Source: a virus. From it: DNA of 64,000 bases. The translations under genes were made by a program, and so were the position numbers. Below are positions 1 to 64,000 of the stretch, piece after piece. Under the pieces are notes generated by a model. The model had not been told where the DNA came from and did not search any database. It saw nothing but the letters and a program-made list of their open reading frames with translations. The DNA lies in the IMG/VR virus record IMGVR_UViG_3300018080_000115, positions 1 to 64,000 of that record; one strand, written 5' to 3'. Positions within the stretch are counted from its first letter, which is position 1. The number at the start of each line of letters is the position of its first letter.

Positions 1-1114
1 CATTCTGTTCCGACACTGATGGTTGTACCATTTGTGTTGGAACAATCGGACGATTCAGAGGTTTGCAACCGGAACCGTACTTTCCGGTGAGGAACCGATT
101 GAGGATGTTCGTCGCGGCATTCAAATCTGAATTGTCGGAGTGACCACATTCCCGACAGACGAACCTCTCAGCATTTCGGTTTCTCCTATCGGTATGGCCG
201 CAAACGCTGCAACGTTGGCTTGTCTTCCAAGGCGACACTGTTCTGAATGAAACATTCATATCTTCACAAGTCATTTGGAGCCTTGAAAGCCAATACCGAA
301 CATTCCAGCGTCCGATAGAGCGGCGAGTATTCTTCACCAATCGCCGTTTGGTATTGAGAGTGATTCCTTTGAGGTTTTCAACTACAACCAAAGAAGCCTC
401 AGCACAGATCCGCTTGGCAATCTCGTTCATGTACTGCCTGAGTTGCCTTACAGCGCGCTGCTGTCCTTTGGAACCGTGCTGTCTTCTGTTGATTCTTTCG
501 ATATACTGTTTGACGTCAGTACCGAACTGCTCTCCGGTTGAAGTGCTCGCAAGCGCATTGATCCCTGTATCAATTCCAATGCAAGCATCCTTCTCCTTCT
601 TCGGTCCAGTCTCAATTTCAAAACAGAATTGTATGTATTCTTTGGTTATAATGTAGGATTCAAGGCGTTTGCCTCTTTGAGCCAATTGATAGAAATGTTT
701 GTGCAGTTTGATTGGAAAATCAATGATTGTTTTGTTTCCGATCGAATAGAGATGCAGCCAGCAATCAAACTCTTTTGTCTTGGATGGCTTCAACGAAGCA
801 ATCGTGCTGCTCACATGCATTCGATCGCTTTTGTGATGCGGTTTGACCGCTGCATCTCTATTGCGTTGCTTGGATGATTGAATCAGATCAATCGCTTCAC
901 GTGCCGCAACCTTCCTTAATCGAGCACTGAACCATGTTTCGACTGAATCAACAATCGGCTTCAACAGATCGTTCTTGTGCGGACAGTTCAACCAGAACAA
1001 ATCGATGAATCGATTCACGACACGCCCGTACTCTTTCAACACTGCATCAAGCTTGCTCAGCTTAGCAGCATTCGAAAACTTCAGCGTGCATCTGGTTGAA
1101 CGTTGGATCTTCAT
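1..1114 (-). CDS. tnpB: TnpB RNA-guided transposon nuclease, C-terminus cut by window edge
   Basis: TnpB is the compact RuvC-type, RNA-guided DNA nuclease of IS605/IS607 elements and an ancestor of Cas12. About 371 codons are visible and the frame is still open at base 1. The three RuvC acidic residues are present: Asp182 in GIDTG, Glu246 in VVENLKG and Asp330 in NSDLNAA. A zinc finger (Cys302, Cys305, Cys320, Cys323) lies between the last two. The ATG overlaps the tnpA stop (ATGA), so the two are translationally coupled. All catalytic residues are intact, so it is probably active. Confidence 0.93.
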   Translation of the reverse strand, partial: MKIQRSTRCTLKFSNAAKLSKLDAVLKEYGRVVNRFIDLFWLNCPHKNDLLKPIVDSVETWFSARLRKVAAREAIDLIQSSKQRNRDAAVKPHHKSDRMHVSSTIASLKPSKTKEFDCWLHLYSIGNKTIIDFPIKLHKHFYQLAQRGKRLESYIITKEYIQFCFEIETGPKKEKDACIGIDTGINALASTSTGEQFGTDVKQYIERINRRQHGSKGQQRAVRQLRQYMNEIAKRICAEASLVVVENLKGITLNTKRRLVKNTRRSIGRWNVRYWLSRLQMTCEDMNVSFRTVSPWKTSQRCSVCGHTDRRNRNAERFVCRECGHSDNSDLNAATNILNRFLTGKYGSGCKPLNRPIVPTQMVQPSVSEQN

Positions 1115-1692
1115 TGTTCTGTTTTAGTTGCCTGCAATGCTCGTTTAGCACGATTTTTCGCTGATCTCTTTCCATAAATTCGAGCACACATTGAAGTAAC
1201 AATATCAATAAAATCTTGTACAATATCATCTTTCTGTTCACCTTCATTCATGACAATCAATTGTCTTCCTGAAGCATTCAATAAAGCTTCAATATACTCA
1301 ATACCAAACCTCGATAATCTATCTCTGTATTCAACAATAATAGTTGATATAGATTTATTATTTAATAACGATAACAATCCTTTCCTGCGCCCATTCAATC
1401 CTGAAGCAATTTCTGATTTTTCGATTGCAATAATCATTCCTTTGGAAGCAGCAAAACCACGAAGCCTTTCCATTTGACGCTTCAAATCATCTTTCTGATC
1501 ATGAGATGAAACACGACCATAAAGTGCAACCTTTGAAGGCTGTTCTTGATCCGGGTAAACAATAATCGTACCAGTTGCAAGCTGTTTGACCTGACAAGGA
1601 AGTTTGCCGATTCGAAATAATCGATAAGCACCTTTATAGGTCAATCCGTTCTGTTTCGCCCACTCAGAAAGCTTGATTCCATTACCTTTCAT
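1111..1692 (-). CDS. tnpA: IS607-type serine recombinase (TnpA)
   Basis: This 193-residue protein has a MerR-like helix-turn-helix N-terminus (LSEWAKQNGLTYKGAYRLF, residues 8-26) followed by a small serine-recombinase domain. The nucleophilic serine is in YGRVSSHDQ (about residues 58-66) and the catalytic arginines are in EYRDRLSRFG (about 121-130). This order, DNA-binding domain first, is specific to IS607 recombinases. It cuts and rejoins the element ends through a phosphoserine intermediate. It sits directly inside the right end and is followed by tnpB. Confidence 0.93.
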   Translation of the reverse strand: MKGNGIKLSEWAKQNGLTYKGAYRLFRIGKLPCQVKQLATGTIIVYPDQEQPSKVALYGRVSSHDQKDDLKRQMERLRGFAASKGMIIAIEKSEIASGLNGRRKGLLSLLNNKSISTIIVEYRDRLSRFGIEYIEALLNASGRQLIVMNEGEQKDDIVQDFIDIVTSMCARIYGKRSAKNRAKRALQATKTEQ

Positions 1693-1744
1693 GTTACAAC
1701 ATGACCTTTCTTAGTATTCTATAGTACACTTTTAAAAACTGTTG

Positions 1745-2011
1745 TCAACCCGCGTCTTCAATTGAACATGCCAATCGATGAAATGTTCGCGTACCTCCGA
1801 ACGCCAGCAAAAATGCTCCCGGTTTCGCCACGCGCAATGCTTCCGTCCAAAACGGAATTCCCGGAACGCCGTGATCCCATTCCTGTCCCATAAAATTCAA
1901 ACCATATGGCGGATCAGTTATGATTGTGTCAATCGAAGAGCCTTCCATTTCTTTCATGACTTCAAAGCAATCGCCATGATGAACTTGGTATCTTGCTGCC
2001 TTAGACATCAT
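1745..2011 (-). pseudogene. DNA methyltransferase, N-terminal fragment interrupted by IS607-type element
   Basis: The 88 residues carry the start of an N4/N6-type DNA methylase: HGDCFEVMKEM (N-terminal), the catalytic TDPPYGL motif near residues 36-42, and a strand ending in FLLAFGGTRTFHRLACSIEDAG. Family members continue for another 150 or more residues with a SAM-binding motif, which is missing here. The frame stops at the insertion boundary. The remainder should lie beyond the far end of the element, outside the window. The start overlaps the preceding stop as ATGATG. Confidence 0.85.
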
Positions 2012-2703
2012 TCAAACGCTCCTCTGCAAATCCCTTCACCGCCAGTCTCAACCGCTGCCGCAATCGGACATGACAGATTGTGCCTGCACTTCGCACAGAC
2101 TTCTTCATCCTGATGCTTCGGAGCAAACAGCTTCTTCTGCTTCAAACTTCCATTCTCCGACTGAACCATCTGCATTCGATACCACAATTCACCATTCGCG
2201 TCTTCGATCCCTCTGCCGTCTTCACACTTGAACAATGGTTCAGTGCACCGTTGAAAGCGTTCAACGGTCTGTTCGCCAGCTTTGCAAACAGCACGGAATA
2301 CCAAGCCGACCACATCAATCGAGCCAGTCATATCACGCACCACGCCGCGATTCGGATGATAGCGAAGCATCACTCTGCTGATTTCAACTTTCTTTTGAGC
2401 GTCTGGCATCATCGCGCCGTGCATCATCGGAGGGCCAACGCTTTTTACAACATGAATCATCTGAGCCGTGATGCTGACCCATTCATAACTGCCGTCATCG
2501 CCTCTCAAACAATCGTACTGCGGCTTGGCGGTAATAGAAACCATCCTGTACCGATCGGTTTCGTCAGCACACAACAACCGCAAAGCCTCTTGCAAAGAAG
2601 GTTCGAAATACACTTCGCAGATCGCACCATAGTCATGGAAAAACTCCATCCACCCCTCTTGCTTTTTCCGCCTTTCTTCCCATCTATCTTCAACTTCCGG
2701 CAT
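2008..2703 (-). CDS. Hypothetical protein, 231 aa, C-terminal Cys cluster
   Basis: I do not recognise this family. The chosen ATG (MPEVEDRWEERRKK) follows AAAGGCGGGG at good spacing; an upstream extension to 2805 would run through two other genes. The body is a mixed alpha/beta globular sequence. The end has CAKCRHNLSC and a later Cys, which could bind a metal. It is coupled to the interrupted methylase by a stop/start overlap and to the gene before it by a 14-base overlap. Confidence 0.8.
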   Translation of the reverse strand: MPEVEDRWEERRKKQEGWMEFFHDYGAICEVYFEPSLQEALRLLCADETDRYRMVSITAKPQYDCLRGDDGSYEWVSITAQMIHVVKSVGPPMMHGAMMPDAQKKVEISRVMLRYHPNRGVVRDMTGSIDVVGLVFRAVCKAGEQTVERFQRCTEPLFKCEDGRGIEDANGELWYRMQMVQSENGSLKQKKLFAPKHQDEEVCAKCRHNLSCPIAAAVETGGEGICRGAFE

Positions 2704-2821
2704 CTGCCCCGCCTTTCTTCGTCTCGTCTGTCGTTTCATCTGTTTTCGGCAACTCGGAAAGCCTGTATTCTTTCGGCATGAGATCATGCTTTCTGCAAAG
2801 CGCAAACGCTTTCGCGTTCAT
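2690..2821 (-). CDS. Small hypothetical protein, 43 aa
   Basis: A short, charged ORF beginning MNAKAFALCRKHDL and ending in a Thr/Asp/Glu/Lys-rich tail. It overlaps both neighbours (37 bases upstream, 14 downstream), in keeping with the packed overlaps of this chain. No family recognised. Confidence 0.5.
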   Translation of the reverse strand: MNAKAFALCRKHDLMPKEYRLSELPKTDETTDETKKGGADAGS

Positions 2822-3020
2822 GATCTCTTGACTGCTGCGAATGATCCCCATCCTTGCCGCCCCACAGTCCATACTTGTCCTGCAAAACATCAAACGCTTC
2901 AGCCGCCATCGCAAGCTTGGTAGGATCAGGCAAAGCGTCAAACAGTTTGCGCGCTATCTCCTTCCATTCATTCCTATCGAATCTCAGCCTGTCGGCTTCG
3001 GTCGTCACAGCGTCAGCCAT
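2784..3020 (-). CDS. Hypothetical helical protein, 78 aa
   Basis: Begins MADAVTTEADRLRFDRNEWKE after GAAGGAG at 9-base spacing, which favours this ATG over the one at 3044. The N-terminal half reads as an amphipathic helix of the kind seen in many short phage proteins. It overlaps the end of the gene upstream by 8 bases. Function unknown. Confidence 0.7.
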   Translation of the reverse strand: MADAVTTEADRLRFDRNEWKEIARKLFDALPDPTKLAMAAEAFDVLQDKYGLWGGKDGDHSQQSRDHERESVCALQKA

Positions 3021-3489
3021 CTTCCGCGTCTCCTTCGTCATCACTCGTCCGCGCCTCTTTCGACCATTTTTTGAATGATTCTATAACAACACCCTGGAAT
3101 ATTTCTTTCATAATCTCATCAAACATAATATCTATCGAATCTTTAAAATCATAATCATCATTCGAAACACATTCTTCAACCAACAATCCCAAGTCGTCAA
3201 GATCCAATTGTTCGACAATCTTGTTTTTCAAGATATCAGGATCAACAATCGGAATCCCTCTTAAACCGCCGTCGCCAAGAGAAAGTTCCGGCAATGCGTC
3301 CAATTCAAAACCAGAATCACAATATGATTCTCCATGTTCATCTTCTTTGACTTCAACCCGATCAATAAAAACACCGGCAGGACTCTGACACTCACTGCAT
3401 CCCGAATAGACCGAAAGAACATAGACAGTTCCATCAGGACCGGCAAGCTTGAAATCACCGTTCACTTCTGCGCATCCACAAGAGCCCAT
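3013..3489 (-). CDS. Hypothetical acidic protein, 158 aa
   Basis: Starts MGSCGCAEVNGDFKLAGPDG. Cysteines at CGC and CSEC in the first 36 residues may bind metal. The middle and end are strongly acidic and helical (LDLDDLGLLVEECVSNDDYDF). Not recognised. Part of the same leftward chain. Confidence 0.8.
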   Translation of the reverse strand: MGSCGCAEVNGDFKLAGPDGTVYVLSVYSGCSECQSPAGVFIDRVEVKEDEHGESYCDSGFELDALPELSLGDGGLRGIPIVDPDILKNKIVEQLDLDDLGLLVEECVSNDDYDFKDSIDIMFDEIMKEIFQGVVIESFKKWSKEARTSDDEGDAEDG

Positions 3490-3495
3490 GACTGT

Positions 3496-3591
3496 TTATT
3501 CCTTTTCTCGAATGGCCAAACGAAGTTCGCGCACTTCCTCGGTCAGCCCTTGAATCGCCCTCGCAACCTCAGACATTGCAGCAGCCTGCAT
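3496..3591 (-). CDS. Small hypothetical protein, 31 aa
   Basis: Encodes an amphipathic helix (SEVARAIQGLTEEVRELRLA). A GGAG site lies 7 bases before the ATG and an in-frame stop lies just upstream. It fills an otherwise empty gap in the gene chain. Confidence 0.45.
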   Translation of the reverse strand: MQAAAMSEVARAIQGLTEEVRELRLAIREKE

Positions 3592-3603
3592 GACAGCCGC
3601 TCC

Positions 3604-3690
3604 CTATTCGTGATTCATTCCACTGGCTGATGCCTTCTTCCATCCGCTCAGCCAGAAGTCAATAAGCCCCATCCTGGCTTGACTGTTCAT
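3604..3690 (-). CDS. Possible small protein, 28 aa
   Basis: A short frame (MNSQARMGLIDFWLSGW...) starting shortly after the stop of the 124-aa gene and ending just before the GGAG site of the next small ORF. Internal ATG at 3672 is an alternative start. Support is only position and plausible composition. Confidence 0.3.
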   Translation of the reverse strand: MNSQARMGLIDFWLSGWKKASASGMNHE

Positions 3691-3711
3691 TTTGCACCCA
3701 TTTCACAAACC

Positions 3712-4086
3712 TCAAAGAATCGTCTCTTCCAACAAATCCCGCTCCATCTGCTCAGGAATCTTGTGCTGATTGAGCGACATCCACGCCATGGCTTCACGCA
3801 CGGAAACATGCCTGAACTTTTCAGGACTCGCAGCGGTAGATTCGTAATCATTCGTCCTGTGAATGATATAATTCCCCTTCGACGTTCGCAACAGCCGTTC
3901 ATGCTCGACATCATTGCCGGTAGCCAATGAACGCCGTTCGCTCTGTTTCTTCCCAAGCGCAACGACGCGCTCATTCTCCACTTCCTCGCAAGAATCAAGA
4001 TTGAACATCAGCCCGCTGTTCCCTTCAACCGCTCTCAAATTCCTACTGCCGAGAACAACGCCGTCCATTGCCTGCTTGTCTCCCAT
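3712..4086 (-). CDS. Hypothetical protein, 124 aa
   Basis: The ATG at 4086 shares its A with the upstream TGA and is preceded by GAGGGG at 9 bases; an ATG at 4119 is possible but lacks such a site. The C-terminal part (VREAMAWMSLNQHKIPEQM) looks like a folded helical domain. The antisense and other-frame readings are basic and unlikely. No family recognised. Confidence 0.75.
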   Translation of the reverse strand: MGDKQAMDGVVLGSRNLRAVEGNSGLMFNLDSCEEVENERVVALGKKQSERRSLATGNDVEHERLLRTSKGNYIIHRTNDYESTAASPEKFRHVSVREAMAWMSLNQHKIPEQMERDLLEETIL

Positions 4087-4283
4087 CACGCATTTCCCCT
4101 CATCCATCCAAGACGCCACAACTTCCGCTCACGGCGCGTCGAACCGCTCGTCTTGCTGCGCTGATACCCACACTTACGCAGCTTCTTCCCAGCCTGCCGC
4201 GCCTTCATTCCTTCTTGAATGATCGCCTGTTCCTTCGGATGATCCACCTTGCCGTTTGCGTTCTTGATCGTAGGCGTCACCAT
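4086..4283 (-). CDS. Small basic protein, 65 aa
   Basis: Lys/Arg-rich, with a C-terminal half typical of a nucleic-acid-binding tail (GKKLRKCGYQRSKT, TRRERKLWR). The ATG lies 9 bases after AAAGGA; an ATG three codons earlier sits too close to that site. Function not known. Confidence 0.65.
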   Translation of the reverse strand: MVTPTIKNANGKVDHPKEQAIIQEGMKARQAGKKLRKCGYQRSKTSGSTRRERKLWRLGWMRGNA

Positions 4284-4373
4284 GATCTGCATTCCTTTCC
4301 TGGTATGTTCTTGAGCAACCAACCAACTTCTGAAAACACCATACAACCGTTTTCGTTTTGCAGAGACTTTTTA

Positions 4374-4619
4374 TCATTCAGGTTCAGGCAACGCGCCCCA
4401 AACCATCCATTCTTCTTCCACTTCAGGAAGAACTTCAGGATGCGCCTTGAAAAACTCAGCACAATCGTTCAGCGCATTCCTGTTCCGATTCATCCCGTTT
4501 ACAATACCGACCAAATGCAACGCCTGAGCGCCCTCGCATTTCACCTTGCCGGTCAACAGATCATAGTTGTTGATCCACCAATAGCCCATACGTCCATTGC
4601 TGCTGACGATCACAAACAT
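4374..4619 (-). CDS. Hypothetical protein, 81 aa
   Basis: Begins MFVIVSSNGRMGYWWINNYD. The start is uncertain: codons at 4589 and 4658 are also possible, and none has a strong ribosome site. The sequence is non-repetitive and globular with an acidic end. It overlaps the upstream small gene. Confidence 0.6.
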   Translation of the reverse strand: MFVIVSSNGRMGYWWINNYDLLTGKVKCEGAQALHLVGIVNGMNRNRNALNDCAEFFKAHPEVLPEVEEEWMVWGALPEPE

Positions 4620-4716
4620 CTTGATCGAATTCAATCCTGAAAGCCGTCTCAAGCACAATGAAAATCATCTCCATGAATGAACGCACTTCTTTCCGGCATT
4701 TTTCCTTGTCCATCAT
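4561..4716 (-). CDS. Small hypothetical protein, 51 aa
   Basis: Starts MMDKEKCRKEVRSFMEM 14 bases after the stop of the UPF0489-like gene, with AAAGGG before the ATG. The body is one long helix. Overlaps the start of the next gene. Confidence 0.6.
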   Translation of the reverse strand: MMDKEKCRKEVRSFMEMIFIVLETAFRIEFDQDVCDRQQQWTYGLLVDQQL

Positions 4717-4729
4717 GTTCGATTCCCTT

Positions 4730-5479
4730 TCAATTCCAACCTGTAAACGGCTCCATCTTTCCATTTACCAAACCCCAACACCAATCTTTGATTCCTTTCA
4801 GCTTTTTTGGTTTGCGCCAAAACGGTTTTCTCGTCTTCTCAAGTAATCCGAGAATCATCTTAACGCTCGTCATCCAATATTCTCCTGGCTTAATCATTCG
4901 GCTGAAACCCATCTGTCGGCAAAACACTTCGGCTTGATGTTCTCCACTCCATTCATGACCGACAATATAATCAGAAGAAATTGCAATACCGACTCCAACC
5001 ACATCCATCATTGTTTTTACAAGCGGAATTCCATGACGATGTCTGATCACTTCCCATTTTGGATGTCCATTTTGAAGTTCGACCAATTCTGAAAAATTGC
5101 ATGTAGTCTCATACATATCACATCTACCATTCAGAATTGCATTTTTCAAAGTATACGAATGATATCTATTAAAGCACCAAACAAATTCATATGTTCTATC
5201 CCATCCTATATATGGAGCAGCCCCCCATGTACCACAATCAATCTCATCCTTGCCTGTTTCAGTTATTAAATCACTGTGTGCATCAATATTAATTAATCTT
5301 ATAGCCGTATTTTTGAATCTATGAATGTGTGGAAGTAAATGTTGATGATCATGAGTCACCATAACAGAAACATGTTCAGGAATGTGTCTCAACACCTTGA
5401 TCAACCCACGATTCCGACTCGACGTTTCCATCCAATAGTCCAGATCGATTGAAAGATATGTTCCTTGTTTCCGATTCAT
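4730..5479 (-). CDS. UPF0489-like (arginase-fold) protein
   Basis: A 249-residue protein resembling the UPF0489 family, which shares the arginase/deacetylase metal-binding fold. Visible signature residues are YLSIDLDYW near the N-terminus, VTHDHQHLLPHI (about residues 41-52) and INIDAHSDL (about 64-72), all rich in Asp and His that would bind a metal pair. The ATG follows AGGAGAAG. No substrate is known for the family, so none is proposed. Its presence in a phage-like chain is unusual. Confidence 0.75.
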   Translation of the reverse strand: MNRKQGTYLSIDLDYWMETSSRNRGLIKVLRHIPEHVSVMVTHDHQHLLPHIHRFKNTAIRLINIDAHSDLITETGKDEIDCGTWGAAPYIGWDRTYEFVWCFNRYHSYTLKNAILNGRCDMYETTCNFSELVELQNGHPKWEVIRHRHGIPLVKTMMDVVGVGIAISSDYIVGHEWSGEHQAEVFCRQMGFSRMIKPGEYWMTSVKMILGLLEKTRKPFWRKPKKLKGIKDWCWGLVNGKMEPFTGWN

Positions 5480-5482
5480 CCT

Positions 5483-5800
5483 TCACTTCTCCTGAAAACT
5501 GCCGCCGAACAAATCAAAATCGGCTGCCAAACCCTCTTCAATCTGACGATCAATCCAATTATCAAAGACTTCGTGACTGCGAAACGTTCCGCAAATCCTG
5601 TTCTCAGGACATTCTCTAAGATGTCTGAAAAGCATCTTGCTTATCCACTGCGTAAATGGAATCATAGATTGATATCGACAAGTCTTGCATGCAACAATCG
5701 CCTGAAACGGCGTCATGTGATGCGCCTTCGCAAACCTCACGAATCGAGGATTCCAATCTGTCTGCTCACGCCATTTCTTCAATTCTCTGTCGGTCATCAT
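5483..5800 (-). CDS. Hypothetical protein with CxxC pair, 105 aa
   Basis: Contains VACKTCRYQ (about residues 37-45) and a later ECPENRIC, spacing that could form a zinc site. The remainder is helical and basic. It ends 3 bases before the UPF0489-like start, so the two are probably co-translated. Not recognised. Confidence 0.7.
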   Translation of the reverse strand: MMTDRELKKWREQTDWNPRFVRFAKAHHMTPFQAIVACKTCRYQSMIPFTQWISKMLFRHLRECPENRICGTFRSHEVFDNWIDRQIEEGLAADFDLFGGSFQEK

Positions 5801-5806
5801 TGCCGT

Positions 5807-6127
5807 TCACGCCTTTCGTTTATCAAGGTCAGGCTTCGACGGAAACTCAAACGTTATCGTCACAGGCTTCTCGCCAAGCAATGGACAGTCAAGAGGATAC
5901 GTCTCAGATTCGAATCCTTCGTCATTAGGGTAATATGCTTCAGATGGATTATTCGGAGGACATTCCACAAAAACAGAATCAGGGTCCATCGCACCCCTTG
6001 AGAGCAAACCGCAAAATCCGCTCTCGCTACGAAAATAGCAGTTTCCGCCTTTGAGAACAAAAAACTTCCCCGCAAACTCCTCAACCCTTCTTCTCACCGT
6101 TCTCTTCTGTTGATTGGTCAGCTTCAT
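5807..6127 (-). CDS. Hypothetical Cys-containing protein, 106 aa
   Basis: Begins MKLTNQQKRTVRRRVEEFAG. Cysteines occur at NCYFRSESGFCGL, VECPP and DCPLL, in a pattern that could hold a metal cluster. A GTG at 6148 is an alternative start; the ATG at 6127 is preceded by AAAGGA at 13 bases. No family recognised. Confidence 0.7.
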   Translation of the reverse strand: MKLTNQQKRTVRRRVEEFAGKFFVLKGGNCYFRSESGFCGLLSRGAMDPDSVFVECPPNNPSEAYYPNDEGFESETYPLDCPLLGEKPVTITFEFPSKPDLDKRKA

Positions 6128-6211
6128 CACTTTCACTATTCCTTTCACTCAGTCTGTAACCATTACAACACAAACTGTCCGATGAGTCAAGAAAAAAACA
6201 CCCTCATCTCG

Positions 6212-6508
6212 TCATTCATCTTCATTCAAAATCCAAATGCCCTCATTGTCTTGCATGATTTCTATGGTCAGCTCATCATCTTCTTTTTTCATTCTTCCAA
6301 CAAGAAGCACATAATCAGAATCGATCTGACGCAATGCTTTACTGAACATCCTCAATGTCATCGTAGTCCGTCGCCTTGCTCTTTCAATTCTGCAAAGAGA
6401 AGACTGTTTTACGCCACATCGATTCGACAATTCCTTTTGGCTGATGTCATGACGCCACCTCAGCATTCTGATGATTTTTCCAGGCTTCAACCGCTTTGGC
6501 GTTTTCAA
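6212..6508 (-). CDS. XRE-family helix-turn-helix regulator
   Basis: A 98-residue DNA-binding protein. The HTH lies at about residues 10-60: IIRMLRWRHDISQKELSNRC, then GVKQSSLCRIERARRRTT, the standard XRE layout of Cro/C1-type regulators. Start overlaps the preceding stop (ATGA), so it is the last gene of its sub-operon. It is the only obvious HTH transcription regulator in the first 12 kb and a candidate binder for one of the palindromic operator families, though nothing in the sequence proves that. Confidence 0.85.
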   Translation of the reverse strand: MKTPKRLKPGKIIRMLRWRHDISQKELSNRCGVKQSSLCRIERARRRTTMTLRMFSKALRQIDSDYVLLVGRMKKEDDELTIEIMQDNEGIWILNEDE

Positions 6509-7368
6509 GGCTTCTTCGCCTTATCCGCTTCAGCCGCTTCGATCAGCTCCTTGACAACGCCTTCACCAGACATCGCCATCCAAGGCACATAGAGCATGGC
6601 ATTGATCGTTGCAGCCTTGAGCACCAAGTAATTGACATCCTGCCCCGACAGACGCAAACAATAATCGCCAGTCAGCAGCATCATGCGTCCGGTTCCAATG
6701 CATGGATCATGTGCGCTCTTGACGGCGACTTCTTTCCAATCAGCAGCGTTTCGCCGCTCATCAGAGAACGTCATGTCCACCATTGCACGCACCACCGGCA
6801 TCGGAGTCGGATAGAACTTGCTGCCGCGCCCGACCCGTGATTCAGCAAACAAATCACCCCAATAGTCGTATGGATGCATCATCAACAATTGCAGATTAAA
6901 GATATCTCCGAACTCCTGCATTGCACCCGGATACGGTTCGGGCGGAGGGTTCTTCGAAAGCGGAACATTCACATCACTGCTGCCGTCCTTGCGATAACGA
7001 TTCAAGCCCCACAGAATCTGATCCACAATGAAGCCATACGCTTGATCACCCGCGCCACGTGCATAACAATGCTGAATCAGATCCCGCAGATGCTTCATCG
7101 TCTCATGATGCGCCTGAGTCTCCCAAAGAATTTCAGGAATCGGAGAATCAGGAAGCCTCTGCATCATCAACGCAGACGTCCACCACCCCCACCGATCGTT
7201 GTGATAGATCTGACTCAAAATCATCACATATGGCACCATCCAACCGGCTTCACCCGGTTGCGGCGCATGCCTGATCAGCTCTTCACATTCCTGCATCCAC
7301 TTCAACCGCTTCAGCATGGATGCAAACGACACCACGAAATCCTTCTGCGGGACTTGATGTTCTGCCAT
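6505..7368 (-). CDS. N6-adenine methylase-like protein lacking the NPPY motif
   Basis: A 287-residue protein resembling the N6_Mtase domain of type I modification subunits. The SAM-binding motif I is clear (HDPCIGTGRMML, about residues 218-229), preceded by GSKFYPTPMPVVRAM as in HsdM-like enzymes. After motif I the protein ends within about 55 residues, and I see no NPPY/F catalytic motif. It is either a truncated methylase or a SAM-binding protein with another job. ATG preceded by GGCGGAAGA. Confidence 0.75.
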   Translation of the reverse strand: MAEHQVPQKDFVVSFASMLKRLKWMQECEELIRHAPQPGEAGWMVPYVMILSQIYHNDRWGWWTSALMMQRLPDSPIPEILWETQAHHETMKHLRDLIQHCYARGAGDQAYGFIVDQILWGLNRYRKDGSSDVNVPLSKNPPPEPYPGAMQEFGDIFNLQLLMMHPYDYWGDLFAESRVGRGSKFYPTPMPVVRAMVDMTFSDERRNAADWKEVAVKSAHDPCIGTGRMMLLTGDYCLRLSGQDVNYLVLKAATINAMLYVPWMAMSGEGVVKELIEAAEADKAKKP

Positions 7369-7405
7369 TCTTCCGCCTTCAGTTTTCTGCCATTGTCGAA
7401 ACGTT

Positions 7406-7651
7406 TCAGCCTTGTTCTTGATCCTTCACCATCGAACGCAAGCATTGAATCATTGATAGCGGCATTTGAACCGTTTCATCCGCCTTGCATCCACTAGCCA
7501 ACGATGCAGCTTCTTGACGCTTCATCGCATCAATCACCCTGTCAATTTCCTCAAGCGTAAAATCGCCGCGCAGCCAACGTTCAGCGTCTTCACGTTCCAC
7601 AGCCGCCAGCTCTTCACCAATCTTCGCCTGAAATTTATCTGTCAAAGCCAT
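7406..7651 (-). CDS. Hypothetical helical protein, 81 aa
   Basis: Contains WLRGDFTLEEIDRVIDAMKR (about residues 26-45). A near match, WKAGDFTLAEIDDAIRLMEQ, occurs in the N-terminus of the protein at 9834-10382, and both continue with SLPMTRCLRRM-like sequence. The two share a module. ATG follows GGAACAAGGAC. Confidence 0.8.
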   Translation of the reverse strand: MALTDKFQAKIGEELAAVEREDAERWLRGDFTLEEIDRVIDAMKRQEAASLASGCKADETVQMPLSMIQCLRSMVKDQEQG

Positions 7652-7695
7652 GTCCTTGTTCCTTTCGACAACTCAAACTATCGCGCAGTTTTCAT

Positions 7696-8412
7696 CTATT
7701 GCGCTTCATTTCCAGTATCAATCCATTCAATGATCTGCGAAGGACATTCCAGCATCTTCTGTTCATCTTGAATCTGTCCCATCACAAACACATTCCACTC
7801 GCTTTCCGCCGGTTTGTGTCCGACCGTGAATCCAATGCCGTCCAATCCCTTGTCAATGTTCGACACTCGGAAATCAATCCGGTAATGTCCTTTGCTCGAT
7901 TCCAAACCAGCGCTTTTTCCGCCTCTCCATTCAATGAACATCTCCTTGGTTTGTCGTTCGTCTTCAAACTTCAGCTTGCCGGAAGACCAAGCATGTTCAC
8001 TAGAATCAAAAACCAAACGAATCTGCATCTCGTTCAGAAAAACTTCGGCAACTCCATTGAACGCATTCACCAGCACAACACGAAAAACATCCGGCAAATT
8101 CATGTCGTCACGAATCGCCAAACCGCCGCGATGCGCCAATGCACCAATCGATGGATCATCTTCAGGCATTGAACCAAGACGCTGCAAGATCATCAAACAA
8201 GAATGTTCTTTGCTTTCCGCAACCAACTCCCTCTTCACCTTCCAAATGAAGCCGTCATATTTACGCCAATCCATCTTGCCGATGATTCCAACATGCTTCA
8301 AGAAAGGCTCAGGATACTTCACATTGTTCTTCTTAAAAACACGCACAAATTCAACTTTCCCTTGCGCCTGCACACGTTCAACCAACAACCCTTGCTGTGT
8401 CTGCATCGTCAT
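7696..8412 (-). CDS. Hypothetical protein, 238 aa
   Basis: Mixed alpha/beta protein starting MTMQTQQGLLVERVQAQGKV after AGAGG. It contains the phrase MDWRKYDGFIWKVKRELV; the 10695-11360 protein has a related FVVDWRRYNDGIYVLEERYI, so the two may share a domain. No family recognised. Confidence 0.8.
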   Translation of the reverse strand: MTMQTQQGLLVERVQAQGKVEFVRVFKKNNVKYPEPFLKHVGIIGKMDWRKYDGFIWKVKRELVAESKEHSCLMILQRLGSMPEDDPSIGALAHRGGLAIRDDMNLPDVFRVVLVNAFNGVAEVFLNEMQIRLVFDSSEHAWSSGKLKFEDERQTKEMFIEWRGGKSAGLESSKGHYRIDFRVSNIDKGLDGIGFTVGHKPAESEWNVFVMGQIQDEQKMLECPSQIIEWIDTGNEAQ

Positions 8413-8430
8413 GATCAATCCTCTTCTATT

Positions 8431-8646
8431 TCAGCCGCACCAGCGGCAATCAAGATTTTCTGAACTTTCAACAAACTCAATCTTGTTCCAATCAAGAACA
8501 GCATCGTACATGGACCAAGACAAAGGACCAGAAAACAAACACATCAAACATATAACTCTAAAACCTCTTCCTTCTTGATAATAGATTGCTGTTCCTACAT
8601 TATTACACCAAGGACAGGAATTCAATTTTAAAGGCCGCACAGGCAT
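8431..8646 (-). CDS. Lar-like restriction-alleviation zinc ribbon
   Basis: A 71-residue protein with the layout of the Lar family: LNSCPWCNNVGTAIYY, then FRVICLMCLFSGPLSWS, then YDAVLDWNKI. Lar proteins of Rac prophage and phages alleviate type I restriction and contain a CxxC...CxxC zinc ribbon followed by an A..AWN helix. The second CxxC is present (CLMC). A further CRWC follows at the end. Function is inferred from the short family pattern only. Confidence 0.7.
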   Translation of the reverse strand: MPVRPLKLNSCPWCNNVGTAIYYQEGRGFRVICLMCLFSGPLSWSMYDAVLDWNKIEFVESSENLDCRWCG

Positions 8647-8655
8647 TTTTTATCC

Positions 8656-9276
8656 CTACCCGACATCATTGTGCATCCAATTCAACAATTTACGCTGCTC
8701 CTCTTCAAAAAGAGAAAAATGAACACCATATGACGTTTCAGGTACATTCGTAGTAAAAGACCCTGTATATGAACCCAAAAATAAATTCAAATACATCAAC
8801 CCAATCATTTCTCTCAACGGAAACATCTTTTTCTTCCACTTCAGCACAGACTGTTTCGCCGTTTCATTCGAACCGAACCCCTTCAGGCTTCCTTCCAGAA
8901 TGATCGGATTGTTCTCAAGAATCGAACGCAGATCATTCAACCTCAAATAGATATCGCACCACCGAGCAAGACCATGATCGGCAAACACAGCAAGACGGAA
9001 CAGAGAATCAAAGTTCCATGGAATCTTGAACCCTTGCTGATCTACCAAGACAAGATTCTGAAACGCAACAATCGAATGTTCTTTCTCAAACACCAACTGG
9101 TTCACCACACCTATCACGCTTATTTCATGCTGATCATTTTCTCTACTATTCAACACCCTTGTATACATCAACGGAAGTCTTGCAGAACGCGGCAACAACA
9201 ACGCACTCTGACCTTCTCCCAACAGATGCATCGCCTCATTCGCCCGTTCCCGAAGTTCCGAAAACATGATTCTCAT
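8656..9276 (-). CDS. Hypothetical protein, 206 aa
   Basis: Globular, no recognised motif. The start at 9276 overlaps the upstream stop (ATGA); an ATG at 9267 has better spacing from AAGGAAGG and could be the true start. Upstream partner is the 183-aa gene. Confidence 0.75.
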   Translation of the reverse strand: MRIMFSELRERANEAMHLLGEGQSALLLPRSARLPLMYTRVLNSRENDQHEISVIGVVNQLVFEKEHSIVAFQNLVLVDQQGFKIPWNFDSLFRLAVFADHGLARWCDIYLRLNDLRSILENNPIILEGSLKGFGSNETAKQSVLKWKKKMFPLREMIGLMYLNLFLGSYTGSFTTNVPETSYGVHFSLFEEEQRKLLNWMHNDVG

Positions 9277-9824
9277 CCTTCCTTATTCAAGAGATCTCCA
9301 ACAAAGACCTCATAGGAGTTGAGACAAGGAACATCACCGAACTGCTCAAACCAAGAATGTTCATTCAATGCTTTAGATGCCTTCCTTGCTCTAACCATAG
9401 GAAGCGTTGCACGAGTACGCCCCAAATATCGCACATCAAAAGATTCGTCATACATCTTGCTCTCTCCTCTCCAAATCGTTCCCGAAAAACTCCATCCATG
9501 CGCCTTCCGATTGCGCAAACAAACGAGCCAATGTCCAACACCCTTCTTCCACATCATTCCATCAACGCCCGAACATGCGCCAGCCCTGATCTCCACCACG
9601 ACACGCTCAGGCTCTTTCACACGAAGAAACAACTCATAAAGAAATGACCGAAGAGTGTTGTTCATTTCTTCATCCATACATAAATGCCTATTTCGGCACG
9701 CAATTTTCCGCAACGTTTCTTCGCCTGCAAGAAGTTCAGTCAAGCGCCTTGCCCTCTCCTTTATTTCCTTTCTCTTCGCCAAAGCGTTTCCTTTCAGTCT
9801 CACGCCAAACTGTATCCTATCCAT
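9273..9824 (-). CDS. Hypothetical basic protein, 183 aa
   Basis: Starts MDRIQFGVRLKGNALAKRKE, with a helical Lys/Arg/Glu-rich first third. No family recognised. A GTG one codon upstream is possible; neither has a strong ribosome site. It ends in the ATGA that starts the next gene. Confidence 0.75.
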   Translation of the reverse strand: MDRIQFGVRLKGNALAKRKEIKERARRLTELLAGEETLRKIACRNRHLCMDEEMNNTLRSFLYELFLRVKEPERVVVEIRAGACSGVDGMMWKKGVGHWLVCLRNRKAHGWSFSGTIWRGESKMYDESFDVRYLGRTRATLPMVRARKASKALNEHSWFEQFGDVPCLNSYEVFVGDLLNKEG

Positions 9825-9833
9825 CACAAACCG

Positions 9834-10382
9834 TCAAGATCTTTCTTGCCTACCAACGTTCTTTTTAGACACTTCAATCCGAAACGCCCCTGCCCCCTTC
9901 ATTTCAATTTTCGGCTCCACAGCAAGAAGAGACGGACTCAACTTCAGATGATACAGCAAACTTCCGTTGCCGCTCCATCCTCCGGTTGCCCCTTCAAACA
10001 CGATCCGATCATCATCAATCTTCAGCTCCACACCGTAACCATGCACATCATCCCACGCATCCTTGACAAATCGTAACAATTTTTCAACGTCTCCTCTCCA
10101 CTCCTCAATCTTCTCCAACGTCTCATCGTTCGGACAACCATCAACACCAAAAAACGGTTCGCCCAACGATTCCGTTTTTCCCCGCTGCTTCATTGCTTCA
10201 TCAAGCATGCGCCGCAGACACCGCGTCATCGGCAAAGACAGCCGACAGATTGCAGAAGGGATTTCTCCTTGACCTGATTTAAGACGCTGCTCCATCAGCC
10301 GAATCGCATCATCGATTTCTGCAAGCGTAAAATCTCCTGCTTTCCAACGTGCTTCATGTTCTTTCTGTTCATTGCCAAACAA
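9834..10382 (-). CDS. Hypothetical protein with duplicated GDFTLxEID module, 182 aa
   Basis: Uses TTG as start (AAAAGGAGTCAAGC lies just before). Residues 1-70 resemble the 81-aa protein at 7406-7651, including GDFTLAEIDDAI and SLPMTRCLRRML. The remaining 110 residues are a separate beta-rich part (GYGVELKIDDDRIVFEGA). An AACGGCGTCC motif (10461-10470) lies upstream. Confidence 0.75.
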   Translation of the reverse strand: MFGNEQKEHEARWKAGDFTLAEIDDAIRLMEQRLKSGQGEIPSAICRLSLPMTRCLRRMLDEAMKQRGKTESLGEPFFGVDGCPNDETLEKIEEWRGDVEKLLRFVKDAWDDVHGYGVELKIDDDRIVFEGATGGWSGNGSLLYHLKLSPSLLAVEPKIEMKGAGAFRIEVSKKNVGRQERS

Positions 10383-10518
10383 GCTTGACTCCTTTTCTCT
10401 GCAAACACTTCATTGCTCACATACAACAAAGCACAATCATCGGCGAGTCGCTAAAAACGCAACGGCGTCCTTCCGCGCGTTCCGCGCCGCTCCGTCTCCC
10501 CAAACCAATGACTGCTTT
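10383..10518. other. Intergenic spacer with GGACGCCGTT motif
   Basis: No gene seen. It carries the dispersed motif at 10461-10470 (reads GGACGCCGTT on the minus strand, pointing at the downstream gene) and a Pyr-rich run. Confidence 0.5.
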
Positions 10519-10698
10519 TCAATACCAATGCCCCCATGATGACTTGACATCTCGAAGCCGCATCGGACAACCCGCCTTCAACTTGCCGTCACGCTCACGA
10601 CGTCGAAATTTCCGATTGCCGAAATCCTTCGCCCACTTCTTGCCGCGATGACGACTGAACGCTTGACGCTTCCTATGCTTCCAACGATTCCGCTTCAT
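10519..10698 (-). CDS. Small, very basic protein, 59 aa
   Basis: Begins MKRNRWKHRKRQAFSRHRG and is about one third Lys/Arg/His, typical of a nucleic-acid-binding peptide. The ATG overlaps the stop of the gene upstream (ATGA), so it is translationally coupled to it. No family recognised. Confidence 0.7.
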   Translation of the reverse strand: MKRNRWKHRKRQAFSRHRGKKWAKDFGNRKFRRRERDGKLKAGCPMRLRDVKSSWGHWY

Positions 10699-11360
10699 GA
10701 TCCATCTTCCTTTCCTTGAACAGGATGACTATCCACATACTCGAAAAACAGCCTGATGGCTTTCGCCTTGCTTGCCATCGTCACCGCTTCCAAAACATTC
10801 ATGTAAAGTTTCATGTATATTTCATCCTTTCTGCGAGTATCGATATATTTTTTATCTCCCTTGTGCTCTTCAAAATAAGCATTCCATTTACCTGGAAGGT
10901 TACGCCAAGCTTCACATTTGGAATGCTTCAACTTCTGAAACGCCTGTTCAGATTTGATTCGCAATTCCAACTTTTCCCGCTGCTGTTCACACTGCCGTTC
11001 TTCTTTCTCTTCCCGTCGTAGCTTCTCCGCTTTCTCTTTGGCCAACTGCTCATCTATCTTTTGGTTATATAGCTTAAACCTTTCAGAGACGGCAACAATC
11101 GGAAATCCAGGCATCATCTCGAAAGCATCTTCGATTTCCCTAACCACACAAAAAGGTTCCCAAGGCTCTTCCACGCCATCCTTGATGTAACGCTCTTCAA
11201 GCACATAAATGCCGTCGTTGTATCGACGCCAATCAACAACGAAACTTTCCGCCAAAGCATTTTCGCCGACTTCAGCAACCGTTCGAATGCGCCATTCGGT
11301 TCGAATTATTCTGCTTCCCCAATTGCGCTTTAGTTCACGATAGGCTTCAATTTTACACAT
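10695..11360 (-). CDS. Hypothetical protein with charged coiled coil, 221 aa
   Basis: Starts MCKIEAYRELKRNWGSRIIR after GGGAGACAG. Residues about 105-150 form a long Glu/Lys/Arg/Gln coiled coil (AKEKAEKLRREEKEERQCE). An FVVDWRRYNDGIYV segment echoes the 7696-8412 protein. Function unknown. Confidence 0.8.
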   Translation of the reverse strand: MCKIEAYRELKRNWGSRIIRTEWRIRTVAEVGENALAESFVVDWRRYNDGIYVLEERYIKDGVEEPWEPFCVVREIEDAFEMMPGFPIVAVSERFKLYNQKIDEQLAKEKAEKLRREEKEERQCEQQREKLELRIKSEQAFQKLKHSKCEAWRNLPGKWNAYFEEHKGDKKYIDTRRKDEIYMKLYMNVLEAVTMASKAKAIRLFFEYVDSHPVQGKEDGS

Positions 11361-11373
11361 TGCACTGTCTCCC

Positions 11374-11721
11374 TCACAGTTTGATCGGCTGCGCAAAAAC
11401 AAACCGAACATGCATTGGGGAAGGAGTCTTTGCCAACCAACCATCATGCAGCATGGTACAGATCAACCTGGAAGCCTCAGCAAACTCCAAGCCCATGCCT
11501 TTCATGATGCTTTCTCTCACCTTCCGTACATCATTCCAAATCATCAATTCGCCATCAGCACCGTGCACTTCAAACAGCGAATGCACTTCCTCAAACCGCT
11601 CCCGCTTGTATTCACGCTGTTTCTTCGTGACGACCGGATAAGTCCCATGACTTCCGATGTCAAAAATGAAGACAGCGTCAACAGCTTCCTCAAGCCTTGT
11701 CCGCATCCTATGCTTTGCCAT
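11374..11721 (-). CDS. Hypothetical protein, 115 aa
   Basis: Starts MAKHRMRTRLEEAVDAVFIF after AAGGGATAG. A basic middle (KKQREYKRERFEEV) is followed by a helical end. Not recognised. Second gene from the chain promoter. Confidence 0.75.
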   Translation of the reverse strand: MAKHRMRTRLEEAVDAVFIFDIGSHGTYPVVTKKQREYKRERFEEVHSLFEVHGADGELMIWNDVRKVRESIMKGMGLEFAEASRLICTMLHDGWLAKTPSPMHVRFVFAQPIKL

Positions 11722-11725
11722 TTTT

Positions 11726-11965
11726 CTATCCCTTCTTGAGCATTTCCGAAACATTCGGCGGAAGCCGCTTGCCATGTTCCAATTCGCCGCGCAATTCTTT
11801 TGCAATTCGCGCCGCACGCGCCATATGAAATTCCACCTGTCCCAAGATCGTCAAAGCCTTTTCCCGATCATCATCCGGCCTATCAGCAATCATGGCGACG
11901 CAATAACCGCAAGCCGCTATCAAATCGCTGTGCACGCTTTCAACCTTCCTCTGCCTGTCGTCCAT
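11726..11965 (-). CDS. Hypothetical helical protein, 79 aa; first gene of leftward chain
   Basis: Begins MDDRQRKVESVHSDLIAACG, entirely helical, ends VSEMLKKG. It is the first gene after the leftward promoter at 12004-12032 and so heads the 12-kb chain. Family unknown. Confidence 0.75.
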   Translation of the reverse strand: MDDRQRKVESVHSDLIAACGYCVAMIADRPDDDREKALTILGQVEFHMARAARIAKELRGELEHGKRLPPNVSEMLKKG

Positions 11966-12003
11966 CGCTTCATCCTTTGCTTTTGCATTTATGGACGATT
12001 CCC

Positions 12004-12032
12004 ACTATTGCAAACATCAGACCATTTGTCAA
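12004..12032 (-). promoter_or_regulatory. Sigma-70-like promoter of the leftward chain
   Basis: On the minus strand TTGACA (12032-12027) and AATAGT (12009-12004) are separated by exactly 17 bases. The -35 box is followed downstream by AATGGTCTG and lies next to a GTGACA half-site (12039 region), so a repressor could overlap it. Confidence 0.7.
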
Positions 12033-12100
12033 GCATTAGTGACAAACTATTATCACAGTTCAAGATTTCACTCAACACGCCTTCCAGACCCATTCAAATA

Positions 12101-12182
12101 ATGACAAAAATTGTCACACATTAGTGACAAATAACGTCACTCTTGACAATAATTGTCACTAGTATGTGACCAATAAAGTCAC
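12101..12182. promoter_or_regulatory. Operator array A: four GTGAC-N7-GTCAC palindromes
   Basis: Sites start at 12101 (ATGACAAAAATTGTCAC), 12124 (GTGACAAATAACGTCAC), 12143 (TTGACAATAATTGTCAC) and 12166 (GTGACCAATAAAGTCAC). In each the second half-site begins exactly 12 bases after the first, giving a 17-bp palindrome. Site starts are 19-23 bases apart, about two helical turns. The array lies in the divergent gap between the leftward chain and amidoligase 1. Confidence 0.85.
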
Positions 12183-12262
12183 CCTTCCCAGTCTCGCCAA
12201 AACACCAAAACAAAAACGCATCAAAATTCAAGCACTTGCGTTCATCAAACAAACTGTCACGC

Positions 12263-12289
12263 ATGGCACACAAACTGCAACCCTATAAA
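12263..12289 (+). promoter_or_regulatory. Promoter of amidoligase 1
   Basis: TATAAA (12284-12289) lies 15 bases after ATGGCA. The block TGGCACACAAACTGCAA is shared with the promoter of amidoligase 3 (32744-32770 on the other strand), including the following ACTGTTGAC, which marks it as a conserved regulatory unit. Confidence 0.65.
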
Positions 12290-12326
12290 ACCGACTGTTG
12301 ACAAACCAAAGACCAAGAGACAGACC

Positions 12327-13412
12327 ATGAAAAAGATCGACCCCATCAAAGACGCTCTCAGGAAATTCAGCCCCAATTCCGATACCGAAATCACCTTTGG
12401 CGTCGAAATCGAATTCTGCACGCCTCACAACGTCTCTGGCGGCAACGCTCACAACAAGCAAAATCGTCAGCGCGTCGCCGATCTGCTTGCACGCATGACA
12501 GATCTGAAAGTTCGACAGAACAACTACAGCGGCTCTGACTACACGGCTTGGCAAGTCAAGTCGGATTGCAGCGTAACCAACGAAGATCTTGGTGCCGATT
12601 ATGCGGGCGGCTTCGAACTGGTCAGCCCGGTTCTGCAAGGGCTTGCCGGAATGGCGGATCTCCACCTGATGTGCTACGCCCTCCGCGCTCTCCGCTGCAA
12701 GGTCAACAAGTCATGCGGCATCCACGTCCACTTCGGAATCAAAAGCTTCTTCGAAAACAAAAGCATCGTCGACGCCAACCCGGACGCGCCGAAAGCCAAT
12801 CTGGACGAAATTGCCCGCCGCATCATGGAGACCTACGCAGAGTATGAGCCGCAGATCGATTCGCTGACCGACAAGACGCGCCGCGCCGAACGAAACACCT
12901 ACTGCCGCAGCACACGCGCTTTGGTGCGAGACATCAACCACACCAACAACATCGACATCAAGCATGTCGACATCACCTATGACATGGATGATTACGATCA
13001 TCACGACAGACGCTATCACAAAGTCAACTTCACCACCCTTCACCCTGTGGACGGCAAGGGCACCGTCGAGATTCGCCAGCTTCACGGCACCTTGGACAGC
13101 AAAGAAATCGCCGACTGGATTTGGCTTCATCAGAAGCTGATCCATCGCTCCCTGATGGGCGGTCTGATCGCCAAGACACGCCTGAACCAGCGCGGGCGCA
13201 CCTTCGCTCAAATGCTCGGCTTCATCCGCTGCGACCGCAACAAGTTCGGACGCGACTCGCAAACCACCAACATCGTCAACAGGCTTCGCGACAAGCATGC
13301 CGCCGTCTCCAAGGATTACGGCTGGAAACTGACCGATCGCATAGACGACATCACCAGCTACACCAACCCCTACGCCAACCCTCGCTTCATCAATACCGCT
13401 GCCGCCCATTGA
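12327..13412 (+). CDS. Amidoligase 1 (Orn/DAP/Arg-ligase-type)
   Basis: A 361-residue member of the amidoligase_2 family, glutamine-synthetase-fold enzymes thought to form amide bonds between an amino acid and a peptide or protein carboxylate using ATP. Signature parts: ITFGVEIEF (about residues 22-30, acidic metal ligands), LELVSP-like FELVSPVLQGLAG, SCGIHVHFG (about 130-138), RNTYCRSTR and the VEIRQLHGTLD strand. All likely active-site residues remain. The gene stands alone between its own promoter and a strong terminator. Two paralogues lie at 27911-30322 and 31539-32702. Substrate unknown. Confidence 0.88.
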   Translation: MKKIDPIKDALRKFSPNSDTEITFGVEIEFCTPHNVSGGNAHNKQNRQRVADLLARMTDLKVRQNNYSGSDYTAWQVKSDCSVTNEDLGADYAGGFELVSPVLQGLAGMADLHLMCYALRALRCKVNKSCGIHVHFGIKSFFENKSIVDANPDAPKANLDEIARRIMETYAEYEPQIDSLTDKTRRAERNTYCRSTRALVRDINHTNNIDIKHVDITYDMDDYDHHDRRYHKVNFTTLHPVDGKGTVEIRQLHGTLDSKEIADWIWLHQKLIHRSLMGGLIAKTRLNQRGRTFAQMLGFIRCDRNKFGRDSQTTNIVNRLRDKHAAVSKDYGWKLTDRIDDITSYTNPYANPRFINTAAAH

Positions 13413-13452
13413 TTTCCAACAATCTCGATTCTACAAGAATCGTCAACAGCTA

Positions 13453-13490
13453 GAAAACCCGCTGCAACCAAGCAGCGGGTTTTCTTTTTC
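13453..13490 (+). terminator. Rho-independent terminator after amidoligase 1
   Basis: A perfect 13-bp stem, GAAAACCCGCTGC (13453-13465) and GCAGCGGGTTTTC (13472-13484), with a 6-base loop and a following T run. Confidence 0.93.
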
Positions 13491-13569
13491 CACCATTTGC
13501 TCAAAGCACGACAGGACGCCGTTCAATCACGCATCATCAAAAAAACCCGTCCGATCCGTGATTTTAGAC

Positions 13570-13598
13570 TTGAAGCTTCCGCCAACCGCATCTATGTT
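13570..13598 (+). promoter_or_regulatory. Sigma-70-like promoter
   Basis: TTGAAG (13570-13575), 17-base spacer, TATGTT (13593-13598). It lies 43 bases before the ATG of the next gene and 46 bases after a GGACGCCGTT motif (13514-13523). Confidence 0.6.
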
Positions 13599-13640
13599 CA
13601 ATCTACAGGCAGATGCAATAGCCTATTGAAAGGACATCAC

Positions 13641-14366
13641 ATGAAGCTGTTGAACAGTCCCAAGCTTTCCGCCTTGACTTCTCGACTGCGCAAACTGATC
13701 GAAAAGCATCCACGCAGACTGATCAACCATCTCATCTACAAGCATTGGGCAGTCCGCAAAATTGAACTGGTGAGCTGCTTAGCTCATGCTCAAGACACAG
13801 GCATGTCATTCGTCAGCAAGCCAAGCGAAGGCGATTGGATTGTTGCTTGGTTCATCTTGCTTCAACGATACGACCAAACAAACAACAGAATGTTCCAGAA
13901 CATCGCCCATATCGTGCACGACGCCGACAAAGCCGAAAAGCTGCGCCTCAAGTATCAAGACGAAGTCGACCAAGGCAAACTGCACACCGTGCATTGCATT
14001 CCAGTCAGCGCCGCCATTCACCTGACGATCCTGGAACCCTCCTACCGAGAACAACTGGAAAAGAAGCGCGAAGAAGCAAAGAACGCTCAGCCGCGCAATC
14101 TCAACGATGCGCTCGAAGACGCTCAGGAAGACCTCTACCACGCCGAAAACCAAACCGAGATGCAGCAAGATCTTGAACAGCAACCGCCGCCGACTGCATT
14201 TCGCCCATCCATGCGAGTCATGGCAATACCAGGAATGCCCAACATGCAGGCATTCGCCATGAAGCCGGAAGAGTTTGAAGACTTGGTTCAAAGGATACAG
14301 GAAGCAGAGAAGCAGCAAGAACTTCCTTCCACCAAGACGACCAACGACCAAGAAAAACCGAATTGA
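13641..14366 (+). CDS. Hypothetical protein, 241 aa
   Basis: Starts MKLLNSPKLSALTSRLRKLI after GAAAGGACATCAC. The first half is helical and globular; the second is acidic and Gln/Pro-rich (EQQPPPTAF) with a final helix (MKPEEFEDLVQRIQEAEKQQ). It leads a run of three genes. No family recognised. Confidence 0.8.
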   Translation: MKLLNSPKLSALTSRLRKLIEKHPRRLINHLIYKHWAVRKIELVSCLAHAQDTGMSFVSKPSEGDWIVAWFILLQRYDQTNNRMFQNIAHIVHDADKAEKLRLKYQDEVDQGKLHTVHCIPVSAAIHLTILEPSYREQLEKKREEAKNAQPRNLNDALEDAQEDLYHAENQTEMQQDLEQQPPPTAFRPSMRVMAIPGMPNMQAFAMKPEEFEDLVQRIQEAEKQQELPSTKTTNDQEKPN

Positions 14367-14403
14367 AACCACCAACAACGTCAACGGCTTAAAGGACAGA
14401 CCA

Positions 14404-15006
14404 ATGACCGCCAAGTTCGACCAAATGATTATCAATTCAATACACTCCAAAACTTACGATCCCGCAGAACGTCGCTTGATGATCACTCAGAAAGACGAAT
14501 CCAACAAAGTCATCGGAGTCATCGGTTACACCCCCAATCAGGCCAAGCACAAATTGCTGCCGATTCTTGATCTGATGGCAAACGCAGAAATCAAAGGGAT
14601 CGATCTTCCGACCGGCGTGACGGATTCCGAAACGGCAAAGCAACTGATCCCTGTCATTCTCGACTTCGTCAATGGCGTCAACGACTTGGACAAGAACACG
14701 CAAACCAAGCGATGCCGCTTCTGTACCACAGAACTGCCAGACGCACAGACTCATCTCCGATATCATCACGCAAGCCTGTGTCCAGAATGCATGATCCAAT
14801 TCCGAGACATGTACAAAGCTGGTTTGAAGGGGGAACACGATGCATTCATTCAAATCGGCTTTCTGATTCGTGCAATGTTTCCGGCCGAACCAGACAGGTG
14901 TATGGAAATCTTCGAATGGATTCGAGAACTGGCGCAAGCGGACAACCTCTTGACGTCACAAGAGGTTCCCGAATCAACGACTCGACCGAATCACACAAGC
15001 CACTGA
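14404..15006 (+). CDS. Hypothetical zinc-finger protein, 200 aa
   Basis: N-terminal helical domain, then a zinc-binding segment CRFCTTEL...YHHASLCPEC (about residues 104-134). The same CxxC...LCPxC pattern and the following GFLIRAMF-like helix recur in the next gene, which indicates duplication. Preceded by AAAGGACAGACCA, the leader typical of promoter-proximal genes. Confidence 0.82.
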   Translation: MTAKFDQMIINSIHSKTYDPAERRLMITQKDESNKVIGVIGYTPNQAKHKLLPILDLMANAEIKGIDLPTGVTDSETAKQLIPVILDFVNGVNDLDKNTQTKRCRFCTTELPDAQTHLRYHHASLCPECMIQFRDMYKAGLKGEHDAFIQIGFLIRAMFPAEPDRCMEIFEWIRELAQADNLLTSQEVPESTTRPNHTSH

Positions 15007-15084
15007 AAAGGAAACAAGGTTCATGAGCGCCAAAGAAATCGATCGTTCAACCGCGGAAAAGCAGCAAAAGAAAAGTAGGAAGAC

Positions 15085-16191
15085 ATGGAACGCTTCGAAC
15101 CCAAATGCAGAATGTGCGAAGAAACACTTTCGGACGCCGCTGACGATCTGCTCCTGTGTCCCAAATGCCGTCAATACATCCTTCAACGCTACTCGGCAAA
15201 GAACCCAAGAGACGTCATTCTGAGACGATCCAAGCACGTTGCACTCGGCATGCGTCTTCAAAAACTGTTCGGCCACAACGAAACTCTGATGCAAGCTGCT
15301 TTCAACTGGCTGAACGAAGAAGAGGACGCCGCTGAAAAGCGCCCTGACGTCCTTCCAGGCCAAACAGATCTGATCACACTGACAAGCCGTCCTGAAGACA
15401 AGCAAGAAGAAAACACACAGCGGCAAGCATCTGCTCGCTGCCGGTTCTGTACCGAACCGCTCAATGAATTCCTGCAACTGCACTACAGCACCGATCAACG
15501 CGAAAGCTACCAATCAGACCGCATCATGCTGGGATCTCCCGTCAACCTGTGCAGACGTCATGCAGACGTCATTCATCACCTCACAGTAGCAACCAACGAC
15601 GATTCTTTCACCCTGGCTGTTTCCATCTCCATGATCGCCTACTCCATGCGGCTCCGTTCTCAAAATGAACCGAACGAAATGCGGCACATCGTCCAAAGCT
15701 TCCGCCACATCACCGAATCGATTGCAGCACTTCATGATGCCAATGACTGTGCCAAACGCTCAGCCTATCCCTTCGAACTGGATTACGGCTTGTGTCACAT
15801 CTGCCATAACGAAATCGAATGTCATGACGAAGATGAAGACGAAAAAAGAGAACGACACGGATTCATCATGCCGATCATGTACCGCCGCACTGAAGATCTT
15901 CCCAATCGCATCAAAGCGGCACCCTTCATCCGCGCTCACAAGAACTGTGCCCAATCGTTTGTTCAAACCGAACTTCAATCAAACAGTGCCGCGCCCGTCA
16001 TTCAACGCGCTCTGTCGATAATTCCTCTGGTCAAGCGAACGCTGCGCGCTCTCAATGAAGGATCAGACCCAACACTCTTCTTGGCAAACGTATTCAAGGC
16101 GTGCGACCCGCGCAACAACATATTCAACCCATTCGGATTTGAAGCAGACCAACTCAACAACGAAACACCCCTTCGTTTCACCGACATGTAA
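15085..16191 (+). CDS. Multi-zinc-finger hypothetical protein, 368 aa
   Basis: Three Cys modules: CRMCEETL...LLCPKC (residues 9-29), CRFCTEPL...NLCRRH (about 118-155) and CHICHNEIECH (about 236-246). Each is followed by a helical stretch resembling the one in the 14404-15006 protein, so it looks like a tandemly repeated version of that protein. ATG follows AGGAAGAC. Possibly nucleic-acid or protein binding; no enzyme motif seen. Confidence 0.82.
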   Translation: MERFEPKCRMCEETLSDAADDLLLCPKCRQYILQRYSAKNPRDVILRRSKHVALGMRLQKLFGHNETLMQAAFNWLNEEEDAAEKRPDVLPGQTDLITLTSRPEDKQEENTQRQASARCRFCTEPLNEFLQLHYSTDQRESYQSDRIMLGSPVNLCRRHADVIHHLTVATNDDSFTLAVSISMIAYSMRLRSQNEPNEMRHIVQSFRHITESIAALHDANDCAKRSAYPFELDYGLCHICHNEIECHDEDEDEKRERHGFIMPIMYRRTEDLPNRIKAAPFIRAHKNCAQSFVQTELQSNSAAPVIQRALSIIPLVKRTLRALNEGSDPTLFLANVFKACDPRNNIFNPFGFEADQLNNETPLRFTDM

Positions 16192-16207
16192 AGGCTTGAC
16201 GTTACTA

Positions 16208-16405
16208 ATGTTTTTCCAAAAAATACTCTCCGTCATCATTCGACACCTCGGAAGACAACCCGTTCCAGGCGCAGATGAACAACCCGAACGGCGTCCAGAT
16301 CCGCAATCTTGGCGCACCTCCGCTTCCTCAAAAAAACAACGAAACATGCGCCGCGACAAAATGACGGCAACGCCAAATAGAAGCGCAAACGACAACACCG
16401 TCTGA
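16208..16405 (+). CDS. Small hypothetical protein, 65 aa
   Basis: Hydrophobic start (MFFQKILSVIIRHLG) followed by a basic, Pro/Arg/Ser-rich tail. The first 15 residues could be a membrane anchor. Ribosome site weak; support is gap filling and strand. Confidence 0.45.
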   Translation: MFFQKILSVIIRHLGRQPVPGADEQPERRPDPQSWRTSASSKKQRNMRRDKMTATPNRSANDNTV

Positions 16406-16441
16406 ACCAAAAGAAAAAAGTCTGAACCAAAGGAAAAAAAC

Positions 16442-16876
16442 ATGAGCAAAGAAAGCCAAGTGACGTCGGATAATTACGCTCAGCTCGCCGCAAGAACCGA
16501 ATCAGTTCCCAAAGACATTCCTTCCGCATCGCCCGACTTCGGCAAAGACAAAATGCTGAGACTGCTGCACTGTGCAATGGGAATGTGTACTGAGGCAGGA
16601 GAAATTCAAGATCAACTTAAGCGTGCCATTTTCTATCCAGGCGCAAAACTAGACCTTGACAACATCATCGAAGAAGCAGGAGACATGCTCTGGTATGTTG
16701 GCGTACTCTGCAATCTGTTAGATATCAGTCTGACTCAACTGCTGACAGCCAACATCAACAAACTACACAAACGATACCCAGAAGGATTCAGCGGCTTCGA
16801 CGCCCTGAACCGAAACGTTGAAGCCGAAATGGAAGCAATCCAAACTTCAATCAAAGACGACCTTCAAAATACCTGA
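16442..16876 (+). CDS. MazG-like nucleotide pyrophosphohydrolase
   Basis: 144 residues of the all-alpha NTP pyrophosphatase superfamily, which hydrolyse (d)NTPs to monophosphates and are frequent in phages. Metal-binding signature: CTEAGEIQDQ (about residues 45-54, ExxE type) and IIEEAGDMLWYVG (about 77-89, ExxD type), then LHKRYPEGFS, the common end of phage MazG domains. The N-terminal 35 residues are an additional leader. AAAGGAAAAAAAC precedes the ATG. Catalytic residues intact. Confidence 0.88.
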   Translation: MSKESQVTSDNYAQLAARTESVPKDIPSASPDFGKDKMLRLLHCAMGMCTEAGEIQDQLKRAIFYPGAKLDLDNIIEEAGDMLWYVGVLCNLLDISLTQLLTANINKLHKRYPEGFSGFDALNRNVEAEMEAIQTSIKDDLQNT

Positions 16877-18279
16877 TTGCTTCAACATCGCCTGAAGCAT
16901 CCACTTCAACCTGAGCAATGACAAGTTCTTGATTTATTGACAAATCCAACATACCATAACTGCAACAATCAGGAGTCACACAACAATCCAATGCCGCTGA
17001 TTCTGTCACACAAGATTCGACTGAAGCCGAACAACAAGCAGGTTGCTCATCTGAAGCATGCTTGTGATGTGTCTCGATTCGTCTACAATTGGGCTTTGAA
17101 TCAATGGCAACGGATGTTTGAGGCAGGCGAGAAGCCGTCTGCAAACAAGATCGACAAGCGTTTCAATCAAGTCAAGAAACAGTCCTATCCATGGGTTTTG
17201 GATGTCAGCAAATCTGTACCGCAGATTGCAATCAAGAACCTTGGGCAGGCATTCAAACGATTCTTCAATAAACAATCGAAATATCCACATTTCAAACGAA
17301 AGAATAAGTGTAAGAATTCGTTTGGATTGCAGAATAATCAGTTTGATATAAATAACAAAATCATTCGACTGCCCAAGCTGGGCAATGTTCGGATATACAA
17401 TGCATTGCATTTCTCTGGAAAGATCATGTCTGCAACCATCAGTCAGACTGCTGACAGATGGTTTGTTTCGATAACTGTTGAGGTTGACTTTGATCCATCA
17501 ACAATCAGACACGAAAACCAAGGTTTGATCGGGATCGATGTCGGACTCAATAGTTTTGCCGTACTCAGTACGGGTCATTCGTTTGATGCGCCGAAACCAT
17601 TGAAGCATGCTTTGAGACAGTTAAAAACACTGAACAAGAAGCTGTCTCGACAAATCAGATTATCCAACAACTGGAAAAAGACAAAACAGAGGATTGCAAA
17701 GCTGTACTATCGCATCAGTTGTATTCGAAACGATTTCCTGCACAAGCTGACTTCGTTTCTGACACAACGATTCAACGGTATTGCAATCGAGAATCTGAAT
17801 ATCAAAGGCATGCTTCGAAACCATCGATTGGCACGATCGATCAGTGATGTTGCTTGGTCTGAATTCAGAAGACAGTTGGAGTACAAAGCGGAACTGTACG
17901 GTTCAGAAATCGCTGCAATCGATCGATGGTTTCCAAGCACGCAGACGTGTTCGAACTGTGGTGAGCGCAAACAAGGAAATGAGAAACTGAAGCTTGGTGA
18001 TAAATTCTATCACTGCGATCATTGCGGTTTTGAAGCGAATCGCGACTTCAACGCTGCAATCAACATCAGAAATCAAGGGTTCAACCTTGAGTCGGCCGAT
18101 GGCTTGTCGGCCAAGAAGCCTGTCGCCTCATTGGTCAATAGTTTCAATGCATCAGTGCTGAAGCCAAACCATGATTGGGCAGGAAGTTTTCATGGGTCTG
18201 CTGTAGATAGTGCTGCGACAATGCAGTCACAGCGGATTCAGTAAGAAAAATGAAGCACATGCGCCGTCATTTCTTGTAA
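16877..18279 (+). mobile_element. Probable IS200/IS605-type element with orphan tnpB (ends not resolved)
   Basis: A single tnpB with about 110 bases of leader and no tnpA beside it, the common non-autonomous form. The ends are not certain. A hairpin AAGAAAAATGA/TCATTTCTT (18243-18275) just after the stop could be the right-end structure or a terminator shared with the convergent gene. Confidence 0.55.
16991..18244 (+). CDS. tnpB: TnpB RNA-guided nuclease (IS605 type)
   Basis: 417 residues. The helix-turn-helix-like start LSHKIRLKPNNKQ is typical of IS605 TnpB. RuvC residues are intact: Asp in IGIDVGLN (about 178-185), Glu in AIENLNIKGM (about 259-268) and Asp in NRDFNAAINI (about 349-358), with the zinc finger CSNCGERK...CDHCGF. 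A 50-residue tail after the fold is unusual. It differs clearly from the IS607-type TnpB at the left end, so two separate transposon families invaded this replicon. The guide RNA would overlap the 3-prime end of the gene. Confidence 0.92.
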   Translation: MPLILSHKIRLKPNNKQVAHLKHACDVSRFVYNWALNQWQRMFEAGEKPSANKIDKRFNQVKKQSYPWVLDVSKSVPQIAIKNLGQAFKRFFNKQSKYPHFKRKNKCKNSFGLQNNQFDINNKIIRLPKLGNVRIYNALHFSGKIMSATISQTADRWFVSITVEVDFDPSTIRHENQGLIGIDVGLNSFAVLSTGHSFDAPKPLKHALRQLKTLNKKLSRQIRLSNNWKKTKQRIAKLYYRISCIRNDFLHKLTSFLTQRFNGIAIENLNIKGMLRNHRLARSISDVAWSEFRRQLEYKAELYGSEIAAIDRWFPSTQTCSNCGERKQGNEKLKLGDKFYHCDHCGFEANRDFNAAINIRNQGFNLESADGLSAKKPVASLVNSFNASVLKPNHDWAGSFHGSAVDSAATMQSQRIQ

Positions 18280-18708
18280 TCAGTGAACCTCACAACTGCG
18301 TTCGCCAGTCAGCGTATCACGCATCAGAATCTTGGTCAGCGCCAACAGCACCTTGGCGTTTTCGATCGTATGCGCATCGGATTGTTCCAGGTTGACATTG
18401 CGCCACTCTCCGCCAACCATCATCTGAAAAACGTACCGGTCATGCTCACCGTACACGACCACATACGTCGAATCATCGCCGTTTTCGCGTTCCATGTCCA
18501 TCACGATCAGAACACCGCTGTTCCTGCCGGTCAAATGAGGCATCGTGTGTTCCACGGTCAGATTCAACTGATTATGGAACCCGACCGACTTGTGACGCAG
18601 CCCGTCGATCACCGGACACAGCCGGAACATGCCGCCGTGTGCCGCCTGATGAAACCCCTGGCTCAGATCCGCGCTACGGATCGCTTCGTTCGTGCTGATG
18701 GTCTTCAT
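18280..18708 (-). CDS. Hypothetical protein, 142 aa
   Basis: Starts MKTISTNEAIRSADLSQGFH directly after GAAAGGACAGACC. Beta-rich centre (LIVMDMERE, YVVVYGEHDRYVFQMM) and a helical end. It has its own class I promoter (18731-18759) and converges on the TnpB gene. Not recognised. Confidence 0.82.
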   Translation of the reverse strand: MKTISTNEAIRSADLSQGFHQAAHGGMFRLCPVIDGLRHKSVGFHNQLNLTVEHTMPHLTGRNSGVLIVMDMERENGDDSTYVVVYGEHDRYVFQMMVGGEWRNVNLEQSDAHTIENAKVLLALTKILMRDTLTGERSCEVH

Positions 18709-18730
18709 GGTCTGTCCTTTCATGATTTGA

Positions 18731-18759
18731 ATTCTATCGATTCCGTGACTATCTGTCAA
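18731..18759 (-). promoter_or_regulatory. Class I promoter (TTGACA-17-TAGAAT)
   Basis: Minus strand TTGACAGATAGTCACG then TAGAAT after exactly 17 bases. The GTCAC in the spacer is a half-site like those in the operator arrays. Confidence 0.75.
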
Positions 18760-18781
18760 GCTGTATGCTAAAGCAAGACTT

Positions 18782-19176
18782 TTAGACTTTCAAAGCGTAT
18801 CGAATCGCCGCGTTTGCAATCGCTTCTTTGGCATCTTCCGACAACACCAGATGTTGCGTTTTTGAGCCTCTGCTGGTGTTGATCTCTTCACGACAGACAT
18901 CAACCAAAAACCAGTTTTGCATGCCGCGCTCAATCGTGACCTTCGTTGCCGTTGCGGAATGCTGGTAACTGTTGCAGCCCACTCCATCCCACCACTGAAA
19001 CCGACACCCCTTCCGCAGATTCTTGGGACATCCGTGCTGTGTCAAATGTCTCTCAAGATCTTTAACCATCACCACCACCGCATCGGCGTCAATGGTGCGC
19101 GCCCGACATCCACGCTGCGCGTTATCGAGAGCATCCTGAATCTTCTTTTTTTCTGTCCAACAATTTTGATTTTCAT
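18782..19176 (-). CDS. Hypothetical protein apparently needing a -1 frameshift
   Basis: The well-placed ATG at 19176, behind AGGAAAGGGCTGGACC, encodes MKIKIVGQKK and then would stop after 33 residues. The adjacent -1 frame is open from there to 18782 and gives a normal 115-residue continuation (KIQDALDNAQRG...). The frames meet at a run of seven A (minus strand; 19146-19152). Either ribosomes slip at this run, or an indel or sequencing error broke the gene. The long frame has no ATG or good start of its own. Family unknown; contains a possible CREEINTSRG region. Confidence 0.6.
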
Positions 19177-19202
19177 GGTCCAGCCCTTTCCTTATTCTGG
19201 CT

Positions 19203-19475
19203 TCAGCCTTGATCCTTGAGCCCGAACGCCTCAGCAAGACTGAGGTTGCCGCTGCCGCAATCGATCATCTCTTGCACGTTCACAATCTCAGACTGATAGG
19301 CGCGATCGTAATGCCGTTCAACCATCCCCGCCTCATCACACCTGTGACAGACATAGTGTTCAGCGGTCTGTTCGCCGTCATCCATCATCCCTTTATAGGC
19401 CACCGTCACGATCACATCCGCCGCACGCTCGCCACCACACATCTCACACCTCGGTCGTTCACGTCGCTCAGTCAT
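19203..19475 (-). CDS. Zinc-ribbon hypothetical protein, 90 aa
   Basis: CEMCGGERAADVIV (residues 11-24) and YVCHRCDEAGM (about 41-51) form a classic four-Cys zinc ribbon. The end (SLAEAFGLKDQG) is a short helix. It heads the short leftward block next to operator array B. Confidence 0.82.
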   Translation of the reverse strand: MTERRERPRCEMCGGERAADVIVTVAYKGMMDDGEQTAEHYVCHRCDEAGMVERHYDRAYQSEIVNVQEMIDCGSGNLSLAEAFGLKDQG

Positions 19476-19516
19476 CTGCCTATCCTTTTGGTTCGTGTTT
19501 CACACCTTGACTCAAA

Positions 19517-19545
19517 ACAATTGCACTTCGTATGCCAATTGTCAA
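19517..19545 (-). promoter_or_regulatory. Promoter for the 19203-19475 gene
   Basis: Minus strand TTGACA (19545-19540), 17 bases, AATTGT (19522-19517). The spacer begins ATTGGCAT, matching the rightward promoter at 19845 (ATTGGCATGC). Confidence 0.55.
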
Positions 19546-19654
19546 GAATTCGTGACAAACCATACATCCTACCAGAATCACTAAAGAGTCAATAAAACAC
19601 ACATCTCAAAAAACAATCATCGTTTCGCGCACATCTTCGCAGCGCCCCCAAAAA

Positions 19655-19738
19655 GTGACAATATTCGTCACTCATGTGACACAAATTGTCACCAGAATGA
19701 CGTCAATTGTCACTATTGAGACACAAAACGTCAACCAC
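19655..19738. promoter_or_regulatory. Operator array B: four palindromes with a 21-base period
   Basis: Sites start at 19655 (GTGACAATATTCGTCAC), 19676 (GTGACACAAATTGTCAC), 19697 (ATGACGTCAATTGTCAC) and 19718 (GAGACACAAAACGTCAA). The starts are exactly 21 bases apart, two turns of DNA, so all face the same side. It lies between divergent transcripts. Confidence 0.88.
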
Positions 19739-19844
19739 AAAAGTGCAACCATCAACAATAAACAGTAAGTCGAAAAACATCATTCAGAAAACAACCAATA
19801 AAACCAACAACTTACAACAAAAACCAGAAATCTGTAACAGATAC

Positions 19845-19873
19845 ACCACAATTGGCATGCTCCATGCTACTGT
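19845..19873 (+). promoter_or_regulatory. Class II promoter
   Basis: -10 TACTGT (19868-19873) with ATTGGCATGCTCCATGC as the 17-base spacer; the -35 position (ACCACA) is weak. The stretch ATGCTACTGTTACA then GACAACG recurs at 39201 and 39507. Confidence 0.65.
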
Positions 19874-19917
19874 TACAAGACAACGAACACGCAACCACTC
19901 GACGAAAGGACAATCCA

Positions 19918-20211
19918 ATGTCGAAGAAAATCGCAGAGCCCAAGTGTTACGGACAGTACAGCGGACAGTACAACGACGGTCAGCCTTGGACGCAAGAATG
20001 GTACACGTCCAAGAGCCGCGATGCCAGCAAGCGCACGCGCATGCTGCGCAAGCTGGGTTTCGCCTGCCGCAGCGAGTCCATGGGCTACCAGACGGGCACG
20101 GGCTACAACATGACGCTCATCAGCATCGAAGCTGCTGCACACGAGCTGCCGCCTGTCGAGATGAAGAATCGCACGCAGGAACGCAACGAAATCGCCGCGT
20201 TCTTCAACTAG
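19918..20211 (+). CDS. Small protein of the LPPVE family, 97 aa
   Basis: Contains CYGQYSGQYNDGQPWTQEWY and KRTRMLRKLGFA, ending HELPPVEMK. The protein at 39574-39825 shows the same order (CYGKY.L..GWTSEWY, KKRIRQLKEEG, MGF, MTLLHIHAP, LLPAE), as does that at 38605-38847. No function known. Strong leader GAAAGGACAATCC and its own class II promoter; followed by a GC-rich hairpin. Confidence 0.85.
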   Translation: MSKKIAEPKCYGQYSGQYNDGQPWTQEWYTSKSRDASKRTRMLRKLGFACRSESMGYQTGTGYNMTLISIEAAAHELPPVEMKNRTQERNEIAAFFN

Positions 20212-20232
20212 ACCGAAACCAACAACACGAAC

Positions 20233-20255
20233 ACGGGCAGACACAGTCTGCCCGT
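20233..20255 (+). terminator. GC-rich hairpin, possible terminator or processing site
   Basis: Perfect stem ACGGGCAGAC/GTCTGCCCGT with a 3-base loop. No T run follows, so it may stabilise the transcript end rather than terminate. Confidence 0.5.
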
Positions 20256-20292
20256 CCCAATTCCCCAACCTCAACCATTCAAGGACAGAATC

Positions 20293-20592
20293 ATGACCGA
20301 CCGACAATGGAGACAACAGCTTCAAGAAGAAAGAGCTGCCAGAAACAAGGCCATGCGTGAACGTCAAGCACAAAAAAACCAAAAGATCAAAACGCAGATT
20401 CCAGTTACGGTACGATTCTGCGGAGAAGTCTGCAACCCCAACTGCGACTGCTTCAAGCGATCCCGCGACGGCTACAAATGCATCCTGACCGGCAAGCCTG
20501 ACAATCTGGCGAGGCATGAAAACTACAACATGAACGGCGGCGCACACGGCATGCTGCGCAATCCAGCATGTTTCCAACAGTTCGGCGAATAG
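20293..20592 (+). CDS. Hypothetical protein, 99 aa
   Basis: Basic first third (QLQEERAARNKAMRERQAQK), then a Cys-rich part FCGEVCNPNCDCFKRSRDGYK and a late Cys, probably a metal site. ATG follows AAGGACAGAATC. Not recognised. Confidence 0.8.
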   Translation: MTDRQWRQQLQEERAARNKAMRERQAQKNQKIKTQIPVTVRFCGEVCNPNCDCFKRSRDGYKCILTGKPDNLARHENYNMNGGAHGMLRNPACFQQFGE

Positions 20593-20668
20593 AAGGCATC
20601 ACAAACATCTCACAAGTTTGTCACTTCTGTTCAAGCCAAGGTGTATGACGTCAAAAGAAGGAGTCACG

Positions 20669-20989
20669 ATGTCTTGGGAAAAGAAAATTGAAACGGTCAA
20701 GAACCTCAGAAGCTTCACACGGAAAGTGTTCCGTACGTTCCGTGAAATCCAATACGAAAACAACCACATCGTACGCACAAAGGCTCCTGTCATTCCACAA
20801 GAAATCGCTGAGCGTCTTGACACTCCCTTGGAAACAATCAACAACGTGCTCAAAACACTGACCGACAAAAAACTGATCAAACTTCTTCCGTCCAAGCGAG
20901 ACCCGGACATCATTTTCATCGTCTTCGACGGCGACGAAACAGAACGCGCTTACGTCGATAGTTGGATGGAAATAGGAAAAGGACAATAA
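20669..20989 (+). CDS. Winged-helix-like protein, 106 aa
   Basis: PVIPQEIAERLDTPLETINN followed by VLKTLTDKKLIKLL is a plausible winged-helix DNA-binding unit (about residues 42-77), then a short beta wing (IIFIVFDGD). ATG after GAAGGAG. It might regulate nearby genes, but no target can be read from the sequence. Confidence 0.7.
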   Translation: MSWEKKIETVKNLRSFTRKVFRTFREIQYENNHIVRTKAPVIPQEIAERLDTPLETINNVLKTLTDKKLIKLLPSKRDPDIIFIVFDGDETERAYVDSWMEIGKGQ

Positions 20990-21010
20990 ATTCAGACCCA
21001 TAAGGCACAA

Positions 21011-21943
21011 ATGAAAAAAACAACAAAACCGGAAGACAGAGTCATCTTCGAATGCGTCTCAGGCAGTCACGCCTACGGCATGAACACGCCGGAAAGCGAC
21101 ACGGATCTGAGAGGCGTCTTCGTCCCTCCGCTCGACTGGTGCACGGGATTCATCAAGCGCGAAAGTCAATTCTCAGGAGACAGCAACGAAGATCGAATCA
21201 TCTACGAGATCAGGAAGTTCTTCCGCATGGCCGCAGACGCCAACCCGAACATCCTGGAACTGCTGTGGATGCCGCAAGACTGCATTCTTCAATTCCACTC
21301 GTCTTGGAAACGCATCCAAGACCACCGAGAACTGTTCCTGAGCGCCAAAGTACGCCACACCTATACCGGCTACGCATTTTCACAACTGAATCGCATGAAG
21401 CGTCACAGAGAATGGCTTCTCAATCCGCCTGAACGCGCTCCCAAATGGTCGGACTTCGGCATTCCAGACGAAGACGAAGCACGCCAAAAGATCACCAAGG
21501 ACATCAAACGCCTGAGCGAAGCCGGTATCGACCCCATGAAGACGCATGGCGAATTCGTGAAGAACAGCGGGTCCTACAAACGAGCTATGGAAATCTGGCA
21601 ACACTACCAGGAATGGAAGCTGAACCGGAACCCGAAGCGAGCGGAATGGGAAGCGAAATTCGGGTACGACTCGAAACACGCATCACACCTTGTTCGTCTT
21701 CTCAGACAGGGACACGAAATCATCACGACCGGCGAAGTCATCGTCAGACGACCGGACGCGAAAGAACTGCTTGCGATCCGCAACGAAGGGATTTGGTCCT
21801 ATGACAAGCTGATCGCCTACGCCACAGAAATGGAAGAGAAGATCAAGAACGACGCAGCAGCGGAAACATGCAGTCTGCCGCAAAAGCCGAACAGAGAACT
21901 GCTCAACGAATTGTGTGCCTCAATCATCGAACGATTTCTGTGA
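21011..21943 (+). CDS. Predicted nucleotidyltransferase (YcgL/COG3541 type)
   Basis: 310 residues. The N-terminus has CVSGSHAYGMNTPESDTDLR (GS followed by DxD), the catalytic signature of the polymerase-beta nucleotidyltransferase fold, then GVFVPPLDW as in the COG3541 group. The body carries conserved HASHLVRLL and VRRPDAKELLAIRNEG, the usual end of this family. Family members transfer a nucleotide to an unknown acceptor. Phage copies are common. Catalytic residues intact; the start has only a weak ribosome site. Confidence 0.88.
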   Translation: MKKTTKPEDRVIFECVSGSHAYGMNTPESDTDLRGVFVPPLDWCTGFIKRESQFSGDSNEDRIIYEIRKFFRMAADANPNILELLWMPQDCILQFHSSWKRIQDHRELFLSAKVRHTYTGYAFSQLNRMKRHREWLLNPPERAPKWSDFGIPDEDEARQKITKDIKRLSEAGIDPMKTHGEFVKNSGSYKRAMEIWQHYQEWKLNRNPKRAEWEAKFGYDSKHASHLVRLLRQGHEIITTGEVIVRRPDAKELLAIRNEGIWSYDKLIAYATEMEEKIKNDAAAETCSLPQKPNRELLNELCASIIERFL

Positions 21944-21981
21944 GACACGACGCGCGCAACACGATTCAGAAAGAACATGTC

Positions 21982-22638
21982 ATGAGCCTCAAAGAAGAGA
22001 CGAAAAAGAGTCTTCCGAAAATCAACCACAACACAAACAAACTCACCGTATATGAAACACTGTTCAACGGCGGCGCATGCGTCGAAGACCAACAAGTCGG
22101 CTTATGGCTTCTCAAAGACAAAAAGATGAATCCGATTGCATGGATCGACGAAGCAAGAAAAGAACCAGACGACATCACAAAACCTCTTCCGCCGCCATGC
22201 AAACTCATCGAAAGCCTTGAAGAATTTCTTGACGGTCAAGGAAGACTGCTTGTGCATCTTCCAATCGAAACCTGGATTGAAATGTCCAAAGAAACGGCGC
22301 GTACATTCGTCAGAAAAGCAAAGCGCATTCATTATAATCTGCATGCCAAACATTATAATCTGCATACCAAAATCGAACAGCTTCCGCCGCCCGATTCCAA
22401 TTACGATCTGAGCTGCATCGAAATCCGAATTACACTTGCCATCAGAATCAACCCCATCATAGAACGCGAAACATACCAAGTGCGTTGCTATCGAATTCGA
22501 CCAATCGAAAGAGAAAATCCGTTTCTGATGACATTGCTTCCAATTCCAGGCTCAAACATGAAGTCCATCACGGCACACTGGTCACAGCAAGTAGAACAGC
22601 TCTATGAATGGAAACGATATTATCCATCCAAAGCATAG
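21982..22638 (+). CDS. ETLFNGG-family hypothetical protein, 218 aa
   Basis: One of three paralogues with those at 23066-23659 and 37391-37918. Shared parts: YETLFNGG near the start, a W-centred helix (IETWIEMSKETARTF) and an end reading PFLMTLLPIPGSN...HW. Residues at about 117-130 are a perfect tandem copy, HYNLHAK then HYNLHTK, caused by a 21-base duplication (22330-22371). Function unknown. Confidence 0.82.
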   Translation: MSLKEETKKSLPKINHNTNKLTVYETLFNGGACVEDQQVGLWLLKDKKMNPIAWIDEARKEPDDITKPLPPPCKLIESLEEFLDGQGRLLVHLPIETWIEMSKETARTFVRKAKRIHYNLHAKHYNLHTKIEQLPPPDSNYDLSCIEIRITLAIRINPIIERETYQVRCYRIRPIERENPFLMTLLPIPGSNMKSITAHWSQQVEQLYEWKRYYPSKA

Positions 22639-22762
22639 GCCATCTTAAAGAAACCTCATGATCCCGATCACCACCACAGCCCGTTTTTTTCAGCACCTCG
22701 AAAAGGAACCAGTGCCGAAACAAGCAGACTGAAACTCAACACTGAAAGAGGAGAAAGCCGAA

Positions 22763-22948
22763 ATGCCGACTACAACAACCCCAAAATGTGCATGGTGCGA
22801 CAAGAACGACAACGTTCCCGCCACACGCAAAGTCACCGGACGCTTCCGCCTGACCACAGGCAAGAAAACATTCCACCTCTGCGACGAACACGCACAGGAA
22901 GCCGAAGACCGCGTCATGTTCGTGGTCAGCTCCAACGAAGCAGTCTGA
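22763..22948 (+). CDS. Small zinc-binding protein, 61 aa
   Basis: PKCAWCDKNDNVPATRKVTG then FHLCDEHAQEAED: a C-x2-C...C-x2-H zinc knuckle. The 60-aa protein at 33160-33342 has the same order (CESC, VTG, YLCNDH), so the two are paralogues. AGGAGAAAGCCGAA precedes the ATG. Confidence 0.82.
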   Translation: MPTTTTPKCAWCDKNDNVPATRKVTGRFRLTTGKKTFHLCDEHAQEAEDRVMFVVSSNEAV

Positions 22949-22968
22949 TCATCAACCGGCTTCTGCAA

Positions 22969-23018
22969 GCGTCACAGATTGTCAAAATTTTTATAAAAGC
23001 CTTGACAATCTGTGACGC
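22969..23018. repeat. Perfect 17-bp inverted repeat over a promoter -35 box
   Basis: GCGTCACAGATTGTCAA (22969-22985) and its exact complement TTGACAATCTGTGACGC (23002-23018), 16 bases apart. The right arm contains the -35 box of the following promoter. It may be an operator pair, or a terminator for the preceding gene. Confidence 0.9.
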
Positions 23019-23030
23019 GCACCGTACAAT
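23002..23030 (+). promoter_or_regulatory. Class I promoter (TTGACA-17-TACAAT)
   Basis: TTGACAATCTGTGACG at 23002 and TACAAT at 23025-23030, spacer exactly 17. Confidence 0.85.
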
Positions 23031-23065
23031 CAGAGTCAAGAATGATCAAGAAAGGACAGACCAAC

Positions 23066-23659
23066 ATGCCGCAAACCACAACCGCCGACACCGAAAAGAT
23101 GATCACAGAAAAGATTCTATTTCCTGTACTTGTTCTTGAAACGCTTTTCAACGGCGGATTCGTCTCCAATGAAAACGACACGGTTGAAGAACCGCAGTTT
23201 TTTCTGTTGGACAAAGACAAGAACAAAATCGTCCCAATCCCATTCGAAAAAACAAACGACAAGATTTTCTTCAGATGGCTATATTCGAATGTTCTTGTCG
23301 TAACAGATTCTCCCACTCTGCTCCAAATGCGCGTCTACATCACGGACACGACATGGATGAGCATCGCCCAACACATGACAGATGCATTCGAACGTCTTGT
23401 GTCCTTCAACAACGAATGCCACCACATTGACATCGAACAGCTCTGCAACAACGCAATGCAGGAAGTTCGAATCACAACGGCCTCATATATCGCCGGTTCC
23501 TGTCCACACCCGATCATTCGGCGATACAAGGTGTTTCCGTCCGAACGTCATCCTCAAGGACCATTCGCTATGACCAGTGTTCCGCACCCCGGTTCGAACA
23601 AAGAAGCCGAACACATGCACTGGAAGGAAGTCGTGAACACAATCACAGGCGAAGAATGA
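23066..23659 (+). CDS. ETLFNGG-family hypothetical protein, 197 aa
   Basis: Paralogue of the 21982-22638 protein: LVLETLFNGGFVSNEN, then DTTWMSIAQHMTDAFERLV matching the W helix, and PFAMTSVPHPGSN near the end. The leader GAAAGGACAGACCAAC precedes the ATG, with a class I promoter just upstream. Confidence 0.85.
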   Translation: MPQTTTADTEKMITEKILFPVLVLETLFNGGFVSNENDTVEEPQFFLLDKDKNKIVPIPFEKTNDKIFFRWLYSNVLVVTDSPTLLQMRVYITDTTWMSIAQHMTDAFERLVSFNNECHHIDIEQLCNNAMQEVRITTASYIAGSCPHPIIRRYKVFPSERHPQGPFAMTSVPHPGSNKEAEHMHWKEVVNTITGEE

Positions 23660-23880
23660 AGAAAGAAAATCAAAGCGAACGTCGAGTCAACCTCAAGCGG
23701 ATTCTCGAAGATCCCGACCAGCGCAGAAAGCTGATGGTCACAACCATCATCGCAACACAAGCGCGTGAAGGAATCACAACGACCAGAGAACAAGCCGAAG
23801 CCGCTTATGATGCTGTCCAAACCCAGGAGAGACGGACGAAATCAAAACCGCCCATTGGAAGGATATCGTTGCCGAACTGA
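23656..23880 (+). CDS. Small basic protein, 74 aa
   Basis: ATGA overlap with the preceding stop. Helical, Arg/Lys/Gln-rich (VNLKRILEDPDQRRKLM). No family recognised. Confidence 0.7.
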   Translation: MKKENQSERRVNLKRILEDPDQRRKLMVTTIIATQAREGITTTREQAEAAYDAVQTQERRTKSKPPIGRISLPN

Positions 23881-23893
23881 AAGAAGAAAGCCG

Positions 23894-24184
23894 ATGAGGA
23901 AATATCGAGAAGTCTGCGACATCTGCCGGAAGAGATCAAAAGGGCTCAAGACTCTTCCGCTTCGAATGGATAACAGCCATCAAGTCTCGGAAGGTTTTGT
24001 CGTCTGCATGGAATGCAGAAAAGACCTTCCGCCCGAATTCCAAAACAGACTCGTACGCACCGAAACCACGCATCAAGATCATCTGGACGCAATGGCGAAG
24101 CCGAAAAACGAAGTGTTGGCCGAAGCATTGAAGCTTCTCGGCAAAATGAACATTCAGCTCAGCAAAAAACGAAAAAAGTCTTGA
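23894..24184 (+). CDS. Zinc-finger hypothetical protein, 96 aa
   Basis: VCDICRKRSKGLKTLPLR and VVCMECRKDLPPEFQNRL give a four-Cys zinc ribbon. The next gene repeats it closely (VCDICRRNSDDLEPLPIR, LMCPECKANLPTPFQNEI), so this is a tandem gene duplication. Confidence 0.82.
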   Translation: MRKYREVCDICRKRSKGLKTLPLRMDNSHQVSEGFVVCMECRKDLPPEFQNRLVRTETTHQDHLDAMAKPKNEVLAEALKLLGKMNIQLSKKRKKS

Positions 24185-24209
24185 CAATTTGTAACAAGTC
24201 AAGTACAAT
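24181..24209 (+). promoter_or_regulatory. Class I promoter (TTGACA-17-TACAAT)
   Basis: TTGACAATTTGTAACA at 24181 and TACAAT at 24204-24209. The -35 box overlaps the stop codon of the preceding gene. Confidence 0.85.
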
Positions 24210-24257
24210 CATGATCAAGACTGCAAGACCGAACAAGAGCAAGAAGAGACAGAGAAG

Positions 24258-24572
24258 ATGGAAAAACAAACCAGAATCGTCTGCGACATCTGCCGCCGAA
24301 ACAGCGATGATTTGGAGCCGCTTCCAATCAGGCAGCCGCATGGAAGCACGTCAAAGGATCTTCTGATGTGTCCCGAATGCAAAGCGAATCTGCCCACACC
24401 GTTTCAAAATGAAATCGACGATGCGGACAACAGACCGTCCAAAACCGCAAAACAGCTGCTCACGAACGCCCTGAGAATCTTGTGTCGCTTCAACAGCAAA
24501 TTCAGCGGAATACAGGACGAACGCAGCGACTACAGAAACTCTCGTCATCGATGGGACCCCCCAAAAACTTGA
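24258..24572 (+). CDS. Zinc-finger hypothetical protein, 104 aa (tandem paralogue)
   Basis: Starts MEKQTRIVCDICRRNSDD. Four-Cys ribbon as in the preceding gene, followed by a different helical end (TAKQLLTNALRILCRFNSKF). It has its own class I promoter, so the duplicates are separately controlled. Confidence 0.82.
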   Translation: MEKQTRIVCDICRRNSDDLEPLPIRQPHGSTSKDLLMCPECKANLPTPFQNEIDDADNRPSKTAKQLLTNALRILCRFNSKFSGIQDERSDYRNSRHRWDPPKT

Positions 24573-24614
24573 CAACCCGAATACAAAGCGCCACACTGAA
24601 AGAAGATGCACACC

Positions 24615-24719
24615 ATGAACAACAACAGAATACAACATCAAACAGCCGAAAGAGAGGCAGAAGATGAAGCGAGCGCCGCCCTAGATCCAAGCAATACGAA
24701 CGTGAGGATAATGCGGTAG
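24615..24719 (+). CDS. Possible small acidic protein, 34 aa
   Basis: MNNNRIQHQTAEREAEDEAS... followed by a stop. Its DNA (AGAGAGGCAGAAGATGA) is partly repeated at 25063-25079. Weak support. Confidence 0.25.
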   Translation: MNNNRIQHQTAEREAEDEASAALDPSNTNVRIMR

Positions 24720-25240
24720 AAGCAGAAGGCTCGGCAATCATGAACGAAAGCGATGTCATGAAAAAGTGCAAAAGTGAAAAACATGTACTAACGATGTACA
24801 AGGTTGACACGCTGAACAGTGAGGAGCCAAGCCGACCTAGAGGCACGTGTTCAGGAAATAGGATGAGACCTCGGTTATTTCCAAACACACATCTTGAATG
24901 AACCATGTTGACGGTTCGCTATCACGAACACTTGCCTCAAAACAAAGCCCGGTCTGAAAGAACAGAAAAGAAAGAAGCGGAACGAGCGCGGCCGACAAAA
25001 CACCAGAAACGAAGCAAGGCCGCAGCCGCGAAAACCCTAACGTAAGAAGTCACAATGCAGCCAGAGAGGCAGAAGATGACAAGAGCACCGCCCTGAACAG
25101 AAAATGTATACATGAGCGAAATTGAATAGATAGAAGAAGTACAGGCATGGAAGACTCAGATGCAGATAAAAGATAGAAAGCAAATGACGAGTTTAAGAAG
25201 CAAGCCGAAAGACTAGGATGAGACTACGGTCATTTCCGCC
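24640..25240. repeat. Degenerate duplicated segment without a clear gene
   Basis: Two imperfect copies share a start block AGAGAGGCAGAAGATGA (24651-24667 and 25063-25079) and an end block, TAGGATGAGAC..CGGT.ATTTCC (24859-24882 and 25214-25237, 21 of 24 bases). The spacing between blocks differs (208 and 151 bases). Frames are short and broken, so this may be decayed coding DNA or a non-coding RNA pair. Confidence 0.5.
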
Positions 25241-25739
25241 CTTCAAGAAAAAACATCATAAGGCTTCTTCATTCCATGCAGCGACCGACATCACAATACG
25301 ATAAAAAGATGATGTTCGGCGCTTTTGAGAGACTGAGTTAAAAAAAACCGGGACAGCCGCGACAAAAACCACAACCAAAAAGAAAGCGGAACCCAATGCT
25401 GAATTTAGAGAACAACAAAGGAGCAGTGCGAATCAGATCGCCTACCTGAACACCCAACACAAGGAAACAAGTCGAGCCAATTCGGAAACAAGTAATTGAC
25501 TGGAGAAACGCGAACAAACACAATCTTGCCATCGTGAAACAGCAGAGCGTCTTCGGACGCTCTGTTGCTTTTCAAGAACAAAGCAAAACCGCAACAAACA
25601 AACAATTCCTCCCCCCCTCCCTGGCACACCGCAGAATTGAAGCATCGGCGCAAAAACAATGACGGCAAAACCACGCCCGACCAACAAAGACAAAAACAGG
25701 AAGATAAACCTCAGCCGGAAAAAGCAATACACAAAAATA
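25241..25739. other. Gene-poor stretch
   Basis: Only short, overlapping frames with A-rich composition; I see no convincing gene, promoter or repeat here. Confidence 0.4.
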
Positions 25740-26066
25740 ATGACGACAGACAACTCACAAAACTGGAACCAATGGCAGAAAGAATGGAACGAAATCGACG
25801 CCCAATGGCTCAATCCGTTCGAATACCAATGGCTCGATCCGTTCGAACAATGGGGATACACAAAGCTAAACACAACAGCCGCAAAACCACCGCAAAATAC
25901 AAAACAGCAACCCCTCGAAACCATACATGAACCCAAAATCAAAACGTATCCCTTCAACGCCTTCAACGCCATAGAACCGTCACTCATAGCTGAGCACGAC
26001 AAACAATACAAACAATACGGCAATACGACGGAACCACACAGCACGGCAATGCAGACAGCACGGTAG
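25740..26066 (+). CDS. Possible repeat-containing protein, 108 aa
   Basis: Starts MTTDNSQNWNQWQKEWNEID and contains a tandem QWLNPFEY/QWLDPFEQ from a 24-base DNA repeat (25803-25850). Trp/Asn/Gln/Pro-rich, low in Gly and Leu, perhaps disordered. No good ribosome site. Aromatic repeats suggest selection at the protein level, but I am unsure it is expressed. Confidence 0.4.
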   Translation: MTTDNSQNWNQWQKEWNEIDAQWLNPFEYQWLDPFEQWGYTKLNTTAAKPPQNTKQQPLETIHEPKIKTYPFNAFNAIEPSLIAEHDKQYKQYGNTTEPHSTAMQTAR

Positions 26067-26284
26067 CGTGAACAGCACGCATAGATAAGTCTCTTTCCTC
26101 AAACAAAAGACAAACTAGAGATATGACTATTTAGTGATGCTTAATATAACCTTCAAAAAAATGGCGCGGTCATACTTGCCGTCTCTTAGGTACATTGAAA
26201 AAACTTTCATTAGTCAGATGGTTTTTTGACGAATTTGCAGGGGCTCGAAAACATATTTGTACAAACTCGAAAGGAACATGAGAC
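26067..26284. other. Intergenic region before the 26285 gene
   Basis: No gene. Contains GACTATTTAGTGATG (about 26123-26137), similar to ACTATTTAGTAAT at 40894 and ACTGTTTAGTAAT at 30507. Confidence 0.4.
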
Positions 26285-26596
26285 ATGCCGAACATCATAC
26301 TCGGATTCAGCGGATCGGACGATCTGGTCAACAGGCTGCTCGACGAAGAGAGCGCGATGCAGAAGTGGCTCAAGAAGGAGGGCATTGAGCGCGTCGAGAC
26401 GGGGCTAGGATACAGCGAGCGCAACAAGGCTTGGTATGGTTGGAGCCACAGGGCATGGAACAAGTTCCGTGTCAGCGACGTGGTGAAAGAAGGCGACGTG
26501 GTTGTGGACGACGGAGGTATCAAACCAGGGTACAAGGTGAAGAACCTGAAGGACGCCGAACGGCTGGCGAGAATCTTTGCACAGGCGGTGTCGTGA
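26285..26596 (+). CDS. Phage-type hypothetical protein (YSERxKAWYGWSHRA motif), 103 aa
   Basis: Contains GLGYSERNKAWYGWSHRA and VKEGDVVVDDGGIKPGYKVK. I have seen this motif in uncharacterised phage proteins; no activity is known. ATG after GAAAGGAACATGAGAC. Its G-rich codon use (with the next gene) differs from the CA-rich neighbours, suggesting separate acquisition. Stop shares a base with the next start. Confidence 0.82.
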   Translation: MPNIILGFSGSDDLVNRLLDEESAMQKWLKKEGIERVETGLGYSERNKAWYGWSHRAWNKFRVSDVVKEGDVVVDDGGIKPGYKVKNLKDAERLARIFAQAVS

Positions 26597-27162
26597 TGAG
26601 TGATAAACCATTGACGTTAGAGAAGAAATCTCGTCTGCGCAGCGTGTTGGAGCGCGTCAAGGACAAGCTTGCGGGCGCTGGAGACGAGCGGGACGCCGTT
26701 GAGAAAGCTTCTGATGCGACTGTTGTTGATGAAGCGAAAAAAGCCAGGAGACGTCAAGCATTTGCACGTGATTTGGACGACGTGAATGAGGCTACGAAAA
26801 AGAACCATCGGCAATTGATCGCCTTGGACCTTGACGGGGTCGTAAACGAGTACAAGGGGTGGAACAAGGATAACGGGGAGATCAGTCCTTTGAAGGGCGT
26901 TGCGCGTGCGATAGAGCGGTTTCGTGAAGCGGGCTTCAGCGTCTGCATTTTCACTGCGCGGACGAACATCCACACGGTGCAGCGTCTGCTGAGGGAACAG
27001 GGGATTCGGATCACCGTGCATCACGAGAAGCCGCCCGCTGCGATCTACGTTGACGATCGCGGGTTCCGTTTTGAGGGGAGATGGGACGATGTAACGGTGG
27101 AGCGAGTGATTCGGATGGCGAAGGAGGGTCCTTGGTGGGAGCAGGGCGACAAAAACGACTGA
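26596..27162 (+). CDS. HAD-family phosphatase
   Basis: 188 residues. After a charged helical leader of about 75 residues comes a HAD domain: LIALDLDGVVNEYKGW (motif I, DxDGxV), ICIFTAR-like VCIFTARTNIHTVQ (motif II Thr), HHEKPPAAIYVDDRGFRFEG (Lys and the DD of motif IV). This compact form resembles phage-encoded HAD hydrolases. Acts on phosphate esters, substrate unknown. It overlaps the upstream gene by one base and is followed by a terminator. Confidence 0.88.
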   Translation: MSDKPLTLEKKSRLRSVLERVKDKLAGAGDERDAVEKASDATVVDEAKKARRRQAFARDLDDVNEATKKNHRQLIALDLDGVVNEYKGWNKDNGEISPLKGVARAIERFREAGFSVCIFTARTNIHTVQRLLREQGIRITVHHEKPPAAIYVDDRGFRFEGRWDDVTVERVIRMAKEGPWWEQGDKND

Positions 27163-27187
27163 ACGTTTGTATAGAAACTCTTTGTAG

Positions 27188-27218
27188 CGCCGGTTCTTCG
27201 CGGAATCGGCGTTTTTTT
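27188..27218 (+). terminator. Rho-independent terminator
   Basis: Stem CGCCGGTTC/GAATCGGCG (27188-27196 and 27203-27211, one G-T pair), 6-base loop, seven T after it. Confidence 0.9.
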
Positions 27219-27535
27219 GTGCAATCACTGTGCGGTGATATATGAGATTTCAACGTGTTGTAATCGTTGGCGTTTTATGGCATGCATGTAAAACCGAGTT
27301 TTTGTGCAACTACCAACAAAGAATATATACGGCATTTATGCATGGTTTGCACGGTTTTGCACGGGATTAATTACTAGATTAAAAACTTGATTAAGATGCC
27401 GTGTCCGCATCGCCGACGCATCGCAGGACGCCGTTGTGGATAATCGATCATCAGCCGCTCATGCTGTATGCTCTCTATTGAGAACAGGCGCGATGCCTTC
27501 GATGCGGAACGGATTGAATGAACGGAGAAAAAGCC
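27219..27535. promoter_or_regulatory. Upstream region of 27536 gene with dispersed motifs
   Basis: No gene. It contains GTGCAATCACT and TGATATATG, matching the segment at 30571-30604, and GGACGCCGTT at 27426-27435, followed by a CTGTATGCT that could be a -10 region. Confidence 0.45.
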
Positions 27536-27907
27536 ATGAACGTCAAGGAGTTATGCGACAAGCTGGTCAAGGTGATGAACCGCCATGCCTATCGAATGCG
27601 TTTGAATCACGCCCGTATTGAGGGAGTTATGCCGAGATGGACGCGGTGGGAAAGGCAAGACGACATTTATATCGACGTCGAGTTCATCGGCGGCGTGAAC
27701 GGCGAAATCATGAGCATCGCTTGTCTGTACAGTCCCGCCGAACCTCATCCGCGTTTCGAAAGCAGCGGGAACTTCCGTGCAACAATTGAAGCCTTCACGG
27801 ACGTCGTCAAGATCGTTCGACACTGTCAACCTGAATTGGAAGCGGTCAATATGGCCGCGTTCTTCGAAATGAAGCCGTGGATGAGAAACCTCACGCTTAA
27901 CTGCTGA
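27536..27907 (+). CDS. Hypothetical protein, 123 aa
   Basis: Starts MNVKELCDKLVKVMNRHAYR after GGAGAAAAAGCC. Beta-rich middle (DDIYIDVEFIGGVNGEIM). Convergent with the amidoligase 2 gene, whose stop lies 4 bases away. Not recognised. Confidence 0.8.
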   Translation: MNVKELCDKLVKVMNRHAYRMRLNHARIEGVMPRWTRWERQDDIYIDVEFIGGVNGEIMSIACLYSPAEPHPRFESSGNFRATIEAFTDVVKIVRHCQPELEAVNMAAFFEMKPWMRNLTLNC

Positions 27908-27910
27908 ACG

Positions 27911-30322
27911 TCATTCATTTCCACAGCTTGTGCTTCCTGCTCTTCTTCTGTCGTGTTCAAGAGCCATTTCAAACAATCTGCGGGCATGTGGAAAAATCAA
28001 TTGACATTCCGCGCACACAAAGGTCGTGCCACGATCGGGGCAATTTATGCATATAGCATTATTCCTTGTAAACAGCGAAATTAATCTTTCTACATTTTGA
28101 TCTCGTGTCTCTTCAGCCCGTATTTCAAATCTTCTTCCGATGTTGTTCAACGGATAGTGAGTACAAAAATCACAATACAAATAACCACTGTCGATCAACG
28201 GCATCCCGCGATTAGGGCATGACCGGCAATGTCCATTGGCATCCATTTCTATTCTGCTGCATGCAGCAAAAAAACGATTACAGGAAGCACAATACGAATT
28301 GCCGTCGATATCATATGCGCCACGCAGATCACACAACCGACAATGTTCGTGCATCGTGACGCAAACATCTCTTACGAGATCCGGACGCAAAAATGATCTA
28401 AGATCAAACTCATCCGGACCAGGAACAGGAATTGAAGAAGAGGGAGCATTCGACGATTCCAGTTCATTCGGCGAGCAATGAAGGTTCGGATTATCAGGAC
28501 ATGCATCGCAGTATGCGATTCCGCTGACAGGAGCATGTTGATCACGATCACGACATGACCGGCATCTCTCAGGAACCTCTTCTTCACGTTCAGATTCAAC
28601 CGTTGTTCTTCTTTGTGAATAATGAATGCAGTTGCTGCAACAGGCCAACGGAACAGTTGGTCCGGCATGCGGTTCATCCATCTGATAATCGGCGAAACGG
28701 CATGAATGGCACAGGTTTCTTGTGGTCACAGTCATATTCGAAGAAGGAACGTACCGATCGATTTCGATGAGACTGCGCATGGTAGCACAATTCATACAGT
28801 ACAATATGCTGTTTCTATTACGTGCGCCGCGAAGAGTGCACGCTGCACACTGTTCAGCTGCAGCCGCAAGTTCCAGCACGCTTCTCTCAATCGTCTGCCT
28901 TCGTTCCCGCAGCTGCACCGCTCTTCTGCTCCATTGACCTTCGGCTTCGTTTTCGTCGAACCCATCCATTCTTCTTTCAGTAAGAGACTGCTGCGGAACG
29001 GCTGCAGAAACGATTGATTCGGAATGATCCGAAGAACGATTCGCCCTCTGTCGCGGACCATTGGCATAGGTGAGCACGCTGCTCACGCGATCACTGATCT
29101 TGCCGCCGTACTGCTCGACCGTCAGCCGGTGCCGCTTGCGGAGATCCTTGATGAATTGCTCAGTCTGGCCGCTGCGTCCCTTTCTCCGATCGGCCCGCAG
29201 GTATCCGAGAAGATGCGCGAATGTTCTGCCCATGCCGCCTTCATCCTTCGGCGCACGATGCCTCAGCATGATGCCGCCCATGAGTGCGCGATGGATCAGC
29301 TTCTGATGGAGCCAGACCCATCGATGGATTTCGGCATGCTGGAACGTCCCATGAAGCTGACGGACTTCGATGGTGCCGCGACCATGATTGCGCACTCCTG
29401 TCAAGTTCAGCTTGCAATACCGTTCGTTTTCCAACATGCGATCATCCATGCGTTCGACTTCGATCGCCCGCACGTCCCTCTTGGAGCCTTCGGGCGTGTT
29501 GATCCAATTCGACGTTACGCGCCGCGTGCTGCGACAATAGGTGTTGATCGACCGTCGACGATCCTTGGACACCAATGTGTCGAGCTGCGCCTCATACTCC
29601 GCATAGACGTCGAAAACGCGCTTGATGGCGATGGACCGCTGATCATGGTTGAGCACATCCCAGCCGTTGTGGCCGGAACGCAACAGGATTTCGTTTTCCC
29701 GTCCCGGATTGACCTTCAGATTGACGTTGCGGAAGAAGCTTCTGACGCCGAAGTGGACATGCGTGCCGCATCGGTTGTTCTGCTTGCACTTCAGCTTCCT
29801 GAGCGCTTTGCACATGCGCTTGATGACTTCCAACCCATCCTGCCCATGCAGAATGGGACTGACCAGTTCCAGCCGTCCCACGTGGTTCCGAGCATGGGTT
29901 CGCACGCTGGAGTCTTCCTTCAGCTTCCAAACTCCGTAATTGCCGTCAGCGTATTGATGATCCGAATAGTTTGCCGGTTTGACCCCCAACATGGCTTTTT
30001 GAGTCAGACGCTTGGCAAAGCGCATGCGATAGAGCAGATCTGCGTTTCCCAAACAACTGCTGTGCTCATGGACACGCATGTCAACATTGTCGTCATCCGA
30101 GAAGATCCAAGTGAAGCCGCTCTCCTCTTCTTCAATTTCGACAATGCGATTACGCGGGTACTCGAATTCACGCGGACCCAAGAATTCGATTTCAACGCCG
30201 AAGGTGATGTTTTCGCTGAAGTTCGACGTGTATGGATGCAGGTTGACCCTGATCGCATCCTCGCTGATCGTGCGGCCCGTGGTCATCAGCTTGCTGGTCT
30301 TGACTTGGATTTTGTCGCTCAT
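27911..30322 (-). CDS. Amidoligase 2 fused to a zinc-ribbon array
   Basis: 803 residues. N-terminal 430 residues form an amidoligase_2 domain: ITFGVEIEFLGP, RLELVSPILHGQDGL, RCGTHVHFGVRSFF, INTYCRSTR and TIEVRQLHGTFQ. The C-terminal part (from about residue 490) holds six repeats of the pattern C-x2-C...YC-x2-C, for example CRLCDLRGAYDIDGNSYCAS and CRSCPNRG...YLYCDFC. Such ribbons often bind proteins or nucleic acids and may select the substrate to be ligated. The ATG follows GAAAGGCAAC; the promoter at 30382-30410 is class I. Amidoligases 1 and 3 lack this tail. Confidence 0.9.
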   Translation of the reverse strand: MSDKIQVKTSKLMTTGRTISEDAIRVNLHPYTSNFSENITFGVEIEFLGPREFEYPRNRIVEIEEEESGFTWIFSDDDNVDMRVHEHSSCLGNADLLYRMRFAKRLTQKAMLGVKPANYSDHQYADGNYGVWKLKEDSSVRTHARNHVGRLELVSPILHGQDGLEVIKRMCKALRKLKCKQNNRCGTHVHFGVRSFFRNVNLKVNPGRENEILLRSGHNGWDVLNHDQRSIAIKRVFDVYAEYEAQLDTLVSKDRRRSINTYCRSTRRVTSNWINTPEGSKRDVRAIEVERMDDRMLENERYCKLNLTGVRNHGRGTIEVRQLHGTFQHAEIHRWVWLHQKLIHRALMGGIMLRHRAPKDEGGMGRTFAHLLGYLRADRRKGRSGQTEQFIKDLRKRHRLTVEQYGGKISDRVSSVLTYANGPRQRANRSSDHSESIVSAAVPQQSLTERRMDGFDENEAEGQWSRRAVQLRERRQTIERSVLELAAAAEQCAACTLRGARNRNSILYCMNCATMRSLIEIDRYVPSSNMTVTTRNLCHSCRFADYQMDEPHAGPTVPLACCSNCIHYSQRRTTVESEREEEVPERCRSCRDRDQHAPVSGIAYCDACPDNPNLHCSPNELESSNAPSSSIPVPGPDEFDLRSFLRPDLVRDVCVTMHEHCRLCDLRGAYDIDGNSYCASCNRFFAACSRIEMDANGHCRSCPNRGMPLIDSGYLYCDFCTHYPLNNIGRRFEIRAEETRDQNVERLISLFTRNNAICINCPDRGTTFVCAECQLIFPHARRLFEMALEHDRRRAGSTSCGNE

Positions 30323-30605
30323 GATTCGTGTTGCCTTTCGGCAGTTATTGGTCTTGGTCTGTCCTTCGATCTTGACTTGTATTGTACACAATGCGTTACA
30401 GATTGTCAACCTTTTTTTAAAGAATCTGGTGCATTGTCAACATGTTGATTGAGCTGATCCAAACGGCGTCCCAACCGTGCGCAAAAAACCGATTTATTCT
30501 GCAACTACTGTTTAGTAATGTTTGATTGCGGACGCCGTTGATATTCCAATTGATTCGAGCATGCACAGAATCGCGTTTTTTCGTGCAATCGCTCACGGGT
30601 AATAT
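30323..30605. other. Spacer between amidoligase 2 and the gene upstream
   Basis: Apart from the class I promoter (30382-30410) this spacer holds AACGGCGTCC (30462-30471) facing GGACGCCGTT (30530-30539), GCGCAAAAAACCG, ACTGTTTAGTAAT and GTGCAATCGCT, all shared with other intergenic regions. No gene seen. Confidence 0.6.
30382..30410 (-). promoter_or_regulatory. Class I promoter of amidoligase 2
   Basis: Minus strand TTGACAATCTGTAACG and TACAAT with exactly 17 bases between the boxes; GAAGGACAGACC follows. Confidence 0.88.
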
Positions 30606-30639
30606 AAAAAAGAAAGCGGCGCACCATTGCGCCGCTTTC
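30606..30639 (-). terminator. Rho-independent terminator
   Basis: Perfect 12-bp stem GAAAGCGGCGCA (30612-30623)/TGCGCCGCTTTC (30628-30639), 4-base loop, then a T run on the minus strand. Ends the amidoligase 3 transcript. Confidence 0.93.
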
Positions 30640-30683
30640 CGACTGTTGACGGTCCCGACCAAAGGACCGACTTGGAGACAGTG

Positions 30684-30941
30684 TCAACTGATGTAGAACC
30701 TCCGCAGGTGATCCAGGCACGTGCTGTTGTCCATGGGATCGTTGCCGCTGTGCAGGACCATCAGCCTGCCGTCTTCGGTAGCCGCGATCATGACGGCGAG
30801 TTCGACACCGCCGCCGCGCTTGACCCAAATGGAAGCCGTGGGAAACCGGGTTTCGACTCCATGGTTGTGCACTTCAATGTGTGTCCACATGGCCATTCCG
30901 GAGCTGAGTCGGCTGATCGCTTCGTATCGCTTGTTGTTCAT
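30684..30941 (-). CDS. Small hypothetical protein, 85 aa
   Basis: Starts MNNKRYEAISRLSSGMAMW immediately after the preceding stop. Beta-rich centre (VELAVMIAATEDGRLMVL), end DHLRRFYIS. Third gene of the amidoligase 3 operon. No family recognised. Confidence 0.8.
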   Translation of the reverse strand: MNNKRYEAISRLSSGMAMWTHIEVHNHGVETRFPTASIWVKRGGGVELAVMIAATEDGRLMVLHSGNDPMDNSTCLDHLRRFYIS

Positions 30942-31505
30942 TTAGTCCTTCTTTTCGTCCATGGCGCGAAAACGTACATCATAATTGTGTTCGTATTCGC
31001 TGCGATGTTCCTTCAATGCCTCATGAAACTTTTCACGCAGACGCGGGACCACTTCTTCAAAGCCGCGCCCGTTCAGATCTTCTTCCTCGCTCCATTCCCA
31101 GTTAGTGCCGTCCCAAGCGATTCCGCCGACTCCAACGCCTTTGACGCGAAAATGATCGGGCAGGGAATCGAAGACCGCATCGTCCTCATCATAAGTGATG
31201 TATGTGCCGCTTCGATGCGGCATCATCGGATGCGTCGTATGCAGGATCAGCCAGACATGTTCGATGTTGTGCTTGTCGATTGCTCGCAGCGCATCCTTCA
31301 GCGGACTGATCCCGATGTGATCGCAGAACGCCTTGATGCTGTCCTTGGCCGGTTCCATGTGCCCCTGCCTGTAGCAGTCGGGGTTGCCGACTTCTCCGCA
31401 CACAGGGCATTCCGGGCAGTCGCATTCAGTCGTCTTGCAGTCGATCCTTCTGCCGCAGACTTCGCAGAATTCAGGACTGTCGAATTCGGGAGGATAATCG
31501 TGCAT
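30942..31505 (-). CDS. Cys-rich hypothetical protein, 187 aa
   Basis: The first 45 residues hold CEVCGRRIDC, CDCPECPVCGEVGNPDC: at least eight Cys arranged as two zinc knuckles. The rest is globular with WLILHTTHPMMPHRSGTY and a charged helical end. Linked to amidoligase 3 in one transcript, so it could present or recognise the amidoligase substrate; that is inference from position. Confidence 0.82.
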   Translation of the reverse strand: MHDYPPEFDSPEFCEVCGRRIDCKTTECDCPECPVCGEVGNPDCYRQGHMEPAKDSIKAFCDHIGISPLKDALRAIDKHNIEHVWLILHTTHPMMPHRSGTYITYDEDDAVFDSLPDHFRVKGVGVGGIAWDGTNWEWSEEEDLNGRGFEEVVPRLREKFHEALKEHRSEYEHNYDVRFRAMDEKKD

Positions 31506-31538
31506 TTTCCATTGTCCTTTTTCAGGTTAGAGCTGTTT

Positions 31539-32702
31539 CTAATCAGCGTAAGCGCAGATGCTGCTGACGCGGTCGGTGATCTTCCGGCCCGCATTCTTGA
31601 CCACCTTGGCGTTCTTCTTACGCAGCATATCAACGATCTTCGTGGTCTTGACATCACGGCCGTACTTGTTGCGATCGGCCCGCAGGTATCCGAGAAGATG
31701 CGCGAAGGTGCGGCCGTTTCCGCCTTCATCCTTCATCGCACGATTGCGAACCAGAATGCCGCCCATGAGAGCACGATGAATCATCTTCTGATTGAGCCAA
31801 ATCCAGCGATACATGTCGTTGAAGTTCAGGGTGCCCTGGAACTGGCGATTTTCGATCGTACCGCGCGACTTGGCAACCGAGAGATTCAACTTGTGATAAC
31901 GGCCGCAGGTCGTCATGTCGTCCCGCATGGTTTCGACTTGGATTGCGCGCGGATCTACAAAATTGGCCATCCTGCGAGTGCTGCGACAGTAACGGCCCCG
32001 ATTGGCGCGGCGCTTCTTGTTGACCAGCGTATCGAGCTGAACCTCATACTCGGCGTAGACGTCGAAAACGCGCTTGATGGCGAGGTTTCGGTGATCTTCA
32101 GTCTGACGATCCCAACTGTTGATTCCGACTCTGGTATTGTTGAAGAAGCTGCGGATGCCAAGGTGGATGTGAGAGCCGCAGGAAGCGTTCACGCTGCAAC
32201 CGGCTTCCTTCATCGCCTTGTAGATCTTCCTGAGCGCCTTCAAGCCTTCCTGCCCCTTCAGAATCGGGCTGACCAGTTCCAGGTAGCCGACCTTGCCGCG
32301 CGCACGGGTTTTGACCGAGCAGTCGCCCTTGAGCATCCAAGTTTCGGCATCATAGCTGTGATTGCTGTAGGCGGCTGAAACGATGTTCATGCCGGTCATC
32401 TGCGCCAGCTTCGCGGCGAACATCTTGCGATATCCGGCATCCGCGTCTTTGCCCCAATGAGTATAAATACGAGTTGACGTGCTTCCGTGAATCAACCCGT
32501 CAATGTAATCGTTGACGATTTCAGGGTAGTCGAAAGTTTGCGGACCCAAGAATTCGATTTCGACGCCGAAAGTGATCTCGTTGTCGAAGTTCGGCGTGTA
32601 GTCGCGAAGCTGATTCTTGATGGCATCTTCGCTGACCTTGCCGTTGGTCGTGGCAAGCTTGCTGATGTTGATGCCTTCGATTTTCTTGGCTTCCTGCTTC
32701 AT
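31539..32702 (-). CDS. Amidoligase 3
   Basis: 387 residues, closest in sequence to the N-terminal domain of amidoligase 2 (ITFGVEIEFLGPQTFDYP, YLELVSPILKGQEGL, SCGSHIHLGIRSFF, RGRYCRSTR, TIENRQFQGTL). It has IENRQF where the others have IEVRQL or VEIRQL. Start MKQEAKKIEGINISKLA, after AAAAAAGGACAGACCAAG. Operon with two downstream genes and a terminator. Confidence 0.88.
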   Translation of the reverse strand: MKQEAKKIEGINISKLATTNGKVSEDAIKNQLRDYTPNFDNEITFGVEIEFLGPQTFDYPEIVNDYIDGLIHGSTSTRIYTHWGKDADAGYRKMFAAKLAQMTGMNIVSAAYSNHSYDAETWMLKGDCSVKTRARGKVGYLELVSPILKGQEGLKALRKIYKAMKEAGCSVNASCGSHIHLGIRSFFNNTRVGINSWDRQTEDHRNLAIKRVFDVYAEYEVQLDTLVNKKRRANRGRYCRSTRRMANFVDPRAIQVETMRDDMTTCGRYHKLNLSVAKSRGTIENRQFQGTLNFNDMYRWIWLNQKMIHRALMGGILVRNRAMKDEGGNGRTFAHLLGYLRADRNKYGRDVKTTKIVDMLRKKNAKVVKNAGRKITDRVSSICAYAD

Positions 32703-32743
32703 CTTGGTCTGTCCTTTTTTGGTCTTGGTCGTCAACAGTTGGT

Positions 32744-32770
32744 CTTATAGGATTGCAGTTTGTGTGCCAA
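32744..32770 (-). promoter_or_regulatory. Promoter of amidoligase 3
   Basis: Minus strand TTGGCA, 15 bases, TATAAG; TGGCACACAAACTGCAA and ACTGTTGAC match the amidoligase 1 promoter almost base for base. Confidence 0.65.
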
Positions 32771-32863
32771 ACATCACAGTTTGTCTGATAAATCTGTAAG
32801 TAGCTGAAAACTCTTATCTATTCCCGAACAGTGCTGTTGTTTAGGAGACGAAAGCCGGTTGAG

Positions 32864-32948
32864 TTGACGCTATTGGTCACTAGTTTGTGACAATTTTCGT
32901 CGCTCGGTGACAATTTGTGTCACAAGAGTGACAATTTTCGTCATTCGA
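32864..32948. promoter_or_regulatory. Operator array C: four palindromes
   Basis: Sites start at 32864 (TTGACGCTATTGGTCAC), 32887 (GTGACAATTTTCGTCGC), 32907 (GTGACAATTTGTGTCAC) and 32928 (GTGACAATTTTCGTCAT), 20-23 bases apart. Between divergent transcripts, like arrays A, B and D. Confidence 0.85.
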
Positions 32949-33002
32949 TAGCGCCGACAGGCATTGGAAGCTGAACCTGAGCGTGCAGGCGGGCCGCGCC
33001 GA

Positions 33003-33049
33003 CCATGTCGGGACGCCGTTTTTGTGTTCGAAGCGGCGTCCCGACATGG
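33003..33049. repeat. Perfect 16-bp hairpin built on GGACGCCG
   Basis: CCATGTCGGGACGCCG (33003-33018) and CGGCGTCCCGACATGG (33034-33049) with a 15-base loop rich in T. Both arms contain the dispersed motif, in opposite orientation. It may be a terminator, an RNA structure or a protein site. Confidence 0.92.
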
Positions 33050-33159
33050 TTGATGAAGGTCACACTGCTCGACCCAACGGTTTGTCACGGACGGCACACA
33101 AACAACGTGCAATGATTCTTGAGCAGAAAACGCAACCAAACGAAAGAAAGATCAGACCG

Positions 33160-33342
33160 ATGAGAATCAACCGCAACGCCAAGTGTGAAAGCTGCCGCAG
33201 GGGAGAGAATGACGAACCGGCCGACTACTACGTCACAGGCACCATGAACGGCCGACCCTATCGCGGCTATCTGTGCAACGACCATTTGAGTCAGATGGAA
33301 GAAGACGGACTCAAAGTCAAGCAGTGCATAAGCTTGAAATAA
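33160..33342 (+). CDS. Small zinc-binding protein, 60 aa
   Basis: AKCESCRRGENDEPADYYVTG and GYLCNDHLSQMEEDG form a C-x2-C...C-x2-H knuckle; paralogue of the 22763-22948 protein. First gene right of operator array C; its upstream DNA repeats GGCACACAAAC from the amidoligase promoters. GAAAGATCAGACCG leads to the ATG. Confidence 0.8.
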   Translation: MRINRNAKCESCRRGENDEPADYYVTGTMNGRPYRGYLCNDHLSQMEEDGLKVKQCISLK

Positions 33343-33358
33343 CATAGGAAATACTGTC

Positions 33359-33688
33359 ATGAAAAACAGGAAAAACCAAGGACCGAAAAATACGGACCCG
33401 AAGTTCCATCAACTGATGCAAAAGCGCGAAGCTGTGACAGCAGATCTAATGGCACGATTCGCCCTTAAACTGCTCACTCACAGCATGATTCATTTCACGC
33501 TCGACGATCCTTTGAATGTGAACTACGATCGGAAATCGAACATCATTCATCTCGTCTACCGCGAAGTCACGATTCAACGGTTCATTCAGCGAGGAAACGT
33601 GCTGATCGCGTGTATGCCGACCGAACAAGGCGGAACGATCGAAGAGCATATGGCCAACATCCCGAAACCTGAAAGAACAGACCGATGA
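33359..33688 (+). CDS. Hypothetical protein, 109 aa
   Basis: Starts MKNRKNQGPKNTDPKFHQLM; central LLTHSMIHFTLDDPLN then beta strands. Ends in ATGA overlap with the next gene. Unknown family. Confidence 0.75.
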   Translation: MKNRKNQGPKNTDPKFHQLMQKREAVTADLMARFALKLLTHSMIHFTLDDPLNVNYDRKSNIIHLVYREVTIQRFIQRGNVLIACMPTEQGGTIEEHMANIPKPERTDR

Positions 33689-34284
33689 CCCAAAAAAGCC
33701 TCATTCACGAACTGGCCTGGAAGATCGCTGAGCGTCATCCTGAACTGAGTGTCTTTGTGGAAAGGCACATAGGGATGACGGGCGCGACAGTGAATCTGGA
33801 CAACATCCAAGTCAACCTGTACACCGACCGATCCTGGAACTGCCTGATCGCCCATGGATTTGACGGCGAAGAGTATCGCAGGATGACCGTTCAGGAACAC
33901 CTTGCTGAACTGCCGAAATGGATCGAAATCGCCAAGGCACGCCAAGCCTTAAAAGCGCACTGTGAAACCCTGGCTTGGCGAATCAACGAGTACGCCAATC
34001 AACAGCGCATCAATGTGCGTGTCCGCAAAATCAGAATGGATTCGGAACACAAGCGGGCGCGCATCTACTTCATGCTTCCTGCGAGTCTCGAACCTCAAAA
34101 AGAACCCAGCATCAAGAGCGACATGATCGTCAAGTGGAATGACGGCAAGCTGCGAGTCGATCAATGCAACGCTCAAGTGCACAACCTCATCAAGATGCTT
34201 CAGACTATCGAACCTTTCAGCAATGACTTCGATCACGATCTGAGCTATACGCTGCCGCCCGAACCAGACGAAGACGAAAGTTGA
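33685..34284 (+). CDS. Hypothetical protein, 199 aa (paralogue of 36483-37295)
   Basis: LAWRINEYANQQRINVRVRK (about residues 97-116) matches LAHRMNAYARNKQMRVRVCD in the 36483-37295 protein, and both have an N-terminal half ending in a helix before it. Ends with LPPEPDEDES, an acidic tail. Function unknown. Confidence 0.8.
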   Translation: MTQKSLIHELAWKIAERHPELSVFVERHIGMTGATVNLDNIQVNLYTDRSWNCLIAHGFDGEEYRRMTVQEHLAELPKWIEIAKARQALKAHCETLAWRINEYANQQRINVRVRKIRMDSEHKRARIYFMLPASLEPQKEPSIKSDMIVKWNDGKLRVDQCNAQVHNLIKMLQTIEPFSNDFDHDLSYTLPPEPDEDES

Positions 34285-34303
34285 TGAGGCAGAAAGATTT
34301 TCA

Positions 34304-34332
34304 TTGACAGTTTGTAACAGAAGCGATACAAT
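34304..34332 (+). promoter_or_regulatory. Class I promoter (TTGACA-17-TACAAT)
   Basis: TTGACAGTTTGTAACA at 34304, TACAAT at 34327-34332. Confidence 0.85.
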
Positions 34333-34354
34333 AGGCTGTGAAAGGATAGAGCGC

Positions 34355-34912
34355 ATGCGAACCAAAATCGAAGTCATCAAGCTGCGGGAATTCATCAGCA
34401 TGCTGATCCGCGAACGACTCGTCATCGGCAAAGACTACACCAACGGTCTGACGCGAACATGGGATGCAATAGAAGAGCCGCCGCTGGTCATCCAACGCGA
34501 AACGTCGCACCTCTTAATCGACGTCTTCAAGCTTCGTCCGATCGGTTCGTTCGTGGTGTGGGAGACGCAGGACGAAGACGGCCGACAGTTCCAAATCGTC
34601 AAGGGGCGTCGCAAAGCGCGCATGCTGTTCGATTCGCTCACGACTCCCGGTTGGGGATTCAATCTGGCCAAAGAAGAATTCATCAAGCTGAATCCAGACG
34701 AAGAACCGGCCGATGATGTCTGCCGAGTCAATGCAATCCTTGACACCCTAGAGGTAATCAGAGAGAAAAAGCGAATCAATCCGGCGTTCCACACTCTAAT
34801 TCATCGATTTGCAGACAGAATCTATAATTACAAAGTGATTCATGAAATCATCGAATGCGGAGTCGAAGAGATGAACGCCATCGTGAGCAGACTGAGCAAG
34901 GCAAACAGATGA
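34355..34912 (+). CDS. Hypothetical protein, weakly DUF262-like, 185 aa
   Basis: Starts MRTKIEVIKLREFISML after GAAAGGATAG. The segment LLIDVFKLRPIGSFVVWE then FQIVKGRRKARMLFDSL is laid out like the DUF262/ParB-like core, where the usual form is DGxQRL; here KGRRK replaces it, so nuclease-type activity is doubtful. The link is inferred from pattern alone. Compare the clear DUF262 gene at 61661-62209. Confidence 0.75.
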   Translation: MRTKIEVIKLREFISMLIRERLVIGKDYTNGLTRTWDAIEEPPLVIQRETSHLLIDVFKLRPIGSFVVWETQDEDGRQFQIVKGRRKARMLFDSLTTPGWGFNLAKEEFIKLNPDEEPADDVCRVNAILDTLEVIREKKRINPAFHTLIHRFADRIYNYKVIHEIIECGVEEMNAIVSRLSKANR

Positions 34913-34977
34913 GAACCAAAATCGAAATCATTACCCTCAAGGAATGGATTGCGACGTGGACAAATCTGCGAGGTTGA
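34909..34977 (+). CDS. Tiny ORF repeating the start of the preceding gene, 22 aa
   Basis: MRTKIEIITLKEWIATWTNL resembles MRTKIEVIKLREFISMLIRE at the start of 34355-34912. ATGA overlap with that gene and two bases before the next ATG. It looks like a broken duplication or a coupling leader. Confidence 0.4.
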   Translation: MRTKIEIITLKEWIATWTNLRG

Positions 34978-34979
34978 AA

Positions 34980-35522
34980 ATGGACGAAATCACCATCAAA
35001 GAAGCGGTTGATCTGGCCATCAGAGAAAAGCGGGAAGACGTTTTTAATGTCCCGGTATCAGAAGACCCTATGAAGGGACAAACGCCAGTCATCCAAACCC
35101 GCGACGGCAAACGGTATCGGTTGAAAGAAGAATCCAAATGGCCATGGACCGACTTCGACAAGACCTTCTATCCAATCGGGGATGGATTCTACAGTCCTGT
35201 CTACCAAGCCATCATCAGTGCAAAGCTTCGACGCATGGCGCGTCGATTCGCGGAAAAGGCAATGAAGCGGAACGATGGTCTGCAAGCCGAAGCGGCCGAT
35301 GACAGCACTCAGTTGATCATGGACAGCGTTCCCATCGCGACCGTGCAGTTGGAGTCTTCAGCGACCGAAAGCGAAATCAACAGCTTTATGATGACCAAGC
35401 TGACGAAATGCGACAAGCGGCTGCGCGAACGATTCGGCCTTTGGCTCTCGTTTCATCAACGGCTGAAGCAGGTCCCTGACATGATAGCGTTCGTCAAGGA
35501 CTGCCAAAAGGAACGATCATGA
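34980..35522 (+). CDS. Hypothetical protein, 180 aa
   Basis: Starts MDEITIKEAVDLAIREKRED, a helix like that opening the 34355 gene. Middle YPIGDGFYSPVYQAI; a helical end. ATG after GAGGTTGAAA. Not recognised. Confidence 0.78.
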   Translation: MDEITIKEAVDLAIREKREDVFNVPVSEDPMKGQTPVIQTRDGKRYRLKEESKWPWTDFDKTFYPIGDGFYSPVYQAIISAKLRRMARRFAEKAMKRNDGLQAEAADDSTQLIMDSVPIATVQLESSATESEINSFMMTKLTKCDKRLRERFGLWLSFHQRLKQVPDMIAFVKDCQKERS

Positions 35523-35818
35523 GCGCAAAACCGAAACCCATCGTCGATCTGGTCAAAGAACTTGATTCAATCATTGAGTCTTGGCCGGATAACGCCGTCA
35601 AGAGACTTGAGGCGCTTCAGAGAGCGGTCAAGAGCAGACGATTTACCCTTCATGATCGATGGGTGGAAGCAGAAGGCATAGAAAAAACAAGATTAGTCGG
35701 TCAATATGCGACTGCAATAGAAGCAGTTGACATACTTCTGCGTTCAGCTCGATCGCGTGCAACATCTGATGCAGCATTCGAAATGGGAGTACGATACACC
35801 AAAATAGCAAAGGACTAA
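35519..35818 (+). CDS. Hypothetical helical protein, 99 aa
   Basis: ATGA overlap with the preceding gene. All-helical (VKELDSIIESWPDNAVKRLE). Unknown. Confidence 0.75.
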   Translation: MSAKPKPIVDLVKELDSIIESWPDNAVKRLEALQRAVKSRRFTLHDRWVEAEGIEKTRLVGQYATAIEAVDILLRSARSRATSDAAFEMGVRYTKIAKD

Positions 35819-35822
35819 AATC

Positions 35823-36260
35823 ATGAGCGACGTCAACAACTCAAGCCAACCCGACAACGATGAAGCCCTTGTCGGCGAACATGACCGCCAAGAACAGCTC
35901 GCCGAACTGACGCACAAGATGAATCAGCTTGCCGTGTCACACTTCAGCATGCTGCGCGTCGAATCCGTTCATTCCATCAGGCGCGCTCAAGGCGGTGTGG
36001 ACATCATCATCCACTTCGTGGTTCCGGTGCGAGGAACCAACCACTTTTTCCCAGAGAATTCTCATCCGATTCCCATGCAGACGTTCATCATGCCTGTAAG
36101 GATCGAACTGAATCCGGAATCGGAAGGCTACAACATAAACTTCAATAACGTCAACCACATAGACGAAGCCACGTCCGCGCTATCGATGCTTTCATTGCTT
36201 TTGAGTCGTGCAATGGTTCTGATGAGCCAGCATGGCAACGGACAGAATGCAACAGAATGA
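35823..36260 (+). CDS. Hypothetical protein, 145 aa
   Basis: Starts MSDVNNSSQPDNDEALVGEH; beta-rich centre (VDIIIHFVVPVRG, TFIMPVRIEL), C-terminal helix. ATGA overlap with the next gene. Unknown. Confidence 0.78.
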   Translation: MSDVNNSSQPDNDEALVGEHDRQEQLAELTHKMNQLAVSHFSMLRVESVHSIRRAQGGVDIIIHFVVPVRGTNHFFPENSHPIPMQTFIMPVRIELNPESEGYNINFNNVNHIDEATSALSMLSLLLSRAMVLMSQHGNGQNATE

Positions 36261-36517
36261 CAAAAAAAAAGAGAAAGCCGACACGGAGGGATTTGCTGGT
36301 CATCATCACCAGACTGCAAGGGATGATCGGCACGGCACATGGAGAACACTTCAATGATCGCAGTCGAACCGCGTTCGAAACAGCTCAACGCATTCTGAAA
36401 AAAGCACATGAACTCTGCATAGATGCCCGAAGCCACGAAGACCCGGTTCGCATGACAGGACCATGGGCGGAAGGACATGAAAATGATACGAAACACCCCT
36501 ACTATGACGAAGACTGA
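36257..36517 (+). CDS. Hypothetical protein, 86 aa
   Basis: Starts MTKKKRKPTRRDLLVIITRL, basic then helical, acidic end. Overlaps the next gene by about 35 bases. Confidence 0.7.
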   Translation: MTKKKRKPTRRDLLVIITRLQGMIGTAHGEHFNDRSRTAFETAQRILKKAHELCIDARSHEDPVRMTGPWAEGHENDTKHPYYDED

Positions 36518-37295
36518 TGAACTCAAACTGCAAGAAGCGGGCAGAATTCTGAAGCAGAAACTGGAAGAGGCATTGTTGGAGAAGATCGGACAGGATCATT
36601 TTGCCATCCATGCTCAACAAAACGACAAGTACATCATCGTGTCCATACAGCACGCATTGGACCGTAACGTCACGGTCAACTTGGCGCATCTGCAAATCGT
36701 TTTCAACCCCTATCCTTTCAGAGAAAAACAGCCTGATTCTCCGATAGCAGTCATCCTGAAGAATGGGGCCGCGCTGCGCGATCGACGATTCAGAAGTGAC
36801 AATGATTGTGCAACCATCGAAGAGCGCATCAAACAAGTCGGCCGATGGCTTGAAATCGGAAAAGAACTGCTGGAAGAAAAGTTTCAAAAAGCGCAGCGGG
36901 AATTGTGGTGGGCTGAGCGTGATGCAGAGCTGGCGCATCGCATGAACGCCTACGCCCGCAACAAGCAGATGCGTGTCCGCGTGTGTGATGTTTCCACTAA
37001 CCGCTGTCACCACCTGAACGACAGCCTGTTCACATCCGTCAAGTTCTTGGTGCGCAATCGCGACTGGGAAGAGTTGGACGGCGGGACAGGGAATCTGATC
37101 CTGTTCAACCCGGATGTTCAGAGCGTTGCCGTCTATTACGAAGTCAGCTTGAAGGACAGAGCGCGCTGGTTCAACAACCGCCGATACGAAATATCGTCTT
37201 TCAGCAACATGGAGCAGTTGACCGCGATCTTCGAATTGCTGAGGCACTTTGCCGAACAAATCGAAACGCCTGACAATACGCTGTCTGTCGCCTAA
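36483..37295 (+). CDS. Hypothetical protein, 270 aa (paralogue of 33685-34284)
   Basis: Chosen ATG lies 8 bases after GGAAGGAC. LAHRMNAYARNKQMRVRV links it to the 33685-34284 protein. The rest is mixed: an N-terminal helix pair, strands around IVFNPYPF, and a helical end (LTAIFELLRHFAEQ). Unknown function. Confidence 0.78.
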   Translation: MIRNTPTMTKTDELKLQEAGRILKQKLEEALLEKIGQDHFAIHAQQNDKYIIVSIQHALDRNVTVNLAHLQIVFNPYPFREKQPDSPIAVILKNGAALRDRRFRSDNDCATIEERIKQVGRWLEIGKELLEEKFQKAQRELWWAERDAELAHRMNAYARNKQMRVRVCDVSTNRCHHLNDSLFTSVKFLVRNRDWEELDGGTGNLILFNPDVQSVAVYYEVSLKDRARWFNNRRYEISSFSNMEQLTAIFELLRHFAEQIETPDNTLSVA

Positions 37296-37390
37296 ATCAC
37301 GCAAGAGGAATAATCGAATCCGTAACATGCCGACGTTACTAAAGAAATTTAGCATGCAGGTGAAACGCCGATTTCGCGAAAGGCAAACCC

Positions 37391-37918
37391 ATGACCAATT
37401 CAGCCATCAAGCCGCGACAAGCTACCGAAATCGAGATCTATGAAACGCTGTACGATAACGGGTACATCCAATGGGCGCAACGCGACGGCAAAGACATTTA
37501 CGTGCTGCTCAACAATCGCAAAAAGTACATCGGCGATGTCGACAGAGCGGTTCTGAATCAACTTCGTCCAGACATTCTCAGAGGAGACCAAGAGACACGA
37601 TCGATGAAGATGAGAGCGCACCACTACATCGAAGACGATGCTTGGATTCGCATGGCGCACGCAACAGCCGAAGCATTCAAACAAGGCGTGCTCAAAGACC
37701 ACGATCGAATGATTGTCATGATCGAAGACGACCTTGTCCACAAGCAGGTTCTGATTCGCCTGAAATCGCAGCCACGAGAAGTGCTCAAGATCATGAATTT
37801 CAGGATCGACGTCTCCGATTGCGGACATCACGAGCCATTCCGCATCATCCAAATGAAACTCCCGCAAAGAGCGGCACACTGGAAGCATCGCGTGACGTCC
37901 GTCCGGGCGCAATGGTAA
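37391..37918 (+). CDS. ETLFNGG-family hypothetical protein, 175 aa
   Basis: EIYETLYDNGYIQWAQRDGK replaces the ETLFNGG block; DDAWIRMAHATAEAFKQGV matches the W helix and PFRIIQMKLPQRAAHW the end of the paralogues at 21982 and 23066. A weaker 38-residue frame (37327-37443) overlaps its start. Last gene of this rightward block. Confidence 0.8.
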   Translation: MTNSAIKPRQATEIEIYETLYDNGYIQWAQRDGKDIYVLLNNRKKYIGDVDRAVLNQLRPDILRGDQETRSMKMRAHHYIEDDAWIRMAHATAEAFKQGVLKDHDRMIVMIEDDLVHKQVLIRLKSQPREVLKIMNFRIDVSDCGHHEPFRIIQMKLPQRAAHWKHRVTSVRAQW

Positions 37919-38010
37919 ACACTTGAAAACAACGGGCAGGTCACACGGTCTGCCTGCTTCAATCCGTCCCGTTCGAACGGCGTCCTGTTTCGCGTAGGTG
38001 GGAAGCATGA

Positions 38011-38361
38011 TCACGAAGCAATCATGCTTTGGGGAGGTAGGCGAAAACCGGTGGGGCAGTAGAAGATTACTTCAACAGCCCGAAGACCGCAGGTTGTATT
38101 GGCCAGAACAACCGCTCTCGTCTCGTCAGCGTACAGGATGAAGTATCCGAAGTCATCATAAATGCACAGCTTTTGCAGTCCATGCACCGAGATGCCTTCC
38201 TGGTCGGCTTCATTGTACCGCTGGCGAAAGATGGAACGAGTGTCCAAGATCAGTTCGGTCAAAGAAGCCGGATTCGTCAGCTTCTCGTAGTCGCTGCGGT
38301 CACGCGTTCCAAGTACGAAGCCCATTTTGAGCAGGTTCTTGAAATCTGAGAAGTGTGTCAT
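38011..38361 (-). CDS. Hypothetical protein, 116 aa, LPP-type end
   Basis: Starts MTHFSDFKNLLKMGFVLG. Ends FRLPPQSMIAS and contains ADETRAVVLANTTCGLRAVE, echoed by KDKIIIVANCNGPWAVEVQ in the 38889-39167 protein. These two seem related. Unknown function. Confidence 0.75.
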   Translation of the reverse strand: MTHFSDFKNLLKMGFVLGTRDRSDYEKLTNPASLTELILDTRSIFRQRYNEADQEGISVHGLQKLCIYDDFGYFILYADETRAVVLANTTCGLRAVEVIFYCPTGFRLPPQSMIAS

Positions 38362-38393
38362 GACCGATTCTATCTTCTTTTTGATATTGATGT

Positions 38394-38564
38394 TTATAAT
38401 TCGAAATTGTTTTTCAGATTCATGACAATCACACTGATTTCATTTTCCGGCACACCTTCAATGTTACGAACCACTTCAAGCAACTCTTCGATTGCAATAC
38501 ACAACGCACTGCAATTACTGTCGTACTTGTTGAGTTTTTCTTGCATCAGCTCAATTTCATTCAT
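38394..38564 (-). CDS. Small helical protein, 56 aa
   Basis: MNEIELMQEKLNKYDSNCSA after GAAAGGAAGAACGAG. Predicted helix pair; GGACAGACT further upstream resembles the common leader. Unknown. Confidence 0.7.
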   Translation of the reverse strand: MNEIELMQEKLNKYDSNCSALCIAIEELLEVVRNIEGVPENEISVIVMNLKNNFEL

Positions 38565-38604
38565 CTCGTTCTTCCTTTCAAGTATTTTTAGTCTGTCCTT
38601 GCTG

Positions 38605-38847
38605 TTAGTGAGTGTCGAATCCAACGCTGATCGTCGGATGCAGCTTGACGGGCGGCAATTCGCAGACCGGCGCGTCGACATGAATGAAACTCATGAGGCA
38701 CTTCGGCGTGTACCTGAAGCTTGTGTGCATCATGTAGGCTTCGATGCCCACGCTCTTGAGCTGAAGAATCCGATCATTGAGCGCCCTGTCTTCGGCCCTA
38801 TATGATTCGATCGTCCAGTTTTTCATATCCTGTTGTCCGTAACACAT
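38605..38847 (-). CDS. Small protein of the LPPVE family, 80 aa
   Basis: MCYGQQDMKNWTIESYRAED, RILQLKSVGIEAYMM, LMSFIHVDAPVCELPPVKL: same order of motifs as the 19918 and 39574 proteins. ATG after GAAAGGAAAAGCC. Confidence 0.82.
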   Translation of the reverse strand: MCYGQQDMKNWTIESYRAEDRALNDRILQLKSVGIEAYMMHTSFRYTPKCLMSFIHVDAPVCELPPVKLHPTISVGFDTH

Positions 38848-38888
38848 GGCTTTTCCTTTCAAATGCTTTCAGTGCGTCGTTGAGCGAT

Positions 38889-39167
38889 CTACTGCACTTC
38901 GACAGCCCACGGGCCGTTGCAGTTGGCGACAATGATGATTTTGTCCTTGTCTTCATGCTCGAACATCGCATAGTTCCCGCAATCGAAGAGACCCAAGAAG
39001 TCGCAGTCCATCTCCGACAATTCTTCCTTGACCGAAACTCCGTCGACTCGATCGTCATCATCACCGACCGGGAAGCCTTCGCCCGCATCATTGCGCTCAT
39101 GAAACGCAATGCGGATATCGGTGTCATTGGTCCGGGACATCAACTGTTCGTACGAGATCTTCTTCAT
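38889..39167 (-). CDS. Hypothetical protein, 92 aa
   Basis: Starts MKKISYEQLMSRTNDTDIRI after GAAAGGACAGACCA. Acidic, beta-rich; ends with VANCNGPWAVEVQ, similar to a segment of the 38011 protein. First gene left of operator array D. Confidence 0.8.
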   Translation of the reverse strand: MKKISYEQLMSRTNDTDIRIAFHERNDAGEGFPVGDDDDRVDGVSVKEELSEMDCDFLGLFDCGNYAMFEHEDKDKIIIVANCNGPWAVEVQ

Positions 39168-39200
39168 TGGTCTGTCCTTTCAGTGCGTTGTTGCTCTGTA

Positions 39201-39229
39201 ACAGTAGCATGAACCGTGCCATTTGTCAA
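39201..39229 (-). promoter_or_regulatory. Class II promoter, leftward
   Basis: Minus strand TTGACA, spacer AATGGCACGGTTCATGC (17), TACTGT, then TACAGAGCAACAACG. Near-copy of the promoter at 39507. Confidence 0.8.
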
Positions 39230-39339
39230 ACATGTGTGACAAACATCTGCAACATATCGAAATCACTTATGCAAACAACACACAACGGCGTCCCGACACC
39301 GTTACGGCCGCACCCGCCTGTACCCTAAACAGCTCCGAA

Positions 39340-39402
39340 GCGACCATAATTGTCACTCATGTGACACAAATTGTCACAAAGATGACGAAAATTGTCATTG
39401 AG
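39340..39402. promoter_or_regulatory. Operator array D: three palindromes, 21-base period
   Basis: Sites start at 39340 (GCGACCATAATTGTCAC), 39361 (GTGACACAAATTGTCAC) and 39382 (ATGACGAAAATTGTCAT), each 21 bases apart. The second is identical to the second site of array B. Confidence 0.85.
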
Positions 39403-39506
39403 TTTAAGCACGGCAGGCATTTGAAGCGTTTCACAGCTTGAACCAAAGAAAAAAACATCAATAACATCACAAGTTTACGCTTTTATCGCCTATTTGTGCT
39501 GAATTT

Positions 39507-39535
39507 GTGACAGTTGGCACGGTCTATGCTACTAT
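39507..39535 (+). promoter_or_regulatory. Class II promoter, rightward
   Basis: GTGACA, spacer GTTGGCACGGTCTATGC (17), TACTAT, then TACAGGACAACGACACG. Divergent partner of the promoter at 39201. Confidence 0.8.
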
Positions 39536-39573
39536 TACAGGACAACGACACGTAAGAAAGAAAGGACAGACCC

Positions 39574-39825
39574 ATGACGACGTGCTACGGAAAATATGAA
39601 CTGGCCAACGGCTGGACGTCAGAGTGGTATCGAACGGCTGATTGGCAGGACGTGAAGAAGCGGATTCGCCAGCTCAAGGAAGAAGGCATCCATGTGAGCG
39701 CCGCTCACATGGGCTTCAAGCACGCGACCCGCGCCCACATGACCCTGCTGCACATTCACGCACCCGTCAGCGCCGTTCTGCTGCCCGCTGAGACCCTGCT
39801 CGTCTGCCCGGATGGACCCTATTGA
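39574..39825 (+). CDS. Small protein of the LPPVE family, 83 aa
   Basis: CYGKYELANGWTSEWYRTAD, KKRIRQLKEEGIHVSAAHMG, MTLLHIHAPVSAVLLPAETL. Best-conserved member with 19918-20211. Leader GAAAGGACAGACCC and class II promoter. First of four genes, two of them related. Confidence 0.85.
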   Translation: MTTCYGKYELANGWTSEWYRTADWQDVKKRIRQLKEEGIHVSAAHMGFKHATRAHMTLLHIHAPVSAVLLPAETLLVCPDGPY

Positions 39826-39852
39826 TCGACGACGCTCTGAAAGGACCGACCC

Positions 39853-40083
39853 ATGACCATCATCTGCAAAAGCCAAAAATGCCAATCCGGCCTCATCGGC
39901 ATCAATCCGCGCATCGTGGAACAGTATGACAATGTCTGTATGGCTCGTGCGCGTATTCGTCAGCTCCTGAATCACGATGTTCACGTGCACGGCTACTGCT
40001 TCATGAGCAAGTGGGATGACGGAAGCGCATCACTCCTCATCTACCATCCGAAGCACATGCTGCCGCCCGTCCAGATCGGATGA
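39853..40083 (+). CDS. LPPVE-family-like small protein, 76 aa
   Basis: CMARARIRQLLNHDVHVHGY, SASLLIYHPKHMLPPVQIG follow the family order, but the N-terminal CYG..W block is replaced. Leader GAAAGGACCGACCC. Confidence 0.78.
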   Translation: MTIICKSQKCQSGLIGINPRIVEQYDNVCMARARIRQLLNHDVHVHGYCFMSKWDDGSASLLIYHPKHMLPPVQIG

Positions 40084-40140
40084 CCGCTCTCTGACAATCG
40101 AATACGCAAGCTGCAACACACTTGTTCAAGGAGATTGATC

Positions 40141-40425
40141 ATGGCACGTTCCTACCGCAAGCCCTCCTACTTCGTCTGCAACGGTGCCGACCCCGCGACC
40201 GGCAAGCGCGTCACCAGCCGCTACATCCGCCATCGCGTCAAGCAGGAGCTGCGCAACGACGGCGCGGACTTCGACTTTGTCGACATCCGCGACAAGAATC
40301 GCGGCAACAGCGGTTCCAAGAACATAAATGACTGCTGGGACTACTTCGGCGACGGCAAGGCCATCCCTGAACGTGTCCGCATCGAACACGACGGCAAGAC
40401 CGTCAGCAAGCTGTCCCGCAAGTAG
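40141..40425 (+). CDS. Small basic protein, 94 aa
   Basis: MARSYRKPSYFVCNGADPAT, strongly basic (RYIRHRVKQEL) with an RDKNRGNSGSKN loop. AAGGAG before the ATG. Followed by a terminator. May bind nucleic acid; no family recognised. Confidence 0.8.
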   Translation: MARSYRKPSYFVCNGADPATGKRVTSRYIRHRVKQELRNDGADFDFVDIRDKNRGNSGSKNINDCWDYFGDGKAIPERVRIEHDGKTVSKLSRK

Positions 40426-40440
40426 CAGCAGCACGATTCA

Positions 40441-40470
40441 AGGCAGGCTCTTAAGCCTGCCTGTTTTTTT
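40441..40470 (+). terminator. Rho-independent terminator
   Basis: Perfect stem AGGCAGGCT/AGCCTGCCT, 4-base loop, then G and seven T. Confidence 0.92.
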
Positions 40471-40502
40471 GTTTGCAGTCCGACTTCTGAAAGGACCGAA
40501 CC

Positions 40503-40784
40503 ATGATGACCGATCCCTTGAACCCCGAAACCCCTCGAAGCGACGCCGCCGCGCTGCCCGCATGCCTTCGTCAAGAACCCAGAGATGTCGGCACGCTCAC
40601 GCTGGAATGGTACAAGGACCGCAAGGAAGTCCTGAAGCGCATCGCTCAGATCAAGGCTGCCGGTTTCGACACCAACATGCGCTGCTTCTTCGATGAAGTG
40701 GATGACCAAGGCACCATCAAGATGGAACTGTTCTTCCCTTGCTTCTTGCTTCCTCCGGTTGAAATCGTCGGACAACCATCATGA
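40503..40784 (+). CDS. LPPVE-family small protein, 93 aa
   Basis: LTLEWYKDRKEVLKRIAQIK, AAGFDTNMR, FFPCFLLPPVEIVGQ: the family end LPPVE is exact. A longer, variable N-terminus. Leader GAAAGGACCGAACC. Confidence 0.8.
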   Translation: MMTDPLNPETPRSDAAALPACLRQEPRDVGTLTLEWYKDRKEVLKRIAQIKAAGFDTNMRCFFDEVDDQGTIKMELFFPCFLLPPVEIVGQPS

Positions 40785-40803
40785 AACACATATTGATTCC
40801 TAA

Positions 40804-40857
40804 CCTGTAATACAAGTCTGCTATTTCCTCAATGATTTCAAGGCTGAGCAAAAAACT
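40804..40857. repeat. 54-base dispersed repeat, copy 1
   Basis: Begins CCTGTAATACAAG and ends AGGCTGAGCAAAAAAC; copies 2 and 3 at 40959 and 42150. This copy lacks the hairpin that follows the others. Confidence 0.85.
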
Positions 40858-40958
40858 TTAGTTGTATGCATCAACAAACATACTATTTAGTAATACAAAC
40901 TGTAAAAATCCTGAACAAAAAACTCTTTTCAAGCCGCCAAAGAGCTGACTATTCCGCT

Positions 40959-41028
40959 CCTGTAATACAAATCAGCTGATTCCTCAATAATTTCAAGGCT
41001 GCGCAAAAATCATCGATTTTGCGCAGCC
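40959..41028. repeat. Dispersed repeat copy 2 with hairpin
   Basis: CCTGTAATACAAATC...CCTCAATAATTTCAAGG, then a perfect 12-bp stem GGCTGCGCAAAA (40997-41008)/TTTTGCGCAGCC (41017-41028). The hairpin sits 125 bases before the next gene. The remainder of 40785-41152 has no gene; it holds ACTATTTAGTAAT and GGACGCCGTC (41053-41062). Confidence 0.88.
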
Positions 41029-41152
41029 GAAACGAGCCGATATCGCCGATCAGGACGCCGTCCCGGACCAAAAAACATCGCCAAACGTCATCGCACAAGG
41101 TATGGATAGAGAGAGAACAGGATCACGAAGCTAATCAGCGAAGGAAACGACC

Positions 41153-42142
41153 ATGGAACCTATGGCAATGCCCGGTAACGGAACAACGCACCAATTTCAG
41201 AACCGAGACCCATACCACCCGAATTTCATCTTCGAGGAAAGCGAGCATGGCGTGTACGTCGCCGTGCCCGACCAGTTCATCATCTTCCTCTACGCCCGCG
41301 ACATCAACGACTTCATCCTGCCTCAGATCTATTTGGCTCTCAAGGATTCCAAAACGATGCTGATGAGCCAGAGCCGCAATAGACGGCTTCTGATGAATCC
41401 GCCTGATCACACTGCGCTGATTGCTGCACCGAAGGGATCTCCTCTGCGGGAAACCGCCATGCTGCACGTCTACCGCACCCCGTCCTGCGGCTTCATGTTG
41501 GATCTCGACCCGATGAGCGCCAAGAACGACAAGAAGGAAATGAAGGTCGTCTTTCATAACGTTGCAGACATCGAACGAGCATATTCCATACTGGCTAATT
41601 ATGCCTATTCCCCGTTCGACAACGAATACAGCAGCTTCTGCCTGCCGCCGTCTCTGCTCGACCGGTTCATCAAGATGATTCACGAACCGCACAAGAAGGA
41701 CCCCAACAACGACAAGCTGATTGCGGATCATGAAATCTTTCAAATGCATGTCGGCTGCTACGTAGACATGCTGAACAGCATCTTGCTCACCCAAACGCTG
41801 CCGAAATTCCCCACAGTCGGCATGGGGGAGTGTGAAATCATCCTGGCGATGATGTCGAAGAACCAGAAGACCGGCAAGCCCTACCGGCCGAATCGAATCG
41901 AGCGCGAAATCAAAGAGCTGTTTGAGCGGATGGCGCGACGCTACGTTCCTCCGACATTCTCGTTCATGATGTTCCGTTCCGTCGTCAGCATGATGGAGAT
42001 TCTGAACATGAAAATCAGGCTCTATATCGCGCATACGACCACAGAACTGCTCGACCCGCGATCGGAACAAGGCGTGCTGTGCGATTTGGACTGTCAAAAC
42101 TGCAAACAAAACACGTGCAACCAGAACAAAAAAAATCATTGA
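41153..42142 (+). CDS. Hypothetical protein, 329 aa
   Basis: Globular protein starting MEPMAMPGNGTTHQFQNRD after AAGGAAACGACC. Segments such as GVYVAVPDQFIIFLYARDIN and a Cys cluster at the end (CDLDCQNCKQNTC) that could bind metal. No family recognised. Flanked on both sides by the 54-base repeat. Confidence 0.8.
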   Translation: MEPMAMPGNGTTHQFQNRDPYHPNFIFEESEHGVYVAVPDQFIIFLYARDINDFILPQIYLALKDSKTMLMSQSRNRRLLMNPPDHTALIAAPKGSPLRETAMLHVYRTPSCGFMLDLDPMSAKNDKKEMKVVFHNVADIERAYSILANYAYSPFDNEYSSFCLPPSLLDRFIKMIHEPHKKDPNNDKLIADHEIFQMHVGCYVDMLNSILLTQTLPKFPTVGMGECEIILAMMSKNQKTGKPYRPNRIEREIKELFERMARRYVPPTFSFMMFRSVVSMMEILNMKIRLYIAHTTTELLDPRSEQGVLCDLDCQNCKQNTCNQNKKNH

Positions 42143-42149
42143 TTCTTCA

Positions 42150-42216
42150 CCTGTAATATAAATCTCCTGATTCCTCAATGATTTCAAGGGTGCGCAAAAA
42201 TCGACGATTTTGCGCA
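42150..42216. repeat. Dispersed repeat copy 3 with hairpin
   Basis: CCTGTAATATAAATC...CCTCAATGATTTCAAGG then TGCGCAAAA/TTTTGCGCA hairpin (42191-42216). It begins 7 bases after the stop of the 329-aa gene. Confidence 0.85.
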
Positions 42217-42255
42217 GACCAAAAGCGTTCACAAAGCTTAGCACAAGGGAAGATA

Positions 42256-42543
42256 ATGAACGCATGCAGACTGTTCCATGGAGTGTCATACCCCGCTGTA
42301 CCGATCGATTACGAACACGAAACAACGGCGTCCCGAACGGACAACGGTTCTTTGAAAAGAAAAAGCCAACAACGGGCAGTGCTTTTTCCTTCACAGCTCC
42401 CGAACAAGAACCGTATACGTCCTGATCTTCTCTATCCTTTCATATCTTCTTCGCCGTTGTCTTCAATCCACACATCACGCGAAAGCGGTTTGTCTCAGCT
42501 CCCACCCAAATCTGCCGCTTCCCGCATGACGCTGCTCTCTTGA
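42256..42543 (+). CDS. Doubtful ORF, 95 aa
   Basis: MNACRLFHGVSYPAVPIDYE after AGGGAAGATA, ending before a terminator. Composition is Ser/Pro/Arg-rich and it spans an AACGGCGTCC motif usually found between genes, so it may be non-coding. Confidence 0.25.
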   Translation: MNACRLFHGVSYPAVPIDYEHETTASRTDNGSLKRKSQQRAVLFPSQLPNKNRIRPDLLYPFISSSPLSSIHTSRESGLSQLPPKSAASRMTLLS

Positions 42544-42582
42544 CGACGCGGACACTCCAAGCCTGTATGCTCCCACCCCATT

Positions 42583-42614
42583 GAAGCGGCACAATACGTG
42601 CCGCTTCTTTTTTT
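42583..42614 (+). terminator. Rho-independent terminator
   Basis: Stem GAAGCGGCAC/GTGCCGCTTC, 5-base loop, seven T. It shows that the 42.2-42.6 kb stretch is transcribed rightward. Confidence 0.92.
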
Positions 42615-42764
42615 GTCACAGTAATTCCGGTTAAGACCGGTCAATTAACCAGAACCTCGCTACCTGCAACCGGGACGCTCAGCCTGCACCAAAACCATAT
42701 AACTCGTTGACGTTGCTTGGTTTTTCAATACACGCATCAGCCGCCGACAAAAGGAGGACAAATA

Positions 42765-42887
42765 ATGGCCGAATTCATCGCTCCATACACAAGAACAGTC
42801 ATGTTGCGTCTAATAACGCGGACGGCAACTAATTTTCCCAGTGACGTCAAGCATTTACAGCAACACTGTTATCAAGGAAAACAATAA
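42765..42887 (+). CDS. Possible small protein, 40 aa
   Basis: MAEFIAPYTRTVMLRLITRT behind a very strong site, AAGGAGGACAAATA. No relative known. The ribosome site is the best in the whole window, which is the main support. Confidence 0.4.
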   Translation: MAEFIAPYTRTVMLRLITRTATNFPSDVKHLQQHCYQGKQ

Positions 42888-43689
42888 TGGCGCTTGCATA
42901 AGCTATCATCTTATAGACAGCGCACACCGCGTAACATTATCGCATTCTCTTTGAGGAATAAACCAGCGATTCCAATACGTTGCAAACCCGTCCGCTCAGA
43001 TGCCGCTGCCCAAAACACGCCAAACAGCAAGCCCTTCCAATCTAAACGTCAAAATGGATTCCAAAAAACGCCCTGATTCCAAACACTAATCGACACTCAG
43101 AGCATGCATCCAGCATTCATAAGTTATTGAGGCTCATGAGAGCACTCTGCCCGAACAAAATCAGCGGCGTCCCGGAAGACCCCGGAAGAAAATATCCGAA
43201 GGGGCGGAAGCCGAATTAGACTTGAACCGAGCCCGGATCATGCGTATGATCAGCACAGAGACGGCATGGTGAAACACAATGCGCCATGTCGACTTCATGA
43301 AGACGGAGCGCGGTGGATTACGGGCGACGGTGTGAAGTTCCTTGAACAACGGGAGTGTCTTGCCTGCACAATACGGAAATCAGCCTTCCGTGTGCAAGTA
43401 CCCGAAAGCACTGCCAAAAGCCCTTAAGCTCAAGCCGCACCACTCACGTCTGCACATGCTCTGTAAGGACTGCATGTGCCTCCTTTCACGAGAAGGACCG
43501 GAGCAGCATGCTTCGGTCCTTCTGTGCTTTCAAACGCTGAACGCATCCACAACGGCGTCCCGATCAGTACAACCCCGCACCGCTTCCTCTGTGGCTCGAA
43601 CCGGTTCGAATTGATTTGAACTGCAGGGAGCCGACCTTGAATATTGCATGTCCGCGTAATCGAACACGATGCGACAGAAAAACATTTCT
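42888..43689. other. Gene-poor stretch with hairpins
   Basis: No convincing gene. It has two dispersed motifs (43164-43173, 43551-43560) and a hairpin AGAAGGACCG/CGGTCCTTCT (about 43490-43522). Confidence 0.5.
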
Positions 43690-44215
43690 GAACAGGAATC
43701 AGTAACACGATTTATATAATCAGCATAAACTAAAACATGGTAGTTCTAGTATATAGTTTTATCAAGCAATATAGTGTAGACGATTACAAATCACACCTAA
43801 CTGCGCGACGTCGCGTAACTTTTCAGTCACGGCGTTATGCTCACGCGGTGATAAGTAACACGCTAGAGTAAATAATCAACCGCGAATATATAAGAGGGGC
43901 GTGACACTTGTTGCATTTTATGCAACATGGCCATCAAATAAACTGACCCCTGGGTCAGCACGGCAATTATGCATAACTTTGCTTTAATTATGGTATATTT
44001 TCGTTTAAGCAAGGTTTAAACTCTATCAAAAAGCACAGTAAAACACAAAAAAGTACAATTAAACATAATTAATTTTAATTTTGCCTCTTTGGCCTATAAT
44101 TGATCTATAATTAGCCACCAAAGGGTCATTATTATGCCAAAATTGTATTAAATCTGCTACAGTTTTCATAAAGTTCTCTAAAGGCCATTTTGAAGGCCAT
44201 ACGGTTTTGCCTTAT
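43690..44215. other. AT-rich non-coding segment, possible replication origin
   Basis: Strongly AT-rich against its surroundings, without genes. It contains two adjacent hairpins, TGTTGCAT/ATGCAACA (43909-43927) and CTGACCC/GGGTCAG (43943-43958), a direct TATAATT repeat near 44093-44112, and paired AAGGCCAT near 44180-44200. Such a layout fits an origin or a strong regulatory region; no initiator gene is nearby and no clear DnaA-box set was found. Confidence 0.4.
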
Positions 44216-44239
44216 ACAAGAATCATTCGCGTCCATCTT

Positions 44240-45000
44240 GCGCTGTACTGACACGACCAGTGCGCGATCATTTGTCTACCATCCACGCCAGTCTCATAAT
44301 GTACGTGTGAGTCGTGTCGTGTTGTGTCGTGTTATGGCGTGTGCCGTATTGTCGTGTCGTACCGTATGCATTGTCGTATTGCCGCGTACCATATTTTGCC
44401 GTATGCCGCAGCGTGGTGTTGTTTATCGTTTCGTGTGGTGTGGTGTTGTTTGTCGTTTCGTGTGGTGTACCGCAGTGTGGTGTGCCGCAGTGTGGTGTGC
44501 CGCAGTGTGGTGTTGTTTTGCCGTATGCTGAAGTATCGTGTTGTAGTGTCGTGTGTTGTGTGTACCGCAGTGTTGTGTGTGCTGCAGTGTGGTGTTGTGT
44601 TTCCGTCTGCTGTGCCGTGTGATGTATTGTCGTGTTATGTGGGAATGATGCCTGTGGTGTGTGGGAATGATGCCTGTGGTGTGTGGGAATGATGCCTGTG
44701 GTGTGTGGGAATGATGCCTGTGGTGTGTGGTGCGGTGCAGTGTTTGTGTAGGGGTTCCTTCGTATTTTGTGTGATGCCCATGGTGCGGTGCGGCGGTATT
44801 TTCCGCCGTCTTGTGTGGTGTGTTTGTGACAAATCGTCTTTTTTTCTCTTTCGTTGTGTTTGGTTGTTGTATGTTGTTGTCGTGTTTTCCCTCTGTCGAC
44901 GGTTTCTGTTGTTTCAGATTTTGGATTTCCGTCGTATTGGGATTTGTCTTTTGTTGGTTGCGGATTTTGCGTGCGGCATCGATTTTGGGATGGATAGGAT
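44240..45000. repeat. GT-rich low-complexity and tandem-repeat region
   Basis: The plus strand is dominated by GTGTTGTG and GTGTCGTG words. Clear tandem units: 27 bases twice from 44413; CCGCAGTGTGGTGTG (15 bases) three times at 44470-44514; a 22-base unit four times at 44639-44726 (starts GTGGGAATGATGCC). Frames on either strand are composition artefacts. Confidence 0.9.
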
Positions 45001-45064
45001 TTGAGGTATGAGGAGTGCGGGTTGAAAAACGGAAGAGAGAGAGATTGAGAAAGGCGGTTTTGCG

Positions 45065-45841
45065 ATGACTGCGAATCATGATCGGGATCATTCGGATGCG
45101 GGATCTTCTGGTGTTTTGGGCGACATTGAGCCGAAGAACGATGGGCGTGACGGTTCTTGCGATTGCGGCGGGTGTCGTGACGGCTGTTCGTGTTCCGGTG
45201 TTGAGGATGGCGACGTGGTCGGGATGTTCGTTTCCCGTTCTGCCGATGCTCTGGTTGTTTCTTCTTCTGTCGCTGCTGTCGGCCGTTTCGTGTCTGGCGG
45301 CGTTGATTTGACGGTTCGTGTGGGGGGTGAGGTTGCGGTTCATGTTGAGGATGGGTTGATTTGTCAAAGCGTCGAGACCGCTGATGGTTTGGAGTGTGAC
45401 GTTTTTGACGGCGTTTGTGTTTCGGTTCAGGATCGTTTTGTGGAGCAGGCTGCGTATTTCGAGTGTAGGGGTGTTGTAGATTCGTGTCGTGTGCTGATTG
45501 ACGTAGATGATGTTTCGGGCGATGTCTCGAAGGTTGATCTGAATACGTTTCGCGGCGTTGGTCCTGAAGAGGTTGAGATTTCGGTTGGCGGTTCGTCTGG
45601 TTCTGATGACGTCGATTCGGATTGTTCGGGTTCTGATGCTGAGGAGTGCAACCGTATGTTTTCGATTCGTCAGACCGATGCCGACCGTGTTTTTCCGAAG
45701 CCGATGCCTGTGTTTCATTCTCATGCTGTCGAATCCGGTTCTTCGGGTTCGGGTTCGGGTTCGGGTTCGGGTGACGCTTCATCTACTCCCGATGTTTCCG
45801 GCGATGACGGCGATCTGCGAAGAAGGTCGATAAGCAAATGA
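45065..45841 (+). CDS. Acidic, Ser/Gly/Val-rich protein, 258 aa
   Basis: Starts MTANHDRDHSDAGSSGVLGD. An early Cys run (CDCGGCRDGCSC) is followed by a valine-rich beta segment and a GSSGSGSGSGSGD linker. Codons strongly prefer T or G in third position, unlike the C-ending codons elsewhere, continuing the GT skew upstream. It ends in an overlap with the next start. Not recognised; a real gene is likely because the frame is long and coupled, but base skew also favours open frames here. Confidence 0.6.
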   Translation: MTANHDRDHSDAGSSGVLGDIEPKNDGRDGSCDCGGCRDGCSCSGVEDGDVVGMFVSRSADALVVSSSVAAVGRFVSGGVDLTVRVGGEVAVHVEDGLICQSVETADGLECDVFDGVCVSVQDRFVEQAAYFECRGVVDSCRVLIDVDDVSGDVSKVDLNTFRGVGPEEVEISVGGSSGSDDVDSDCSGSDAEECNRMFSIRQTDADRVFPKPMPVFHSHAVESGSSGSGSGSGSGDASSTPDVSGDDGDLRRRSISK

Positions 45842-46200
45842 ACCGTTCGATTAAAGAAAACGATGCCCGTTTGTCTGCCGCAATATGGGCCGATGATCTG
45901 CGCAGATTGAAGGAATTGACGCTTGATCTGTACCCTTGCAATGTATCACGCGGCATGCTGAAGGAACTGTTCATCTACCTGTGCGACGATCTGATCGGAA
46001 AAGACGACAAGGAACAGAAGATCTTCGAATTGTACAAGAAGGCAATCGACACGGAGATCATTCAGACTGTTCCGGCAGAAGAATCCAAGGAGGAAGGGCG
46101 CGGCAAGTCTGATGACGAATTCTATGAGCTGATGTGCCTGAGACGGCTTGACGTGATTGAAAAGATAGGCGATTTGCGAATGGGAAAGATGCGGTCATAA
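45838..46200 (+). CDS. Hypothetical protein, 120 aa
   Basis: MNRSIKENDARLSAAIWADD; helical. Overlaps both neighbours at start and stop. Normal codon use resumes here. Unknown. Confidence 0.8.
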   Translation: MNRSIKENDARLSAAIWADDLRRLKELTLDLYPCNVSRGMLKELFIYLCDDLIGKDDKEQKIFELYKKAIDTEIIQTVPAEESKEEGRGKSDDEFYELMCLRRLDVIEKIGDLRMGKMRS

Positions 46201-47123
46201 TGCAAGAACGAACTTTGTTGACTGAAAAGCAGCAAGAGATTTCACCTACTGATCCCTGCATCATGACGCATGATGTCGGCTGGGATGAAGCTTCGATTAT
46301 GGGATGGCTTCAGGAGCGCGTAGGAGACGGCGTCATGAACGACGCTTATCAAGTAGGAGTCATATGGGATTTTAATTTTTTCACTATTACTCATCAGCCT
46401 GTCTCTTTGCAAGAGTCCACATTGATGATCATGCGTGCTTCAGTGATGCGTACAGACGATCTATCAAAAAGGCTTGCAAAGGCTCAATCCGATCCTGAGC
46501 AAACAATAAAAATTCCTGACGATATGATGTTATATACTTGGGTTTTGAATAAATTGAACAAATCATCATTTTTGGAGTTGTTTCTTGATCGAAAGGGGAG
46601 TGTTCATCAAATTGTCACTCGCTCTCACTTGATGAGAAGCGTTCAGTTTCTTCGCTATTCCTTCGCGTCCAATCCAAGGCAAAGCGACAATTGGAAAATC
46701 TGTGTCCGATTGCTCCCTGACGAAGACGGTACGCAGAAGAAGAGCGTGCAGACCGACGCACAGGATTGGATGTCCGGCGATGTGATCGCGGAAAGGAATG
46801 CGGAGGATAGGACGGCGTTGTCCAAAGAACCATTCAGCCTTGACAAATTTGTCGATCTGCCCGGATTCTTTCGGATTGAGAAGCACTATTTGAAAGACGG
46901 CCAAATGACGCTCTACATGGTAGGGGCAGACCCGCTGAACGCGGACGGCGAAAGGACAGGCGCGGTTGGATGGGGCGAAGGGGCATCGATTGCAGGCGCG
47001 CTGGAAGATTGGCGGAAGAAATCATGCAGCATTGTCGATCCGAGAAAGAACGCCGAACGGTATTGGGAAAAACGGGCGGCTGCGTTTCATGACAGGCACG
47101 GAAGTGGTTTAAGGAAAGGGTGA
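46200..47123 (+). CDS. Hypothetical protein, 307 aa
   Basis: Mixed globular protein (MQERTLLTEKQQEISPTDPC) that shares its first base with the preceding stop. C-terminal half contains FFRIEKHYLKDGQMTLYMVG and WGEGASIAGALEDWRKK. No family recognised. Confidence 0.8.
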   Translation: MQERTLLTEKQQEISPTDPCIMTHDVGWDEASIMGWLQERVGDGVMNDAYQVGVIWDFNFFTITHQPVSLQESTLMIMRASVMRTDDLSKRLAKAQSDPEQTIKIPDDMMLYTWVLNKLNKSSFLELFLDRKGSVHQIVTRSHLMRSVQFLRYSFASNPRQSDNWKICVRLLPDEDGTQKKSVQTDAQDWMSGDVIAERNAEDRTALSKEPFSLDKFVDLPGFFRIEKHYLKDGQMTLYMVGADPLNADGERTGAVGWGEGASIAGALEDWRKKSCSIVDPRKNAERYWEKRAAAFHDRHGSGLRKG

Positions 47124-47127
47124 TATA

Positions 47128-47757
47128 GTGAAACAAGGCATGACAGTTAAAATAAAATTTCCTGATGCAGACGAATATGCCGACTTCAGCGGCAATCCGT
47201 GCAGCGTTTCCATCGAAGCGGATTCCGATGGGTGCATTGATGTCGCCATGCAGGGCGCGTTCATTCGAACGGCCGGAAAAATCACGGAAGACGGAAACAA
47301 AATCGTCTATGAAGACTATACCTTCATCAACTCGTTGTTCGTTGCGGGCGGCATCGCAAGCATCTTTGACGATCCTGTGAAATATCAGAAGCTGATGAAC
47401 ACAAAATTCTTCGACCTTGATCCAGTCATGATTGACGTGGCGTTTCAGTGGATCTGCTTCAGAGAAGCGGGCGTAAGCTTCAAGCATTCGCAAGCCGTGT
47501 CCAGATACCTGAAGCTGGCGCTGAATGTCCATCGTGATCGCATGCTTTTCCGCGAAGATGAAACAACAAAAATATGCCTTTATACCTTTGTTTCTATGTT
47601 AAGTCAGTTTCTGTATTTAACAGATAGCGAAAGGAGTTTTAGCCTTAATGTTTCTTATATGTGCATGCTTGGAATCCGATCAAGCGTGCTTTCAGATCCT
47701 GAATTGAAAAACAAATGCTTTGCGCTTCTGCAGAGAAACGAGAACGAAGATGACTGA
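47128..47757 (+). CDS. Hypothetical protein, 209 aa
   Basis: GTG start 7 bases after AAAGGG; an ATG at 47140 is possible but far from the site. Beta-rich first half, helical second. AT-richer middle. Unknown. Confidence 0.78.
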   Translation: MKQGMTVKIKFPDADEYADFSGNPCSVSIEADSDGCIDVAMQGAFIRTAGKITEDGNKIVYEDYTFINSLFVAGGIASIFDDPVKYQKLMNTKFFDLDPVMIDVAFQWICFREAGVSFKHSQAVSRYLKLALNVHRDRMLFREDETTKICLYTFVSMLSQFLYLTDSERSFSLNVSYMCMLGIRSSVLSDPELKNKCFALLQRNENEDD

Positions 47758-48751
47758 AAAGCTTCAACAAGAAAAATCGGATCAAAAAGAACAGCGGTTT
47801 GATGCCATTGAAGAGGCGTTGCAAAGTGAAGAACCAATAGATGAAACCGATCTGCTGTGCTACGTTCGTGAGCGGAAAAAGCTGGCGTCGAAGATCGTCG
47901 AACTGCAAGAAGAGAACGACGCCTTGAAGGCATGGATTGCAAAAAACCTTGATGAAGACGGTTCACTGCTCAAGAAAGCCAAAGCGAAAAGCAAGAACCA
48001 TCATCACAAAGGCGACGTTCTGAAGCTTACATGTGTGCGATGCGGCAACAAATTCACCTTCGTCGTACCGGGAGCTGGCAAGACCCCGAAGTATTGCAAA
48101 GACTGCCCGCCTAGACCCAAAAAGGCCAAGCGCGAAAGAACGTTGATCGAATACAGATGCCTGCAATGCGGCGAAACATTCAAAGCCCCAAAAACATATA
48201 ATAAGCATAAACGCAAGTATTGCTCTAAAGAATGTGCATACAAAGCGCAATCCACCCAAGTGATGGTGAAGTGTGATTATTGCGGCAAAGAATTCGAAAC
48301 CTTTCCATCGTACATTGAACGCAGACCGGAAGGACAACTCTACTGCTCCAAAAAATGCTACCAAGCCGCAAATCGCGCTCCCATGACGTCTGCAACATGC
48401 GCTTATTGCAAAAAAACATTCAAACATCGGTCCAAGAATCCGCAGATGTACTGCTGCAAGAAATGCTATCATGAAGCACAACACGCATGGCGCGATCTGT
48501 CCACAGAAGGATTGCTCAGTATTGATGAATCTCAATGGAAAGTCCGCGTCGTAATACCGGTCAAAGGAAGAGGCGTCATTGCCAGAGCCCGTCTGATCAT
48601 GGAAAACGAACTAGGGCGGCAACTGAAACCATACGAACGGGTATGGCATATCGACGGCAATCCGAAGAACGATCATCCGTCCAATCTGCGGATTACCGGT
48701 TCGAAGCGTTCGAATAACAAGGAAACGGAACATGGCCAAGAGAACGAATGA
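47750..48751 (+). CDS. HNH endonuclease with four zinc knuckles
   Basis: 333 residues. A helical start, then four Cys modules (CVRCGNKF...YCKDC, CLQCGETF...YCSKEC, CDYCGKEF...YCSKKC, CAYCKKTF...YCCKKC), then an HNH_3-type core: RLIMENELGRQLKPYERVWH, IDGNPKNDHPSNLRI (His, Asn, His in order). HNH nucleases of phages act in homing, packaging or host DNA cutting. Four stacked knuckles before the nuclease are unusual and would give DNA-site recognition. Start lies inside the end of the upstream gene. Confidence 0.87.
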   Translation: MTEKLQQEKSDQKEQRFDAIEEALQSEEPIDETDLLCYVRERKKLASKIVELQEENDALKAWIAKNLDEDGSLLKKAKAKSKNHHHKGDVLKLTCVRCGNKFTFVVPGAGKTPKYCKDCPPRPKKAKRERTLIEYRCLQCGETFKAPKTYNKHKRKYCSKECAYKAQSTQVMVKCDYCGKEFETFPSYIERRPEGQLYCSKKCYQAANRAPMTSATCAYCKKTFKHRSKNPQMYCCKKCYHEAQHAWRDLSTEGLLSIDESQWKVRVVIPVKGRGVIARARLIMENELGRQLKPYERVWHIDGNPKNDHPSNLRITGSKRSNNKETEHGQENE

Positions 48752-49016
48752 AGACGAAAAAAACAGGCGTCGCAATGAAACGATTGACAAGATGCTGCAA
48801 GACGGAGAGACAGCAATAATCTTGGGTAGTTCGATCAATCCGCAAGATGGCGTGTGGAAAGCATTGATGGCATTACGTTTCGACATCACCGAGTTGCAGG
48901 AAGAGAACAGAAGGCTGAAGAAACAGAACCGCAACTTGAAAACAAAACTCGAAGAACTGAAGGAACAGGTGAATGATCTGGACGAACAAATCGTGTTAAA
49001 GACGTCTTCGATTTGA
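48732..49016 (+). CDS. Coiled-coil protein, 94 aa
   Basis: MAKRTNEDEKNRRRNETIDK; residues 55-90 form a leucine-heptad coiled coil (ITELQEENRRLKKQNRNLKT). Overlaps the HNH gene by 20 bases. Unknown. Confidence 0.75.
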   Translation: MAKRTNEDEKNRRRNETIDKMLQDGETAIILGSSINPQDGVWKALMALRFDITELQEENRRLKKQNRNLKTKLEELKEQVNDLDEQIVLKTSSI

Positions 49017-49027
49017 AAGGTTGAAAC

Positions 49028-49228
49028 ATGAGCGAATTTCACAGATTGAAGAAAGACGACATCATTACTATCCGCAGCGTCAGATGGAAACTGCTTCAAT
49101 TCCACAGCCATCACAACAACATGGCCGAACGCATGGAAGAAGCGAAAAGGTTGCAGGAAGCAGGCGAATGCTGCATCTTCGGCAGGCTTGAAAAAATGCA
49201 GCGCGAAAAAGCCGGCAGGGAAGAATGA
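49028..49228 (+). CDS. Small hypothetical protein, 66 aa
   Basis: MSEFHRLKKDDIITIRSVRW with His-rich FHSHHNN. Stop overlaps the next ATG. Unknown. Confidence 0.7.
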   Translation: MSEFHRLKKDDIITIRSVRWKLLQFHSHHNNMAERMEEAKRLQEAGECCIFGRLEKMQREKAGREE

Positions 49229-49515
49229 AGCGCAGCGAGTACGAAGCCGTTGAAAGGCGGCTCCGAAAAAGGAGAGCGAACGGCGTCCGTCGATCGAAAC
49301 AACAGCGATCTGCAATCAGCATCTGCCCTGACATGTTCCTGCAAAAAAGGTGTGCCGAAGGGCATCATTGGAATGAGAGAAGAGTCTTGCATTGTCCATG
49401 GTGCAAGCGCGAAGCAGGACGCCGTCAGAAGGAACAAATGGAAAGCATGACCGACCCGATATTGCGTCGCAAAGAATCGTCCATTTGGAGCCCTGTGCTC
49501 CTTAAAAACGAATGA
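49225..49515 (+). CDS. Hypothetical basic zinc protein, 96 aa
   Basis: Basic start (RRLRKRRANGVRRSKQQR) then CAEGHHWNERRVLHCPWC, a probable zinc site. Unknown. Confidence 0.7.
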   Translation: MKRSEYEAVERRLRKRRANGVRRSKQQRSAISICPDMFLQKRCAEGHHWNERRVLHCPWCKREAGRRQKEQMESMTDPILRRKESSIWSPVLLKNE

Positions 49516-49534
49516 TTCAAAGGGGAACAGTCAA

Positions 49535-49720
49535 ATGACACATGGGATTAACTGGAAAATTTTGCCAAAAGATCAAATAATTCGGTCACTGGAAGATGCC
49601 ATAAGAAAAAATGCAGAAAAAGATAAGGAGATAGAAAGGCTCAAAATTGAAAATAATGAATTAAAGGAAGATGTTGCAGAGCTGAAGTTGGTGTTGGACA
49701 AAAGAAACAAGATACACTAA
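49535..49720 (+). CDS. Small coiled-coil protein, 61 aa
   Basis: IRKNAEKDKEIERLKIENNE continues the heptads of a coiled coil. AT-rich codons. Ribosome site AAGGGGAACAG. Unknown. Confidence 0.7.
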   Translation: MTHGINWKILPKDQIIRSLEDAIRKNAEKDKEIERLKIENNELKEDVAELKLVLDKRNKIH

Positions 49721-49801
49721 AACTACTCGCCTTGACGGTTGGTGCCGTGTATGTTTCGGTCAAGGACTCTGTGTTTCGTCCAAGACTGAAAGGAAAGCTT
49801 C

Positions 49802-50704
49802 ATGGCAAGCTTGGCACTGATTTTCTTGAAGTATGCGGCTGGCGCGGCTGGCGCAACATTCGGATTCCTGATCATGTACGCGATTTGGGGGCGATGCGAA
49901 CGATGGATTGAGATGCGGGCCGAACGCAGGCATCTTCATGAAAGGGAAAGCGGCGTATGGAATCGAATAAAGCAAAAAACCCAAGAAGAAATCGAATGGG
50001 CACAAAAGAATAATGAAGCTGTATGGACAGCTCAACAACAAGAAACCGCTGAAAAAGAACTGCCGTCCTGTCAAAACTGCGAGCGAGGGACGCATGATTA
50101 CTCTTGTGCTGATGATTGTCATGCGGGAAGCACGGATGACGATGACGCTCAATGGAAAAACGCGGCTTGGTTCTTTGAAGACGACAGCAAGTTTGAAGAA
50201 AACGAAGAGAACAGGATGGTTCCGTTTTGCATTGATGAAGAAACCGATCAGGAAACCTTTCGGCAAAATCGCATCAAGATATGTATGGACTGGATTGTCA
50301 GCAGAATCAAATCAGCTCGCCTGAACGGCTCAGCCGATTTGCGTGATTGGTACAATGATCCTCAAAGACGCGATTCGTTTCCCATTCACGCAATCTGTCG
50401 CATCTTCACCGGAATCTCTCGTCATGACGGACACTCACAAGGATTCATACGCATCCTGTTGAGCAGCCGTGATGAAGTCGAATCATGCTATCAGCACTAC
50501 AACGATCCTGAAGACGGGATGAAAGGCGGAAGCCATATCCTGTTGACCTACCATGCGACTCTGCGTGAATTCGCCGATCAGATGGTGCACCATCTGAGTC
50601 GTACCAAGCACAAGATCTTCTGTGACATCTCTCAAGAATTCCTGAAGACCGCTGATGCACCATTGTCTTCCAAGATTCAGACTCAATACAACCAAAAGGT
50701 ATAA
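49802..50704 (+). CDS. Membrane-anchored hypothetical protein, 300 aa
   Basis: One transmembrane segment near the N-terminus (LIFLKYAAGAAGATFGFLIM), then a basic stop-transfer region (RCERWIEMRAERRH), a Cys-containing linker (CQNCERG...CADDC) and a globular end (FTGISRHDGHSQGFIRILL, ADQMVHHLSRTKHKIF). The end looks related to segments of the next, much larger protein. Inferred topology: short outside N-terminus, soluble domain in the cytoplasm. Confidence 0.78.
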   Translation: MASLALIFLKYAAGAAGATFGFLIMYAIWGRCERWIEMRAERRHLHERESGVWNRIKQKTQEEIEWAQKNNEAVWTAQQQETAEKELPSCQNCERGTHDYSCADDCHAGSTDDDDAQWKNAAWFFEDDSKFEENEENRMVPFCIDEETDQETFRQNRIKICMDWIVSRIKSARLNGSADLRDWYNDPQRRDSFPIHAICRIFTGISRHDGHSQGFIRILLSSRDEVESCYQHYNDPEDGMKGGSHILLTYHATLREFADQMVHHLSRTKHKIFCDISQEFLKTADAPLSSKIQTQYNQKV

Positions 50705-50707
50705 TCC

Positions 50708-53700
50708 ATGATGGAAGCGATTTTCTTCGGCCTGTTCCTGTTGGCATTCATGCTTGGCTACTGTTTCCATATGGGAACAGCATCTTACCGCTCATTCAGA
50801 TATCGTCTTGGTCGAGCGCGAAGCATAGCTGAAATGCTTGGCATCGTCTTCGGCATCAAGCTCGAACCTGTGAAGGATAACGTTGAAGCAACCGTTTCTG
50901 AATCGGAAGAACACTTCGCATTCGGCATTGATGACATCGATGAAGATGAATCTCTTGAAGAAGAGGCGTGCAGCTCAGAAACGTGTGGAGAGCATGGCGA
51001 GCATTGCCCTAATCCATGCGGTATGTATGAAAACAAAGAAGATGCGGAATCTGAAGGTGACGGATTGGCCGTATGGACATCGAACATCTTAGATTACGAA
51101 GATGAAGCGGACTCTTTAGATGATGAAGAAATGACTCCTGAAGAAGAGGCGACGTGCAACCCTGAAGTGTGCGGCGCATATGGCTCGGACCATTGCGGAG
51201 TGTGTGCGCGTGATGACGACTGCATGATTCAAAAGATCGCAGCATGCGATCCTGAAACGTACGCGGAACCATGTTCCGCTCGAACGGTTGAAGTTGAACA
51301 GGCTGACGGATCGACCAAACAGTTCACTGTCAGCGTCCCTGCAAAGTTTATTCCAATCAATCATAATAAGCTTCTCAATCACGAAGGGCATATTCAGCAT
51401 ATCATAGACACTTTGAAGGAAGCGATCAGGCGCTGTATTTTTGAATCAATAGTGCCTTTCGACAAGATGCAGCCTTGGGCCGCTGACATCTTGATGGGAC
51501 GCGCGCCTGCCAGATTCCCTTTGGTTGCCAAGTGTTGGGAAAGAGACAGTTCGTCCAATAGAATTCGTCTTGTCATTGGTAAGTTGTCGAAACTGATTGA
51601 TATTAAGAGTGAGAGTGACCTTCATGTTCAGCACGGAGATGAATTCTATGACCCCTACATTCAATGGGAAGCCGTCCAAGAAGCCAGCGATTTTGATTAT
51701 ATCGCTAGAAATATACTATGTCTGATGAGAGATGGAACCTGGAAGGTGGAAGTGGGAGTGCATGATTCGATTGTTCACCTTGAAAGTCCGTCTGAAGAAG
51801 AAGAGTTGGATTTCTTCCAAAAACTCAATCTTGAAATGGATCAACAAGAAGTGATGAAAGAGCGTGCAGAAGTGGTTGCGATACAGGAAAAAAAGATCCG
51901 TCACAACCAACGGATCAATCAGCTTTCTCTTCTGTTCAATTCTCCCTTCAGCCTCAACGCTTCTTCACAATTTATCAAAGTGCCTATTGCTCAACTGATG
52001 GCACCAATAGGCATTCTGTCGCCTGCCCCCGAACTGGAAGCAACCGTCAAACACGTCAAATGGCTTATTGATAGAATACACGAAAAATATGCATTCTACA
52101 ATATTGATACAACAATGTCATATTGTTTTAAAATTAGCGCAATTTGGTCCAGATCATACGATGGAACAATTCGTATCGCAATATGCAGCCAGAAAATCGC
52201 AGAAGCCTATCTTGAGCGCGTTCTTTCCGATGAAGGAAAAGACGGCTACAGCATTCAACAAGACGTCTCGCTGTTCTCATTCGCCAAAGAACTTGCCGCT
52301 GCATCGCTCAAAAAAGCAGATGCAAAAGTATGGCACGGGATACATCTTCTTGTCCATGAAAGCCTGTCAGACCCTGAAGTGATGGAAGCGTTCTACAAAG
52401 CTGTGGCGGAACGTTCACAAACGACCACAAACGTAGACGAATCGGAGGAGTATCAGGTTCACGAAATCAAAGAAAAGCAAGACCGCATCATCAAGAGCGG
52501 CATCATGAACAAGGAAACCGCCTGCCCGACAACCCTTGACGTTTCCTTCGACATGTATCTTGTCCAATGGTCGAAGACCAAGCCGCAATGGGCTATTTTC
52601 AAAGAACCGTTCGAATGGCTGAAAGAAAACGATGAATATTGCCGTCGCACGAAACATTACGTTTCGGATGCATCATTCATGATTGTTCATCATCCGCGCG
52701 AAAATGACGACTTGATCTTTGATCTGACCATCGATCATCAATCAAAGTTCGATAGTCGGTTTGGATTCACAAAACCGCAGCCGCGCAAAAAAGCACTGGA
52801 CGATCATGATAAAGTAAAACAGTTATATAACTGTCCAAAAGACAAGTCGTTCAATCTTCTTGAAAAGCTGAAGGAGCTGGATTTGATCAACAACAAAGGC
52901 GGCGGTATCGTTGCACTGCCTGAATACTTGTGGTGGAACACTTCGATTCAGGAGATGGTTCGATTCCTGATGTTCTTCATAGGGTGCGGCGCAACTTTTC
53001 ATCTCAAGCCTTTTTCAACGAACGGTGGAAACATGGACACAACGGAAAACAGCCAGTCTTCTCAGTCGAATAAGAGCCATGGTGACAGCATCATCAAAGG
53101 CTTCTTTGTGGATGACGATGAATTCATAAAGAACCGTAAAATCTATCAAAAGCCTGATTTCATTCCCTACTCTTCCAGCATTGAAAACTGGCTCATCAAT
53201 CACATCAGTGCTGTTTCTCAAGAGGGCTATCATCTCTGCCGCAAGGAAGGCTTGAACAAAAAGACTTTCCGATGCTGTGTCCTTTGGCGCAAGGCATCGT
53301 TCTCCGATAGACAAGAAGGAAGTCTCATTTACACAGAAGGCGTGCGCGTCATGCTGTGCGGGCAGAGCGTGATGCAAGACCCTATGCTTAACCCATCGCG
53401 TGACAGACTGAGTGTTGGAAGTTTCAGAATCAGAAAAGACAATCCTGTTGAAGACGAAACGGATGAAAGCACGGGCGGTCATGAAGAATTCCGCTGGGAA
53501 GAGGTGGACTGGAAACAAGTTCTGGTCCAAGAAGATCGCCTGTTGAGCGAGATTGTTCAGAATCTTGTTTCCGTTTGTTCAACGGACAGCAACAAGAATC
53601 GCCTCATCTGGGTTGAGGTGCATCCGAGCATTGCGGATTATGCCAACAAAACCACTGCTGCTAAAGATGATCTTGAAAGCATCCTGGAATTGACATCCGA

Positions 53701-54142
53701 TTCGTCGCCGTCGAAGATGCCTGAAATGTACAGCAAGACTGCATCCAACATCAGTCATTGGCTTCTGGAATACATCCATAAAATGACAGGCAAATGGACC
53801 ACGACGGATTTGATTGTCGGAGCCGTCTGGTTCCAGTTTGAAGACCGAATCACGCTGCGCTTGACCGGTTCAAGCGCCCTGAAGACTCTTGTTGAATTCA
53901 GACAAATCGTACACGACAACGGATGTTGGCAAGAACAGCCTGGAAGTTATCGCATGTTCTTCCCGTTTCCAATTGAGGATGACGATCCTTACCGAAAGAC
54001 GGACATGGTCCAAGTCAACATCCCGCTGCGCGTCATCGTGGAAAACCTGCGAATACTTGCGCTGAAGGTCGAGCATGAAATCAATGTCGAAATTCGGTTC
54101 GATGCAGAATATATCGAATTGTCGAAAGGAACCGAATCATGA
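50708..54142 (+). CDS. Large membrane-anchored protein, 1144 aa
   Basis: Transmembrane start (IFFGLFLLAFMLGYCF), an acidic linker with two Cys-rich knots (CSSETCGEHGEHCPNPCG and CNPEVCGAYGSDHCGVCARD), then about 950 residues of mixed fold. Similar short patterns recur (WERDSSSNRIRLVI, IWSRSYDGTIRIAI, VWFQFEDRITLRLTG), which suggests four related modules, also found once in the preceding 300-aa protein. It ends in ATGA overlap with the ComM-like gene. No enzyme motif or family recognised. Confidence 0.78.
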   Translation: MMEAIFFGLFLLAFMLGYCFHMGTASYRSFRYRLGRARSIAEMLGIVFGIKLEPVKDNVEATVSESEEHFAFGIDDIDEDESLEEEACSSETCGEHGEHCPNPCGMYENKEDAESEGDGLAVWTSNILDYEDEADSLDDEEMTPEEEATCNPEVCGAYGSDHCGVCARDDDCMIQKIAACDPETYAEPCSARTVEVEQADGSTKQFTVSVPAKFIPINHNKLLNHEGHIQHIIDTLKEAIRRCIFESIVPFDKMQPWAADILMGRAPARFPLVAKCWERDSSSNRIRLVIGKLSKLIDIKSESDLHVQHGDEFYDPYIQWEAVQEASDFDYIARNILCLMRDGTWKVEVGVHDSIVHLESPSEEEELDFFQKLNLEMDQQEVMKERAEVVAIQEKKIRHNQRINQLSLLFNSPFSLNASSQFIKVPIAQLMAPIGILSPAPELEATVKHVKWLIDRIHEKYAFYNIDTTMSYCFKISAIWSRSYDGTIRIAICSQKIAEAYLERVLSDEGKDGYSIQQDVSLFSFAKELAAASLKKADAKVWHGIHLLVHESLSDPEVMEAFYKAVAERSQTTTNVDESEEYQVHEIKEKQDRIIKSGIMNKETACPTTLDVSFDMYLVQWSKTKPQWAIFKEPFEWLKENDEYCRRTKHYVSDASFMIVHHPRENDDLIFDLTIDHQSKFDSRFGFTKPQPRKKALDDHDKVKQLYNCPKDKSFNLLEKLKELDLINNKGGGIVALPEYLWWNTSIQEMVRFLMFFIGCGATFHLKPFSTNGGNMDTTENSQSSQSNKSHGDSIIKGFFVDDDEFIKNRKIYQKPDFIPYSSSIENWLINHISAVSQEGYHLCRKEGLNKKTFRCCVLWRKASFSDRQEGSLIYTEGVRVMLCGQSVMQDPMLNPSRDRLSVGSFRIRKDNPVEDETDESTGGHEEFRWEEVDWKQVLVQEDRLLSEIVQNLVSVCSTDSNKNRLIWVEVHPSIADYANKTTAAKDDLESILELTSDSSPSKMPEMYSKTASNISHWLLEYIHKMTGKWTTTDLIVGAVWFQFEDRITLRLTGSSALKTLVEFRQIVHDNGCWQEQPGSYRMFFPFPIEDDDPYRKTDMVQVNIPLRVIVENLRILALKVEHEINVEIRFDAEYIELSKGTES

Positions 54143-54936
54143 GCATGGAATTATCCAAGAAATGGGGCATGTTCCCTGATCCGATTGTGGGACAAGAGCA
54201 TGTGAAGCGTGCGGTTGAAGTCGCTTGCGCCGGTCTGCATCAACTATGCATTGTCGGGCCGCCCGGTTGCGGCAAGACGACATTGGGCAAATGGTGTGAG
54301 CTGATTCAAAGAGAAATCGAAGTGTTCCAAAACCCCAAAGGGGGAGGGCATATTTCTGATTTTCATCTGCTTGATGACCAGAAAGCGCGTTCCGAAACAT
54401 CATGCGCCGTGTCCATGGATTACTTGATTTGTCCATGCGGTTTCTTGACGTCCGAACAGCGTGTTTGTACATGCACAGCTGAAGAAATCATACGTTACAA
54501 TTCTCGAATGGAACGGCTGACCGATTGCGCTCAAATGCACGTTGAGTGTGCGATTCTGAAATTTTCTGAAAAAGAGGTTCGGAATTTCTTCAAGACCGGC
54601 AAGGAACGTACGCCCATCGAATCCCTCTTGGACAGGGTCAAAGCCGCTCAGCAAAGACAATTTCACCGTCAAGGCAACCCGAATTCAACAGCCTCATTCG
54701 AAGCGATCTTTCTAGGCTTCAAGGACAAGTCTCGTTCAAGCAAGATCATGAGTCTGTTCAAAATGTTCATTGATCGGCTGGGAATGAGCATGAAACAGGC
54801 GACGCATATGATTCGAGTCGCCCGAACGATTGCAGATCTCGATGAATCGGACGTCATTAAGGAAGCGCACATGCTCGAAGCAGCGCAATATCGGAGTCAG
54901 CCGATCCGAACACAATGGAAGCACGATGGCGAATAA
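54139..54936 (+). CDS. Compact ComM/Mg-chelatase-like AAA+ protein
   Basis: 265 residues. PIVGQEHVKRAVEVACAGLH then the Walker A loop IVGPPGCGKTTLG (about residues 36-48) match ComM-type AAA+ helicases. It then jumps to ICPCGFLTSEQRVCTCTAEE and IIRYNSRMERLTDCAQMHVE, equivalent to the ComM NPCPCGY...CTC...LLDRIDLHVEV region. Missing are the N-terminal Lon-like domain and the stretch with Walker B; the usual DRID arginine is altered (TDCAQ). The C-terminal helices (RVARTIADLDESDVIKEAHM) are normal. Probably binds but may not hydrolyse ATP. Confidence 0.82.
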   Translation: MSMELSKKWGMFPDPIVGQEHVKRAVEVACAGLHQLCIVGPPGCGKTTLGKWCELIQREIEVFQNPKGGGHISDFHLLDDQKARSETSCAVSMDYLICPCGFLTSEQRVCTCTAEEIIRYNSRMERLTDCAQMHVECAILKFSEKEVRNFFKTGKERTPIESLLDRVKAAQQRQFHRQGNPNSTASFEAIFLGFKDKSRSSKIMSLFKMFIDRLGMSMKQATHMIRVARTIADLDESDVIKEAHMLEAAQYRSQPIRTQWKHDGE

Positions 54937-55183
54937 ACGAGACATGCTGAAGCGGATCACGGATCTGATCAAAACGCACAAGGCAAACATTGCTAAACTG
55001 AAGTCTAAGATCAAAGATGCAGAATACAATGTTGGACTGATATCAGAACAGATGTCAGATTTTCATTTTAAGATCAGAAGGCTTCAAGAACTGTCTCGCA
55101 AGGTGATGCAAGCCAGACGCGCGAATGATGTCCAGGATGAAGTCGAGCAAGCATTGCACGAAACATGCAGCGGTGCAATCTAG
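54926..55183 (+). CDS. Coiled-coil protein, 85 aa
   Basis: MANKRDMLKRITDLIKTHKA; long coil (IAKLKSKIKDAEYNVGLIS). Overlaps the ComM-like gene by 11 bases. Unknown. Confidence 0.75.
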   Translation: MANKRDMLKRITDLIKTHKANIAKLKSKIKDAEYNVGLISEQMSDFHFKIRRLQELSRKVMQARRANDVQDEVEQALHETCSGAI

Positions 55184-55204
55184 GCAACAGCAAGGAAGGT
55201 CATT

Positions 55205-55774
55205 ATGTCGGTACTCGGAGAAATGAATCGGAATGAGCGGGAAGCATTCGCGGAAGCTGTGCGGAGTCATGCGGAAAAGCTTTACGCGATGGGATGGAGA
55301 AGCGCAGCGATTCACAACGAAAGCGAACGCCTCATGAACGGCTTCTATTTCGTCTGGCATGCGCTTTCCAATATCATCGTAGGCAATTCCAATCAAGCGG
55401 TTTTAAACCGTGATGAACAGCACAAGCTGATGTCATACATGCATGACGAAAGACGCGACGTCATGTCTGCGCTGGAAAAAATCGGCCGCTTAAAAAGAAT
55501 AAACATTCCATACGACAAAGAATCAATACACAAAGGCGATTTAGTAATAATTGAATGGAAGAACCAAGAAGGGAAGCTGATCACGCGGCAGACAGGTTTT
55601 GTTGATTCTCAAATCGATGACAAGCAGGTAATGTTGACAGGAGCTGTCAGCCCGAAAGCCTTGATCGGCCTTTCCGGACCATACTTGCTTACCGCATACA
55701 CACAAGGAAGAAACGTTCATGTCGGACGCATTCAATTGAATTACAATGGCATCTTGAAAATCAAGGAGAATTGA
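55205..55774 (+). CDS. Hypothetical protein, 189 aa
   Basis: Helical first half (MNRNEREAFAEAVRSHAEKL), beta-rich second (KGDLVIIEWKNQEG, GRIQLNYNGILKIKEN), like a small barrel. Unknown. Confidence 0.78.
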   Translation: MSVLGEMNRNEREAFAEAVRSHAEKLYAMGWRSAAIHNESERLMNGFYFVWHALSNIIVGNSNQAVLNRDEQHKLMSYMHDERRDVMSALEKIGRLKRINIPYDKESIHKGDLVIIEWKNQEGKLITRQTGFVDSQIDDKQVMLTGAVSPKALIGLSGPYLLTAYTQGRNVHVGRIQLNYNGILKIKEN

Positions 55775-55776
55775 CA

Positions 55777-56067
55777 ATGGGAAATCACCCTGATTCTTTG
55801 GCATCGATGATTGAAAAAGTTCAAACGCTGAATGCTCGCACGCGCGAATTGCATCATGAGGTGATCCGTCTGAGACGCAATTGCTACACACTGAAACAGG
55901 CAAATGATGATTTGATCAGAATCGTCGAGCATATATATGAAATGACCAACCCGAACGGCGATCCGTCTGAGGTGCGGGCGATCCTTGAAGATCTGCGCAG
56001 TTCTTGGGACAACAATATGTTGAAAGTCAAAGGCACTGACTGGAAGGAAGACGAAAATGGCGACTGA
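55777..56067 (+). CDS. Coiled-coil protein, 96 aa
   Basis: ATG after AAGGAGAATTGACA. Heptads in MIEKVQTLNARTRELHHEVI; acidic end. Overlaps the next gene. Unknown. Confidence 0.75.
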   Translation: MGNHPDSLASMIEKVQTLNARTRELHHEVIRLRRNCYTLKQANDDLIRIVEHIYEMTNPNGDPSEVRAILEDLRSSWDNNMLKVKGTDWKEDENGD

Positions 56068-56455
56068 AAAGAAGAAACAAGCCACACAAGTCATCTTTGA
56101 TGAGCACGATTCGAGCAAGACCGATGACACGCAGGCGAAGACGCCTGACGAAGAAATGGTTCAGCTTCAGCCTGAAGAAGACCCCAAAGCGGAAGCGCGC
56201 AAAGCCAAACAGAAACTGTTGACGGCTGCGCTGATGGCGCAAGGCGAATCCATGGCAAGGAAGCAGGGATATGCGAGTCTTGCCGAAGCCGCCGAATCGT
56301 TTCCCAATCCGCCAAACCCTGACGGCTTTCAGCGTCAAGACGGCAACATGTCGAGCATCACGCCGAAGCGTATAGGGAAACGGCTGCTGAAAGGCGTTTC
56401 TGGAAGCGGAAAGCCGAAGCGCGGAAGAAGAAGCGGCAAGCACGTCAAAAGGTAA
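56057..56455 (+). CDS. Charged hypothetical protein, 132 aa
   Basis: Acidic/Lys-rich start, then a helix, ending in a very basic tail (GKPKRGRRSGKHVKR) likely to bind nucleic acid. Unknown. Confidence 0.75.
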   Translation: MATEKKKQATQVIFDEHDSSKTDDTQAKTPDEEMVQLQPEEDPKAEARKAKQKLLTAALMAQGESMARKQGYASLAEAAESFPNPPNPDGFQRQDGNMSSITPKRIGKRLLKGVSGSGKPKRGRRSGKHVKR

Positions 56456-56460
56456 ACATA

Positions 56461-56964
56461 ATGAAATACAAAAAACAAGCAAAGTTCGCAGAACCGTTTG
56501 ATGCTTACCCGATCCCGGTGGACGTCGGCAAGGACGCCGCTCTGATCTTCAAAATCGATCATGACAAGAAAGCCGTACAATGGTACGGCAAGCACATGCG
56601 CGTGACGTTCAAAGGATTGAAGCGCAAAGACCTTCAAGACACGTACTTCAAGCACTGCTTTGAGACTGGAAACGGAGTGGTCATCTGGGAAGACGAGATT
56701 GAGACATGGGGCGATTATCGCTTGACTGCTCAGCATCTCGGTGAACTGCATGCTGAAGGTTGGGATGTCATGCACTCTTCATGGTGCGCATGCCGAAAGG
56801 ACAGTAGCAACAAGCCGATTGAAGATCAAACGTGCGCGGATCAGCAATGCAGTGAATGCAGGCACGCTGGACCTTTCAAGCCTTGGGAGTTTGAAACCAT
56901 CCGCATGACCGAACTGCGCGCCAAAATAGGGGAAGTCATTGGCCTGCATTGTTCCAGTTTCTGA
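56461..56964 (+). CDS. Hypothetical protein with Cys-rich end, 167 aa
   Basis: MKYKKQAKFAEPFDAYPIPV; the end carries CACRKDSSNK, CADQQCSECRHAGPF and CSS, possibly metal-binding. It overlaps the E2-like gene by 26 bases, so the two are closely coupled. Confidence 0.78.
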   Translation: MKYKKQAKFAEPFDAYPIPVDVGKDAALIFKIDHDKKAVQWYGKHMRVTFKGLKRKDLQDTYFKHCFETGNGVVIWEDEIETWGDYRLTAQHLGELHAEGWDVMHSSWCACRKDSSNKPIEDQTCADQQCSECRHAGPFKPWEFETIRMTELRAKIGEVIGLHCSSF

Positions 56965-57325
56965 ACTGCTTCCCGCCATCCCTCAGAAACGCATCCAAGA
57001 AGAGTTTGACGCCTTTCGCGCGGCGGGTGAAGACATTGCGGCGACAATTGACAGCGAACACAGGTTTGTCTTCAAAACCAAAGAGCAATGCGTTGACAGA
57101 AGCGTAACAATCAGAATCATTCTGCCTCACAGATACCCGGATGAAGCGCCGTTTGTATTTTTCGACGGCATCAAAAGAGAGGATCTTCCGCGATCCGACA
57201 ACCAATTCATCCTGTCTGGTCAGTTCATTTGGGATCGCAACATGAACGCGCTGGATATACTGAATCGATCCCGCGAATGGCTGAAATGCTATAATAGATG
57301 GTCCGAAACCGGAGTTTGGGATTGA
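56939..57325 (+). CDS. Possible E2/RWD (ubiquitin-conjugating-like) fold protein, no catalytic Cys
   Basis: 128 residues with TTG start after AGGGGAAGTCA. The order of parts follows the E2 fold: N-terminal helix (QKRIQEEFDAFRAAG), strands leading to VTIRIILPHRYPDEAPFVFF, the counterpart of the E2 hallmark (F.l.i.fP..YP..pP.v.F), then a turn and FIWDRNMNALDILNRSREWL, like the E2 W-P-x helix. The position where E2s have their Cys reads NQFILSGQF, without Cys, as in inactive variants. Found by pattern reading only; a structure comparison is needed for certainty. No E1, JAB or ubiquitin-like gene seen nearby. Confidence 0.6.
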   Translation: MACIVPVSELLPAIPQKRIQEEFDAFRAAGEDIAATIDSEHRFVFKTKEQCVDRSVTIRIILPHRYPDEAPFVFFDGIKREDLPRSDNQFILSGQFIWDRNMNALDILNRSREWLKCYNRWSETGVWD

Positions 57326-57512
57326 ACTTATATTGGAAAAGAAGTATACGAAAAGAAAGGCGAAGCCGTGCGCAAGGCAAGAAGTGTTCACTTGGAAGTG
57401 ATTGCAACGAATCGAACGAATATAAAAGAAGAAAGCTGACGGCGTCCGCGAAAACGACAATGTAAAAAAACAATACATCAAGGCGGTACAGCAGCATAAA
57501 GGAAGAAGTGTC
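57326..57512. other. Spacer with motif and possible 23-residue ORF
   Basis: GTG-started frame at about 57368-57439 (MRKARSVHLEVIATNRTNIK...) behind AAAGGCGAAGCC, ending at an ACGGCGTCC motif (57439-57447). Both are weak. Confidence 0.3.
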
Positions 57513-58289
57513 ATGGCAATCAATCCTGCGGAAGTTCTTTCGATTCTTGCTGATAGTCAATACACCCCTGAAGAATGGGACCCGGAAACCGAACCGATTC
57601 CACCAGAAGCAGTCGTCATCAAATGTGCTCTGAACAAGAAATGCGTCTTCCATCCGACTCGCTTGGAAAGCCATCGTGCCGAAGTGGTGGCCATGCTGGC
57701 ACAGCTCCACAATCGTTTCAAGCAGTCCAAGAACACAAAGGGGTGGACGTTGTTCGACATGAACAAGGACGCGACAGGGGCGAAATGGTCTGACGTCTCG
57801 ACGGCGCATCGTCTCGGATGTCTGGCTATCGGGCTCGAAGAAGCGGAGTGGGTCGGATTAGAATTCAAAGACACTCTTCCAGGCGGTCTGCCGTATTTCC
57901 TCTATCTGGACGGTGAACAAAGCAGCGGAAGCGGCATCGGCGATCAATATGAATGGTCGTCTCAAGGTATTGTGACAATCGCCAATAATATGTCAAACGT
58001 AGTTGGTTCAGGAAACATCGAATCAGGAACAATGGATGTATGGGTTGTTTGCGGAGTTGAAAACAATCAACCATATGCCGTAGCAATATTCTGTGTCATT
58101 GTTGATACAGGAACAATATCTGGAACCGGAAATCCTGCTGTCGGAGACGGATTGTTGGTAAGTGATCGAAACATCAGTTGTCGAACAGTCAACGTTGTCG
58201 ACAGTTATTATGAAGTACAAGTGACAAACAGCACAGGATACGAATCACGATTCCGTGCATTCAAACTGGCGTCTGTTACTACGGGATAA
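57513..58289 (+). CDS. LPGGxPYF-family protein with extra beta-rich tail, 258 aa
   Basis: Residues 1-133 match the next protein: VVIKCALNKKCVFHPTRLES, GWTLFDMNKD, LGCLAIGLEEAEWVGLEFKD, LPGGLPYFLYL. After GEQSSGSGIG comes a Gly/Ser/Val/Thr-rich, beta-strand-type domain of about 120 residues that is AT-richer and absent from the paralogue; it may be a fused adhesin-like module. The family is common in gut bacteria and prophages but has no known role. Confidence 0.78.
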   Translation: MAINPAEVLSILADSQYTPEEWDPETEPIPPEAVVIKCALNKKCVFHPTRLESHRAEVVAMLAQLHNRFKQSKNTKGWTLFDMNKDATGAKWSDVSTAHRLGCLAIGLEEAEWVGLEFKDTLPGGLPYFLYLDGEQSSGSGIGDQYEWSSQGIVTIANNMSNVVGSGNIESGTMDVWVVCGVENNQPYAVAIFCVIVDTGTISGTGNPAVGDGLLVSDRNISCRTVNVVDSYYEVQVTNSTGYESRFRAFKLASVTTG

Positions 58290-58320
58290 CATCAAACAAC
58301 AAATGAAAAAGCAAGAAGGG

Positions 58321-58330
58321 GGACGCCGTT
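58321..58330 (+). repeat. GGACGCCGTT motif (one of about 14)
   Basis: Lies 29 bases before the class I promoter at 58359. Other exact or near-exact intergenic copies: 10461, 13514, 27426, 30462, 30530, 33011, 37976, 39284, 41053, 42324, 43164, 43551 and 57439. Confidence 0.8.
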
Positions 58331-58358
58331 GAGAACCGACCATCATGCCATATCATGC

Positions 58359-58387
58359 TTGACTGTCTGTGATATGCCTGCTACAAA
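58359..58387 (+). promoter_or_regulatory. Class I promoter (TTGACT-17-TACAAA)
   Basis: TTGACTGTCTGTGATA at 58359, TACAAA at 58382-58387. Confidence 0.75.
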
Positions 58388-58472
58388 AAAATCAACTGAA
58401 GCAGTCAAAGGCTGTATGTTCTTGATGAAAAAACGAGCGCACCAATCGTCAACCATCAACAAGGACAGACCA

Positions 58473-58931
58473 ATGATCAGCGCCGAACGAGTTCATGAAA
58501 TTCTGAAAGATTGCCTCTACAAAGAAGAGGAACTGAATCCTGAAACGCCTGATGAACCGCCTGAAGAAGCAATCATTGCAAAAGGAATTCAAACCATTTT
58601 TGCCTTCCATCCTGAACGGCTTGAGAATCATCGAGAAGAAGTGAAAGAAATACTGGAAGAATTGCCCGAAGCATTCAGGATCAGCAAAGGCGGCGGATGG
58701 TCGTTCCTGAACATGACCACAACTCAGGAGAATATTCTTCAGAACCGCAACAGTCCTGAACCTTGGGGGGAACAAGCTGCCGCTCAAGAACTGGCGTGCC
58801 TTGCCATCGGCTTGGGTCTTGGCGAATGGATAGGAGTGGAAATGCAGGAAGCTTTACCGGGCGGCATGCCGTACTTCGTCTATTATGACGTCGAAATTCC
58901 CAACGAACACAAAGAAGAAGAATCAAGATGA
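58473..58931 (+). CDS. LPGGxPYF-family protein, 152 aa
   Basis: IIAKGIQTIFAFHPERLENH, GGGWSFLNMTTTQEN, LACLAIGLGLGEWIGVEMQE, LPGGMPYFVYY. Paralogue of 57513-58289 without the extra domain. Leader AAGGACAGACCA. Role unknown. Confidence 0.82.
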   Translation: MISAERVHEILKDCLYKEEELNPETPDEPPEEAIIAKGIQTIFAFHPERLENHREEVKEILEELPEAFRISKGGGWSFLNMTTTQENILQNRNSPEPWGEQAAAQELACLAIGLGLGEWIGVEMQEALPGGMPYFVYYDVEIPNEHKEEESR

Positions 58932-59983
58932 TGATCAAGAAGCAGTCAGAAGATTTTGAAGATCCTGCCATCGGGTTGGACGAAACGCCTGAGATGATTC
59001 TGATGGGGAGAAAAGCGGCTAGTGCAACAACCGAATTGATCAATGAAAGCATGGTGAGGCGCGTCAAGGAAAAAGGAACCGCCAATCCGTTCAAGAGCAT
59101 TCTGCTGCCAGGAGAATGCATCTTTCAGATGCTGCCAAAAGGAGAGCAATATGTTCCATCCCATTGGTTCACGTTTGTTGTGAGAATCGAGCATCATGAC
59201 AGCGATGATCATGAAGTTTTTCCATACGGTCATTACGAATGGATCTCTCAACATTGCAGCGCGGGCGCGCTTTCGGCACATGACCAAGAAGAGACTGAAA
59301 AAATCGCCGAAATCTTTGCTGGCATATTCGGCAATGCCGCTCTACGGTTGATCGCCTATTACGGCATAAGCCAGGAAGAGCAGATGAAGCAGCAGCACGA
59401 CGGTCGCGAAAGAGCGATGATGGTAGCGGCGAAAGAGCTGAATCCGATCACCGAAGTCGACAATTCCATCAAACACTTTCTTGACGATATCGATGTTGCC
59501 GAAGTCATGATGAACATTTGCGACACGATGGAGAAAGGGTCATGGTTTGATCGTGTCATCAAACGGCTTCTGAGACAGACGTTCCGAAATCATGTGCGGG
59601 ATGTCCGCAACGAAGAAATCCGTGCTCACAAAGCCGAAAACCTGAACCTAGGACGCTTCGCCGATACGGTCGACTTTCTCGCTGAATGGCTCCTGCACCA
59701 GATTGACGAATACCGCCTGCATCCTGAAAGCGCGATGTTGGATGTTCAGCCATCAGTCATCAAGCACGAAAATTACGACATTCAGAACGCAAACGGGCTT
59801 CTCCTTGGAAGACTCCAAGACATCCGAAAGACCTTTGCCGATAAGCTGAAAACAGACGAAGACGTTCCGCAAGACGTCCAAAAAGCAATTGCGGCAATGG
59901 TTGAAGAAGATACGGTCAATCGCATCGAAGAAGCAATCAGAACGCAGGGACACAAAGCGGGCGATGATGAAACTGACGCTTGA
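58928..59983 (+). CDS. Hypothetical protein, 351 aa
   Basis: ATGA overlap with the preceding gene. First half globular with YGHYEWISQHCSAGALSAHD; second half helical. No recognised motif. Confidence 0.8.
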   Translation: MMIKKQSEDFEDPAIGLDETPEMILMGRKAASATTELINESMVRRVKEKGTANPFKSILLPGECIFQMLPKGEQYVPSHWFTFVVRIEHHDSDDHEVFPYGHYEWISQHCSAGALSAHDQEETEKIAEIFAGIFGNAALRLIAYYGISQEEQMKQQHDGRERAMMVAAKELNPITEVDNSIKHFLDDIDVAEVMMNICDTMEKGSWFDRVIKRLLRQTFRNHVRDVRNEEIRAHKAENLNLGRFADTVDFLAEWLLHQIDEYRLHPESAMLDVQPSVIKHENYDIQNANGLLLGRLQDIRKTFADKLKTDEDVPQDVQKAIAAMVEEDTVNRIEEAIRTQGHKAGDDETDA

Positions 59984-59999
59984 AAAGGAACCACACAGC

Positions 60000-60488
60000 A
60001 TGCAGACGAAGCAAAAGACTCCCATCAATCAGATCGTATTGAATGACGACATCTATTGGATGCTGTTGCGTTTGCAGGCATCTGGATCGCTGCATTATGA
60101 ACACGAAACGCCGACAGCGCCTTTGATTGATCTCTTGATTAAGGAAGGAGTCGCAGACGTTTCGGACCAGACAGTGACAATTACTGAACGCGGAAGAAAA
60201 GTATTGGAGAAGCGTGACGCTGTTGATCTGTTGTTGAAGACCATTCAAGGCGCGAAGCCGAAAAAGAAGAAGCAAGAACAATGCGGCGAAGAAGCCGAAG
60301 TCGAAACGATCCAAGTGGATGACTGCTTTGAATGTAACTTCTGTACGATTTCAGGAACAGGAGACGAAGCATACTGCGATGACTGTCCCGACAACGAAAG
60401 CAGGTTCATCGGCTATATCGCAGACGGCTTCAACATTCCCAGTTTCTGCAAACGCAGAGGAACTTCAGCAATCATCAAATGGAACTGA
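60000..60488 (+). CDS. Zinc-ribbon hypothetical protein, 162 aa
   Basis: N-terminal winged-helix-like part (LIDLLIKEGVADVSDQTVTI, TERGRKVLEK), basic hinge (KPKKKKQ), then CFECNFCTISGTGDEAYCDD, CPDNE and a final Cys. The ribbon resembles those in amidoligase 2 (IAYCDACPDNPN), so the two may recognise similar partners. Start chosen after AAAAGGAACC. Confidence 0.78.
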   Translation: MQTKQKTPINQIVLNDDIYWMLLRLQASGSLHYEHETPTAPLIDLLIKEGVADVSDQTVTITERGRKVLEKRDAVDLLLKTIQGAKPKKKKQEQCGEEAEVETIQVDDCFECNFCTISGTGDEAYCDDCPDNESRFIGYIADGFNIPSFCKRRGTSAIIKWN

Positions 60489-60497
60489 AGGAAGAAA

Positions 60498-61058
60498 ATG
60501 CGACGACTCAATAAAGCACAACCGGGCGACAGAGTGGGCGTCATCTTGGGACGTTCTGAATGTGGACGCTTCATGCATTGGCTTGGATTCGGGACGTTCC
60601 TAGGCACGTTTCCCTTGGTGATTGATTCAGGAAGACCGACAGACGAACCTTGGCTCAAGACCATTGAGATCATGAATCCCTGCATCAAGCTTGACACAGA
60701 CGCATTGGTGTGGGGCATTCAAACGCATTGGGGCTTGCCGAAGAGCGTGCAGGAAAAGCTTAAAGATTGGCAACAGCATCATGGTCTGATTCCAAAACTG
60801 CTTGACGCTAGAATTCATCCGGGACGACAGACTGCGTTTGGGAAAATCGTCAATTGTGGTGTTCCTTTTTATCTATATAAAATTAAGTCACACATAAGAG
60901 GAATAAAAAGAATCATTACCCATTCATACAAAGATGACGATGGAAGAATTAGAAGCGTCACCTACGATGGCGGCGAAGTCGTCAAGATTGATGGAATGGA
61001 CGTTGAAGAATGGGAAAAGCTGAACCAACAATTGTTGAATCAGAATCACTTGAAATGA
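60498..61058 (+). CDS. Hypothetical protein, 186 aa
   Basis: Begins MRRLNKAQPGDRVGVILGRS after GGAAGAAA; globular, ends VEEWEKLNQQLLNQNHLK in an ATGA overlap. AT-rich middle. Unknown. Confidence 0.78.
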   Translation: MRRLNKAQPGDRVGVILGRSECGRFMHWLGFGTFLGTFPLVIDSGRPTDEPWLKTIEIMNPCIKLDTDALVWGIQTHWGLPKSVQEKLKDWQQHHGLIPKLLDARIHPGRQTAFGKIVNCGVPFYLYKIKSHIRGIKRIITHSYKDDDGRIRSVTYDGGEVVKIDGMDVEEWEKLNQQLLNQNHLK

Positions 61059-61342
61059 TCGTCAAGCCGTGCGTCGGCTGCGGCATGTGCTGCCGATCGG
61101 CTCAATGTGTCGTTTCGACTTCAATTCATGGAATTGTCGAAAACGGCTATTGTCCCGAACTGTTCTGGAACGGTGAGCAATGGCGTTGCAAACTAATGAT
61201 CGGCGACTCGCTTCAAGCGCAAACCTATCGCCAAGAATTGGCGTGCGGCATGGGATGTGTCAGCACGCTGTTCAATTCCGATCGCGAAAACATTCCAACG
61301 CCTGAAATGATTGAAGCACGACGCAAAAAGAAAAGATCATGA
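61055..61342 (+). CDS. YkgJ-like CxxCxxCC cluster protein, 95 aa
   Basis: MIVKPCVGCGMCCRSAQCVV then CPELFWNGEQWRCKLM: the Cys layout of the YkgJ family, thought to bind zinc or iron-sulphur. An earlier ATG (61010) would extend it into the previous gene; the ATGA overlap supports 61055. Reaction unknown. Confidence 0.75.
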   Translation: MIVKPCVGCGMCCRSAQCVVSTSIHGIVENGYCPELFWNGEQWRCKLMIGDSLQAQTYRQELACGMGCVSTLFNSDRENIPTPEMIEARRKKKRS

Positions 61343-61584
61343 CAGAAGCAACTTTTAAAGCATATATAGTAAAGCTTCATCATATATTTGGAGATGACAG
61401 AGCGTTAAATCATGTGATAATACAAGCCATTTCAGCCGCCAAGGCAAAAATGAAAGTCGCTCGCATGGTGAATGAAGCCGGTTTCGCCACCATCAGTCAA
61501 GTGCTTCAAGGCGTTCGCTGCGCCAGATCTCCTCAGCACGACAACAAAAAGTTCCATAAAAACGGCTGTTTAGTAACAGATTGA
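61339..61584 (+). CDS. Small hypothetical protein, 81 aa
   Basis: Overlaps the preceding stop (ATGA). Helical (MTEATFKAYIVKLHHIFGDD). Ends just before a TTTAGTAAC element and the next promoter. Unknown. Confidence 0.72.
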   Translation: MTEATFKAYIVKLHHIFGDDRALNHVIIQAISAAKAKMKVARMVNEAGFATISQVLQGVRCARSPQHDNKKFHKNGCLVTD

Positions 61585-61603
61585 ACAAAAAACAAAAAAG
61601 TCC

Positions 61604-61632
61604 TTGACAATCTGTAATGGACTTGTTACAGT
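61604..61632 (+). promoter_or_regulatory. Class I promoter (TTGACA-17-TACAGT)
   Basis: TTGACAATCTGTAATG at 61604, TACAGT at 61627-61632. GTAACAGATTG lies upstream (61573-61583) as an imperfect inverted partner, as at 22969. Confidence 0.82.
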
Positions 61633-61660
61633 TATCGCAGACTGAAGAAAGGACAGACCA

Positions 61661-62209
61661 ATGACCCCCATTTACACCGACTTCAACGACATTCCGCAGA
61701 TGACGGAACATCCGTCGTACCGAGTTGACTGCGATTGGGAATACTTCATCAACGTGTGGATTCCTGAGCAAGTCGGAGAGACCGAACTGTCTCCGCTGCA
61801 GCTGAATCCAGACTTCCAACGCGGTCATGTCTGGACCGAAGAACAGCAGATCGCCTTTGTGGAATTCGCTCTGCGCGGCGGTCTGACCGGACAACACATC
61901 TACTTCAATCATCCGGGCTGGCAGAGAAGCTATCAAGGCGATTTCGTCTTGGTCGACGGCTTGCAACGAATCACGGCGGTGCGGCGATTCATTCACAACG
62001 AGATTCCTGCGTTCGGCACCTACTGCAAGGACTTCAAAGGACGTCTTCCGCGTCGAGCGCAATTCGTCATCTGCGTCAACAAGCTGAAGACGCGCGCCGA
62101 AGTGCTGCGCTGGTACATCGAAATGAATGACGGCGGGGTTGTTCACAGCAGCGAAGAGATTGAGCGGGTTCGTAAACTGATGAAGAAGGCGGAAGGCGGC
62201 AAGTTATGA
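61661..62209 (+). CDS. DUF262-family protein
   Basis: 182 residues holding the DUF262 (ParB/GmrSD-N-like) core: LNPDFQRGHVWTEEQQIAFV, a middle with GQHIYFNHPGW, and the catalytic-type DGLQRITAVRRFI (about residues 107-119). The core is used in GmrSD-type restriction as an NTP-dependent nuclease part, and also in phage proteins of unknown role. No DUF1524 (HNH) partner is present, so a stand-alone or modified function is likely. GAAAGGACAGACCA leader and class I promoter directly upstream. Overlaps the next gene. Confidence 0.87.
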   Translation: MTPIYTDFNDIPQMTEHPSYRVDCDWEYFINVWIPEQVGETELSPLQLNPDFQRGHVWTEEQQIAFVEFALRGGLTGQHIYFNHPGWQRSYQGDFVLVDGLQRITAVRRFIHNEIPAFGTYCKDFKGRLPRRAQFVICVNKLKTRAEVLRWYIEMNDGGVVHSSEEIERVRKLMKKAEGGKL

Positions 62210-62532
62210 TGAAGTCAGAGAAAGTTCCCTGCAAACAGCAAGTGCTGTCGTATGACATAGTGGACGCAGAAAAGCTGATCAAGAAGCTTTGGCCTCACCT
62301 CGAAAAGTACAATGCCGAAGCTGCGAAACGACTCAAAAGCGAATTGGAAAAACTGGAAGAAACAGAAGACTTCCGCCGTCTCATGATAGCCACATCATTG
62401 TGTCCAAAAATCATAAATGCATTGAACAACGTCGCTCCTGACGGCATGCATTTCGGTTCGTCAGACATCGACAACACATGTTACGGTTTTTTCTACAACG
62501 GCTTTAACAACAGCGGAAAGGCAGATCGATGA
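62206..62532 (+). CDS. Hypothetical protein, 108 aa
   Basis: MMKSEKVPCKQQVLSYDIVD; helical middle (AKRLKSELEKLEETEDF). ATGA overlap on both sides. Unknown; may work with the DUF262 protein. Confidence 0.75.
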   Translation: MMKSEKVPCKQQVLSYDIVDAEKLIKKLWPHLEKYNAEAAKRLKSELEKLEETEDFRRLMIATSLCPKIINALNNVAPDGMHFGSSDIDNTCYGFFYNGFNNSGKADR

Positions 62533-63527
62533 AACTGAACAGTCTGAGAGACAAGCTGAAGCAAGCCGGTTTGGTCAGTCAAGAAGATGCTGCCAAAGCC
62601 GAACGAGCCGCAGAAGTCAGACAGCGCGTGCTTGAAGAGCGAGCCGAACAGGAGCACAAAGAGGAATCGCAAATCCGGCGCACCTTGGGCAGACGCGCAC
62701 AGCGCAATGAAGATCTGATGGAGAACATGCGGCGTCAAGCGAAAGAAAACCCACTGAAGCCGCATTTGGTCAAGGGAGCGCGAAAACTCTCAACTTCCTC
62801 AATCGCAGTCGATCGTTCGAAGACGACTGCGCCTGAACCGGAACCGACTTTGGAAAGAAATGTTCAGACGAGTCACACCAATATCGTCCAAAGCGAAGTT
62901 CACAAACTGACTGGAAAAATCGACGAATTATGGAAGAAAGGCGGCAAAAGCAAAGGGTTCGTCATTCATCTGATCATGGCGTTCATGAATCCATTTGCCA
63001 TGCGCGGTTCTGTGTTCTCCTGGGAAAACCTGCCTTCCATCCCGTCAGACAAAAATCGCCGATGCGCTCTGAGCAACGTCTATCTTGTCACGGTGGACGA
63101 ATGCCTGAACAAGTCCAAAGCGTCTCATCGTCAGCTCATCAAAATGCTCAAGAGCGAAGGCAACCATTCATTTCTAGAACTGCTTCAGGAAATGGATAAC
63201 TCGCTTGTTGCATGGACCAAAAGCAAGGCTCTTGCCATCTACAGCGACGAATCCAAGCGTTTTCTCTCTCCGGTTTCCCTGATGGCATTGCGCAATTGGT
63301 ATCTGATAAATGTTACCGAAAACGTTTGGCTCATCCACAAGCTGAACGATGCCATCGAAGAAAAAAGAAAGACCGCTCACGCTTACCAAATGGCGGAAGC
63401 CGAAGCGGAAGGCGGAGCGGCGCAAGACGAAGCCATGAAGAAGCTGACAGCCATCTTTGACCGGCTCAAGCGGAATGACGTGAATCTGGCTCTTGAAGAA
63501 CAACGTGAACTCAGCCTTGAAAAGTGA
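62529..63527 (+). CDS. DUF2058-like N-terminus, hypothetical 332-aa protein
   Basis: The first 70 residues (LRDKLKQAGLVSQEDAAKAE, then a basic coil) look like the start of DUF2058/YaiL nucleic-acid-associated proteins. The rest differs: a Ser/Thr/Pro hinge, FVIHLIMAFMNPFAM, CALSNVYLVTVDECL and a helical end. So either a fusion or a distant relative. Function unknown. Confidence 0.7.
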   Translation: MKLNSLRDKLKQAGLVSQEDAAKAERAAEVRQRVLEERAEQEHKEESQIRRTLGRRAQRNEDLMENMRRQAKENPLKPHLVKGARKLSTSSIAVDRSKTTAPEPEPTLERNVQTSHTNIVQSEVHKLTGKIDELWKKGGKSKGFVIHLIMAFMNPFAMRGSVFSWENLPSIPSDKNRRCALSNVYLVTVDECLNKSKASHRQLIKMLKSEGNHSFLELLQEMDNSLVAWTKSKALAIYSDESKRFLSPVSLMALRNWYLINVTENVWLIHKLNDAIEEKRKTAHAYQMAEAEAEGGAAQDEAMKKLTAIFDRLKRNDVNLALEEQRELSLEK

Positions 63528-63534
63528 TGATGCG

Positions 63535-63615
63535 ATGGCGGAAAACAATGAGTACAGCGGACTGCTGGTGTTTGCAGGAACGATTCTTTTGATGATCTCA
63601 CCATTCTTCTGTTGA
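63535..63615 (+). CDS. Possible tiny membrane protein, 26 aa
   Basis: MAENNEYSGLLVFAGTILLM followed by ISPFFC; one hydrophobic segment. Weak ribosome site. Confidence 0.45.
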   Translation: MAENNEYSGLLVFAGTILLMISPFFC

Positions 63616-63637
63616 AGCATCAAGAAAGGAAACAAAA

Positions 63638-63700
63638 ATGGGCTTGCTGATTCTGTTCATCATAATCATGATCATGATCAAAACTAGTGACGTGCCATGA
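63638..63700 (+). CDS. Tiny membrane protein, 20 aa
   Basis: MGLLILFIIIMIMIKTSDVP, nearly all transmembrane, behind GAAAGGAAACAAAA. Its stop overlaps the next ATG (ATGA). Confidence 0.55.
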   Translation: MGLLILFIIIMIMIKTSDVP

Positions 63701-64000
63701 AAATCAAATTCCTTCCGGCGACTCCGTTCATGGCTTTGATGCAAAAAGACTCCCGCATCGATGCCATGCGAAGCATTCTGGACAATGACGCCCAAACTCC
63801 ATGGTGGCTTGTCTCCATCACCGAAGGCACCGGAACCGTCATTTTTCCCATGGAATTCATGGCTGCGATGGGATGCAAAGCCGTATTGCCTCTTGCGTTC
63901 GACGATATCGACCCGAAGCGCGGGAAAGGCAACATGACGGACATCTATCGGATCTTCAACGAGCATCATGCGGATCGTATCATCAGCTTCTTCGATTGGA
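63697..64000 (+). CDS. Hypothetical protein, cut by window end; phosphatase-like pattern
   Basis: At least 101 residues (MKIKFLPATPFMALMQKDSR). WWLVSITEGTGT, VLPLAFDDIDP and FNEHHADRIISFF follow the order of small phage-type dual-specificity phosphatases before their active-site loop, which would lie beyond the window. Inferred. Confidence 0.5.
   Translation, partial: MKIKFLPATPFMALMQKDSRIDAMRSILDNDAQTPWWLVSITEGTGTVIFPMEFMAAMGCKAVLPLAFDDIDPKRGKGNMTDIYRIFNEHHADRIISFFDW

Follow-up and report, generated by a model that had tools for sequence, protein, structure and literature searches.

PilR is a known sigma-54 activator of pilA, and its binding was reportedly first studied by Jin, Ishimoto and Lory in 1994 (a reference given in PMC3333781). 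The PilR/sigma-54 promoters of pilA in Pseudomonadota and Desulfobacterota combine tandem TGAC-N7-GTCA boxes at 19–23 bp with a -24/-12 promoter located about 50–200 bp away, and the same arrangement was found in the phage DNA described here; the phage arrays, however, are bidirectional, are apparently placed to drive phage gene blocks, have no pilin gene, and are four in number instead of one. The NtrC/glnA, NifA/nif and RtcR/rtcBA systems likewise have upstream multimeric sites, a GG-N10-GC promoter and an AAA+ activator, but their box sequences and regulons differ from those of the phage arrays, and the genes they control are cellular. Descriptions of phage promoters usually assign them to the sigma-70 or phage-polymerase type. 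In phages that recruit host regulators to their promoters, the phage genes are also controlled by the host transcription machinery, but, to our knowledge, none of these phages relies on a pilus-controlling sigma-54 activator as described here. No phage promoter under PilR or under any sigma-54 enhancer array was found in the literature searched, most subscription journals lying outside this search, and phage gene blocks under PilR/sigma-54 enhancers seem not to have been described previously. A putative phage protein structurally similar to sigma-54, reported in PMC7693777, is a separate matter from sigma-54 enhancer arrays.

The analyzed window, a stretch of 64,000 bp, corresponds to bases 1–64000 of a 138,362-bp virus record (IMG/VR IMGVR_UViG_3300018080_000115). 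The record encodes a major head protein, a tape measure protein, a DNA polymerase, a DnaB-like helicase and an SbcCD-like nuclease; since major capsid, tail and replication genes are all encoded, it is a tailed phage (Caudoviricetes). Relatives of the window were found neither by the amidoligase protein nor by DNA.

Scanning the window for GTGAC-N7-GTCAC revealed all of the 15 sites listed in the preliminary description, in arrays of four, four, four and three: six exact, seven with one mismatch and two with two mismatches (the boxes at 19718 and 39382). The coordinates of array 1 were retained, while the other three arrays end approximately 4 bp earlier than had been given (Table 1). The tighter core of the site is TGAC-N7-GTCA, which occurs 14 times in the window versus a mean of 1.5 and a maximum of 5 after shuffling; 12 of these matches fall within the arrays, and the two outside them (11648 and 55635) are single. 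The half-site spacing is constant, as had been observed, whereas the linkers, described as variable, vary just slightly, since the centre-to-centre distance of the boxes is 19–23 bp and mostly 21 bp, i.e., two helical turns. The palindrome itself is predicted to be the bound unit, as had been proposed.

Table 1. Box arrays, sigma-54 promoter elements and first genes of the flanking blocks in the window (distances are from the array edge to the GG of the promoter).
Feature	Position	Strand	Remarks
Array 1	12101..12182		four PilR-type boxes (TGAC-N7-GTCA), spacing 23/19/23 bp
Sigma-54 promoter, weaker, ATGGTCTGATGTTTGCA	12009..12025	-	GG-N10-GC, 78 bp from array 1, below the 10/13 cut-off
First gene leftward of array 1	11726..11965	-	hypothetical
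Sigma-54 -24/-12 promoter ATGGCACACAAACTGCA	12263..12279	+	83 bp from array 1
First gene rightward of array 1	12327..13412	+	amidoligase (PF12224)
Array 2	19655..19734		four boxes, last degenerate, spacing 21/21/21 bp
Sigma-54 promoter TTGGCATACGAAGTGCA	19522..19538	-	119 bp from array 2
First gene leftward of array 2	19203..19475	-	small CxxC protein
Sigma-54 promoter TTGGCATGCTCCATGCT	19852..19868	+	120 bp from array 2
First gene rightward of array 2	19918..20211	+	LPPVE-family small protein
Array 3	32864..32944		four boxes, spacing 23/20/21 bp
Sigma-54 promoter TTGGCACACAAACTGCA	32754..32770	-	96 bp from array 3
First gene leftward of array 3	31539..32702	-	amidoligase (PF12224)
Degenerate eighth arm CGGCACACAAACAACGTGCAA	33092..33112	+	both half-elements, 14-bp gap instead of 10; ~149 bp from array 3
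First gene rightward of array 3	33160..33342	+	small, hypothetical
Array 4	39340..39398		three boxes, spacing 21/21 bp
Sigma-54 promoter ATGGCACGGTTCATGCT	39206..39222	-	120 bp from array 4
First gene leftward of array 4	38889..39167	-	small, hypothetical
Sigma-54 promoter TTGGCACGGTCTATGCT	39514..39530	+	118 bp from array 4
First gene rightward of array 4	39574..39825	+	small protein of the same kind as after array 2

Each of the four divergent junctions of the window holds one array, in agreement with the preliminary description, and its statement that arrays occur nowhere else now extends to the whole 138,362-bp record, in which no array or paired boxes were found beyond these four places. 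Gene calls suggested further divergent junctions at about 98.9, 106.0, 111.7 and 127.8 kb, all without arrays; thus, the arrays are confined to the left of the genome, where most genes are hypothetical. Two further candidates were rejected: a minus-strand ORF at 44268–45782 (504 aa), which would have created a fifth divergent junction in the window, is non-coding by codon usage, and a presumed fifth regulatory site (132818/133082) has both of its elements within a gene read from the opposite strand.

The flanks of the arrays were scanned with the sigma-54 pattern TTGGCACG-N4-TTGCW at a cut-off of 10/13. Sites scoring at least 10/13 were present on six of the eight array arms, every one directed outward, and an outward -24/-12 element (GG-N10-GC) was present on seven of the eight flanks, its core lying within TGGCAC-N5-TTGCA. 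In the leftward promoter of array 1, TTTGCA is present and the -24 part is weaker, while the eighth arm, rightward of array 3, is probably a weak or dead promoter, judging by its lengthened gap. When both strands of the 138-kb record were searched for TGGCAYN6TGC, seven matches were obtained, of which six lay at the arrays, all directed outward, and the seventh was inside the capsid gene, which is read on the opposite strand. The promoters of the seven canonical arms are 78–120 bp from the array, which is an enhancer distance, and the two distances are nearly mirror-symmetric in arrays 1, 2 and 4. Downstream of each promoter there is a short leader with a ribosome-binding site, followed by the first gene of the block. 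These -24/-12 promoters were absent from the preliminary description.

The same boxes were found in bacterial chromosomes. A three-box scan of bacterial genome contigs revealed 76 loci, most of which were plain tandem repeats without promoters; the simple tandem-repeat loci were set aside, and most of the non-repetitive loci with a sigma-54 site preceded type IV pilin genes (L069 of Thioalkalivibrio, L083 of Desulfobacterales, L103, L110 and L118). Paired boxes at this spacing are rare among the 666 sampled bacterial genomes, with 27 of 369 genomes in the class of G001 (3 for the reversed-pattern control) and 14 of 297 in the phylum of G002 (0 for the control). The paired-box survey, together with whole-genome checks of individual genomes, yielded 47 distinct chromosomal array loci, a sigma-54 site lying no further than 400 bp away in 38 of them and a pilin gene, recognized by the pilin N-terminus, no further than 1.5 kb away in 37; in genomes G001, G003, G004 and G005, the pilin array was the sole array of the genome. 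A few Desulfobacterales arrays precede non-pilin genes (L077). Among 20 inspected loci, an NtrC-type response-regulator gene ended beside the array in four (L252, L253, L260 and L261), giving the order regulator–array–pilin, and L243 and L244 had such a gene about 2–3 kb upstream, within a cluster that includes pilB/pilT-like genes. The NtrC-type proteins examined had a receiver domain (REC), a sigma-54 AAA+ domain and a Fis-type HTH (HTH_8), with PF00158 scores of 225–244 bits for the PilR-like proteins. Since no PilR model appeared in NCBIfam and these proteins fall below all of the equivalog cut-offs listed, the identification of the array-adjacent regulator as PilR rests on synteny with pilin. 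Given the prevalence of pilin genes and sigma-54 sites at the chromosomal loci, and an NtrC-type gene near several of them, the most plausible identity of the TGAC-N7-GTCA box is that of the pilA PilR box. A discussion of PilR sites is also given in PMC6058289.

The architecture also recurs in viruses. A three-box scan of viral contigs revealed 44 loci, and 23 outward sigma-54 sites scoring at least 11/13 were found within 250 bp of the arrays, versus 0.17 expected for the same loci. Two boxes followed by TGGCAYN6TGC at 25–55, 56–86 and 87–117 bp were found at 31, 34 and 27 viral loci, respectively, whereas scrambled controls at the 56–86-bp spacing, with either the promoter element or the boxes reversed, gave 0 and 0 versus the 34 real loci. 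Over the whole 25–117-bp range, there were 79 distinct viral loci, mostly unrelated, about 70 of which are independent, since some are near-duplicates. Just one of the 79 has a pilin gene; thus, these loci are not host pilA promoters. Bidirectional loci resembling those of the window were L189, L197, L199, L202, L221 and L231, and the three-box viral loci had essentially no genes in common with the window. A single array cluster was present in nearly all of the 50 virus records tested, the window being the richest with four. Four viral loci were used in a search for a named isolate phage with this architecture, and no useful match was obtained.

Taken together, the arrays are likely to be PilR enhancers, and many phages probably drive gene blocks with host PilR and sigma-54. 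Each array would be an upstream activating sequence that serves as an enhancer in both directions, its activator being the NtrC-type response regulator PilR: host PilR would bind the boxes about two helical turns apart and assemble an ATPase oligomer, which, by analogy with established sigma-54 biology, would loop the DNA to contact the poised sigma-54 polymerase at either of the two -24/-12 elements and use ATP to drive melting. The nearly symmetric placement would allow one array to serve two blocks, so that up to eight divergent gene blocks, covering approximately the left 63 kb, would be tied to the PilS/PilR circuit that normally controls pilin and would run from it rather than from sigma-70 or a phage-encoded activator. 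The presumed benefit is strong, sigma-70-independent expression, conditional on the host making type IV pili, which are perhaps the receptor.

The activator and sigma-54 are probably supplied by the host, since neither PF00158 (activator domain) nor PF04552 (sigma-54 DNA-binding domain) had a match in the 138-kb record, and just three weak AAA+ matches to PF00158 (at most 22.5 bits) were found in the 50 other virus records. It is unlikely, although conceivable, that the sigma-54 enhancers serve an activator other than PilR, namely a different NtrC-type host regulator that shares this box, or a phage activator from a missing part of the genome. The phage contig may be incomplete, so that a phage activator may map beyond it; in addition, the recognition sites of bEBPs can resemble each other across paralogues, and the Desulfobacterales arrays ahead of non-pilin genes are consistent with such an activator. 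Against this stand the preponderance of pilin genes at the chromosomal loci, the several genomes in which the sole array of its kind sits at pilA, and the lack of a clear activator gene in all 51 phage records checked. RtcR, considered as the activator because of the RlaP gene at 21011, was dropped, as the box belongs to pilin loci.

The preliminary description had proposed one element-wide regulator. A single regulator probably does act on all four junctions, but its encoding by the element, with an XRE protein (6212–6508) and a winged-helix protein (20645–20989) as candidates, is not supported, since identical box pairs precede pilA in bacterial chromosomes. In such a scheme, the arrays would be operators at which a phage XRE or winged-helix repressor or activator controls sigma-70 promoters (TTGACA-N17-TACTRT), and the divergent junctions, the palindromic form of the sites and the HTH proteins encoded close by all fit it. 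Directly upstream of the -24 element in three leftward promoters (12026–12046, 19539–19559 and 39223–39243) there is also a TTTGTCAC-N6-TTGACAA sequence, which repeats the inner half-sites of two adjacent boxes and offers a sigma-70-like, plausibly placed -35; TTGACA here lies 17 bp ahead of a weak -10. This sequence may act as an additional binding site or as an overlapping promoter, and sigma-70 could contribute at these three promoters. However, the element common to seven arms is GG-N10-GC and not a -35/-10 pair, the remaining arms have no good -35, and identical arrays occur ahead of pilA in bacteria and in phages unrelated by gene content, which makes phage-encoded control of this kind very improbable. 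The suggestion that the arrays are centromere or partition sites, or replication iterons of a plasmid-like element, is prompted by clustered, evenly spaced repeats at several places and can practically be discarded, since the record is a tailed phage with no match to PF02195 (ParB-type domain) and the arrays are held at a fixed distance between outward sigma-54 promoters.

With PilR and sigma-54 of the host as the preferred explanation, a large phage appears to put most of its left 63 kb under the regulator of host pili. If true, this would connect a common phage receptor directly with the regulation of phage genes, and pilR or rpoN mutants would be predicted to be resistant, or to be infected differently, for a reason additional to their lack of pili. 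More tentatively, it may be suggested that many unrelated phages acquired PilR/sigma-54 enhancers independently and that PilS/PilR serves as an infection-time signal making phage expression conditional on pilus state, for example, on whether the cell makes pili or on a shift in the pilin pool during entry by a retracting pilus. The two-box and -24/-12 architecture, recurring in about 70–80 viral loci, could help to recognize, from sequence, phages whose hosts carry PilR. In six related proviruses (the L006 group), which may use another regulator, similar palindromes were found but sigma-54 sites were not.

Directly upstream of each of three leftward -24 elements of the sigma-54 promoters in the window, an exact TTTGTCAC-N6-TTGACAA element was found, which, from its sequence, may be either an additional site for PilR, the NtrC-type activator proposed to bind the boxes, or a sigma-70 -35 element overlapping these promoters. 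Triple arrays of GTGACCAAATCGGTCAC were detected in six related proviruses (scan loci L006, L018, L019, L036, L042, and L045), with no sigma-54 site near the arrays in any of the six, and these are possibly operators for another regulator. In the MAG Dive96_bin1.51, one 23-bp tandem palindrome was present on many contigs, mostly close to contig ends, and looks like a dispersed repeat family.

Features identified in the phage record and in Dive96_bin1.51 (L001, record beyond the window; other L numbers, scan loci)
Feature	Location	Strand	Basis
TTTGTCAC-N6-TTGACAA, exact	12026-12046, 19539-19559, 39223-39243	minus	sequence match
Amidoligase (PF12224) genes, n=3	12327-13412, 27911-30322, 31539-32702		
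RlaP-like nucleotidyltransferase (PF10127, RNA repair)	21011-21943		
TnpB genes (OrfB_IS605/Cas12f1-like), n=2	16991-18244, L001:6964-8271		
tRNA, CUA anticodon, named tRNA-Pyl	L001:5175-5250 (record 69175-69250)		ARAGORN call
23-bp tandem palindrome, Dive96_bin1.51	L049, L054, L061, L066, L075, L078, L085, L087, L088, L091, L104, L105, L122		

The CUA-anticodon tRNA, a candidate amber-suppressor tRNA, is adjoined by a tRNA-Ala (ARAGORN). One of the three amidoligases (803 aa) has a long cysteine-rich C-terminal part, and the RlaP-like gene belongs to the gene block lying downstream from array 2, the second box cluster. The nearest plasmid relatives of the TnpB encoded within the window were from Pseudomonadota and Geoalkalibacter.
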